A DNA stretch of 35,562 nt, taken from positions 1 through 35,562 of the forward strand of contig PWGO01000160.1 in assembly GCA_003554525.1 (NCBI GenBank), given 5' to 3'. This DNA comes from Syntrophomonadaceae bacterium. GTDB taxonomy: Bacteria > Bacillota > Dethiobacteria > DTU022 > PWGO01. Below the pieces are notes generated by a model that ran no database searches, had not been told where the DNA came from, and was given only the letters and a program-made list of their open reading frames with translations. Below are positions 1 to 35,562 of the stretch, one piece after another; the first letter of the stretch is position 1, and the number at the start of each line of letters is the position of its first letter. The position numbers and the translations under genes were made by a program.

Positions 1-13
1 ATTTTGTGCAGCT

Positions 14-41
14 TTTACAGAGCTCACTCTTTTGCTATAAT
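14..41 (+). promoter_or_regulatory. Candidate sigma-A promoter upstream of nadE
   Basis: TTTACA (14-19) and TATAAT (36-41) are separated by 16 bases and point toward nadE. If used, the transcript would carry the 19-bp repeat array in its leader. The call rests on the two hexamers only. Confidence 0.4.
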
Positions 42-110
42 ATCAATCAGGTGGTTATAACTTAAAGGGTGGGCTCTTTTACGCACAAAACTTCCGAATG
101 ATCCCAATAC

Positions 111-214
111 GAACCGTCCCCTTGTCGCAGTCGCAGAAGCCCGAAGGGGCGACAACAGAACCGTCCCCTTGTCGCAGAACCGTCCCCTTGTCGCAGAACC
201 GTCCCCTTGTCGCA
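111..214. repeat. 19-bp repeat array, GAACCGTCCCCTTGTCGCA
   Basis: Four identical copies of GAACCGTCCCCTTGTCGCA lie at 111-129, 158-176, 177-195 and 196-214. The last three are head to tail with no spacer. The 28 bases between copies one and two hold a GTCGC/GGCGAC pairing segment. A diverged, palindromic relative (GAACCGTCCCC followed by CTGGCGCAG) is found at 15096-15179, so this is an interspersed REP-like family rather than a local accident. No transposase is present in the window. Confidence 0.85.
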
Positions 215-265
215 CTTGAGGAGTACGTCCCCGTGAGGATAACATTATAATTTAAAGGAGTGAAA

Positions 266-1015
266 ATGCTATTGCAGATCAAGGAGATAATTCCGGAAGT
301 AGCGCATTGGATTAAAGATGAAGTGGAAAATAGTGGGGGCAAAGGAGTGGTTTTTGGCCTTAGTGGAGGGCTGGATTCTGCTGTAGTTGCGGCACTGTGC
401 CGTAAGGCTTTCCCGCGTGAAAGCTGTATGGGTATTATCATGCCCTGCAATAGTAGCGCACAGGACTGTCGGGATGCAGAAGAACTGGCCGGGGCCCTGG
501 ATATATCCTGGCTGAAAATATCCCTGGATAAAGCCTTTGCTTCCCTGAATGAAGAATTAAGCCAGGTAAAGGCAGAACGCGATACCGGCCTTGCAGAGGC
601 CAACCTGAAACCCCGTTTAAGAATGGCAGTTTTATATTATATAGCTGCAGTTAAAGGGTTTCGCGTAGTGGGTACCTCCAACAAAAGCGAGACTATGGTG
701 GGCTATTTTACCAAGCACGGGGATGGAGCAGCTGATTTATTTCCCCTGGCGGAGTTCCTGAAAAGGGAAGTAAGAGAAATGGCCGCCTGTTTAAATGTTC
801 CCCGTGATATTATTCAGAAAGCGCCCTCCGGTGGCCTTTGGGAAGGTCAGACGGATGAAGGGGAGCTGGGCTTTACTTACGACCAGCTTGACGATTACCT
901 GGAAAACGGTACAGCCTCCCCCGGCTTAAAAGAAAGGATTGAACAATTAATAGAGAATAGTGAGCATAAAAGGGAATTGCCTCTTAAATTTGCCAGGTTT
1001 AGACGGAAGGGATAA
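266..1015 (+). CDS. nadE: NH3-dependent NAD+ synthetase
   Basis: This enzyme adenylates nicotinic acid adenine dinucleotide and amidates it with ammonia, the last step of NAD+ synthesis in the cytoplasm. The PP-loop motif SGGLDSAVVAALC lies near the N-terminus. The family segments GTSNKSETMVGYFTKHGDG and KAPSGGLWEGQTDEGELG are intact. At about 249 residues it is the short form without the glutaminase/nitrilase domain, so free ammonia is the expected donor. I chose ATG 266 because AAAGGAG ends five bases before it; an in-frame GTG at 260 would overlap that Shine-Dalgarno sequence. The gene stands alone behind the repeat array and is separated from the next gene by 148 bases. Confidence 0.95.
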   Translation: MLLQIKEIIPEVAHWIKDEVENSGGKGVVFGLSGGLDSAVVAALCRKAFPRESCMGIIMPCNSSAQDCRDAEELAGALDISWLKISLDKAFASLNEELSQVKAERDTGLAEANLKPRLRMAVLYYIAAVKGFRVVGTSNKSETMVGYFTKHGDGAADLFPLAEFLKREVREMAACLNVPRDIIQKAPSGGLWEGQTDEGELGFTYDQLDDYLENGTASPGLKERIEQLIENSEHKRELPLKFARFRRKG

Positions 1016-1057
1016 ATTCTATTCCCGGGATTCGGTAAAACAGCTAAATTTGTTAAA

Positions 1058-1080
1058 GGATTCTGACCAAAATTGTCGAA
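1058..1080 (+). promoter_or_regulatory. GGATT-N11-TGTCGAA motif (copy 1), Spo0A-box-like
   Basis: GGATT (1058-1062), 11 bases, then TGTCGAA (1074-1080), ending 83 bases before the bactofilin start. TGTCGAA preceded by T matches the known Spo0A box. The same two parts with the same spacing recur upstream of the genes ending at 23919 and 35439, and with one extra base upstream of 6752. A possible sigma-A promoter (TTGACA then GATACT, 16-base gap) follows it at about 1094-1121. Confidence 0.6.
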
Positions 1081-1163
1081 CTAGTGCGTTAAGTTGACAA
1101 GCTGCTTTAGATCGTGATACTTTTAGTTCAATCGAGTAAAATCCTATCTGTAGAGGTGCGTTT

Positions 1164-2360
1164 ATGCTCCAAAAAAAAAATAGAGGTATGGGTAAGACAG
1201 TAGATACTGTCGTGGGTAATAATACCAGAATTACCGGGAGTTTTTTTGCCACAGGAGCGGTTAGGATTGATGGAACAGTGCAGTCTGAGAACGGTAGTTA
1301 TGAAGACATAGAAATATCTACTTCTGAAGAACTGATTGTAGGAGAAAAGGGAGAGATATATGCAAATACCCGGGGGAAAAAAATAATTGTAGCTGGAAAA
1401 GTATTTGGGACCCTGGAATGCTCTGAATGCCTGGAATTATTATCTACCGGACAGGTAATAGGTACGGTAAAAACCAAGAGGATTTATGTGGAAAGCGGGG
1501 CTGTGTTTGAAGGTTATTGCAGCATGAGTGAAACTGGCGACAGCACCCGGGAAGAGATCGAAGAAGTCGAAGAACAGTCTGCAGTTCCCGAGGAAGATAC
1601 TTCCGGGCATGAGCAATACGAGCCGGTAGAAGAGGTGTTAAACCGGGAAGAAAGGCTGGAAAGCGATGCAGCTTATACTACAGACACGGAAATAAAAATA
1701 GATATAGAAATAGAAAATGAGATATTTGCTAAAGAAGTTGAAGAAGCTGAAGAAGCTGAAGAAGCTAAAGAAGAAGAGGAATCTGCAGTCCGTGGGGAGC
1801 AGTCCAAGGAGGGTGAGGAGTTAGAGGCACAGGAAACCCCATCTCTTTATTCAGGGGAGGGCGACCTGGTGCAGGAGGGGGAAAATCACCGGGAGCAGGA
1901 AATAGAATTGGAAAGTAGTGCCGGGGAGGAACAAAAAAATGAAGACCCGGTGCAGGAAATAAAGCTACAGGAAGAGAAACACTTACAGGAAGAACAAAAA
2001 AGGAGCAATTTTGTACAGGAATATAAACCTGAAGATTCTAAATCTGAACTGGAGATAGAAGAAAAAGAAACAGAAGATACAAATGGAAATCCGGATATAG
2101 ACCACGACGAAACCAAAAAGCTTTTTCTTGCAGAATTCCAGTTTAACGGCGATTTGGAAATAGAAAAATGTCCAAACGGGAAGGTCCCGGTTAAAAGCAA
2201 GTACAGGCCCAAGAAAAAATTTAGCGAAGCATATTTTAAAAAATCGGAATGTAAAGAATGCGAACTTAAGTACAACTGCCTGGTAAGGGAACACAAAAAA
2301 GACATGGTTTTGCGGATTCCCAAACAATTTATCCGGCAGGTCCAGAAGCCATTGTCTTAG
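1164..2360 (+). CDS. Bactofilin with long acidic tail and C-terminal Cys motif
   Basis: Residues 8-125 are a bactofilin (DUF583) domain: TVVGNNTRITGSFF, then VRIDGTVQ, repeated short beta-helix rungs with IVAGKVFGTLEC, and ending near VFEGYCSM. Bactofilins polymerise without nucleotide into membrane-associated filaments. Most family members are short (roughly 100-200 residues); this one has 398. Residues 130-315 are an unusually Glu-rich, low-complexity linker. The last 64 residues are basic and carry C336, C363, C366 and C372 (C-x26-C-x2-C-x5-C). That pattern resembles the cysteine segment of IS1182-type transposases (CPxGK, then FS, CxxC and C). ATG 1164 follows GAGGTG at seven bases; ATG 1188 is a weaker alternative. 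An actin-like gene lies 67 bases downstream, probably in the same transcript. Bactofilin assignment is strong; the tail's role is unknown. Confidence 0.85.
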   Translation: MLQKKNRGMGKTVDTVVGNNTRITGSFFATGAVRIDGTVQSENGSYEDIEISTSEELIVGEKGEIYANTRGKKIIVAGKVFGTLECSECLELLSTGQVIGTVKTKRIYVESGAVFEGYCSMSETGDSTREEIEEVEEQSAVPEEDTSGHEQYEPVEEVLNREERLESDAAYTTDTEIKIDIEIENEIFAKEVEEAEEAEEAKEEEESAVRGEQSKEGEELEAQETPSLYSGEGDLVQEGENHREQEIELESSAGEEQKNEDPVQEIKLQEEKHLQEEQKRSNFVQEYKPEDSKSELEIEEKETEDTNGNPDIDHDETKKLFLAEFQFNGDLEIEKCPNGKVPVKSKYRPKKKFSEAYFKKSECKECELKYNCLVREHKKDMVLRIPKQFIRQVQKPLS

Positions 2361-2427
2361 CTGAAGGGTCAGGTTTTTTTTTGGTTTTTAATAATTATAT
2401 TTTTTGGAAAGGGGGTTTGCTTTAGAA

Positions 2428-3567
2428 ATGGAGCAGTGGGATTTGCGGGGAACTGAGGGACCTGATGATATATCAGAAGCTCCCGCCCAAGAAAACAGCG
2501 AACAGGCGGAAGAACAAGTAGAAAAACAAGTAGAAAAACTGGGCAAAGAGGAAGAACAGCAGTCTTCTGTAAGAAATGTCGGGGTAGACCTTGGCTACGG
2601 TTATGTCAAGTTTTTAGACGGTGAAAAAGAATACATGTTCCCCAGTATAGTAGGCTCAGGAGATGACATTCAATATAGAAGCGAAATGTTCCTGGAACCG
2701 GATCTGCTTAAAAACTTGCATATAGAAATTGGAAAGGAAACTTTTTTTGTAGGTGACCTGGCTATAAGGCAGAGTGAGATAGCCTCCAGGTCTTTAGATC
2801 AGGACAGGTCTAAAGACAAAAACTCGAAGGTTCTCATGTTAACTGTTTTAAGCCTTTTAACCAGTAAAGAAGATCAGCAGTTTAATCTGGTCACAGGATT
2901 GCCCACCAACTACTACGGGGCTTACAAAGATGACTGGAGAAACTCTCTTCTGGGAAGTTATAAAACAAACATATGGAAAGATGGGAAGTTAAAAGAATGC
3001 TCTTTTCAAATTAAAAACGCCAGGATCGTACCCCAGCCTTTTGGCACCTTGTTTAATCTGTTGCTTAACCATGAGGGTGAGGTAGTAGATCAAGAGCTCT
3101 CGAAAGAAATGGTGGGTATTGTGGATATTGGTTTCAAAACTACGGATATGGCTGTAGCTAACCATACCGAGTTTATTGACAGGTTGAGCTTTTCTACGGT
3201 TACGGCCTTAAGTACCATTTATCGCCTGGTAGGTGAAAGGCTTCGCAGGGAGTACAAAATAGATAAGGAAGACCATCACCTGGATGATTGCATTAGCAGT
3301 AGAACTATAAAAATTGCCGGTGAAGAACATGATATTTCTTCCTGGGTTGACAGCGCATTCAGGATGGTTGCCGGTAAAATTGCTACGGAGATAGAATCCA
3401 GGTGGGATTTCAAGCAGTTTGACAGGATACTGCTTACCGGTGGAGGAGGGGAAGCGTTGAGCCCCTATATAAAAAACAGCTTTCCCAACATGGTACTGGT
3501 TGAAGATGCGCAGGTGGCTAACGTAAAAGGGTATCAAAAGCTTGCTTGTAAAATTTTTGCGGAATAA
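2428..3567 (+). CDS. ParM/StbA-like actin-family ATPase with acidic N-terminal extension
   Basis: An actin-fold ATPase of the ParM/Alp type. It has phosphate-1 loop VGVDLGYGYVK (about residues 52-61 from the chosen start), GLPTNYY typical of the Alp N-terminal domain, phosphate-2 loop VGIVDIGFKTTD (about 230-240) and adenosine motif LLTGGGGEAL (about 335-344). The first 45 residues are an extra Glu/Gln-rich segment repeating EEQVEKQVEK, similar in character to the acidic tail of the bactofilin encoded just upstream. ATG 2428 is preferred: AAGGGGG ends 12 bases before it, while the open frame's earlier TTG at 2404 has no ribosome binding site. ParM proteins normally segregate plasmids, but no centromere-like repeats or adaptor gene are seen. 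Pairing with a bactofilin suggests a chromosomal cytoskeletal role (inference). Confidence 0.8.
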   Translation: MEQWDLRGTEGPDDISEAPAQENSEQAEEQVEKQVEKLGKEEEQQSSVRNVGVDLGYGYVKFLDGEKEYMFPSIVGSGDDIQYRSEMFLEPDLLKNLHIEIGKETFFVGDLAIRQSEIASRSLDQDRSKDKNSKVLMLTVLSLLTSKEDQQFNLVTGLPTNYYGAYKDDWRNSLLGSYKTNIWKDGKLKECSFQIKNARIVPQPFGTLFNLLLNHEGEVVDQELSKEMVGIVDIGFKTTDMAVANHTEFIDRLSFSTVTALSTIYRLVGERLRREYKIDKEDHHLDDCISSRTIKIAGEEHDISSWVDSAFRMVAGKIATEIESRWDFKQFDRILLTGGGGEALSPYIKNSFPNMVLVEDAQVANVKGYQKLACKIFAE

Positions 3568-3601
3568 TTTTGACTACAGTTTATTTATAATATGGTTTTG
3601 C

Positions 3602-3632
3602 AAACCCCTGATTTCGGGGGTTTTTTGTTTTT
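3602..3632 (+). terminator. Rho-independent terminator after the actin-like gene
   Basis: AAACCCC pairs with GGGGTTT across a short loop and is followed by a T-rich run, 34 bases after the stop codon. It closes the bactofilin-actin unit. Confidence 0.85.
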
Positions 3633-3643
3633 TGACCACGTTT

Positions 3644-3672
3644 TTTAACTACTACATTTTAACTACTACATT
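3644..3672. repeat. Short tandem direct repeat TTTTAACTACTACAT
   Basis: Two adjacent copies of TTTTAACTACTACAT lie between the actin-gene terminator and the end of the opposing operon. The TAACTACT core resembles the ends of the interspersed elements at 15056, 12624 and 26803, so this may be a worn fragment of that family. Confidence 0.45.
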
Positions 3673-3754
3673 GGAAGTTGGAGCTGGTGTCAAGTGTGCA
3701 TAACCACCGGCCTGGAGGGGGCAAAAGAAACGAAAGTGAGGTTGTATAAATGGT

Positions 3755-5095
3755 TTAATTTCCGAAGCAGTTGGTGCAGGAAGTAGTTCCGAATTTTATA
3801 ATAGCTCCACAGTTACTGCATATTATACCAGTTCTTTCCGTTACGGGTTTGACCGGTGTCTTATCCGCGATTTCTTCAGGGCTTTTTGTTTCACGGTCTT
3901 CCCACTTAATAATTTTTTCTTTCTTTTCCAGTGGCTCAGGAGGTTTTAGTTGTTCCGGTAATGTTTCTTTACTTGATATTTCTTCTTTGTCTTCCCCTGA
4001 TGCGGCCGGGGGTTTGAGTTCCACGGCATCTTTAACCTCTGCTGTCCCGGCTTCAACTGAAATAATTCTTGTTTCTTTAATAAAACTATCCAGTTCAATT
4101 GACTGTGCGCGGCTGTATGTAAACCAGTACTCCAGGTTTTTCACCAGGTTGGCACCCAAATTTACCATTAAGCTGTTTTCTTCAACTTTTACCGCTTCAT
4201 AGAAAAGATTTTCCAGGGTGATTTCATTAAAAAACCTTGAACTGGTTTTCCCGGTTTCAGCTGGTTCAGCTGGTTCAGCTTCTTCTGTTTTTTTGGTTTT
4301 ATCCCGGAGCTCTTTTATGGCTGCCACTTCTTCTTTTTGGAAAACATCTTTTTCATCTTCATCTGTCTCTTCACTTGTTTTGGCGTTTATGCTGTCGTTT
4401 GCCGTAAAGGCTAAAGGTTCTGCAGGTGGATCTCCTGTTTTAGTTGAATTGATAGACCCGGTCGGGTTATTTACCGGGGTGGGTCGGGCAGGAGTGGAAT
4501 TGCTGCGCAGTATTTCTGCGGTTTCTTTTAATTCAACAGGTTGTGTGAGAGTTTCTTTAGCAACCGTGTTTTCGGGGTTTTGTATTTCCAGATTAGCACT
4601 GCGGGTGTAAGTTACAGTTTCTGTACTGCGCCTGTCTATCACCTGTATGGTATCCCTGGGATAATTATGTAATTTAATAAACATTATTACTAACAAATAA
4701 AAAAACGCGGCCCAGAATATAACCGGATATAGCCAGTCGTAATCTCCCAGGTATGGTACTATCAGGCCCCTGTAAGCTATGTAAGCAAGAACCACGGATA
4801 TAAGGTATACCAGGTATTTAAATAGCAAGCCTGAACGGGGCATTGCATCTGTAGACAGTATGTTGTTTTTTTCAATAACTTCACCTGTTTTACACAACAA
4901 ATCAATTAAGATGATTAGTATTACAGCTGTTACCAGCTGGTAAAGGTTAAACCGGAACGGCAGATCTATCCGGGCCAGATCATGGAAAAAAAGTACGGCT
5001 GTTCCCTGGGCCAAAAGCAATAAAATAATAGCCGAACTGATTTTAACTATGTAAGATCTTACTTGCATTTCACTGTTTTTAAGGTTTGTATTCAT
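3755..5095 (-). CDS. Four-TM membrane protein with C-terminal zinc ribbon, function unknown
   Basis: I do not recognise a named family. Four hydrophobic segments lie at about residues 15-38, 50-68, 91-113 and 121-141. A long Thr/Glu/Pro-rich, probably disordered region follows (150-290). A short folded-looking block (about 290-350) contains ITLENLFYEAVKVEEN and LVKNLEYWFTY. The extreme C-terminus is a zinc ribbon, C426-x2-C429-x10-C440-x2-C443, in the form CSNCGAIIKFG. The upstream neighbour ends in nearly the same ribbon (CSNCGAPLKYG) with identical spacing. ATG 5095 follows AAAGGAAG. It is the last gene of a three-gene operon, 34 bases after the regulator gene, so a membrane partner of that regulator is a reasonable guess. 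Long Glu/Lys linkers make this and the bactofilin similar in style. Confidence 0.7.
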   Translation of the reverse strand: MNTNLKNSEMQVRSYIVKISSAIILLLLAQGTAVLFFHDLARIDLPFRFNLYQLVTAVILIILIDLLCKTGEVIEKNNILSTDAMPRSGLLFKYLVYLISVVLAYIAYRGLIVPYLGDYDWLYPVIFWAAFFYLLVIMFIKLHNYPRDTIQVIDRRSTETVTYTRSANLEIQNPENTVAKETLTQPVELKETAEILRSNSTPARPTPVNNPTGSINSTKTGDPPAEPLAFTANDSINAKTSEETDEDEKDVFQKEEVAAIKELRDKTKKTEEAEPAEPAETGKTSSRFFNEITLENLFYEAVKVEENSLMVNLGANLVKNLEYWFTYSRAQSIELDSFIKETRIISVEAGTAEVKDAVELKPPAASGEDKEEISSKETLPEQLKPPEPLEKKEKIIKWEDRETKSPEEIADKTPVKPVTERTGIICSNCGAIIKFGTTSCTNCFGN

Positions 5096-5129
5096 ATTTT
5101 CTTCCTTTCTGCTTCCCGGTCATGGGGTG

Positions 5130-6158
5130 TTAATCAAATTTGTGGCTTGAAAAACAGGCGGTGCAGAATACGGAGCCATACTTCAGCGGTGCGCCGCAAT
5201 TACTGCATCTGTTTGGACTATTATTATTTTCCCCGGTTTGCAAACTTTTCTGTGTTTTTGCCGGTTGCTCTTTTTGGGTTTCTTTTGGCCGGTTTAATTG
5301 TGATGCGGCAGAGACACGGTGGTTTTCCGGGTTAACCCCTGCCGGAGATTTAATTTTTTCTTTCTCCTCTTCTTCCTGATGGTGAGAAACTACATCTTCT
5401 ATATTGAAATCATCCAGCTTGTTTAATTTGTTTAAGACAGTAGTGTGGGAAACCCCCAGAGCTTTGGCTGCTTTTCGTATGCTCTGGTAGTTTTTAAGGG
5501 CGTGGGTCAAGACTTCTTTTTCCAGGAGACCAATTATTTCGGACAAAGGCTTTCCTTCTTTCAGGTAATTTTCTACTGGTAATTGTGCAGAGTTATTTCC
5601 TGTTTTGACAAGGTTTATCAGGACATATTTTTCGTTATTATTAAGCAAAACAGGGATAGAGCTTAAATTATAGTTGCAGGCAGGGTCCCCAAGCTGCACC
5701 TTGTTTTTCTTCGTGCGGTCTTCCTGAAGACTTTTATTGACGGTTTCTAAAATATCGGGTGGAATAACACTGTGGAGATGGTTCCCGGCGGCATTATCGG
5801 GCAAGTTTAACAAATTTTTAGCCGGCGGGTTATAGCGGGTTATGTATTTAAACTGGTCTATTATTAGCACAGGAGAATCCAGTCCGTTGACAACAACTTC
5901 CAGGGAATTGTCTTCTGTTTTATTTTCTGCTGTTTCAATTTTTTCTACTTTAACCACCCCAGGAAGCATTTCCAGGGCTTTAATTATGCTATCTTCGTTG
6001 TCAGCAGACTTGTGATAAATAGACAAATAAATACATGATTCTTCGGCTTTATAAAATGTAAGCTGGCTGTTTTTAAGATATATAATTCTTGCTATATCTA
6101 AAACCATTCCTTCTTTGTTTTCGTTTTCAATTTTGAGGTTTGTAACTGGCTGCTCCAT
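5130..6158 (-). CDS. TyrR-like ACT-PAS-HTH regulator lacking the AAA+ domain, with C-terminal zinc ribbon
   Basis: Residues 8-75 resemble the ACT domain of TyrR. Residues 85-188 look like a PAS domain (SPVLIIDQFKYITRYNPPAK, then IPPDI and SSIPVL). Residues 203-248 are a Fis/TyrR-type helix-turn-helix: EKEVLTHALKNYQSIRKAA, then LGVSHTTVLNKLNKL. TyrR-family proteins normally have a sigma-54-type AAA+ ATPase between PAS and HTH; here the two are only about 15 residues apart and no Walker motif exists. After an acidic linker the protein ends in a zinc ribbon (C318, C321, C332, C335) matching the ribbon of the next gene product. Middle gene of a minus-strand operon. It probably binds DNA and a small ligand, but cannot act as a sigma-54 activator. 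Domain calls are by eye. Confidence 0.75.
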   Translation of the reverse strand: MEQPVTNLKIENENKEGMVLDIARIIYLKNSQLTFYKAEESCIYLSIYHKSADNEDSIIKALEMLPGVVKVEKIETAENKTEDNSLEVVVNGLDSPVLIIDQFKYITRYNPPAKNLLNLPDNAAGNHLHSVIPPDILETVNKSLQEDRTKKNKVQLGDPACNYNLSSIPVLLNNNEKYVLINLVKTGNNSAQLPVENYLKEGKPLSEIIGLLEKEVLTHALKNYQSIRKAAKALGVSHTTVLNKLNKLDDFNIEDVVSHHQEEEEKEKIKSPAGVNPENHRVSAASQLNRPKETQKEQPAKTQKSLQTGENNNSPNRCSNCGAPLKYGSVFCTACFSSHKFD

Positions 6159-6251
6159 CTGGGACCACCGTCCGTTTTTAATTATTTATAAAAAGAGCCC
6201 AATTAAATTATTTATAGCTGAAAAATTGTTTGTTAAAGCTGGAGGTTTGAA

Positions 6252-6752
6252 TTATTTAAGGAATCTTAATTTAACTTTATCACCTTCCCGGCTTAATACT
6301 ACCTCATCCCTGGTGATATTATCCAGCTCCCACTCATCCAGAATTAAATCGCCGGCAGAGCCGTGGATTATTTTATCATCAAGAATTAATACTGCGTAGT
6401 ATTTCCCCGGCTTTACTGTTACTCCGGTTATATCTTGTTTTATGTTTCCTTTAACCTTGCCGTCAACTACAACGCCAATCAGCTCCATTTCTTTTAATTG
6501 CTGCTTTTTATCGTGGTTATTGTGGTGATTTAGCTCTGCATTGTTGTCGTTTATATAATGGTTATTGTTCTCCGGGGAGGGCTTTTCTTCGTTATTCTCT
6601 TTATCTTCCGGGGGGGTGTATACCATTTCTGTAACCAGTCCGGTTATAATTAGAATTATCAGCATGGAAAAAAGCAGAATCATCCTTTTGTTTTCATCAA
6701 ATATTTTTTTAACTTTTTCCGGAATTATTTTATTAGAGCTGGTTTTGTTCAT
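6252..6752 (-). CDS. Single-pass anchored protein with GspC/PilP-like C-terminal domain
   Basis: Length 166 residues. A basic N-terminus is followed by one transmembrane helix (about residues 26-46, ILLFSMLIILIITGLVTEMV). Next comes an Asn/His-rich linker. The C-terminal domain reads MELIGVVVDGKVKG, then AVLILDDKIIHGSAGDLI and LDNITRDEVVLSREGDKVKLRF. That layout resembles the homology region of type II secretion GspC and type IV pilus PilP, where a short beta-fold contacts the outer secretion complex. No other secretion gene is nearby, so this is a fold resemblance only. The start at 6752 follows GGGAGGT; the longer open frame to 6806 lacks a ribosome binding site. First gene of the operon running to 3755, 93 bases before the regulator gene. 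Confidence 0.6.
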   Translation of the reverse strand: MNKTSSNKIIPEKVKKIFDENKRMILLFSMLIILIITGLVTEMVYTPPEDKENNEEKPSPENNNHYINDNNAELNHHNNHDKKQQLKEMELIGVVVDGKVKGNIKQDITGVTVKPGKYYAVLILDDKIIHGSAGDLILDEWELDNITRDEVVLSREGDKVKLRFLK

Positions 6753-6819
6753 TTTAGTACCTCCCGGGAAATGAACTATAAATATTGTCCAACTGTAACT
6801 AAACAACTGACTGATTTAC

Positions 6820-6843
6820 TTCGACAAAAACGTTCATAACTCC
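6820..6843 (-). promoter_or_regulatory. GGAGT-N12-TGTCGAA motif (copy 2), Spo0A-box-like
   Basis: On the minus strand GGAGT (6843-6839), 12 bases, then TGTCGAA (6826-6820), 67 bases before the start at 6752. This copy has one extra spacer base and GGAGT in place of GGATT, so it is the weakest of the four. Confidence 0.45.
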
Positions 6844-7146
6844 TTCATGGGTAACCATTTATTGTATTGCCCGGCTGCCTTCTATAGTGGAATTCCAGGG
6901 CTTATCCGGCAAAAAATCTGCTAAACTGGTAAACCAGGTAGCAATATAAAGGAGCTATTTACGGCATAAAAGAGCTTTTACCCGATTGACACAGGTATTT
7001 ATTTATGATAAAAACTAATAGAAAAGTTGTGTCAATATCAAAGAAATAAGCTGTGTCTTGCAATTTTTAAAAATGTAGTACAAATTCTGACCAGGTGTTA
7101 TCCTTATTTAGTTGATAATTTTTATTTTTTTTTTGTGCACAGGTTA

Positions 7147-7175
7147 TTGACACTTGAAATTATTTGACATATAGT
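7147..7175 (+). promoter_or_regulatory. Sigma-A promoter of codY
   Basis: TTGACA (7147-7152), 17 bases, TATAGT (7170-7175); five of six -10 bases and all -35 bases match consensus with ideal spacing, 48 bases before the start codon. No clear CodY box was seen. The remaining intergenic DNA from 6844 to 7146 is AT-rich and shows no gene. Confidence 0.75.
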
Positions 7176-7222
7176 TTGGAAAAGAATAAATATTTTAACT
7201 TTATCGAGAGGTGGAGATTAAC

Positions 7223-8047
7223 ATGCATGAATCGCCATTGCTGGACAAGGTAAGGCACATATGTCGGTTTATTCAAAGTTCTCCGGAGTGTTCTCTGGAG
7301 TTTGTTGACGGGGCGCGTATGCTTAAAGAGGTGCTAAACGCCAATGTTTTAATAGTTAGCCCTTCGGGGAAAGTCTGGGGGTATTCTCTCTCGGACAAGT
7401 TTGACTGTGAAATATTTCAACAGGTAGTACTTGACAATGAAGCTTTTCCGGAAAGATACAACGAGGAGATACTTCTTACTGCCCAGGAACCGCGTGTTAA
7501 TATAAAACAGAAGGACCATTACTGTGTTTACAAAAGGGAACTGGGGTACGAAGAAGAAATATCGTGCAGGCAGCCGGAAATCATAACCACCATAGTGCCT
7601 ATTATTGGCGGCGGCAACAGGCTGGGGACCCTGGTAATTCACCGATTTGGAGAAGAACTTTCTGCAGATGATCTGGTTTTAGCAGAAAACGGTGCTACGT
7701 TGATAGGTATGGAAGTAATGCGCAATAAAGTTGATAAAACGGAAAAGGATATGAGGCATAAAGCTATTGCAGAGGTTGCTTTTGACAGCCTATCTTATTC
7801 CGAGCTGGAGGCCATAGAGGAGATATTCAGGGAGCTTAATGGGAAAGAAGGTATAATAGTAGCCAGCAAGATAGCAGATAACCTGGGAATAACCCGCTCG
7901 GTGATAGTAAATGCCCTCCGCAAATTCGAGAGTGCCGGGATTATTGATTCCCGTTCACTGGGCATGAAAGGTACATTTATTAAAATAAAGCACCCGGTAT
8001 ACCAGGAAGAAATTGAAAAGAGGATATCGAGTGAAAACCCCCTGTAA
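7223..8047 (+). CDS. codY: CodY, GTP/branched-chain amino acid-sensing global repressor
   Basis: CodY represses nutrient-limitation genes when GTP and branched-chain amino acids are plentiful. The N-terminal half is its GAF ligand domain (LLDKVRHICRFIQ at the start; ITTIVPIIGGGNRLGTLVI in the middle). The C-terminal winged helix is nearly diagnostic: VASKIADNLGITRSVIVNAL, then SAGIIDSRSLGMKGTFIKI. At 274 residues it is slightly longer than the usual 255-260. ATG 7223 follows AGGTGGAG at six bases; an in-frame GTG at 7211 overlaps that site. In many Bacillota codY follows clpQY; here it is monocistronic with its own promoter and terminator. Confidence 0.96.
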   Translation: MHESPLLDKVRHICRFIQSSPECSLEFVDGARMLKEVLNANVLIVSPSGKVWGYSLSDKFDCEIFQQVVLDNEAFPERYNEEILLTAQEPRVNIKQKDHYCVYKRELGYEEEISCRQPEIITTIVPIIGGGNRLGTLVIHRFGEELSADDLVLAENGATLIGMEVMRNKVDKTEKDMRHKAIAEVAFDSLSYSELEAIEEIFRELNGKEGIIVASKIADNLGITRSVIVNALRKFESAGIIDSRSLGMKGTFIKIKHPVYQEEIEKRISSENPL

Positions 8048-8111
8048 TTATAAGCAAGCAATTAAAGGTATTGCTCAAGCTTGAGCAGTAACAGGAATAA
8101 AGGTAAGAGAT

Positions 8112-8142
8112 AAAAGAGCCCTGAGTTAACAGGGCTCTTTTT
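8112..8142. terminator. Bidirectional terminator between codY and the por operon
   Basis: AAAAGAGCCCTG pairs with CAGGGCTCTTTT around AGTTAA. T-runs flank both sides, so it can stop codY transcription from the left and por transcription from the right. Confidence 0.88.
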
Positions 8143-8169
8143 ATTCTCTAAGTTTTAACACCAGTTATT

Positions 8170-9105
8170 TTATACTTCCGCTGTTTCCCCGCATTTTCTT
8201 AAAAGCCTATGCCATTCCTTATCCACGTGTTCCTGTAGTTTGTCTTTTATTTCCCGGTTTTCTTCTTTCATAAGGTGGGCAAACCTGCCCTGGTTTTTGA
8301 TATATTCTTCCAGCGGCTTTTTGTTTTTGGCTTTAAAGTTCAAAGTGTACTCCCCATCTTCTACTTCGTACAGGGGCCAAACACATGACTGCACCCCAAG
8401 CTTGGCCAGTTCTATGGTTTGCTCCATGGGAAATCTCCAGCCGCGGTGGCAGGGGCTAAGCACGTTTATAAAAGAGGGACCGTCAACAGACAGTGCTTTG
8501 GCAGTCTTGTTGACCAGGTCGCGCCAATGGCTTATTGATGCCTGCGCCACGTACGGTATACCGTGTGCGGCAACTATAGAGGTTAAATCTTTACGGTTTT
8601 GTGATTTCCCTGGTATTTGGGAACCTACCGGGCTGGTAGTGGTCCAGGCTCCCAGGGAGGTAGCCCCGGAGCGCTGTATGCCGGTATTCATATATGCTTC
8701 GTTGTTGTAGCAAACGTACAACATGCGGTGTCCCCTTTCCAGGGCCCCGGAAAGGGCCTGGAAACCTATATCGTAAGTGCCCCCGTCACCTCCAAAGGCT
8801 ATAAAATGGTAGTCGTCTTTTATTTTACCCTGGCGGTGCAGGCTGCGGTAGGCACTTTCCACGCCGCTCAGGGTAGATGCCACGTTTTCAAAAGCGCTGT
8901 GGATATAGGAAGTTCGCCATGCCGTGTAGGGATAGATAGTAGTTGAAACTTCCAGGCAGCCGGTGGGGTTGGCTACCACGATATTTACGTCTTCCGGGGC
9001 GGCCAGCAAAACCTGGCGGACGGCAATAGAAGCCCCGCAACCGGCGCAAAGCCGGTGTCCCCCGGTTAACAGTTCTCTTTTATGGGTTAGCTCTTTTAAT
9101 TTCAT
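8170..9105 (-). CDS. porB: Pyruvate:ferredoxin oxidoreductase, beta (TPP-binding) subunit
   Basis: Binds thiamine pyrophosphate and catalyses CoA-dependent oxidative decarboxylation of pyruvate to acetyl-CoA with ferredoxin as electron acceptor. Seen here: GGHRLCAGCGASIAVRQVL (CxxC of the beta-subunit iron-sulfur cluster), the TPP motif FGGDGGTYDIGFQAL with YNNEAYMNTGIQRSGAT, and SPCHRGWRF. Its 311 residues are normal for the four-subunit enzyme. It is the last gene of the operon, starting one base after the porA stop, with AGGAAG inside the end of porA. The order gamma-delta-alpha-beta is that of thermotogal and clostridial por operons. Confidence 0.93.
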   Translation of the reverse strand: MKLKELTHKRELLTGGHRLCAGCGASIAVRQVLLAAPEDVNIVVANPTGCLEVSTTIYPYTAWRTSYIHSAFENVASTLSGVESAYRSLHRQGKIKDDYHFIAFGGDGGTYDIGFQALSGALERGHRMLYVCYNNEAYMNTGIQRSGATSLGAWTTTSPVGSQIPGKSQNRKDLTSIVAAHGIPYVAQASISHWRDLVNKTAKALSVDGPSFINVLSPCHRGWRFPMEQTIELAKLGVQSCVWPLYEVEDGEYTLNFKAKNKKPLEEYIKNQGRFAHLMKEENREIKDKLQEHVDKEWHRLLRKCGETAEV

Positions 9106-9106
9106 A

Positions 9107-10297
9107 TTAGTTATCTTCCTCCTTTAGCCCCAGGTAACAAGTACCTTCCGGGAAGTTTCCTTCTACCAGCATGCGCCCGGCTTCTTTGGCTTGTTGTGGG
9201 CTGAAGTCTCTTCCACCCAAACCGTAAGCAAAACTGACGATTTGGGGTTTGTTTTCCGCGTCATAAAAAGCAGACCTGATTTCTTGCCATACCGGCCCTC
9301 CCGGGCCGCCGGAAAAGGTCAAGGAACGATCCAGTACTCCTATTACAGGCACGTGAGAAAGAGCTTTCACCAGTTCTTCAGCCGGGAAGGGGCGGAATAG
9401 GCGCAGCTTGAGCATCCCTACTTTTAAGCCTTCTTCTCGTAGCTGCTGGACGGCAGCACGGGTGGTGCCCGCGCCGGAACCCAGAGCGATTAATGCCACC
9501 TCGGCGTCTTCCAGTTGATAAGTTTCAAAATAACCGTAGTTCTTGCCAAACTTTTCCCCGAATTCTTCGCCCACTTCTTTTACCACTTTTAGAGCGTTTT
9601 TCATGGCTTCTTCCTGGGCCCGTTTAAATTCAAAGAAATAACCGTAAAGTCCATCAAAAGCTCCTACAGTTATGGGGTTTTCAGGATCCAGCATAGTATA
9701 AGGAGGCTGGTATTCCCCTACGAAGTTGCGTACTTTTTCGTCTTCGTAAAAATCTACCCGCTCGGTGCCGTGGCTTATTATAAACCCGTCTAAAAGGACC
9801 ATGGCGGGCAGCAGGACCTCCTTGTTTTCGGCTATTCTTGCTGCCTGGATAGTGTTTTCGTATGCTTCCTGAGAGTTTTCACTGTACAGCTGTATCCAGC
9901 CGGAATCCCTGGCTCCCATGCTGTCACTGTGGTCGCAGTGGATGTTAATGGGAGCGGAAAGCGTCCGGTTAACGTTGGGCATAACTATGGGCAAACGCAA
10001 ACCAGAGGCAATATACAGCATCTCCCACATAAGAGCCAGTCCTTGTGAAGAAGTGCAAGTCATGACCCTGGCTCCCCCTCCTGCTGCACCTATGCAGGCG
10101 CTTAAAGCGCTGTGTTCACTTTCTACGTTAACCATTTCAGTGTTCACTTCTCCGTTTGCCACCATGGTAGCAAACGTTTCTACTATGGCGGTCTGCGGGG
10201 TAATAGGGTAGGCTGCTACAACGTCAGGCTCTATCTGGCGCATGGCTTCGGCAACCGCGTCAGTTCCAACAACGGCAGCGGACTTGGTTATAGTCAT
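9107..10297 (-). CDS. porA: Pyruvate:ferredoxin oxidoreductase, alpha subunit
   Basis: The alpha chain supplies the pyrimidine-binding half of the TPP site. The N-terminal domain carries AAYPITPQTAIVE, EHSALSACIGAAGGGARVMT and TSSQGLALMWEML. The segment NRTLSAPINIHCDHSDSMGA is typical of pyruvate rather than 2-ketoisovalerate enzymes. A C-terminal transketolase-like domain follows (VALIALGSGAGTTRAAV, then LRLFRPFPAEEL). The start codon shares one base with the porD stop (TAATG), so translation is coupled. At 396 residues it is full length. Pyruvate specificity is inferred from the segment above. Confidence 0.93.
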   Translation of the reverse strand: MTITKSAAVVGTDAVAEAMRQIEPDVVAAYPITPQTAIVETFATMVANGEVNTEMVNVESEHSALSACIGAAGGGARVMTCTSSQGLALMWEMLYIASGLRLPIVMPNVNRTLSAPINIHCDHSDSMGARDSGWIQLYSENSQEAYENTIQAARIAENKEVLLPAMVLLDGFIISHGTERVDFYEDEKVRNFVGEYQPPYTMLDPENPITVGAFDGLYGYFFEFKRAQEEAMKNALKVVKEVGEEFGEKFGKNYGYFETYQLEDAEVALIALGSGAGTTRAAVQQLREEGLKVGMLKLRLFRPFPAEELVKALSHVPVIGVLDRSLTFSGGPGGPVWQEIRSAFYDAENKPQIVSFAYGLGGRDFSPQQAKEAGRMLVEGNFPEGTCYLGLKEEDN

Positions 10298-10638
10298 TAT
10301 GCGTTCCCCCTTTCCTGGTTTTCCTGCGAAGCGGCTTCTGCTTCGTCTACTATTTCAATGGCGTCGCGTGGACATTCGTAGGCGCAGATACCGCAGCCCT
10401 TGCAGTGTTGCAGGTTAAACCCTGTTACTTTTTCATCTTCCACAATAATGGAAGTATCAGGGCAGAGAATAAAACAGATAAGACAGTGATTGCATTTTTC
10501 TTCGTCCCTGATAGGACGGAGCGCACGCCAGCCCCCGGTCTTGTAGTTAGCAGCGGTTCCTGCCTCGGGGATGATGGCTCCCAGGGGATGTTTTTTCCAG
10601 CTCCAGTTATTAATGTCTTTTATATCCCATTTGCTCAT
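10297..10638 (-). CDS. porD: Pyruvate:ferredoxin oxidoreductase, delta (2x[4Fe-4S] ferredoxin) subunit
   Basis: A 113-residue ferredoxin-like chain with two C-x2-C-x2-C-x3-C-P sets: CNHCLICFILCP and CKGCGICAYECP. Each set supplies cysteines for [4Fe-4S] clusters that pass electrons from the TPP site to ferredoxin. Residues 1-40 (NWSWKKHPLGAIIPEAGTA) are the usual delta-subunit lead. It overlaps the porG stop by four bases (ATGA), which fits translational coupling. Confidence 0.93.
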   Translation of the reverse strand: MSKWDIKDINNWSWKKHPLGAIIPEAGTAANYKTGGWRALRPIRDEEKCNHCLICFILCPDTSIIVEDEKVTGFNLQHCKGCGICAYECPRDAIEIVDEAEAASQENQERGNA

Positions 10639-11210
10639 GATTTAACCTCCTCGTAAGCCCTGGTCAGGGTAGTAACATTTTTTTCTACAACTTTCTCCGG
10701 AAATCTTTTACTAAAAGACTCCCGGAGAATATCTCCAGCTTCGTCTTTTTTCATGAGTTCGGTTACAAAAAGCAAGGCACCCAGCATGGGAACGTTGGCG
10801 AAAGGACGGCCTATTATTTCCATGGCCAGGTGGGTGGCGTCCAGCGTGTAAAGCTCGTAATCACCCAGGGAGTAAAGTTTCTTTAGCTCTTCCGGTTCAA
10901 GATGGGTGTTTACTACCAGGGTTCCACCTTTTTTTAATCCCCTGGTTACATCTACTACTTCCATCAGCGAATCATCTACCACTACTACAATGTCAGGCTC
11001 GGTCACGCCGCAGTACGTAAAAATGGGTTCGGGGCTTATACGGTTAAATATCTGTATGGGAGCACCCATTCTTTCGGGCCCGTATTCGGGAAAAGCTTGA
11101 AAATATAGTCCCTTCGGCAAAATCATTTCTACCAGTGTTTTTGCGGCGGTTACTGCTCCCTGCCCTCCCCGGGCATGCCATCGGATTTCCGTTAAATTGT
11201 TGCCGCTCAA
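10635..11210 (-). CDS. porG: Pyruvate:ferredoxin oxidoreductase, gamma subunit
   Basis: A 191-residue gamma chain with the family signature EIRWHARGGQGAVTAAKTL, then FPEYGPERMGAPIQIFNRI, and VVVDDSLME. It caps the catalytic subunits and forms part of the CoA-binding region. The start is TTG at 11210, with AGGAGGTG eight bases upstream. It is the first gene of a tightly packed porGDAB operon. A possible -10 TATAAT lies 28-33 bases upstream on the minus strand, but its -35 is poor. Confidence 0.92.
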   Translation of the reverse strand: MSGNNLTEIRWHARGGQGAVTAAKTLVEMILPKGLYFQAFPEYGPERMGAPIQIFNRISPEPIFTYCGVTEPDIVVVVDDSLMEVVDVTRGLKKGGTLVVNTHLEPEELKKLYSLGDYELYTLDATHLAMEIIGRPFANVPMLGALLFVTELMKKDEAGDILRESFSKRFPEKVVEKNVTTLTRAYEEVKS

Positions 11211-11466
11211 ATTTGCTACACCTCCTGTTATTCTGTTATTATAGAAGCTTTTTTATATTATCGAGAGAGAAAAAACAATGCTTTTTAGCTTGATGTACTT
11301 GTTTTCACCATGTTTTTTCTTTCTCGTTTAAAAAGTATGATTAAAAAGTATGATTAAAAAACGCATGATAGTAAAAGTTCTGTGAATTTTTTCGGGTTTG
11401 GTAAATGCCTTTTGTTGCCTTTTGTTACTGTAGTGCCCGGGAAACAGTTCACCGGCTTTCTTCAAT
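11211..11466. other. AT-rich intergenic DNA with short direct repeats
   Basis: Holds the por operon leader, two adjacent copies of TTAAAAAGTATGA (11328-11353) and two adjacent copies of GCCTTTTGTT near 11407-11426. I see no gene or convincing structured RNA here. Confidence 0.5.
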
Positions 11467-11619
11467 TCAACTCTGATTTATGTCGACGTTGAATTTATGC
11501 GCTAAAGCTGAAACTTTCTTTCCCTGGAGGTACAACAGCCGGTTGTTAGGTTTTATACCCGGTATTACTTGAATCAGCTGCCCCGTGCAGTTATAAATTC
11601 CTTCTCCTGCAGCATTCAC
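11467..11619 (-). pseudogene. Short open frame, possible gene remnant, unrecognised
   Basis: An uninterrupted 50-codon frame from a GTG to TGA encodes a balanced, protein-like peptide beginning VNAAGEGIYNCTGQL and containing IPGIKPNNRLLYLQGKKVS. The open frame extends about 18 codons further upstream (including FRPGNKYVIITR) to a stop near 11680, without a good start codon or ribosome binding site. Composition and third-base pattern look coding, so it may be the 3' end of a lost gene. No family is recognised. It could also be chance. Confidence 0.25.
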
Positions 11620-11716
11620 CCTGGTTATTATAACATATTTATTACCCGGTCTGAAAAGCAGGAATGATAAATTTTATAAATTTGACTCATTGCAGTTAAA
11701 TTGCTAAGCTAAATAA

Positions 11717-11747
11717 AAACCGGAAAAATGGGAAACTCCGGTTTTTT
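11717..11747. terminator. Hairpin with T-run upstream of murI
   Basis: AAACCGGA pairs with TCCGGTTT and is followed by TTT on the plus strand; the minus strand also gains a T-run. It lies 60 bases before murI, so it may end a minus-strand transcript, act as a leader attenuator, or be left from the lost neighbour. Confidence 0.5.
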
Positions 11748-11807
11748 AAGGATTAAAGTAATTACCCGGGCGTTTATTGTTGTGCCAGGGGAAAGGAGTT
11801 TTTATAA

Positions 11808-12617
11808 ATGAACCTGGAAGCTTATAAGTCCATAGGTGTGCTTGATTCCGGAGTAGGCGGCCTTACGGTGGTGCGGGAACTCCACCGCTGGATTCCGCAT
11901 GAAAACATAGTTTATTTTGGGGATACCTATCGGATGCCCTATGGTTCGCGCCCTCAAGAGGAAGTAAGGCGCTTTGCCCTGGAAATAATTGATTTTTTGC
12001 AGACTCAGGAAATAAAGATGGTAGTAGTGGCCTGCAACTCGGCCGCTGCAGCCGGCCTTGATTATTATAGAGAGAAGCTAAATATACCGGTGGTAGGTGT
12101 AATTGAACCGGGAGCCCGGGCGGCCCTTAAGGCTACGCGTAACGAGCGTATCGGTGTTATTGGGACAGAAGGGACAGTGGGAAGCGGGGCATACGAAAAA
12201 GCAATAAGCCGGATGGAACCCGGTGTAGAGGTTTACAGCAGGGCCTGCCCCCTTTTAGTTCTGATAGTGGAAAACAACCTGGTTTATTCGCCAGAATCTT
12301 ACCGGGTTACGGAAGAATACCTTAAACCCCTCAAAGAACAGGGTGTAGACACAATTATTATGGGCTGCACTCATTATCCCCTGATGCAAGACCTTATACA
12401 AGAAGTCATGGGAGAAAATGTAACCCTTATAAGCTCGGCGGAAGAAACCGCCCGGGAAGCAAAAGAAATACTGGTTTCATCTTCTTTAATGAATCCTCTT
12501 AATTCCTCCCATTCCCGGCACCGTTTTTTTGTAAGCGGGAAACCGTTTTCTTTCGAAGAAATCGGCAAAAAACTCCTTGGTAGTGAAATTAAAGCTTACC
12601 AGGTGGTATTATCTTAG
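11808..12617 (+). CDS. murI: Glutamate racemase
   Basis: Interconverts L- and D-glutamate with two catalytic cysteines, supplying D-Glu for peptidoglycan. Both cysteine motifs are intact: VVACNSAAAAGL and IMGCTHYPLM. The N-terminal IGVLDSGVGGLTVVRELHR and YFGDTYRMPYGSR are also classic. Its 269 residues are a normal length. ATG 11808 follows AAAGGAG. It stands in the same direction as the GerMN gene 194 bases downstream but is separated from it by a repeat fragment, so co-transcription is uncertain. Confidence 0.95.
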   Translation: MNLEAYKSIGVLDSGVGGLTVVRELHRWIPHENIVYFGDTYRMPYGSRPQEEVRRFALEIIDFLQTQEIKMVVVACNSAAAAGLDYYREKLNIPVVGVIEPGARAALKATRNERIGVIGTEGTVGSGAYEKAISRMEPGVEVYSRACPLLVLIVENNLVYSPESYRVTEEYLKPLKEQGVDTIIMGCTHYPLMQDLIQEVMGENVTLISSAEETAREAKEILVSSSLMNPLNSSHSRHRFFVSGKPFSFEEIGKKLLGSEIKAYQVVLS

Positions 12618-12623
12618 TTTTTT

Positions 12624-12668
12624 GTAACTACTCAGGCTGATAGCAACATGACTCCAGGAGTAGTAACT
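12624..12668. repeat. Fragment of the GTAACTACTCAGGC inverted-repeat family
   Basis: GTAACTACTCAGGC at 12624-12637 faces a diverged GGAGTAGTAAC at 12658-12668. The same end sequences flank the element at 15056-15204 and recur at 26803. This copy lacks the GC-rich core. Confidence 0.55.
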
Positions 12669-12811
12669 GCCCGGGTGTTGGTTTTAGTAAAGCTTTTCCT
12701 TCCCCCTGGAAAGCTGGTTGTTCTTGAACTCAAAGAATCAAAAGAATATTTTTTTGTTTTAACGGATAATTATTAGAGAGTTGTCCTACAGTAATTTAAG
12801 GGGGGTCACAT

Positions 12812-13903
12812 GTGTTTACAAAAAGTTTTAAGATTATAACTGTATTGCTGTTAATTATTCCTGTTTTATTTTTATTGGTTATGGCGGGAGGTGAAATCCA
12901 GGAGCTGCCCCGTATTGCAAGCCGGTGGTTTGGAGAGGAAGGTGAAAAAAAATCCCCTGTGCCACCCGCCCCGGAAAAAGAACAGCCGGGGAAATCACAG
13001 GTAGAGGAGATTTTAGAAGAAGAGGAGTTTCACCTGGTAACCCTGTACTATCTGCACCAGGATAAAGGGTTTGTGGTTCCCTTGACCAGGAAGATACCCC
13101 GCGTGGAAGGGATAGCCAGGAAATGTCTGGAGGAACTGGTGGATAGGCCGGAGCTAAGGGAAGAACTGGATGTATATGGTATATCCCCCTCCCTGCCTGC
13201 CGGTACGGAAATTAATGGGTTACACATTGAAGATGGGGTAGCTAAAATAGATTTCAATTCTTCTTTCCTGAATTACGATAAAGAAAAAGAAAGATTAATT
13301 CTTAACAGCATGTTATGCACGTTAAAACAATTTTCCAGTGTTGACAGTTTAAAAATACTGGTAGAAGGTTCCGAGCTGGAAAAATTTCCAGGAGGGACCC
13401 CGGCCCGGGTGGCACTGGGTCAAGAATACAGGGTCAATATGGAAGTAAGCGAAAAGCTAAACGAGGAAGGAGAAGAAGATTATACGGAAGTCACAGTCTT
13501 TTTTCTCTACCGTGCGCCTGATGGCAGTAATTTTTATATCCCGGTAACTCGTGTTTTAGAAAAGCAAGAAAACGAATTAAAAGCAAGTATGCAGGAGCTG
13601 TTAAAGGGTCCGCGAAAACGGCCGGGGTTGTTCAGTAATATACCGTCGGACACTTCTCTGCTTAACCTGAAGGTTGATGAAGAAGGTTTGGCCATGGTGA
13701 AATTTACTAATGAGTTAATGAATTTTCGCGGGGGAAGAAAAGGGGAAGAACTCCTGGTTAACCAGGTGGTACTTACCCTTGCTGCTCATCCCCTGGTGGA
13801 AGGAGTAAAACTGCGGTTAGAAGAGGGGGAAATAGATCAGCTTCCTTACGGAACAGATTTGACGTCACCTCATCTGCCGCCTTCAGTGTTAAACTATTAT
13901 TGA
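12812..13903 (+). CDS. Exported protein with two GerMN domains (sporulation/germination GerM-like)
   Basis: An N-terminal hydrophobic segment (about residues 5-25, IITVLLLIIPVLFLLVMAGG) has no clear lipobox, so it is probably a membrane anchor. Two GerMN domains follow. The first spans about residues 70-200, with LVTLYYLHQDKGFVVPLTRK, IEDGVAKIDFNSSF and LEKFPGGTP. The second spans about 220-360, with FLYRAPDGSNFYIPVTRV, VDEEGLAMVKFTNE and IDQLPYGTD. GerM of Bacillus subtilis, which also has tandem GerMN domains, helps assemble the spore engulfment/germination apparatus. GTG 12812 follows AAGGGGGG; an overlapping ATG at 12810 is out of frame. It converges with the mreB-like gene, 11 bases between stops. 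Supports a spore-forming host. Confidence 0.85.
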   Translation: MFTKSFKIITVLLLIIPVLFLLVMAGGEIQELPRIASRWFGEEGEKKSPVPPAPEKEQPGKSQVEEILEEEEFHLVTLYYLHQDKGFVVPLTRKIPRVEGIARKCLEELVDRPELREELDVYGISPSLPAGTEINGLHIEDGVAKIDFNSSFLNYDKEKERLILNSMLCTLKQFSSVDSLKILVEGSELEKFPGGTPARVALGQEYRVNMEVSEKLNEEGEEDYTEVTVFFLYRAPDGSNFYIPVTRVLEKQENELKASMQELLKGPRKRPGLFSNIPSDTSLLNLKVDEEGLAMVKFTNELMNFRGGRKGEELLVNQVVLTLAAHPLVEGVKLRLEEGEIDQLPYGTDLTSPHLPPSVLNYY

Positions 13904-13914
13904 ATGGAATTTCC

Positions 13915-14958
13915 TCAAGCCCGGTAAAGATCCAGCAGGTGGAAACGCATGTATTGTAAAGCCATACCGGCTCCCCGCGCAGCGTTAGTAAAAGGTTCTT
14001 CTACTTTTATTACCGGTAGCTCCAGGTTTTGAGAAAAAAGTACATCAATGTTGTGTAGCAGGGAGCCTCCCCCGGTAATAAATATTCCTTCTTTTATAAT
14101 ATCAGTAGTTAGCTGTGGCGGTGTCTGCTCAAAAATTTTTTTAGCCATGGTACAATAGTTGGAGAGAACTGGATACATGGCTTCAGTAATATCGGAAAGG
14201 GGTACAGTTATACGGTCGGGCCGCATGGTTTTGCGGTTAAGCCCCTTTATTTCGAGGTCTTGTTTTTCCGGTGGATTAACTGCGTAACCCGCAGTTTCTT
14301 TTGCCGCGGCCGCGGTGCTTTCTCCTATCTCTAGCAGGTATTTTTTGTATATGTATCTCTGTATAGAGGTGTTGAGGGAATTTCCTCCGTGCCGCAGTGA
14401 CTTGGCTTTAACAATACCCCCCAGGGAAATAACAGCAATTTCTGTAACTCCCCCTCCCAGGTTAATTAAAAAGTTTCCCCTTGCCTCGTTTACAGGAAGC
14501 CCGGTACCCATGGCAGCGGCTAGAGGTTCTTCTATAAGATAGATATTTTTTATACCTATTCTTTTGCCTGCCGTAATTACAGCCTGCCGCTCTACCTGGG
14601 TAGAGCTGTATGGCACGGTGAAAATCAGCCGGTACTTTATAACCGGGGAGCGGGAAATTGCTTTATCCAGGAAGGCCTCCAACATTTTTACCGTGTAATT
14701 AAAACTGGCGATAACACCGTCCTGGAGGGGTTTTATTACCTCTATATTCGATGGTGCTCTCCCCAGCATGTTGTAAGCCTCCCGGCCGGAGCTGTATACG
14801 CTGTTGTCCCTGGTGTCAATGGCCAGAACGGAGGGTTCACTTAAAAGGTTTCCTTTCCCCGGAGACCAAATAATGGTGTGGTTAGTCCCCAAATCAATGG
14901 CCAGGTTTCTTCGGAAAAACTGGAACTGTTTTCTGCGGAACTGTTTTTTGGAACTCAA
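13915..14958 (-). CDS. Orphan MreB-family actin homologue
   Basis: A 347-residue MreB/Mbl-like protein. It has phosphate-1 loop LAIDLGTNHTIIW, then EPSVLAID, IKPLQDGVIASF, VPYSSTQVERQAV, the LIEEPLAAAMGTGLPV segment, phosphate-2 FLINLGGGVTEIAVISLGG and adenosine motif IFITGGGSLL. MreB filaments guide cell-wall synthesis at the membrane. This copy is diverged, has a basic lead (KKQFRRKQFQFFRR), and lacks mreC/mreD neighbours. It is therefore probably an accessory paralogue (Mbl/MreBH-like) rather than the main MreB. TTG 14958 follows GGGGGAG. The adjacent GerMN and nearby murI genes fit a cell-envelope setting, but they are on the other strand. Confidence 0.85.
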   Translation of the reverse strand: MSSKKQFRRKQFQFFRRNLAIDLGTNHTIIWSPGKGNLLSEPSVLAIDTRDNSVYSSGREAYNMLGRAPSNIEVIKPLQDGVIASFNYTVKMLEAFLDKAISRSPVIKYRLIFTVPYSSTQVERQAVITAGKRIGIKNIYLIEEPLAAAMGTGLPVNEARGNFLINLGGGVTEIAVISLGGIVKAKSLRHGGNSLNTSIQRYIYKKYLLEIGESTAAAAKETAGYAVNPPEKQDLEIKGLNRKTMRPDRITVPLSDITEAMYPVLSNYCTMAKKIFEQTPPQLTTDIIKEGIFITGGGSLLHNIDVLFSQNLELPVIKVEEPFTNAARGAGMALQYMRFHLLDLYRA

Positions 14959-15055
14959 AAGAACTCCCCCGATCGATTTTTTGACTGTTTATTACGTGGT
15001 TTTTATAAGTTTTCCACAAAGCCGGGATAGTAAACGGGGGAAAGTTTAACAGAAA

Positions 15056-15204
15056 GTAACTACTCAAGCCAAGTAAGGGGAAGTTAAGAGGCATGCTGCG
15101 CCTGCGGGGACGGTTCGAGCGTCACCGGAGCGAAGCGGAGGTCCGAAGGGAAGACGATGGAACCGTCCCCCTGGCGCAGCAGTGGATGCCTGAGTAGTTA
15201 TAAC
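15056..15204. repeat. Nested palindromic interspersed element (REP/MITE-like)
   Basis: Outer arms GTAACTACTCAAGCC (15056-15070) and GCCTGAGTAGTTATAAC (15188-15204) enclose inner arms CTGCGCCTGCGGGGACGGTTC without its last base (15096-15115) and GAACCGTCCCC plus CTGGCGCAG (15160-15179). The GC-rich centre includes GGAGCGAAGCGGAGGTCCG. The inner arm shares GAACCGTCCCC and CGCA with the tandem array at 111-214. The outer arm recurs at 12624 and 26803. The element sits between two minus-strand genes and carries no open frame. Likely non-autonomous and moved by an enzyme encoded elsewhere. Confidence 0.8.
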
Positions 15205-15240
15205 AGAAAAAAATAGAAAAACGGGAGGTAATGCGGGGGA

Positions 15241-16590
15241 CTATACCAGGTAAGAGATCTGGTTGCGTCCTTGCTCTTTAGCCGTGTAAAGGGCCCGGTC
15301 GCTTTTGTCAATTAATTCGGAGTAAGTAGTGTTCTGCTCTCCGGCGGGTATGGAAGAAACCCCCATGCTTATTGTAAGATTGCGGCCGGGTTGGGCTTCC
15401 TGCCCGGGGAAAGGATGGCTTTCGATAAGGTAGCGCAGCTTTTCTGCTACAATTAAACCTCCCTTGAGGTCTGTTTCGGTAAGAACAATTCCAAATTCTT
15501 CTCCACCGTAGCGGGCGGCCATATCTACAATACGGGTGTTCTGTTTTATAATCTGGCCTACAGTTTTAAGGACGGCATCTCCCTTGGGGTGCCCGTGGGT
15601 GTCATTGTAGTTTTTAAAGTGATCTATATCTCCAATAATCAGGGTAAGGGGATACTGGTACCTGCGGCAGCGGTTTATTTCCCGGTGGATAAATTCGTAG
15701 AAATATCCGTGGTTGTACAGGCCGGTGAGGCTGTCGGTAATGGCTCTTTCCACTGCCATCTGGTAGTCTTGTGTAATTTTTTCAAAGTGATATTTCTTGC
15801 GCAGGACAGATTTCATGCGTGCTTTTAGTTCATCGAAATTTACCGGCTTCTGTATGAAATCGTCTGCTCCTATTTCCAGTACTTTGAGCTTGCTTTCCGT
15901 GTCCGAAAGTCCGGATATTATAATTACTGGTACCTGCAGCAGTTCTTTTCTTTTCCTGATTTTCTGCAGCAATTTAATCCCGTCTATTTCCGGCAGCACC
16001 AGGTCTAAAAGAATTAAATCGGGGGTGTATTCCTGTATGTAATGGTAAGCTTCCTGCCCGTCGGCTGCACTCAGGACCTTGTATTCCATGGATAGAAGAA
16101 AATCATGCATTTTATGCCTTTCAATTTTATTATCCTCTACTACCAGGATAGTGGCGGTTTCTTCCTCCAGATTTTTTTTGTTTGGGGTAATAAACTCAAC
16201 TTCTTTTTCCTGGTAGAAAAAGAACAGGTTTTGCAGCCTTTTTATCCGGTAAAGTATCTCCGTTTTAGTGAGCGGGCGGTAAAGAAAGTCGTCGGGCTCG
16301 TAGGGCAGGGCGTTTACCATCTGTTTTTCCTCGCGTTCCAACAGGATTATAAAAGCGACATTGGGAGGGCGTACCAGGTAAGCTTCCGGGTCTTCCACCA
16401 GGTAGTCAATTATCACAATGTGGGGAGAAGCGTTGCTCATGGAAATTTCCCTGGCGTGCCTGAGGTTATCCGCTATTATGGTTTGGTAACCCTCTCCCTG
16501 CAGTATATTTTTCATGTACTGCCTTTCTACATTGTTACTGATTACAATGATGATCGTGATGCCGTTTTCGTTTTGATAAGAAGCATCCAT
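15241..16590 (-). CDS. Response regulator with two receiver domains and active-type GGDEF (diguanylate cyclase)
   Basis: Receiver 1 (about residues 10-120) is degenerate: it keeps a possible acceptor D62 in IVIIDYL but has lost the usual acidic pair near the N-terminus. Receiver 2 (147-265) is complete, with VVEDN, acceptor D196 in LILLDLVLPEIDG and K248 in IQKPV. The GGDEF domain (about 285-449) has DSLTGLYNHGYF, DIDHFKNYNDTHGH and RYGGEEF (362-366). An RIVD inhibitory site lies nine residues before the GGEEF motif, so product feedback is likely. The layout matches PleD-type regulators that make c-di-GMP when phosphorylated. ATG 16590 has only a weak GGGG site upstream. No kinase gene is adjacent, though the hybrid kinases in this window are candidates. 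Confidence 0.93.
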   Translation of the reverse strand: MDASYQNENGITIIIVISNNVERQYMKNILQGEGYQTIIADNLRHAREISMSNASPHIVIIDYLVEDPEAYLVRPPNVAFIILLEREEKQMVNALPYEPDDFLYRPLTKTEILYRIKRLQNLFFFYQEKEVEFITPNKKNLEEETATILVVEDNKIERHKMHDFLLSMEYKVLSAADGQEAYHYIQEYTPDLILLDLVLPEIDGIKLLQKIRKRKELLQVPVIIISGLSDTESKLKVLEIGADDFIQKPVNFDELKARMKSVLRKKYHFEKITQDYQMAVERAITDSLTGLYNHGYFYEFIHREINRCRRYQYPLTLIIGDIDHFKNYNDTHGHPKGDAVLKTVGQIIKQNTRIVDMAARYGGEEFGIVLTETDLKGGLIVAEKLRYLIESHPFPGQEAQPGRNLTISMGVSSIPAGEQNTTYSELIDKSDRALYTAKEQGRNQISYLV

Positions 16591-16898
16591 AAATGTAAAA
16601 CCCCATAACTTGTTTATTTTGTTTTTCTAATTAAACTACAGCATGGTTATTTTAATCGAGCCCGGTGTTAAAATATTTGACAGGAGCATTTTTATAATAT
16701 TATATATTATTTGACGTTTGGTTGGTTTTTTCCTTCTAGAACGGGCAATTCGTAGTAAATCAATTTTACCTGCCACCGGTTGGTGCATAAGTTTGAACTG
16801 GTTGCCCTTCAGAAAAAAGCCATAGAACCTTCCGGGTAAATAATCCGGCATAGTAATTTAAGATTTGAACTTACAAAGAGAGGGTGTATTGTTACCTG

Positions 16899-17498
16899 AT
16901 GTCATTTGCAAGTCTTTGGGTTGCTACCGCCAACAGGGGAAAGTTAGAGGAGATAAAAAAATTACTTGAAGACATGCCCGTGGAGGTGCGTTCTTTAAAC
17001 CAGATGGAAAAAGCCCCGGAAATAATAGAAGATGGGGAAACATTTGCTGAAAACGCGGTAAAAAAAGCGGAAGCTGTAACCCGGATGACCGCAGAAATTG
17101 CTTTGGCTGACGATTCCGGCCTGGAAGTCGATGCCCTGGAGGGGGCACCGGGGGTTTATTCTGCCCGCTTTGCCGGGGAAAAGGCCTTTGATGAAGAAAA
17201 CAATGAAAAGCTGCTGGAAATGTTAAAGGGAGTGGAGCAGGAAGAAAGAACGGCTCGTTTCCGCTGCGTTATTGCTGTTGCTGTGCCCGGGAAGGAGACG
17301 GTTACGGTAGAAGGCTGCTGCGAGGGAAAAATAGCTTATGAACCGCGGGGCACCAATGGATTTGGCTACGACCCGCTGTTTTATTACCCTTCGTTTGGGT
17401 GCACCCTGGCTCAGCTGAAACCGGAGGAAAAGAACCGCATCAGCCACCGGGGCAGGGCGCTGCAGGAAGCAAAAAAAGTTTTAGAGAACTTGCTTTAA
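16899..17498 (+). CDS. rdgB: XTP/dITP diphosphatase (RdgB/HAM1 family)
   Basis: Removes non-canonical purine nucleotides (XTP, dITP, ITP) by releasing pyrophosphate. Family motifs are intact: LWVATANRGKLEEIKKLL, DGETFAENAVKKAEAV, ADDSGLEVDALEGAPGVYS and GTNGFGYDPLFYYP. About 199 residues, a usual length. ATG 16899 places the SLWVATAN strand at the expected position; the only fair ribosome site, AGAGAGGG, is 14 bases away. An in-frame GTG at 16884 overlaps that site, so the exact start is uncertain. Upstream DNA (16591-16880) shows no supported gene. Confidence 0.95.
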   Translation: MSFASLWVATANRGKLEEIKKLLEDMPVEVRSLNQMEKAPEIIEDGETFAENAVKKAEAVTRMTAEIALADDSGLEVDALEGAPGVYSARFAGEKAFDEENNEKLLEMLKGVEQEERTARFRCVIAVAVPGKETVTVEGCCEGKIAYEPRGTNGFGYDPLFYYPSFGCTLAQLKPEEKNRISHRGRALQEAKKVLENLL

Positions 17499-17534
17499 GC
17501 TGAAATCGGAGGCTGGTTTCAGCTATTATTTTTG
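17498..17534 (+). terminator. First hairpin after rdgB
   Basis: AGCTGAAA pairs with TTTCAGCT and is followed by ATTATTTTT, directly at the rdgB stop codon. A second, stronger hairpin follows at 17547. Confidence 0.6.
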
Positions 17535-17546
17535 AAAATTCCCTTG

Positions 17547-17587
17547 ACAAGTCAAACCCCGCGTCGGCGGGGTTTGACTTGTTTTTG
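17547..17587 (+). terminator. Strong terminator between rdgB and tRNA-Gly
   Basis: A perfect 16-base stem, ACAAGTCAAACCCCGC with its complement, closes a GTCG loop and is followed by a T-run on the plus strand. It lies just past the 3' end of the opposing tRNA and may also aid its 3' processing. Confidence 0.85.
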
Positions 17588-17659
17588 GAGCGGGTGATGG
17601 GAATCGAACCCACGCGACTGGCTTGGAAGGCCAGGGCTCTACCACTGAGCTACACCCGC
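17586..17659 (-). tRNA. tRNA-Gly (anticodon TCC)
   Basis: On the minus strand the 7-bp acceptor GCGGGTG pairs with CACCCGC. D arm GTAGCTCAGTGGTAGAGC, anticodon stem CTGGC/GCCAG with loop CTTCCAA (anticodon TCC), and T arm with GGTTCGATTCC are all present. The discriminator is T and CCA is encoded (17588-17586). Length 74 with CCA. Confidence 0.97.
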
Positions 17660-17775
17660 CTGTCTGTAGTTTTATTACCTGCTTTGCGTAGTAAATTTTA
17701 TCATAGCCGTCCGGCTATTGCAAGGTTCAAAAACTATTAAGTAAGGAGAAATCATACCAGAAATGCAGAGCAATT

Positions 17776-18980
17776 TTATTGGTAGACTATAACTTTGTTT
17801 CTACCGGATTCTTTGGCGGCATACAGTGCCCGGTCGGCCTGCCGGATCAGCTCCTGTGTTTCCAATATTTGCCCTGGGCGGGAAGCGGATATACCCGCGC
17901 TGATTTTTATTTTAAGTTTAAGTTCGCCGTGGTACATATTTTTTTGTTCCACTTTTTGCCGGATATTTTCTGCTGTTAGTTTGGCCTCTTCATACGATTT
18001 TTCCGCTGATCTCCCCTGCACGACTTGTTTCCGCTTCTACCAGCTTGCTTTTGTGCAGGTGGTTTGCAGGGCCGTACCTGGCCCACAGTTTAAGTTTTTT
18101 CCTGGATCGTTCGATTTTTTCCCTTTGAGTTTTTTGTTCTCGCGGAGGAAGATGCTCCAACTCCTGGAGCATGTTTAAAGTGCGGTAAAAATAATATTGA
18201 GAAAACGGGTATAGAGCCGCTATAGCGTCCAAATAATGCCGGGCCGATTTTTCATTTTCAGCAGCCTCGTTTGTGTTTCCGAAGAGATAACAGAGCATCA
18301 TTTTGTAGGTATAGGCCAAACATAACCCTACCCTGTCGTTTAGTTTTTGGTGCACGGGGAGCATTTTATTTTCGCTGTACGCAGTGCCGTCAAGGTGGGT
18401 GGGGTCTTTGGAATGTCCTGCCAGATTATGTACTATCTGCATAAGCAACAGGGCATAGTGGTAAGGCAGCCGTTGTTTGAATTTCGTTTATTAGAGCCGA
18501 TTTCCCTACCCCCGGTGCACCGGTAACCGCGGTAACTGCCGGTTTCCCCTGTTCCATCATTTGCTCGAATCCTAAGATTAGCTCATTCATTTCTTCTTCT
18601 CGCCCTATTAGTTTGTAAGGGAGATTAAATTTTAAAGAAACATCATTGCTGCCTAGCGGGAAAGGTAATACCGTGTTTTTTTCTTTCAACTGTTCTTTGC
18701 AGTGCTGCAGGTCCGCCATAACACCAAAGGCATTCTGGTAGCGTTCTTCGGCCATCTTGGATAACAGCTTCATTACCAGGTCGGAAAGCGGCCCGGGTAT
18801 GCTGCTGTTTACTTCGCATGGAAGGATCGGTTGTTTTGCAATATGGGAATGTATAATTTCCATAGGATCATCGGAGATAAATCTTCCAGAACCAAGGCTA
18901 TACAAAACCTTGTTAATATGAAGGAGGGTAAACATAAACACAAGTGCTGCATTATTGTATGTGTGGTTTGAGTCTATCAC
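17776..18980 (-). pseudogene. Decayed tandem copy of the kinase-ATPase-GGDEF gene
   Basis: Three frames on the minus strand match successive parts of the intact protein encoded at 18991-23919. 18426-18980 matches its residues about 203-345 (DPMEIIHSHIA, LSDLVMKLLSKMAEERYQ, TGAPGVGKSALINEI). 17990-18480 matches about 1045-1190 in the repeat region (GLYPFSLYYFYRTLN-like ALYPFSQYYFYRTLN, KLKLWARYGP). 17776-18021 matches the last 75 residues of GGDEF (LIRQADRALYAAKESGRN). Two internal deletions, both out of frame, removed about 700 and 380 codons, and the kinase N-lobe is missing. It begins 10 bases after the intact gene's stop, so it arose by tandem duplication. No GGEEF motif remains, so it cannot make c-di-GMP. 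Confidence 0.9.
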
Positions 18981-18990
18981 AAATGTTCAA

Positions 18991-21900
18991 TTAACGATAG
19001 ATTTCTACCCTGTTTCTCCCTGTTTCTTTAGCCGTATAAAGGGCCCTGTCGGCTTGCCGGATTAGTTCTGTGGGTTCAATGGCCTGGTTCAGCCGGGTTG
19101 CGGTTAAGCCAATACTTATAGTGATATTTAACCTCTGGTTTTCGTGGTAAATGGTCTTATTTTCAACTTCCTTACGTATGGATTCTGCTATTTCTTTTGC
19201 TTCCGGGGGGGAGAATCCCGGGATAATTATAGTAAATTCTTCTCCCCCGTAACGGCATACCAGGTTTTTATCCGGGACTTGGTGTATAAGAATTTTGGCC
19301 AGTTCTTTTAAAACGGTGTCCCCGGCCTGATGCCCGTAAGTGTCGTTAACCGATTTAAAGTGATCTATATCCAGCATTAACAGGGTTACCACGTGCCTGC
19401 TGGTCCAGGCATTTTTTATCTCTTTTTCCAGGCAATAGTGGAAGTAGCGGTGGTTGATCAGGCCGGTAAGCCCGTCGCGCCGGGCCATCTCGAATAACTT
19501 GGCGTTTTCTATGGAAATAGCGGCCTGGGAAGACAGCACCTGCAGTAAAGCCAGGCGCTCGGGGGTAAAAACCCCGGTGGAAAGGTTGTTTTCCAGGTAG
19601 ACCACCCCGCTCATTTCGTTCTTCCTGCGGATGGGAGCACATAGTACCGATTTTATATTATTATCCCGGATATACGGGTCGGAAGCAAAACGCTCATCGG
19701 AGGGGGCATCGTCTAAGATTACGTTCTCCATGGTTTTGTAAACGTAAGATACTATATTAGTAGGCAGGTTATGGTAGGATTCAAAAGGCGTGGGTTGCAG
19801 AACCCGGACGCTGTTGTGGGTATCACTTTCTGCTTCCACGTACAGTTCTCCTTCTTCTTCAATAAAAATAATTCCACGCTCCGCCCCGGCGTTTTCAATG
19901 CCAATTTGCATCAAACTGCTTAATAGGCTGTCCATGGCAATTTCCCCGGAAACGGCCTGTAGCGACTTGATCACTGTCGTCATGTCCAGTTTCAGGTAAC
20001 TTTCTCCCGGGTTAGAAATAGTAGAAACAGAAAACAGGGTAGATAAACCGGGACCCTCGGTATCCCAGGAAGTTAATTCCTGGCCGTCCATTATTTCGTT
20101 CCAGTTTTCTTTAAGCTGTTCCACCTTAGAGGAGGCTCCCCACCGGGAGTAACACCGGCTAGCCCTGGAGATGTAGAAAGCAGCCAAATCGTGAAGGTTT
20201 CTTTCCCAGTAGTATAGCGCAGTTAATTCACAGGCCAGGGCTTCATCCTGCAAGAAGCCGTTTTTTTGGGCTCCCGAAATGGAATTATGGTATAAATCTT
20301 CCGCCTGGAGGTAATTTGATTGGGATTTTTGTATTTCCGCTTCTACCAGGTCGCTTTTGTGCTGGTGATTTTGTGGCCCGTGTTTGGCCCAAAGTCTTAG
20401 CTTTTTTTGAGAGCGCTCTATTTTCTTCCATTCTTCTTTCTTCTGCCGCGGGGGAAAGCTGTTTATTATCCTCAGTTTGTTTAAAGTGCGATAAAAGTAA
20501 TACAGGGAAAATGGGTAAAGCCCGGAAATACTATTAAGGTAGCGTCGGGCTAATTTTTCATTTTTGGCTGCTTCAGGGGTTTTTCCGAAAATGTAACAGA
20601 CCATCTGCTTGTAAATATAGGTGATAGCCAAACCGGCCATGTCGTTATACTTTTGATGCAAGGGTATCATTTCTTCTTCGTGGTAGCGGGGCCCGTTCAG
20701 TACCTGTGGTTCTTCCGGGCCGGTGGTCAGGTTGTATATTACCTGCAGAAGCATTAAAGCATAGTTTGAAGGGACCTGCTGGTTATACTTTATAAATACC
20801 TGGTAGTAAGAATCAATTTCTTCATACAGGTGGTTTAAATCTTTTCCCGAAGCAAAACCCTGGAGGGTTAACTGTACTGCCGAATAAGCGGCGTGTTCCA
20901 GGTCACCAAGTTCAAAGCCCTGGTAGTACACCTCCTCCAGTTTTTTGTAAGGGATTCGCAGGTGATCTCTCCAGTGTAAAGTCATGGCATTAACCATATA
21001 GTCCGTTTTTATTTCTTCAGCTTGCAGCTGTTTTTTTAATTGCAGGGCCAGGTCTCCAAAGCGAAACGCTTCTTGCAACCGGCTCATAGAGAAAAGCACT
21101 ACGGTATAGCAGGCCAGCCAGTAAGGGGTATGCACGTTTAATCCTGAGTTTATGGATAAACGGACCATCTTTAAGGTAAGAGTAGTAACCTCCCGGGTAT
21201 ATCCGCCCACGTAGAGAGCAAAAACAGCGTTGGTGGCAATCCTGATTGCAGCGATATGATAAGGGTCTTTCATCTTCGGAAGCTCCAGGATGTTTTGATT
21301 GCTTTTGCCCTGTAGTGCCTTTTGTGTCAGGTGCAGTTCCCAGGCAATTCTTGCCCCGGAAATTTTGCGAGGATGCTTTATGCCCAGGGAATCAAGCACA
21401 TTAAAGGTGTGGTTTGCCGCTTCTTGTAGCCTGCCCTGGAAATGGTATCCTTGAATTTGTACTTCGTAGACGTCAATACAATCCAGCTGGGAAACAGCGT
21501 TTTTTGTTACCACCCTGATGTAGTGATCCATATTGGAAAAATCGCCGTTGAGGTAAGCGGCGCGGGCTGCTTCAGTGTAGAGCTTCAAGGCCAGATCATA
21601 GTGTTGTTGCCAGCATGATTCCGGGTTAAGGAGGCTTATCCCGGTAACCAGGTATTCCAGTGAAGAAGAAAAGGCGGCCGAATCTCGCGCTTTTTCTCCG
21701 GCGATCAGGTTTAACCGGGCCAGCTCTTCCAATTTAAACTCTTCTTTTGTTTCCTCTATCTCCTCTCTTCCTGTATTAATCTGGTTTACTATGTAAAATA
21801 TTTTTTGGGAAAGCTCTTCCTTAGGCGTGCAGTTGTAAATATATCTTCCTATCCTGTAGTGCGTTTTCTTTTTGTCTTTTTCATCCATTTGTGAATAGGC

Positions 21901-23919
21901 TGCCTCCTGGATGCGGTCATGCAGGAAATAACACATATCTTTGTCAAAGTAGATAAGGCCGTCATCCAGGGCGGGATTCAAGTCCTGAAGGATAGGCTCT
22001 ATGGGTTTATCCATAATCACAGAAACAGTTTCCAGATCAAACCTGTTGCCCATACAGGCTCCTGCTTTAAGTGCTTCCCTGGTAGGTTCCGGAAATTCGA
22101 AAATTTTTCCGGACATTAGTTCCACAACGTTGTCGGTAACGTGCAGGTTTTGAATTTTATCCTCGTACCATATCCACCCTTTTACGGGATCCAGCTCCAG
22201 CAGATTCTTGTGATAAAGATTTTTTAAAAACTGGTTAACAAAAAAGGGATTACCCCTGGTTTTAGAATAAACCAGCTCGGTTAGTGAACTAACTGCTTCT
22301 TCTTCAAGCCGCAGGAAATCGGCAATAAGGTTATTTACTTTTTCCCTGGACAATGGCTGCAGGTCAAGCTTTTTTATTTCCATTTCGCTGGTTTCCAGCT
22401 GGTAAAGAGTGCGGACCAGGGGGTGGCTTTCTTCTACTTCGTTGTTGCGGTAAGCAAGCAGAAGCCAGAGGTGTCCTTTTTCCATGTTGGAAAGTAGTTT
22501 TTCCAGGAAAAGCAGGCTCGCCGTGTCCGCCCACTGCAGATCATCCAGGAAAAGCACCAGCGGATGTGAGTGTTCCGTAAATACCTTTATAAAATTTATA
22601 AACACATGGTTAAAGCGGTTACGGGCCGCTTCCGGGTCTAGCTCCGGTATTTCGGGCTGCGGCCCGATAATATATTCCAGTGTGGGTATTACCTCGGTAA
22701 TCACTTTTCCGCTGGAGCCCAGCACTTCTTGAATTTTAATTTTCCATGCCTCGGAATGCTCCCTGGGTTCAGCCAGGAGTTGGGATATTAGCCCCTTAAA
22801 AGCCTGGATCATTGCGTTGTAGGGTACATCTCGCCTGAATTGCTCATATTTGCCGGTGATGAAATATCCCCGGCTGGCGGTTACCGGTTTATAGATTTCG
22901 TTTATCAGGGCTGATTTCCCTACTCCCGGTTGGCCGGTTACTACCGTGGTAACCGGTTTCCCCTGCTCCATCATGCATTCAAAACCTTCCATAAGCCGAG
23001 AAATTTCTGTTTCGCGCCCTATAAGCTTATAAGGTATGTTGAACTTCAGGGATATATCTTTAGTTGCCAGCAAAAAATTATCTATGGCACCGTTGTTACT
23101 CAGCTGCTCTTTGCAGTATTGCAGGTCAGCCATGACACCGAAAGCGCTCTGGTATCGTTCTTCGGCCATTTTGGATAAAAGCTTCATTACCAGGTCGGAA
23201 AGAGGACGGGGAATCTCGGGGTTTATATCACGGGGAGGAACCGGTTGCCTGGCTATATGGGAATGGATGATTTCCATTGGATCCTGGGAATAAAAAGGAG
23301 TGGTGCCGGTTAGCAGCTGGTAAAAAGTAATCCCGAGGGCGTAGAGGTCGGTCCTGTAATCTATAGCCCGGTTTATGCGCCCGGTCTGTTCCGGTGCCAT
23401 ATACAGCAGAGTCCCGGAAATAACTTCAGGGTTGTAGATCTCTTCGTGTTCGTGAGTAATAAGGTGCGAAATGCCGAAGTCGGTGATTTTGCACTTGCTC
23501 CATTCTTTGCCAATCAGGATGTTAGCCGGTTTGATATCTTTATGTATTACCCCGCTTTTATGTAGTTTTCCCAGTGTTTCTGAAAGGCGGAGGGCTATAT
23601 CCAGAAAAGTTTCTGTACTTAATTCCTGGTTGTCTAAACATTCCTGTAAAGAAAGTGCGTTGAAATCTTCCAGCACCAGGGCTATGCTGTCTTCGTAGTT
23701 TATCAAATCATAGGTTTTAATAATACCTTCAATATCCAGGTCTTTAATAATTTCATATTCTTGCTTAAACCTTGCTATGTCTGAAGAAGAAGGGGAATGA
23801 GAACGCATAAGCTTGATTACCACCGGTTCGCCATCTTCAATTCTGTTAGCCCGGTAGATCATGGAATGCCTGGTGTCTTTTATTTTTTCCTTTATGGAAT
23901 AATTCCCTATGGTTTTCAT
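18991..23919 (-). CDS. Giant Ser/Thr kinase - AAA/STAND ATPase - helical repeat - GAF - GGDEF protein
   Basis: 1642 residues. Kinase domain 1-275: ATP lysine in VVIK (36), HKDIKPAN (D128), DFG (145-149) and GTLLYMAPEQ, all apparently active. ATPase 298-about 640: GQPGVGKSA (329-337) and Walker B LVLFLDDLQWAD (454-465), as in large STAND-type regulators. A long helical, probably TPR-like region spans about 700-1270. GAF (about 1300-1475) includes NIKSVLCAPIRR and GVVYLENN. GGDEF 1482-1642 has RYGGEEF with an intact active motif but PDKN where the RxxD inhibitory site would be, so it may lack product feedback. Similar kinase-ATPase-GAF proteins often end in a histidine kinase; here the output is c-di-GMP. 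ATG 23919 follows AAGGTGGT. Monocistronic before the duplication downstream. Confidence 0.93.
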   Translation of the reverse strand: MKTIGNYSIKEKIKDTRHSMIYRANRIEDGEPVVIKLMRSHSPSSSDIARFKQEYEIIKDLDIEGIIKTYDLINYEDSIALVLEDFNALSLQECLDNQELSTETFLDIALRLSETLGKLHKSGVIHKDIKPANILIGKEWSKCKITDFGISHLITHEHEEIYNPEVISGTLLYMAPEQTGRINRAIDYRTDLYALGITFYQLLTGTTPFYSQDPMEIIHSHIARQPVPPRDINPEIPRPLSDLVMKLLSKMAEERYQSAFGVMADLQYCKEQLSNNGAIDNFLLATKDISLKFNIPYKLIGRETEISRLMEGFECMMEQGKPVTTVVTGQPGVGKSALINEIYKPVTASRGYFITGKYEQFRRDVPYNAMIQAFKGLISQLLAEPREHSEAWKIKIQEVLGSSGKVITEVIPTLEYIIGPQPEIPELDPEAARNRFNHVFINFIKVFTEHSHPLVLFLDDLQWADTASLLFLEKLLSNMEKGHLWLLLAYRNNEVEESHPLVRTLYQLETSEMEIKKLDLQPLSREKVNNLIADFLRLEEEAVSSLTELVYSKTRGNPFFVNQFLKNLYHKNLLELDPVKGWIWYEDKIQNLHVTDNVVELMSGKIFEFPEPTREALKAGACMGNRFDLETVSVIMDKPIEPILQDLNPALDDGLIYFDKDMCYFLHDRIQEAAYSQMDEKDKKKTHYRIGRYIYNCTPKEELSQKIFYIVNQINTGREEIEETKEEFKLEELARLNLIAGEKARDSAAFSSSLEYLVTGISLLNPESCWQQHYDLALKLYTEAARAAYLNGDFSNMDHYIRVVTKNAVSQLDCIDVYEVQIQGYHFQGRLQEAANHTFNVLDSLGIKHPRKISGARIAWELHLTQKALQGKSNQNILELPKMKDPYHIAAIRIATNAVFALYVGGYTREVTTLTLKMVRLSINSGLNVHTPYWLACYTVVLFSMSRLQEAFRFGDLALQLKKQLQAEEIKTDYMVNAMTLHWRDHLRIPYKKLEEVYYQGFELGDLEHAAYSAVQLTLQGFASGKDLNHLYEEIDSYYQVFIKYNQQVPSNYALMLLQVIYNLTTGPEEPQVLNGPRYHEEEMIPLHQKYNDMAGLAITYIYKQMVCYIFGKTPEAAKNEKLARRYLNSISGLYPFSLYYFYRTLNKLRIINSFPPRQKKEEWKKIERSQKKLRLWAKHGPQNHQHKSDLVEAEIQKSQSNYLQAEDLYHNSISGAQKNGFLQDEALACELTALYYWERNLHDLAAFYISRASRCYSRWGASSKVEQLKENWNEIMDGQELTSWDTEGPGLSTLFSVSTISNPGESYLKLDMTTVIKSLQAVSGEIAMDSLLSSLMQIGIENAGAERGIIFIEEEGELYVEAESDTHNSVRVLQPTPFESYHNLPTNIVSYVYKTMENVILDDAPSDERFASDPYIRDNNIKSVLCAPIRRKNEMSGVVYLENNLSTGVFTPERLALLQVLSSQAAISIENAKLFEMARRDGLTGLINHRYFHYCLEKEIKNAWTSRHVVTLLMLDIDHFKSVNDTYGHQAGDTVLKELAKILIHQVPDKNLVCRYGGEEFTIIIPGFSPPEAKEIAESIRKEVENKTIYHENQRLNITISIGLTATRLNQAIEPTELIRQADRALYTAKETGRNRVEIYR

Positions 23920-23973
23920 TCGGCACCACCTTTCAAGCGGAGTTGGCTTATAAAGTATATGGTTAATTAAATA

Positions 23974-23996
23974 TTCGACATGAAAATTTAGAATCC
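23974..23996 (-). promoter_or_regulatory. GGATT-N11-TGTCGAA motif (copy 3), Spo0A-box-like
   Basis: On the minus strand GGATT (23996-23992), 11 bases, TGTCGAA (23980-23974), 54 bases before the start of the kinase-GGDEF gene. A TATACT lies downstream of it, placed so that the box would overlap its -35 region, as in some Spo0A-activated promoters. Confidence 0.6.
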
Positions 23997-24105
23997 TATG
24001 ATTTGTGCAAAATTTTATTTATTAAAAGGGGAGGGGGTGGTGACGTGCCCACTTTTTAAATTGCAATTATGGTTTAGCTGAAGAGGCCTTCTATTTATAA
24101 AACAT

Positions 24106-24168
24106 GGTTTGTCTCTCATTTGCAGGAGAATAAGGGATTTAATATAATATGTTATATGTGTAATAGCC
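24106..24168 (+). promoter_or_regulatory. Repeated promoter-like element, copy A
   Basis: Contains TTGCAG (24120-24125), 17 bases, TATAAT (24143-24148). The block from GGTTTGTCTCTCATTTGCAG through TGTGTAATAGC is repeated nearly exactly at 25515. It points toward the NYN-domain gene 227 bases further on. The conserved spacer shows it is a duplicated segment and not just two similar promoters. Confidence 0.6.
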
Positions 24169-24394
24169 TTTACTTCTAAGGGAAGACCTGCTTTTAAGCG
24201 CTTTTTCACCATCACCTAAATATCGGCATTTATGCCATTATTCAACATCTATGCTTGTTATTTTCAATAATGATTTTTCAACAAGCTTTCAAAAAACAAT
24301 GTTGTATTATTTTCCACAAAAAGTATCAATTTTGAAGGAGATTAGATAAATTTATAGAAATTCATTATAGTAAAATAGTCATTAGGAGACAAAA

Positions 24395-24949
24395 ATGAGT
24401 GATAAGGTTGCAATTTTTATTGATGGTGGATACCTGGATAAAGTTCTTCAAAATGAGTTTAGTTATGCAAAAATAGATTATCAAAAGCTTGCCAGTTGGA
24501 TGAGTAATAATGTTTCTATATTTAGAACTTACTATTATAATTGCTTACCATATCAGAGTAATCCACCTACAAAAGAAGAAAGTGAGAGATTTTCTCGACG
24601 GCAAAAATTTCATCTTAGCTTAAATAAACTTCCTCATTTTGAAGTTAGAGAAGGGAAACTAGAATACCGTGGATATAGTGCTGATAATTCGCCAATTTTT
24701 GTTCAAAAACGGGTTGATATTTTGCTTGGCGTAGATATAGTACTATTATCTTCAAAGCAGCGAATCACTCATGCTAGTATATTCGCAGGTGATAGCGATT
24801 TTCTTCCAGCGATTGAAATCGCAAAAAACGAAGGAGTTCTGATTAATTTATTCCACAGCAAGATATATTTACCCCACGATGATTTATGGCAAGTCGCTGA
24901 TGATAGAATTGAAATTACAGAAGAAGTAATAAATAATATTTTGAGATAG
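24395..24949 (+). CDS. NYN-domain (LabA/DUF88-like) putative nuclease
   Basis: 184 residues with the acidic pattern of the NYN/PIN-like nuclease fold: VAIFIDGGYLDKVL (first Asp), then QKRVDILLGVDIVLLS and ASIFAGDSDFLPAIEIAKNE (GDSDF). The strand-terminal VLINLFHSK also fits. LabA/DUF88 proteins are metal-dependent RNases or RNA-binding proteins; no substrate can be told from sequence. ATG 24395 follows AGGAGA. Base composition is clearly more AT-rich than the flanking signalling genes. It sits between the two copies of the repeated promoter-like element, which suggests acquisition by transfer. No toxin-antitoxin partner is evident. Confidence 0.8.
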   Translation: MSDKVAIFIDGGYLDKVLQNEFSYAKIDYQKLASWMSNNVSIFRTYYYNCLPYQSNPPTKEESERFSRRQKFHLSLNKLPHFEVREGKLEYRGYSADNSPIFVQKRVDILLGVDIVLLSSKQRITHASIFAGDSDFLPAIEIAKNEGVLINLFHSKIYLPHDDLWQVADDRIEITEEVINNILR

Positions 24950-25044
24950 CAAACCTGCATTGACATAATTGATACTGGGTAATATAATATATGTAGAGAA
25001 TGCTTCCTGGCGTTCGAAAGGATGTCAGGGTAGAATTAAGGAGT

Positions 25045-25076
25045 AACCCCGTTTAAACACGGGGTTATTTACTTTT
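25045..25076 (+). terminator. Terminator after the NYN gene
   Basis: AACCCCGT pairs with ACGGGGTT around TTAAAC, followed by a T-rich run. It lies 95 bases past the stop codon. Confidence 0.75.
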
Positions 25077-25099
25077 TACTTTTATAGAAGGGAAAAACT

Positions 25100-25142
25100 G
25101 CGCCAGGGATGTATCTGTTCCCTGGCGCTCACCTTTTTTTAA
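25100..25142 (+). terminator. Strong hairpin with T-run (GCGCCAGGGA / TCCCTGGCGC)
   Basis: A perfect 10-base stem (25100-25109 with 25119-25128) followed by CACC and seven T's. It could be a second terminator. The CTGCGCCAGG edge resembles the inner arm of the element at 15096, so it may derive from that repeat family. Confidence 0.6.
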
Positions 25143-25265
25143 CTCAAGATCCCCTTAACATTAGCCTCATAGCCGTACTTTTTCATTAAATCTATAGCGG
25201 CTATTTCAAATGGTAGTTAATATTTTCAGGAGTGTAAATATATCCTATGCAAAGTTTTCAATCAT
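25139..25265 (-). pseudogene. Short degenerate coding remnant, unrecognised
   Basis: On the minus strand a GGGGGAAT site precedes ATG 25265, giving MIENFA then a stop. Readable peptide continues as GYIYTPENINYHLK and, after a frame change, IAAIDLMKKYGYEANVKGILS before TAA at 25139. The protein-like quality across broken frames and the well-placed ribosome site suggest a small inactivated gene of about 42 codons. No family is recognised. Confidence 0.4.
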
Positions 25266-25384
25266 TTTATTCCCCCTTGTATACCATGAGCAGCGGCCGA
25301 TTTAGAAGAGAATTTCCAGTTCGGCTTATGCTCATTTTTGATCTTTGAAAATCTTTAATATAAAAAATCTTTAACAGTCATAGG

Positions 25385-25493
25385 GGATGTGGGTATGTGA
25401 GCAACACGCAGTGTTGTCCAAGCGATTGTGAAGTTTGTGGGTAACCCTTTTTTAGTTAGCCACAAACTCCACATGAGCGGCATATCCACATCC
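25385..25493. repeat. Large nested inverted repeat, possible structured RNA or element
   Basis: Outer arms GGATGTGGGTATG (25385-25397) and CATATCCACATCC (25481-25493) match at 12 of 13 pairs. Inner arms GAAGTTTGTGGGTAAC (25430-25445) and GTTAGCCACAAACTCC (25455-25470) match at 14 of 16 with a T-rich loop. Between the left arms is a perfect small hairpin, CAACAC-GCA-GTGTTG (25402-25416). The three helices could fold as a three-way junction. No open frame crosses it. Confidence 0.65.
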
Positions 25494-25514
25494 ATGTAAA
25501 TTCACTATTTATCT

Positions 25515-25583
25515 GGTTTGTCTCTCATTTGCAGGAGAATAAGGGGTTTAATATAATATATTATATTAAATGTGTAATAGCAT
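25515..25583 (+). promoter_or_regulatory. Repeated promoter-like element, copy B
   Basis: TTGCAG (25529-25534), 17 bases, TATAAT (25552-25557), in a block nearly identical to 24106-24168 with six extra bases after TATAAT. It points at the lipoprotein gene 128 bases downstream. The leader holds AAACCGGCCCGGTTT enclosed by GACACT/AGTGTC (25618-25658). Confidence 0.6.
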
Positions 25584-25684
25584 TACATTAAAATACTTAA
25601 TCTGCTGTTACCGGCGAGACACTGGAGGTATAAAGTAAAACCGGCCCGGTTTAGTGTCATGTTAAAAGAAAGGAGTAAAATTTG

Positions 25685-26434
25685 ATGTTAATAAAAAAGT
25701 ATGTTGTTTTCTTCATGTTGTTGAGTATAATTTTTTTGATTATCGGTTGCGAGAATGTAGACAAATATGGTAATTCAAAGGAGGAAGATGTAGGCAAGGA
25801 AGAAAAAAATTCAACCGGTGAAGAGGAAAATCTAAATGATGAAGACAGTTTAGAGTTATTAAGGGAAATAAAAGACATTAAAAATGATGATATAAATCTT
25901 TATTTTAAAATTTACGGTGAACCTTATCATGATAGGGGAAATGCAAAATTTATAAAAAGAATAGATATATACAACCATAGTGATTTGGAGCTTTTGCAAG
26001 AGATTGAGTTAGATTCTGCATGGACACCTGATTTAGAAAATTATGGTGTGCATATAGAAGATATGAATTTTAACGGTTATAAAGATTTTCGCGTACAGCG
26101 TAGTTTGGGGGCTAGCTTTAATGTCCCATTTAAGTATTGGTTATGGGATGAAGAAAAGTGCAGGTTTGTTAAATGTGATAAATTGGCAAAAATAATTTCT
26201 CCTGAGTTTAATCAGGAAGAAGAAACTATAACGTCTTGGATTAGAATAAATGCAGTAAGAGATATAGAATATACCTACCAATATATAGATGATGTGCCAA
26301 CGAAAATTAAAGAAGTAGAAAAAGGCTTGAAAGATATAAATGGTGAGAGTCATATATATCATATAAAAAGAGAGTTAGAGGATAGAGATATGAAAGTTAC
26401 TGAAGAAAGATATGAACCGTATGAAGAAAAGTAA
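25685..26434 (+). CDS. Putative lipoprotein, XAC2610-like C-terminal region
   Basis: A 249-residue secreted protein. A hydrophobic signal with lipobox IIGC places the lipidated cysteine at about residue 22, followed by a Glu/Asp/Lys-rich spacer. The folded part contains VHIEDMNFNGYKDFRVQRSL, KYWLWDEEKCRFV, ISPEFNQEEETITSW and IEYTYQYIDDVPTKI. This is the pattern of XAC2610-type proteins (a short calcium-loop-like DxNxDGYxD motif, then WLWD and NPEF-like stretches), function unknown. ATG 25685 lies nine bases after AGGAG; a TTG three bases earlier is equally possible. AT-rich like the NYN gene, so part of the same islet. A hairpin at 26472-26499 (TTTGCAGCC/GGCTGCAAA) follows but lacks a T-run. 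Confidence 0.7.
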   Translation: MLIKKYVVFFMLLSIIFLIIGCENVDKYGNSKEEDVGKEEKNSTGEEENLNDEDSLELLREIKDIKNDDINLYFKIYGEPYHDRGNAKFIKRIDIYNHSDLELLQEIELDSAWTPDLENYGVHIEDMNFNGYKDFRVQRSLGASFNVPFKYWLWDEEKCRFVKCDKLAKIISPEFNQEEETITSWIRINAVRDIEYTYQYIDDVPTKIKEVEKGLKDINGESHIYHIKRELEDRDMKVTEERYEPYEEK

Positions 26435-26583
26435 TTCCACCTTTTGAGCAAACAAGTTTACAAAGATGGTGTTTGCAGCCGGGGTGTGTTGGCTGCAAAT
26501 ACCCACTAATGCCCACCGGGAGTTCTTGAAGCAATCTCTAAGAATAAAGGAGACCCCCCAAGTATACCTGCCCATAATATACG

Positions 26584-26612
26584 AAAGAAAGAGGCTAGCT
26601 GCCTCTTTCTTA
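26584..26612. terminator. Terminator downstream of tRNA-Pro
   Basis: AGAAAGAGGC pairs with GCCTCTTTCT around a short loop; the minus strand then runs into T's just past the tRNA 3' end. It may also serve plus-strand transcripts from the lipoprotein gene. Confidence 0.7.
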
Positions 26613-26615
26613 ACC

Positions 26616-26692
26616 TGGTCGGGGCGGCGAGATTCGAACTCGCGACTTCTTGGTCCCAAACCAAGCGCGCTGCCAAACTGCGCTACGCCCCG
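26616..26692 (-). tRNA. tRNA-Pro (anticodon TGG)
   Basis: On the minus strand acceptor CGGGGCG pairs with CGCCCCG. The anticodon stem CTTGG/CCAAG has loop TTTGGGA (anticodon TGG), and the T arm contains GAGTTCGAATCTC. CCA is encoded (26618-26616). Length 77 with CCA. Confidence 0.97.
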
Positions 26693-26802
26693 ATGTGTTT
26701 TATTTTTTCTGCTGCTCCGTTATTATATAATAACAGCGCACCTGATGCAAGGTAATGGATGCTCCCTTTTGCCGGAGCCTTATATTGGAAAAATATTTTT
26801 TT

Positions 26803-26886
26803 GTAACTACTCAGGCATTGGTTATGGTAGGGTCTTTTCCTCTCAACTGTAACATCTTACTATTGGAGTAGTTACGGAGTAGTTAC
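26803..26886. repeat. Fragment of the GTAACTACTCAGGC family
   Basis: GTAACTACTCAGGC (26803-26816) faces two adjacent copies of GGAGTAGTTAC (26865-26875 and 26876-26886). It is the third site in the window with these ends and lacks the GC-rich core. Confidence 0.6.
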
Positions 26887-26912
26887 TTTAACTAGCGCGT
26901 GGTTTGGTTTTA

Positions 26913-27329
26913 TTAATCGTCTTCTTTTTCCAGATCCTGCAGCTTGTTTTTAAATCTATCAAATAGTTCTACCATTTCCTCTTTAATAACACTTAACTCG
27001 TGGATCATTTCATCTATTTCTTTAATTTTTTCTTCCCCGTAAGCCAGTGTTTTTTTTAGTTGTTCTTTTTCCGTAGGGTCCACATCGTAGAGGTCAAGTA
27101 TTTCTCTTATTTCGTTTAAGGAAAAACCAAAGCGTTTACCCCTTAAAATTAATTTTAAGCGTCCCCGGGCTCTCTTGTCGTAATAGCGTTGCTGGGTTTC
27201 ACTTTCGCGTTTTCTGGAGGATAGAAGGCCGACTTCCTCGTAGTAGCGTATGGTGCGGGGGGTAATTCCAAAAAGGTTGGCTAGTTCGGAAATGGAATAC
27301 CATTCGTTGACCTTATTTTCTTCTACCAT
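26913..27329 (-). CDS. MerR-family transcriptional regulator
   Basis: 138 residues. The N-terminal winged helix reads WYSISELANLFGITPRTIRY and YEEVGLLSS, followed by the second DNA-contact segment RYYDKRARGRLKLILRGKRF and LNEIREILDLYD. The C-terminal 60 residues form a dimerising coiled coil without the cysteines of metal-sensing MerR proteins and without a long ligand domain. The helix layout and the operator upstream recall LiuR-type regulators of branched-chain amino acid or acyl-CoA catabolism; no such genes are adjacent, so the effector is unknown. The operator lies 24 bases before the start, implying autoregulation. Divergent from the amidohydrolase/ATP-grasp operon. Confidence 0.85.
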   Translation of the reverse strand: MVEENKVNEWYSISELANLFGITPRTIRYYEEVGLLSSRKRESETQQRYYDKRARGRLKLILRGKRFGFSLNEIREILDLYDVDPTEKEQLKKTLAYGEEKIKEIDEMIHELSVIKEEMVELFDRFKNKLQDLEKEDD

Positions 27330-27348
27330 GTGGCTATCATCTCCCTGT

Positions 27349-27366
27349 ATTAACGTTAACGTAAAT
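27349..27366. promoter_or_regulatory. Palindromic operator ATTAACGTTAACGTAAAT
   Basis: The core ACGTTAACGT (27353-27362) is a perfect 10-base palindrome flanked by TA/AA. It lies between the MerR gene and the divergent operon, close to the MerR start. LiuR-type MerR sites have a similar ACGT-TAACGT core, so the neighbouring MerR protein is the likely binder. Confidence 0.6.
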
Positions 27367-27889
27367 TCGATAATATTTTATTACCGTTGCTTACCAGGTG
27401 TCAAATCTTATTTGTGTGGGGTTTAAAATCTTAAATCCATAAGGGGAGAAAATTAGCTTATAGCTTGACAAATTTCCTAAAACACTATATATAAAATTAA
27501 TAGGAGAGAAAGATTTCCTGCTTTTTATTTCTGCTAAAAGTTAAAACTGCTTGTCTGCTGCCTGGTATTTCCAGTGAAGGCGAAATATATTAATATTATA
27601 TTCATTCACCGGAAGCATAATGAGGGGATATTGCTCCATAACCACTGGCGTATACAAATTTTTGTGGGCACCAACATCTGTTTAAAATTACTGGAGGATG
27701 GTGCTTCGATGGATATGGCAGTAATATTTCAACAGGGTAAACTGCTGTTGTTGTGCAAGGTTAAGAGATTAAATGTTACCGGATGGTAGCGGAGGTTTAA
27801 AGGAAAACGATGCTGTGGAGCTGTCCTCGGGCACATAAAAGCATTTATAAAACTTGAGCTGTTACTATTTAAATAAGGGAGATGGTTTT
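27367..27889 (+). promoter_or_regulatory. Long leader region with candidate promoter before the amidohydrolase
   Basis: TTGACA (27465-27470), 17 bases, TATATA (27488-27493) form a good sigma-A promoter pointing at the amidohydrolase. It would give a leader of about 390 bases. A 71-codon open frame inside (27574-27789) has no ribosome site or recognisable product. No riboswitch was identified, but the length leaves room for one. Confidence 0.5.
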
Positions 27890-29146
27890 ATGAGGAGAGT
27901 GCTGGTAAACGGGAGGTTGTTTGATGGTAATGAAACGGTGGTTAAACAAAACGCGGCACTTTTAATAGAAGGAGGGAAAATAGCCGAGATAGAGATTGAA
28001 CTTGCTGATGAAGATCTCCGTCATCTAATGGATAAGTGGAGTGCGGAAGAAGTTTACGATCTGGATGGCAGCCTGGTAATGCCGGGTTTGATTGACTCCC
28101 ATATACACCTGGACATGCATGGTATGGCGGATACTTATGATGAAAACCTGATCGAAGACAAACTTCGTTCTATACGTGCCGCTAAAGAGATGGAAAAAAC
28201 CTTATTCAGTGGCGTAACCACGGTGCGCAACTGTGGTTCAGTTAACTGGATAGATATTACGGTTAAAGAAGCGGTGGAGAAAGAAATTATTGCTGGCCCC
28301 AGGATTTTAACCAGCGGGAAGATCATTTGTATTACCAGTGCAGGTACGGAATACTTCGATGGCCTTTACCGCGAAGCTGACGGATACGATGGATTTAAAG
28401 AAGCGGCACGCGAGCAGTTAAAGATGGGAGCGGATTTGTTAAAAATAATGGCCACCGGCGCTATAATGAATCCGGGTGGTGTTCCAGGGGCTACCCAGCC
28501 GGACATAGAGGAGATAAAGGCGGTAGTGGAAGAGGCCAATAAACTGGATAAAAAAGTGGCCGCCCATGCCCACGGTGCCGAGGGAATGAAAAATGCCATT
28601 AATGCGGGGGTGGATACTATAGAACATGGAACCTTTGCTGATGACGAAGCCCACCGAATGATGATCGAGCACGATATATACCTGGTGCCTACACTGGCCC
28701 CGGATTATTACATGGCCAGGCATGGCAAGGCTGGCGGGGTAGCTCCTTTTATGATTGAAAAGCTGAAAGAAAAGCGGATATCTCGTATAAAAGCACTACA
28801 CCGGGCAGTAGAAAGCGGAGTAAAAATTGCTGTGGGTTCTGATGCGGGCACCCCTTACAACTACCACATGAACAACCCCAATGAGCTCATGGTTCTGGTG
28901 AAAGAAGGAATAATGGGCCCGGGAAGGGCCCTGGTTTGTGCAACCCGGAACTCTTCAAGAGCCTGCGGACTGGATAAAGAAGTAGGAACTTTAGAAGAAG
29001 GCAAACTGGCCGATTTAATTGTCGTAAAGGGGAATCCTTTGGAGCAGATAGAAGATATAACCAGTGAAGAGAATATAGTGCTGGTTATGAAAGAAGGAAA
29101 TGTTTATAAAAACCGGTTGAATGAAAAAGATAAAAGCAATTATTAA
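27890..29146 (+). CDS. Metal-dependent amidohydrolase (imidazolonepropionase/prolidase-like)
   Basis: 418 residues from ATG 27890, which follows AAGGGAGATGG; the open frame's earlier TTG has no ribosome site. Metal ligands of the amidohydrolase superfamily are visible: HIH (about residues 70-74, DSHIHLD), K185 in LLKIMATGA, H226/H228 in AAHAHG, H246 in IEHGT and D318 in VGSDAGTPYN. GTLEEGKLADLIVVKGNPLE near the end is typical of the imidazolonepropionase-related group. That group includes Zn-dependent carboxypeptidases or dipeptidases acting on Xaa-Pro and related amides. The substrate cannot be told. An ATP-grasp gene follows 15 bases later, so the two products probably act on related amide compounds. 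Confidence 0.88.
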   Translation: MRRVLVNGRLFDGNETVVKQNAALLIEGGKIAEIEIELADEDLRHLMDKWSAEEVYDLDGSLVMPGLIDSHIHLDMHGMADTYDENLIEDKLRSIRAAKEMEKTLFSGVTTVRNCGSVNWIDITVKEAVEKEIIAGPRILTSGKIICITSAGTEYFDGLYREADGYDGFKEAAREQLKMGADLLKIMATGAIMNPGGVPGATQPDIEEIKAVVEEANKLDKKVAAHAHGAEGMKNAINAGVDTIEHGTFADDEAHRMMIEHDIYLVPTLAPDYYMARHGKAGGVAPFMIEKLKEKRISRIKALHRAVESGVKIAVGSDAGTPYNYHMNNPNELMVLVKEGIMGPGRALVCATRNSSRACGLDKEVGTLEEGKLADLIVVKGNPLEQIEDITSEENIVLVMKEGNVYKNRLNEKDKSNY

Positions 29147-29161
29147 AAAGGGGGATAATTA

Positions 29162-30430
29162 ATGAGTGAAGAAAAAAGAGTACTGGTAATATGTAACAAA
29201 AGTGAGGTGCCTTTAGTTGAAGAAGGGGCCAGGCATCTGGAGGAAGAGTATTATGTAGAAATAGAGACGATAGAAAAAATATTTTCTATCGGGGTGCAGA
29301 AATACTTGCTGGAAATGATTGAACTTATCCAGAAAAATCCTTCGCGCTATGATGGTATTATAGGAACCAGGGATGTAACCAGCGTGTTTGTAAACGTGAT
29401 ATGTGAGAAGACCGGCAAGATTTCTACTTCAGTAGAAAGTATGATAAATAGTCAGAACAAATATATTTCCAGGCTGATTCAAAGAAAAGCTGTCCCGGAA
29501 AGCACACCTGATTTTTGGCTGGATTCAGAGTTTTTGCGTGAATTCCCCCTCTCCCCTCCTTTCTTTGTTAAGCCGGTCAGGGGCAATGTCTCTTACCTGA
29601 GTCAAAAGATTTATTCTTATGACTCACTTAGAAATATTATTACTGAAAACATGGCGGAACTGGCCCATTACAACCAGTATTTTTTAGAATCCCTTGCAGT
29701 AGCTTCACATTTATCCAACCAGTTAAACCTGGAAACTTGCAACAAGTTTTTGTGTGAAAAAATACTTTCAGGGCCGCAGCTTACGGTGAATGGTTACGTG
29801 TTTAAAGGAGAGGTGAAACTTTACGGCAGCGCCAAAGCAGTGTTTATGGAAGATGGCTTGAGTTTTAGCCACCACGAATTTCCTTATGAAGCTCCCCAGG
29901 AACTGGATAAAAAAATAAATGAGGTAACCAGCAGGCTGGTGGAAGCCATTGGGTTGGACAACACTTTTTTTAACGTTGAAGTGAGGCTGGACCTGGAAGA
30001 GGAAAAAGTATATATTATTGAAATAAACTCTCGCCCTGCTTTTCAGTTTGTAAAAACTGTGGAAGTAGTTAATGGAATTAACCTGATACGCGGGATGTGT
30101 GATATAGCAGTAGGAAAAGAGCCTGCGGAAGAGGTGCTAAAAAAAGGAGAAAAGAGATACAATTACTGTTTTAACTTTGAATTAAGGGAGCCCGAAGACC
30201 GGGAAATTATACGGGTTCCCATGAAGACGGATTTAGAGGAGATTGAAAGAAATTACCCCGGGGTAACGGTTAAAAACCTGGTTGATGCTAATACCAATCT
30301 TTCCGATTACAAACAGAATCCCAAAAGTTACCGCTACTGCCTTATAGATATACCTGGCGACAGCAGGGAGGAAATAGAAGAAAAACTGGAAGAAATTAAA
30401 CCCCTGCTGGGTTACGAGTTTAAAGAATAA
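29162..30430 (+). CDS. ATP-grasp domain protein, probable carboxylate-amine ligase
   Basis: 422 residues. The N-terminal pre-ATP-grasp part (RVLVICNK, YDGIIGTRDVTSVF) is followed by the ATP-grasp fold. Seen here: PFFVKPVRGNVSY (lysine contacting ATP), CEKILSGPQLTVNGYVFKGE, and the Mg-binding strand FFNVEVRLDLEEEKVYIIEINSRPAF without breaking its order (E and N ligands). A C-terminal ACP/urea-carboxylase-like block (residues about 330-422) is unassigned. Such enzymes join a carboxylate to an amine or thiol through an acyl-phosphate, as in dipeptide or dapdiamide-type synthesis. ATG 29162 follows AAGGGGG. Paired with an amidohydrolase, so one may make and the other break an amide bond. Confidence 0.82.
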   Translation: MSEEKRVLVICNKSEVPLVEEGARHLEEEYYVEIETIEKIFSIGVQKYLLEMIELIQKNPSRYDGIIGTRDVTSVFVNVICEKTGKISTSVESMINSQNKYISRLIQRKAVPESTPDFWLDSEFLREFPLSPPFFVKPVRGNVSYLSQKIYSYDSLRNIITENMAELAHYNQYFLESLAVASHLSNQLNLETCNKFLCEKILSGPQLTVNGYVFKGEVKLYGSAKAVFMEDGLSFSHHEFPYEAPQELDKKINEVTSRLVEAIGLDNTFFNVEVRLDLEEEKVYIIEINSRPAFQFVKTVEVVNGINLIRGMCDIAVGKEPAEEVLKKGEKRYNYCFNFELREPEDREIIRVPMKTDLEEIERNYPGVTVKNLVDANTNLSDYKQNPKSYRYCLIDIPGDSREEIEEKLEEIKPLLGYEFKE

Positions 30431-30460
30431 ATTGGAAACCAGGATAAAGAGCACATTTAT

Positions 30461-30488
30461 TTGGTGTGCCGGGTATAAATGTTATACT
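30461..30488 (+). promoter_or_regulatory. Candidate promoter of the larE-like gene
   Basis: TTGGTG (30461-30466), 16 bases, TATACT (30483-30488), 33 bases before the chosen start codon. Confidence 0.5.
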
Positions 30489-30521
30489 GGCTAATAACCA
30501 GGTTAACTGGAGGTGATACGG

Positions 30522-31364
30522 ATGATGTACGGGGAAGCGTCTTCTTTGTTTTCAAATATCCCCCCGGGAGCATTGGGAAGAAAGTTGAGCCGGCTGGTGG
30601 ATATAATAAAGAACCTGGAAAGTGGAGTGGTAGCTTTTTCCGGAGGGGTGGACAGCACCTTTTTGCTTTATGTAGCTTCGTGCGTTCTCCGGGAGAGGGT
30701 TTTGGGTGTTACGGCCCGTTCGGAGACCTATCCCCGGGCAGAAATTGATAGTGCGGTCCGTCTGGCGCAGGAAATAGGAGTAAACCACCTGCTTATAGAA
30801 AGCAGGGAACTGGATAACGAAAATTTTGTATCTAACCCGCCCGAGAGGTGCTATTATTGCAAAAAAGAGTTATACCGTGACCTGTGGGAGCTGGCCCGCG
30901 GTCGGGGTTATGAGCAGGTGTTGGACGGTTCCAATGTTGATGACCTGCAAGATTATCGTCCAGGGATGCGGGCGGTCGGTGAAATGGAGGCAATAAGCCC
31001 GCTGCAGGAAGCCGGGTTAACCAAGGAAGAAATACGGCAGCTCTCGCGTTTTTACCCCTTGCCTACTGCAGATAAACCTTCCATGGCCTGCCTTTCTTCT
31101 CGTTTCCCCTACGGCAGGCGCATTACCAGGGATCAGCTGAAACAGGTGGAGCATGCGGAGGAGTATTTGCGAAATTTAAACCTGGGACAGCTCCGGGTAA
31201 GGCACCACGGCGAGCTGGCGCGGATAGAAGTAGGAGAAGAGGATATACTTTCTTTAATTTATGTCCGGGAATCTGTGGTTAAGAGATTCAAGGAACTTGG
31301 CTTTATTTATATAACCCTTGACCTGGAGGGTTTCCGCAGTGGCAGTATGAACGAAATGCTGTAA
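30522..31364 (+). CDS. larE: LarE-like ATP-dependent sulfur transferase
   Basis: LarE adenylates a nicotinate-derived dinucleotide and transfers sulfur to it in making the nickel-pincer cofactor of lactate racemase. The PP-loop SGGVDSTFLL is at about residues 40-49, and LDGSNVDDLQDYRPG and KPSMACLSSRFPYGRR are family hallmarks. Cysteines C110 and C113 (RCYYCK) plus C190 (MACLS) match the three-cysteine LarE subtype that binds a [4Fe-4S] cluster. That differs from the single sacrificial cysteine of the Lactobacillus enzyme. ATG 30522 lies eight bases after GGAGG; GTG 30513 overlaps that site. No larA, larB or larC is nearby, so the target cofactor is not proven. Confidence 0.88.
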   Translation: MMYGEASSLFSNIPPGALGRKLSRLVDIIKNLESGVVAFSGGVDSTFLLYVASCVLRERVLGVTARSETYPRAEIDSAVRLAQEIGVNHLLIESRELDNENFVSNPPERCYYCKKELYRDLWELARGRGYEQVLDGSNVDDLQDYRPGMRAVGEMEAISPLQEAGLTKEEIRQLSRFYPLPTADKPSMACLSSRFPYGRRITRDQLKQVEHAEEYLRNLNLGQLRVRHHGELARIEVGEEDILSLIYVRESVVKRFKELGFIYITLDLEGFRSGSMNEML

Positions 31365-31421
31365 TAGCTTTACTTTAGCTTTTTTCAATATTAGCTTTTT
31401 TACTGGTTTGCCCGGATACGG

Positions 31422-31449
31422 TTGCTTGAATTATAGTAATAAGTATATT
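31422..31449 (+). promoter_or_regulatory. Candidate promoter of fabI
   Basis: TTGCTT (31422-31427), 16 bases, TATATT (31444-31449), 60 bases before the start codon. No FapR-like operator was recognised. Confidence 0.45.
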
Positions 31450-31509
31450 TTTTCTTTTTTTGCTATGGGGAAATAATATTGATTATGCGCATTAGAAAGG
31501 AGAACAGTC

Positions 31510-32286
31510 ATGAGCCACTCGTTACTGAAAGGTAAAAATATCTTAATTATGGGTGTTGCCAACAAAAGGAGCATTGCCTGGTCTATAGCAAGGGCTTATC
31601 ACCGGGCCGGGGCAAACCTGGTCTTTTCTTACCAGGATGAGCGTTACCGGGAAAAAGTCAAAAAACTGGTGGAGAGCGAAATACCCGATCCCCTCCTTTT
31701 ACCGTGCAACGTATCGGAAGAAAAAGAGATAGACTACTTGTTTGAGGGGATTAAAGAAAGCTGTGGTGTTTTGCACGGCGTGGTGCATAGTATTGCTTAT
31801 GCCAAAAAAGAAGAGTTGAGCGACCTCTATGTTAATACTTCCCGGGAAGGTTTCCGCCTGGCACACGAAGTCAGCGCTTATTCCCTGGTAGCGGTGGCCC
31901 GATGGGCTTATCCCCTCATGCGTGAAGGGGGCAGTATAGTTACTCTTACTTACCAGGGTTCTACCCGGCTGGTACCCAACTACAATGTCATGGGGGTGGC
32001 CAAGGCTGCCCTGGAAGCAAGCGTACGCTACCTGGCGGGCGACTTTGGCCCGATGGGAATAAGAGTAAACGCAGTATCTGCGGGCCCGGTGCGTACTGTT
32101 TCGGCCAAAGGGGTAAAGGATTTTAACCGGATAATAGAACTGGTGGAACAAAAATCTCCCCTGCGCCGTGCGGTAACCCCGGAGGAGATAGCGCAAGCTG
32201 CTTTGTTTTTATCCAGCGACCTTTCCAGCGGTATAACTGGTGAAGTTCTTTTCGTAGACGGGGGCTACCATTTGACAGGGATGTAG
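31510..32286 (+). CDS. fabI: Enoyl-ACP reductase (NADH), FabI type
   Basis: Catalyses the last reduction step of each fatty-acid elongation cycle and is the classic triclosan target. A Rossmann lead ILIMGVANKRSIAWSIARA is followed by VVHSIAYA, SAYSLVAVARWAYPLM, the catalytic Y-x6-K in YNVMGVAK, then YLAGDFGPMGIRVNAVSAGP and the terminal FVDGGYHLTG. These residues separate FabI from FabG. 258 residues is normal. ATG 31510 follows AAAGGAG. It is monocistronic, not within a fab cluster. Confidence 0.95.
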   Translation: MSHSLLKGKNILIMGVANKRSIAWSIARAYHRAGANLVFSYQDERYREKVKKLVESEIPDPLLLPCNVSEEKEIDYLFEGIKESCGVLHGVVHSIAYAKKEELSDLYVNTSREGFRLAHEVSAYSLVAVARWAYPLMREGGSIVTLTYQGSTRLVPNYNVMGVAKAALEASVRYLAGDFGPMGIRVNAVSAGPVRTVSAKGVKDFNRIIELVEQKSPLRRAVTPEEIAQAALFLSSDLSSGITGEVLFVDGGYHLTGM

Positions 32287-32382
32287 TATTTGTGGCAAAA
32301 AGTTTTAGATGCCAATTCTGGGGTCAGGCGTGTATAAAAGTAAACAGATCGTTTTTTTTGTGGGCTGCATCGTGACTTATGT

Positions 32383-35300
32383 TCAACCTTCTATCCTGTT
32401 TCTGCCGTTTGCTTTGGCTTTATACAGGTTTTTGTCTGCTTTTTTAACCATTTCTTCTACACTTTCTTCTCCCTCCCGGGTAGCGATTCCTATACTGACT
32501 GTAAATTTCAAATCACCAAATTGCTTGCTTTCTAATACCTGAGCTTCAACGGTTTTTCTAATCCTTTCTGCGGCAAGATTTGCTGTTTTGTTGTCAGCAT
32601 CTGTTAGAGCTACCAGGAATTCTTCTCCCCCATAGCGTCCCACTATATCCATTCTTCTAATTAAATTAAATATGGTATCTGCTATGATTTTTAATATTTT
32701 GTCTCCCGTATCATGGCCGTAGGTATCATTAAAATTTTTGAAGTGGTCTATATCCACCATTAACAGCGAAAAAGATCGATTTTCTTTTTTCGTTTTTTCA
32801 AACACTGTTTCGGTCAATTCAAATAAATGCCTTCTATTGTTCAACCCGGTTAATCCATCAATATCAGCAAGCTTTTTGGCTTCTCCCAGCTTGGCCGCAT
32901 TCTCTATTGACTGCGTTACTGCATGTTTAAGTGAAACCAGGGTTCTTACCCTTGCCATTAATTCAGCTTTTTCAAACGGCTTGGTAAGATAATCGTTTGC
33001 TCCTATATCTAAACCGTAAGCTATATCATGTGGTTGATTTTTTGCTGTTAACATTAATACGGGTAACTCATGACTCGATTTATTTTTTCTTATTTGCTTG
33101 CACACCTCGTACCCGGATATTTTGGGCAGCATGATATCCAAAAGTACCAGATCATAATCAGCTTTTTCTGTTTTCTCTAACGCTTCAATCCCGTTTGATG
33201 CAGTATCCACGTTGTAATTTTGAATTTCCAGGTGGTTGGTCAGCACTTCCACATTTACTCTTTCATCGTCTACCACTAAAATATTAACGTTGGATCTTTC
33301 TTTTTGTAACCCGTTGGTATAAATATCTCCACCGGTATCGTAATGGGTCTTATTATTTGCTGCTGTTGCCGCCGCAGTTTCTTCTTTGCTTTCTTCCTGT
33401 ATATCTTTATTTGCCGTTTCTGCTACAATTTTGTCTTTTGTTTTAGGGGGTTTTTCCGGAGCCACCGGGAGGGTAAAATAAAATTTTGAACCTTTGCCAA
33501 CTTCTGATTCCAACCAGATACTGCCCCCGTGCAGTTCAATTAATCTCTTGGTAATGCTGAGCCCAAGGCCGGTTCCTCCAAATTCCCTGGAGGTAGAAGC
33601 GTCTACCTGTTCAAAAGACTTGAATATATCTTCGAATTTATCTTCCGGAATCCCTACTCCCGTGTCTTCAACACAGAACTGAACGTTTTTATCTTTTTTG
33701 ACCGCATTTATTTTTACGTACCCATCCTGGGTAAATTTAACTGCATTCCCAATCAAATTGTACAATATCTGTTGAAACCTGTTTTCGTCCACATAAACAT
33801 GAGGCAGATTATCCGGAATTTCATTTTTAATTTCCAGGTCTTTATTGTTAACCGTGGAACTCACTACGGTCAGGACTACTTCTACCACAGGTTTTATTTC
33901 CACACTTTTAACTTGCAGGGCTATATCTTGATTTTTTACTTTTGAAAAATCAAGGATGTCATTTATTAAACTGGCCAGCCGCCTTCCGCTGGAGGCTATC
34001 ATTTCCAGGTTTTTAACTGTTTTTGAGGGTAACTTTCCTGTTACCCCGCCAATCAAAGATTCACTTAAACCGATTATCCCGTTTATGGGAGTCCGCAATT
34101 CGTGGGAAATATTTGCAATAAATTCATCCTTTACCCTGTCCAGGGCAAGCAGTCTTTCCGATAATTTTTCATTGTCTTTAAACGCTATAGAGAAGCGTTG
34201 GGCGATTACCAATGATTGAAAAAGTAAAAACATGAAGGTTGCAAACACCATAACTTTAGGAGTGTTTATAATACCTTCCGCACTTAAAACATCGGCTACT
34301 ACGCCAAGGAATAAGAACAGGCCCCCGGAGGCGCAAAGCACCGCCCCCTTGAGTTTTTCTTTTACTGCTTTAAATATAATGTATAAATATACTATTCCCG
34401 AAACTACAATTAAAACATTAGCCGTAGAAGAAAAATAGCTGTTTAAAAGGTGATACTGGTAATGTTCTAAAAATGCACCTGAAAACAGTAAAGCACCTAT
34501 AGATATTATCAATGCTGTTACCACTTTGATAAAAGATCTATTAAATACTTGCCTGAATATGGTATACAAAAAACCACCGAAAAAGACGGGGATTAACACT
34601 ATGCCTGAATACCAGATTATGCGAAACGATAAAAACAAGAAGTTATCAATCAACCAGGCTACTAAAATGTTATGCCCTATATTGCTTAAATTGTGGCCGT
34701 AATTGGAAGTAACCTGAAGGAGAATAACCGAAAAACAAAAGCCGCTGAAATACAGGGTGGATTTGTCTTCTTTCCGGAAGATATACAGCGCCAGGTGATA
34801 AAGAATCATAAAAAACAAAATGCCTATAAAAATGGCATCAATCATGGAATACAGGTGGTACTTTTCCACTATATTGCTTTTTTTGTCTATGGATAGACTT
34901 TCCGTTTGGTCTGCCACCTGTAGGTTAAAACTGGTGGTTTCCCTTCCTGGAACGGAAATCATTTTTTGGCCATAAAAGTTATCCCTGTGAGTATCGGCAT
35001 GCAGGTTGCCGTTTTCAGATATTAATTGCCGTTCATTCCACAATTTATAGCTTCCATAAAGATTATCAAATACTTTAACCGCCATGGCTTTTTCTTCAGG
35101 TAAAATAACTTTTAGCCTGTAAGTAGCATGCTCGTGGTCAGGTGCAAACTGTGCACTTCTGCCTGGGGTTTTTAGAGTGGAATATTCTTTTTGGGTATCA
35201 GGAATTGTGTCATCAGGGGTTAGCAGTTTGCCTTCATAATATTCCCACTCTCCAAGCAATTCCACTTCTCCATGTTTATCAAAATCCCATTCAGACAAGT

Positions 35301-35439
35301 CAAGGATTCCTTTTTCTGCCACTGGGGGGTCCCTTTGTTCATTTTCAAAACAACCGGCCAACAAAATTGACAAGGTTATGGTGAGTATAATAAATGCTAC
35401 CATATTTGATTTTTTAGTTATACTACTTATTAATTTCAT
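32383..35439 (-). CDS. Lipoprotein-type 7TM hybrid histidine kinase with receiver and GGDEF output
   Basis: 1018 residues. The signal ends in lipobox LLAGC (Cys30), so the N-terminus is probably lipid-anchored outside. Residues 45-180 resemble the 7TMR-DISM extracellular jelly-roll domain. Seven or so helices span about 197-415. HisKA has H446 in [15 protein letters not shown], and HATPase spans about 545-660 with GTGLGLSI. Receiver 717-840 has VVDDE and acceptor D768 in [14 protein letters not shown] 860-1018 has [22 protein letters not shown] (GGEEF 937-941) and an RRMD inhibitory site nine residues before. It thus couples an outside signal to c-di-GMP within one chain. ATG 35439 has GAGG upstream. 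Both lipidation and seven helices in one protein is unusual. Confidence 0.93.
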
Positions 35440-35516
35440 ACGCGTACCTCTTTCTGTAAACCCGGGGTGGTTAACAACAGGAAAAACTGTTTGCCATTTC
35501 AGTATTTTTGGTTAAA

Positions 35517-35539
35517 TTCGACAAATTTTATTAAAATCC
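35517..35539 (-). promoter_or_regulatory. GGATT-N11-TGTCGAA motif (copy 4), Spo0A-box-like
   Basis: On the minus strand GGATT (35539-35535), 11 bases, TGTCGAA (35523-35517), 77 bases before the hybrid-kinase start. Preceded by T, so TTGTCGAA matches the Spo0A box. The window ends 23 bases beyond with a repeated TTTTCTGATC. Confidence 0.6.
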
Positions 35540-35562
35540 CTTTTCTGATCTCTTTTCTGATC

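Follow-up and report, generated by a model that had tools for sequence, protein, structure and literature searches.

Predicted SigH promoters with -10 regions that coincide with Spo0A boxes upstream of bactofilin and GGDEF genes in a Syntrophomonadaceae contig

The window, i.e., the whole stretch of 35,562 nucleotides analysed here, is the entire contig C173 of an assembly of 2,305,574 bases (2.3 Mb) in 190 contigs, all of which was covered by the exact-string searches. It carries a bactofilin gene (1164..2360, + strand; 398 aa; Pfam PF04519) followed by an actin-like gene (about 2404-3567), a set of undescribed membrane-protein/PAS-HTH/zinc-ribbon genes, a Ser/Thr kinase-AAA-GAF-GGDEF gene (18991..23919, - strand; 1642 aa), and a 7TMR-DISM histidine kinase-receiver-GGDEF gene (32383..35439, - strand; 1018 aa), the last two assigned with Pfam. 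A third GGDEF gene (15241-16590) and an NYN-domain gene (24395-24949) are also present, as is a short GGDEF fragment (17776-18021; profile positions 93-161), which is probably left over from a disrupted diguanylate cyclase gene. The small membrane-type protein (6252-6752) heading the PAS-HTH/zinc-ribbon genes showed no Pfam match and no relatives in 60 related genomes, and only partial relatives of the bactofilin were found in 60 related genomes. Therefore, spo0A was used instead for the cross-species footprint.

GGATT-N11-TGTCGAA occurs exactly at 1058-1080 (+), 23974-23996 (-), and 35517-35539 (-), and a fourth copy, GGAGT-N12-TGTCGAA, lies at 6820-6843 (-). The gaps between the copies and the called start codons were 83 (1058), 54 (23974), 77 (35517), and 67 (6820) bases. 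The four copies were thus confirmed with the coordinates, strands, spacing, and start distance of 54-83 bases given in the preliminary description. The window contains TGTCGAA four times, each time within a motif copy. When the neighbouring bases are included, GGATT-N11-TGTCGAA reads as AGGA-N17-GAA(T), and the N12 in place of N11 at 6820 gives an 18-base spacer, the second normal value of SigH promoters. GGATT would lie within a -35 element (A-GGA-TT) and TGTCGAA would hold the -10 element (GAA[T]), the two being separated by the usual 17-18 bases.

The predicted SigH promoters are located at 1057..1081 (+) for the bactofilin unit (AGGA-N17-GAAC, -10 region TGTCGAAC; PWM 18.2), 6819..6844 (-) for the membrane-protein/PAS-HTH/zinc-ribbon genes (AGGA-N18-GAAG; PWM 24.3, the second-highest value in the genome sample), 23973..23997 (-) for the kinase-AAA-GAF-GGDEF gene (AGGA-N17-GAAT; PWM 16.7), and 35516..35540 (-) for the 7TMR-DISM hybrid kinase-GGDEF gene (AAGGGA, where the register decides whether GAAT lies at spacer 17 or 18; PWM 22.7), the PWM threshold being 12.1. 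The copies therefore combine an AGGA-type -35 with a GAAT-type -10 element, which is GAAC or GAAG in two of the four, and the spacers are 17, 17, and 18 bases in the three copies other than that at 35517. The identity of GGATT among three copies exceeds what the SigH consensus requires. Two further SigH-like promoters were found in the window. One at 24331..24360 (+; approximate, derived from its 34-base distance to the start codon) precedes the NYN-domain gene, divergent from the kinase gene, and has TATA in place of TGTC (AGGA-N17-GAAA; PWM 18.2). A weaker one at 16709..16740 (-; approximate, derived from a 118-base distance to the start codon) precedes the third GGDEF gene (-10 CGTCAAAT; PWM 16.1). 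Additionally, a well-matched candidate promoter of the sigma-A type, in which 17-18 bases separate TTGACA from ATACTT/TACTTT, is present at 1094-1123, its TTGACA lying 13 bases past the TGTCGAA of the bactofilin copy; hence, bactofilin may have two promoters.

The exact GGATT-N11-TGTCGAA string was found three times in the whole assembly, each time inside the window. TGTCGAA itself occurs 119 times, compared with 431 times for the reversed string, and 115 sites could be assigned to coding (67) or non-coding (48) DNA. In the non-coding set, AGGA preceded GAA at a spacer of 17 bases nine times and of 18 bases seven times, i.e., 16 occurrences against 0.6 expected as estimated from the other spacers (P ~1e-18), and the remaining spacers from 4 to 29 gave seven in total. 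No AGGA peak at spacers 17/18 was observed at the 67 coding sites. Irrespective of TGTC, AGGA-Nk-GAAT in the sampled upstream DNA occurred nine times at k = 17 and 18, and 12 times at the other 14 spacers together. These results indicate that the repeated motif is real and not a product of chance. Of the motif as initially described, the exact string is not genome-wide, whereas the looser AGGA-N17/18-GAA(T) form is, its AGGA half standing beside 16 of the 48 non-coding TGTCGAA sites and forming no peak in coding DNA.

Unsupervised matrix refinement on 459 upstream regions converged on RNAGGAWTT...TGT(C/A)GAA(T/A) with 70 matches. The matrix passed 58 of 486 sampled genes (ca. 12%), compared with 2 in shuffled upstream regions and 15 on the reverse strand. 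The sample consisted of stretches of the assembly with genes called by a simple purpose-made caller, and the matrix was trained partly on stretches later scored. The spacer test, dnaG-rpoD, and spo0A of other species are free of this circularity, contig C61 lying outside the training set. The SigH consensus and spacing were taken from a Sporomusa set (PMC12456013).

A profile search of the assembly revealed one sigH above the curated cut-off (TIGR02859; 358.6 bits vs. 294.8) and one spo0A. SigH (Spo0H) is the sigma factor of the transition phase, starvation, and sporulation in many spore-formers, and spo0A, spoIIA-sigF, and dnaG-rpoD are its textbook targets. The highest matrix match was located upstream of spo0A, and matches were also obtained upstream of spoIIAA-spoIIAB-sigF and dnaG-rpoD (these two identified by their protein sequences and by matches to sigma factors), so that the known targets spo0A, spoIIAA, and dnaG-rpoD all carry the predicted promoter. 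Further matches were located upstream of parB and GGDEF-HD, chemotaxis, Spo0E-like, metabolic, glutamate dehydrogenase, and trpE-like genes. As judged from these predicted promoters, the regulon is a large SigH regulon comprising ca. 12% of the sampled genes and extending beyond signalling and the cytoskeleton. The preliminary description had reported no motif before housekeeping genes, which fails genome-wide given the matches at dnaG-rpoD, parB, glutamate dehydrogenase, and trpE-like genes. It had also proposed a shared signalling and cytoskeletal regulon. The promoter matches do indicate a regulon, but a large SigH regulon and not a small dedicated set, and its c-di-GMP part holds statistically in this genome.

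The same promoter form was conserved among relatives. AGGA-N17/18-GAAT with TGTC gave 557 matches in 100 related genomes, with at least one match in 99 of them, while spacers 21/22 gave 51 matches and the reversed pattern 49; the right spacer was thus ca. 10-fold commoner. Among named Firmicutes records, 60 of 75 spo0A upstream regions passed the matrix (1 of 75 when shuffled), with a spacer peak at 17/18. The nearest named Spo0A match was that of Dethiobacter (70%), and two Bacillota bins matched at 71%; the organism is therefore probably a relative of Dethiobacter. In Sporomusa sphaeroides, SigH promoters with AGGA and GAAT separated by 17-18 nt were found upstream of 322 mapped transcription starts (16.1%) and were likened by the authors to those of Bacillus subtilis and Clostridioides difficile (PMC12456013). 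The promoters predicted here resemble those of Bacillus, Clostridioides, and Sporomusa in the -35 AGGA, the -10 GAAT, the 17-18-base spacer, the textbook targets, and a broad regulon of ca. 12-16% (PMC12456013). However, they differ in a clear extra TGT(C/A) before GAA and in having bactofilin and many GGDEF genes among their targets.

Taken together, the four copies are very probably promoters for RNA polymerase containing SigH. From its sequence, the motif appears as an ordinary kind of promoter and no new bipartite operator. Of the two options initially offered, a dedicated promoter form is thus favoured in the shape of SigH, and a paired binding site is unsupported. GAAC at 1058 and GAAG at 6820 speak against the SigH promoters, since GAAT is preferred. 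The possible second promoter of bactofilin, the close GGATT identity, and the clustering of the TGTC form in the window, with 4 of the genome's 22 sites in 1.5% of its length (P ~3e-4, post hoc), point the same way. An ECF-type promoter was also considered and ruled out, as the spacing is too short for its consensus. Active SigH would drive expression of the bactofilin, membrane/zinc-ribbon, kinase-GGDEF, and hybrid-kinase-GGDEF units, probably at stationary-phase entry or starvation as suggested by known SigH biology. A large SigH regulon is thereby suggested for this uncultured lineage, whose Spo0A is closest, among named records, to that of Dethiobacter.

Since the -10 region reads TGTCGAA, which is a perfect 0A box (PMC3485338), Spo0A~P may also occupy it and tune the same promoters. 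The right half had been equated with the Spo0A box; this holds for the string, which here serves as the predicted promoter -10. We consider it possible, though somewhat doubtful, that the -10 element of SigH promoters was additionally selected as a 0A box, with Spo0A~P fine-tuning a subset of SigH genes. A comparable overlap has been footprinted at B. subtilis spo0A, between box 0A4 and the -10 of the SigH-dependent promoter Ps, but its effect is described as near negligible (PMC12090719), and by analogy the Spo0A~P layer may matter little here. The overlap in this genome differs in that it occurs at some twenty promoters, mostly other than that of spo0A. In C. difficile, a perfect 0A box lies at -75 of spo0A, and the DNA upstream of this gene is strongly bound by Spo0A (PMC3485338). 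TGTC outnumbers TGTA 31 to 6 at spo0A of relatives, and TGT and C co-occur beyond independence in related genomes (odds ratio of ca. 3), although this ratio was obtained among the matches listed. In the own genome, the coupling was not significant (TGTC at 5 of 55 SigH-like promoters, 2.5 expected; P 0.31). A further extension, in which the lineage uses an extended -10 TGT(C/A)GAAT, the choice of C or A decides Spo0A~P binding, and SigH and Spo0A jointly place many c-di-GMP enzymes and bactofilin under sporulation-entry control, seems unlikely.

By contrast, TGTCGAA could be a plain Spo0A operator with Spo0A~P as the main regulator and GGATT as a coincidence or partner site. In C. difficile, 102 perfect TGTCGAA matches were scanned to predict Spo0A targets, and the core in the window is the same perfect box (PMC3485338). 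The genome encodes Spo0A and appears to contain real boxes. At an abrB-like gene (L073:1584-1615, contig C100), TGTCGAAA lies directly past TATAAT and lacks AGGA. Just past the TATAAT of abrB is the classical position of Spo0A repression; this site is likely a genuine repression site and was taken as a positive control from within the genome. The abrB-like site and the window copies share the identical 7-base core, but the window copies have a SigH -35 at 17/18 and, unlike the abrB box, are not independent of a SigH -10. Sites in this genome that are likely true operators have no AGGA at 17/18, and their next base tends to be A. Indeed, the 48 non-coding sites comprise 22 with and 26 without the -35; the next base was T in 14 of 22 with it but in 1 of 26 without it (P ~1e-5), and A in 14 of 26 without it. 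This contrast divides TGTCGAA into two populations, and the window copies, whose next bases are C, G, T, and T, go with the promoter group. By-eye inspection of the four sites for tandem 0A boxes at 10-base spacing gave a weak match at 1058 only. A plain operator is highly improbable. Chance likeness within one window would fit the absence of the full exact motif elsewhere in the genome and its choice after the fact, but it is refuted by the spacer test, the related-genome counts, and the textbook targets, and its probability is negligible. Another sequence arrangement was observed at L038:14509-14560 (contig C165), where TATAAT is followed by the 0A-like boxes TTTGTCCAA and TTTTGTCGAAA before a gene whose 222-aa product begins like a lipoprotein; this gene is likely another Spo0A-controlled gene. 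TGTCGAA matches used for Spo0A-target prediction in Firmicutes can thus be SigH -10 elements, and AGGA at 17-18 bases before GAA tells the two apart.

Among 19 GGDEF genes whose start could be read, 11 had a SigH-like promoter. Outside the window, 8 of 14 GGDEF genes having 80 or more intergenic bases carried such a promoter, compared with 50 of 257 for all genes (19%; P 0.003); with at least 150 bases, the values were 8 of 12 and 42 of 185 (P 0.002). After removal of genes in the matrix-training stretches, 5 of 9 remained (P 0.04). Eleven relatives showed the same direction (7 of 16 vs. 4 of 21), without significance (P 0.10). The link between c-di-GMP and the SigH regulon thus has moderate support; a link to the cytoskeleton depends on a single bactofilin gene. 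The GGDEF enrichment is the one modestly new point, the promoters themselves being of the ordinary SigH kind, and such over-representation would tie second-messenger synthesis to the sporulation decision. Contig C98 (L260, L261) encodes two more GGDEF proteins of 1611-1614 aa, near the size of the 1642-aa kinase-GGDEF protein of the window, and a SigH-like promoter is present at only one of these two genes.

What the first reader, a model, noticed from the sequence alone, without database searches (positions are those of the whole stretch)
1164..3567. Bactofilin-actin gene pair, both with acidic disordered extensions
A nucleotide-independent filament protein (bactofilin) and a ParM-like actin sit in one apparent operon with one terminator. 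Each carries an added Glu-rich segment: the bactofilin at its C-side, the actin at its N-terminus. ParM-type actins are usually plasmid segregation factors, yet no partition adaptor or centromere repeat is present. This could be a two-filament cytoskeletal system not of the known partition kind.
Basis: partly seen in the sequence, partly recalled or inferred. Interest (0 to 1): 0.68.

Follow-up and report, generated by a model that had tools for sequence, protein, structure and literature searches.

The report
Actin gene paired with bactofilin gene
A bacterial chromosome carries, side by side, genes for a ParM-type actin and a bactofilin (a static scaffold protein), and a sister branch of the same actin family is almost always found in one operon with a bactofilin across many Bacillota, which points to a two-filament cytoskeleton that I could not find described.

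Summary
The gene pair is real: a bactofilin (1164-2360) followed, 67 nt later, by a ParM-type actin (2428-3567), with one strong terminator after both and no ParR nearby. The best lead lies outside the window. A well-supported sister clade of this actin ("clade B") sits directly upstream of a bactofilin in 24 of 26 tree rows, and in 13 of 13 loci in an evenly drawn sample of 399 genomes. Those bactofilins share a C-terminal F-x3-[F/Y/I] motif (27/33 actin-adjacent, 0/59 other bactofilins). I found no description of this pairing. The window is not a plain member. Its actin belongs to sister clade A, where no other locus has a bactofilin neighbour. Its bactofilin is of the ordinary BacA class, lies upstream, lacks the motif, and ends in a Cys4 segment homologous to IS1182-like transposases. 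The acidic extensions do not mark a partnership: related clade-A actins have the N-terminal one without a bactofilin, and 22% of sampled proteins of this genome carry an acidic stretch. Most likely this is a chromosomal, ParR-less ParM-type actin joined independently to a bactofilin scaffold (about 0.5); chance adjacency remains possible.

The parts
1164..2360 (+). Bactofilin gene, 398 aa, BacA class, unusual long C-terminal part
   Evidence: Pfam Bactofilin E 7e-20; phmmer nearest are ordinary bactofilins (best E 1e-22), well before actin-linked ones (best E 2e-10); AlphaFold beta-helix residues 13-121, mostly pLDDT above 90
1164..1532 (+). Bactofilin polymerisation core (residues 1-123)
   Evidence: Pfam match 15-119; confident beta-helix model
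1533..2111 (+). Acidic linker (about residues 124-316)
   Evidence: 36% D+E, 9% K+R over residues 124-325; mostly pLDDT below 50, with two predicted helices 180-209 and 262-284; 9-nt repeat coding EEA-like units at 1728-1788
2112..2357 (+). Cys4 segment homologous to the segment in IS1182-like transposases (residues 317-398)
   Evidence: 46% identity over residues 317-390 to four 554-aa frames in G211, E 1e-15; 31-37% to other such frames in relatives; two of these carry Pfam DDE_Tnp_1_6, E 2e-15 and 3e-13; weak Pfam/NCBIfam matches of the window protein itself
2361..2427 (+). Intergenic gap; only a weak 4-bp hairpin before a U run
   Evidence: z -0.09; no + strand terminator reported here
2428..3567 (+). 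ParM-type chromosomal actin (clade A), 379 aa from ATG; the ORF could start at TTG 2404
   Evidence: ALP_N E 9e-37; PHROG 691 E 2e-74; model pLDDT 86.8, best PDB folds pCBH ParM and Dh-cParM1; within a 24-row set supported 98/95
2428..2577 (+). Acidic N-terminal extension of the actin (50 aa)
   Evidence: 30% D+E; pLDDT below 50 for residues 1-22 and a helix at 24-42; comparable extensions in clade-A relatives L083, L085, L086, L180, L182-L187
3602..3623 (+). Intrinsic terminator after the actin
   Evidence: 9-bp stem then T run; -13.4 kcal/mol, z -2.76
1094..1121 (+). Promoter-like site before the bactofilin (10 of 12 consensus)
   Evidence: consensus match only
109..214 (+). Four copies of a 21-nt direct repeat (spacing 47, 19, 19); role unknown, possibly unrelated
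   Evidence: of the 16-nt core, 4 of the 5 genome copies lie here, none in other relatives

Best explanation
The window encodes a chromosomal ParM-type actin without ParR or an adjacent centromere, in a probable two-gene operon with a bactofilin. Inferred working: the bactofilin forms a static, nucleotide-independent filament through its beta-helix core, and its long flexible tail recruits or anchors the nucleotide-driven actin filament. The bactofilin would thus take the adaptor role that ParR has in plasmid systems, and the pair would more likely position an envelope or other cellular structure than segregate a plasmid. Shown: the two genes, their folds, the tandem layout, the absence of a ParR gene, and a conserved actin-bactofilin gene pair in the sister actin clade, in six sampled genomes followed by an M23 cell-wall peptidase gene. 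Inferred: co-transcription, physical interaction, function, and that this lineage acquired its bactofilin separately from clade B.
For: Tandem genes, short gap, terminator only after the second. Actin fold closest to ParMs, including chromosomal Dh-cParM1 and CorM. No ParR-like ORF. Sister clade B: 24 of 26 tree rows with a bactofilin directly downstream, clade support 100/100; evenly drawn sample 13/13; in the reciprocal search the 13 best bactofilin hits all lie beside these actins. C-terminal motif F-x3-[FYI] in 27/33 actin-adjacent and 0/59 other bactofilins. M23 peptidase next to the clade-B pair in G098, G206, G207, G390, G411 and G117. Precedents: a bactofilin's disordered C-terminal tail recruits the segregation ATPase ParA through PadC in Myxococcus (PMC5703909); a ParM-derived chromosomal actin, FcmB, controls cell shape (PMC12645912).
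Against: The window actin is in clade A, where no other locus looked at has a bactofilin neighbour. A single clade of all bactofilin-linked actins including the window is rejected (AU p 2e-50). The window bactofilin is BacA class, lies upstream instead of downstream, and lacks the clade-B C-terminal motif. The pair is missing from the two same-family genomes at this site. Two acidic extensions would repel each other rather than bind. No interaction or expression data.
Confidence: 0.5

Rival explanations
1. Chance neighbours: the clade-A actin works alone, or with a partner elsewhere, as in its relatives, and the bactofilin beside it is unrelated in function.
For: None of 27 named clade-A loci nor 16 sampled lower-scoring loci has a bactofilin neighbour. 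The locus lies in a lineage-specific stretch left of a conserved block. The window bactofilin is not of the actin-linked type. The pair was picked because it looked odd, so selection favours chance cases.
Against: Same strand, 67-nt gap, shared terminator. With two bactofilins in a genome of about 2,000 genes, a given actin would have one next to it by chance in only about 0.2% of cases (my estimate). The sister clade keeps the same kind of partnership.
Confidence: 0.27
2. A derived partition-type system: the bactofilin with its transposase-derived Cys4 segment binds DNA, possibly the repeats at 109-214, and the actin moves that DNA.
For: Four direct repeats about 1 kb upstream, near-unique to this place in the genome; the Cys4 segment comes from a DNA-acting transposase family; ParM-type fold.
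Against: nadE lies between the repeats and the pair; no plasmid or viral hallmark gene was seen among the genes examined, and the contig shares the codY-rdgB block with same-family genomes; the repeats were not found in viral contigs; no RHH adaptor gene seen.
Confidence: 0.07
3. A decaying or accidental arrangement: transposase debris fused to the end of a duplicated bactofilin gene, of little function, beside an actin of phage-like origin.
For: The C-terminal segment was found in no other bactofilin. The nearest phage relative is the lytic-phage SPO1 actin gp27.9 (31%, E 3e-49).
Against: Both frames are intact; all four Cys of the segment are kept; 46% identity at best speaks against a recent fusion; the actin keeps the conserved DxGxG, D-x-G and GGG motifs.
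Confidence: 0.13

Closest known systems
Chromosome-encoded ParMs (cParM), e.g. Dh-cParM1 of Desulfitobacterium hafniense (PMC12270681, PDB 8x1i)
   Same: ParM fold on a chromosome of Bacillota (TM 0.75 to the model); the paper notes that some cassettes appear to lack a cParR
   Different: Dh-cParM1 has a conserved downstream cParR; here a bactofilin stands beside the actin; the paper's main text does not mention bactofilin
FcmB/FcmC of Nostoc (PMC12645912) and CorM/CorR of Anabaena (PDB 9rmi)
   Same: ParM-type actins of cyanobacteria; FcmB is chromosomal, ParM-derived and acts in cell shape with a neighbouring partner gene; distant sequence match (NCBIfam FcmB E 2e-10) and CorM fold match
   Different: FcmB score is far below the family cut-off (40 of 300 bits); FcmB's partner is FcmC and CorM was solved with CorR, not a bactofilin
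BacNOP-PadC-ParABS of Myxococcus xanthus (PMC5703909)
   Same: A bactofilin scaffold whose long disordered C-terminal tail recruits a segregation ATPase
   Different: The ATPase is ParA (Walker type), recruited through the adaptor PadC; not an actin
Bactofilin with M23 peptidase, e.g. in Hyphomonas neptunium (PMC10945521)
   Same: Six sampled genomes have an M23 peptidase gene after the clade-B actin-bactofilin pair
   Different: That system as described in the abstract has no ParM-type actin partner; the window pair has no adjacent M23 gene
SPO1-like phage actin gp27.9 (PHROG 691)
   Same: Closest relatives in the phage collection, 31% identity over 86% of the protein
   Different: Encoded by lytic phages; neighbouring genes there were not examined for a bactofilin

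Membership tests
ParM-type actin | Actin fold with ALP_N/ParM domains and nucleotide-site motifs | tested here: met
   Pfam and PHROG matches, fold search, invariant DxGxG, D-x-G and GGG columns
ParMRC partition system | Adjacent ParR (ribbon-helix-helix) gene | tested here: not met
   No ORF of 30 aa or more beside the actin that looks like ParR; neighbours are the bactofilin and an unrelated gene on the other strand
ParMRC partition system | parC repeats beside the genes | tested here: inconclusive
   Repeats at 109-214 but separated by nadE; no repeat array next to the actin
Bactofilin family | Central DUF583/Bactofilin beta-helix flanked by flexible ends | tested here: met
   Pfam E 7e-20, above cut-off; confident beta-helix model
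Bactofilin family | Nucleotide-independent polymerisation | not testable with these tools
   Needs purified protein
Conserved actin-bactofilin operon of clade B (described here) | Actin inside clade B | tested here: not met
   Window actin is in clade A (24-row set 98/95); AU test rejects one clade of all linked actins
Conserved actin-bactofilin operon of clade B (described here) | Bactofilin directly downstream of the actin | tested here: not met
   Window bactofilin is upstream
Conserved actin-bactofilin operon of clade B (described here) | Bactofilin C-terminus F-x3-[FYI] | tested here: not met
   Window protein ends FIRQVQKPLS
FcmB morphology actin | NCBIfam NF052678 above its cut-off | tested here: not met
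   40 bits against a cut-off of 300
IS1182 transposase | Full DDE transposase | tested here: not met
   Only the Cys4 segment is present

The most novel reading that the evidence does not exclude
Bacillota have a two-filament cytoskeleton in which a chromosomal ParM-type actin uses a bactofilin, through its C-terminal tail, as its adaptor in place of ParR, tied to cell-wall remodelling in part of the clade. The partnership arose at least twice, in clade B and separately in the window's lineage, where the bactofilin gained a transposase-derived Cys4 segment.
Probability: 0.35. Interest if true: 0.82.

Novelty: new variant of a known kind. Interest (0 to 1): 0.62.

Why it matters
Actins that left plasmid partition for other jobs are only beginning to be described, and so far with ParR-like or similar partners. 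A conserved actin-bactofilin operon would tie together two filament classes, one dynamic and one static, that are normally studied apart, and it gives a short C-terminal peptide motif that can be tested for binding directly. The window shows how far such a pair can drift, including a bactofilin that has taken in a piece of a transposase.

Tried and rejected
Acidic extensions as a mark of partnership: rejected, since related clade-A actins have the N-terminal extension without a bactofilin and acidic stretches are common in this genome. Window pair as a plain member of the clade-B operon: rejected by the actin tree, the bactofilin comparison, gene order and C-terminus. Misbinned contig: not supported, since porA is 69% identical to both same-family genomes and the codY-rdgB block is conserved. 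Conserved local synteny around nadE: the other genomes searched have only distant matches, mostly in longer NadE frames. The regulator gene at 5130-6158 was not found in ten relatives, a search without a positive control. Other bactofilins with the Cys4 segment: none among the hits in 98 of 399 genomes. Repeats in viral contigs: none. Clade-B actin on plasmids: none at E 1e-30. The Cys4 segment modelled poorly (pLDDT mostly below 50). My first motif pattern was mis-specified and was corrected. Literature searches found no paper linking a bactofilin to a ParM-type actin as partners, but subscription papers and preprints are largely not held.

Full report
What is in the window. On the + strand, after a short NadE gene (260-1015), lie a 398-aa bactofilin (1164-2360) and a ParM-type actin (ORF 2404-3567; likely start ATG 2428, 379 aa). 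Pfam finds Bactofilin at residues 15-119 (E 7e-20), and ALP_N (E 9e-37) with an actin-like C-terminal domain in the second protein. PHROG 691, 'partition protein', matches the whole actin (E 2e-74). A promoter-like site stands at 1094-1121 and a strong terminator at 3602-3623. In the 67-nt gap there is a U run behind a 4-bp hairpin that folds no better than shuffled sequence. Co-transcription is therefore likely but inferred.

The actin. The AlphaFold model is good (mean pLDDT 86.8). The best solved folds are pCBH ParM, chromosomal Dh-cParM1, pSK41 ParM, Ta0583 and, among the first ten, CorM. No ParR-like ORF of 30 aa or more lies beside it. The closest plasmid relatives listed are only 25-27% identical; the closest phage relatives are SPO1-type actins (31%, E 3e-49).

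The bactofilin. Residues 13-121 model as a confident beta-helix. Residues 124-325 are acidic (36% D+E) and mostly low in confidence, with two predicted helices. Residues 317-390 are 46% identical to four 554-aa frames in genome G211 (E 1e-15), and the same part matched ten similar places in relatives, two of which carry the DDE_Tnp_1_6 domain. The C-terminus is thus homologous to the Cys4 segment of IS1182-like transposases. None of the other bactofilins found in a search of 399 genomes matched this part.

Relatives of the actin. A scan of named genomes gave 80 loci. A bactofilin model run on all their ORFs found a bactofilin in 25 of them, directly downstream of the actin and on the same strand. 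A maximum-likelihood tree puts 24 of these in one clade of 26 rows with support 100/100 ('clade B'; the 25th, L152, has a broken actin frame and was left out); the rows without a bactofilin are L111 and L127. The window lies in the sister group ('clade A', 28 rows, 90/93; 24-row set 98/95), of which no other member has a bactofilin neighbour. Holding all bactofilin-linked actins together as one clade is rejected (AU p 2e-50).

Independent check. In 399 genomes drawn evenly from the phylum, 13 fetched loci score as clade B and all 13 have the downstream bactofilin; 16 lower-scoring loci other than the window have none within up to 1.5 kb, some flanks being cut by contig ends. In the reverse direction, the 13 best hits of the clade-B bactofilin profile all lie next to a clade-B actin. 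Actin-adjacent bactofilins end in F-x3-[F/Y/I] in 27 of 33 cases and other bactofilins in 0 of 59. In six genomes an M23 peptidase gene follows. In several loci a very large protein kinase gene, homologous to the window gene at 18991-23919, neighbours the pair.

Where the window differs. Its bactofilin is nearest to ordinary bactofilins (best E 1e-22) and much less like the clade-B ones (best E 2e-10, low-resolution tree). It lies upstream, lacks the C-terminal motif, and is absent with the actin from the matching site of the two same-family genomes, which keep the neighbouring block from codY to rdgB. The contig does belong to this family. Acidic N-terminal extensions occur in related clade-A actins that have no bactofilin beside them.

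Judgement. The sister-clade pattern makes an actin-bactofilin partnership a real biological theme in Bacillota. For the window the same partnership is plausible and would be a separate acquisition, but it is a single case, and chance adjacency is not excluded. A bactofilin tail recruiting a segregation ATPase is known from Myxococcus (PMC5703909), and ParM-type actins on chromosomes, some with roles outside plasmid partition, are known (PMC12270681; PMC12645912). I found no paper joining a ParM-type actin with a bactofilin, within the limits of the library held.

Noticed in passing
window 109-214: Four copies of CAGAACCGTCCCCTTGTCGCA-like repeats; the 16-nt core has one more copy elsewhere in the genome (C76) and none in the other relatives searched.
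   Followed up: partly
window 18426-23919 (-): A 1642-aa protein kinase/AAA/GAF/GGDEF protein and next to it a shorter frame similar to it; homologues neighbour several clade-B actin-bactofilin operons.
   Followed up: partly
window 3755-5095 (-) and 5130-6158 (-): Two neighbouring genes end in similar zinc-ribbon sequences (CSNCGA..FG..C..CF-like) after low-complexity stretches, though the rest of the proteins differ.
   Followed up: no
L130 and L132: Clade-B loci with two bactofilin genes in tandem after the actin, the second short and of another type.
   Followed up: no
L018/L152 (G003, same order as the window): A clade-B-type bactofilin beside an actin whose frame is in two pieces in this assembly.
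   Followed up: no
L087 and L090: Clade-A actins close to ParB/Noc-like genes.
   Followed up: no
L078 (G000:C66): A second, distant ParM-type actin (25% identity) in the window's genome, followed by a MerR/resolvase-type gene.
   Followed up: partly
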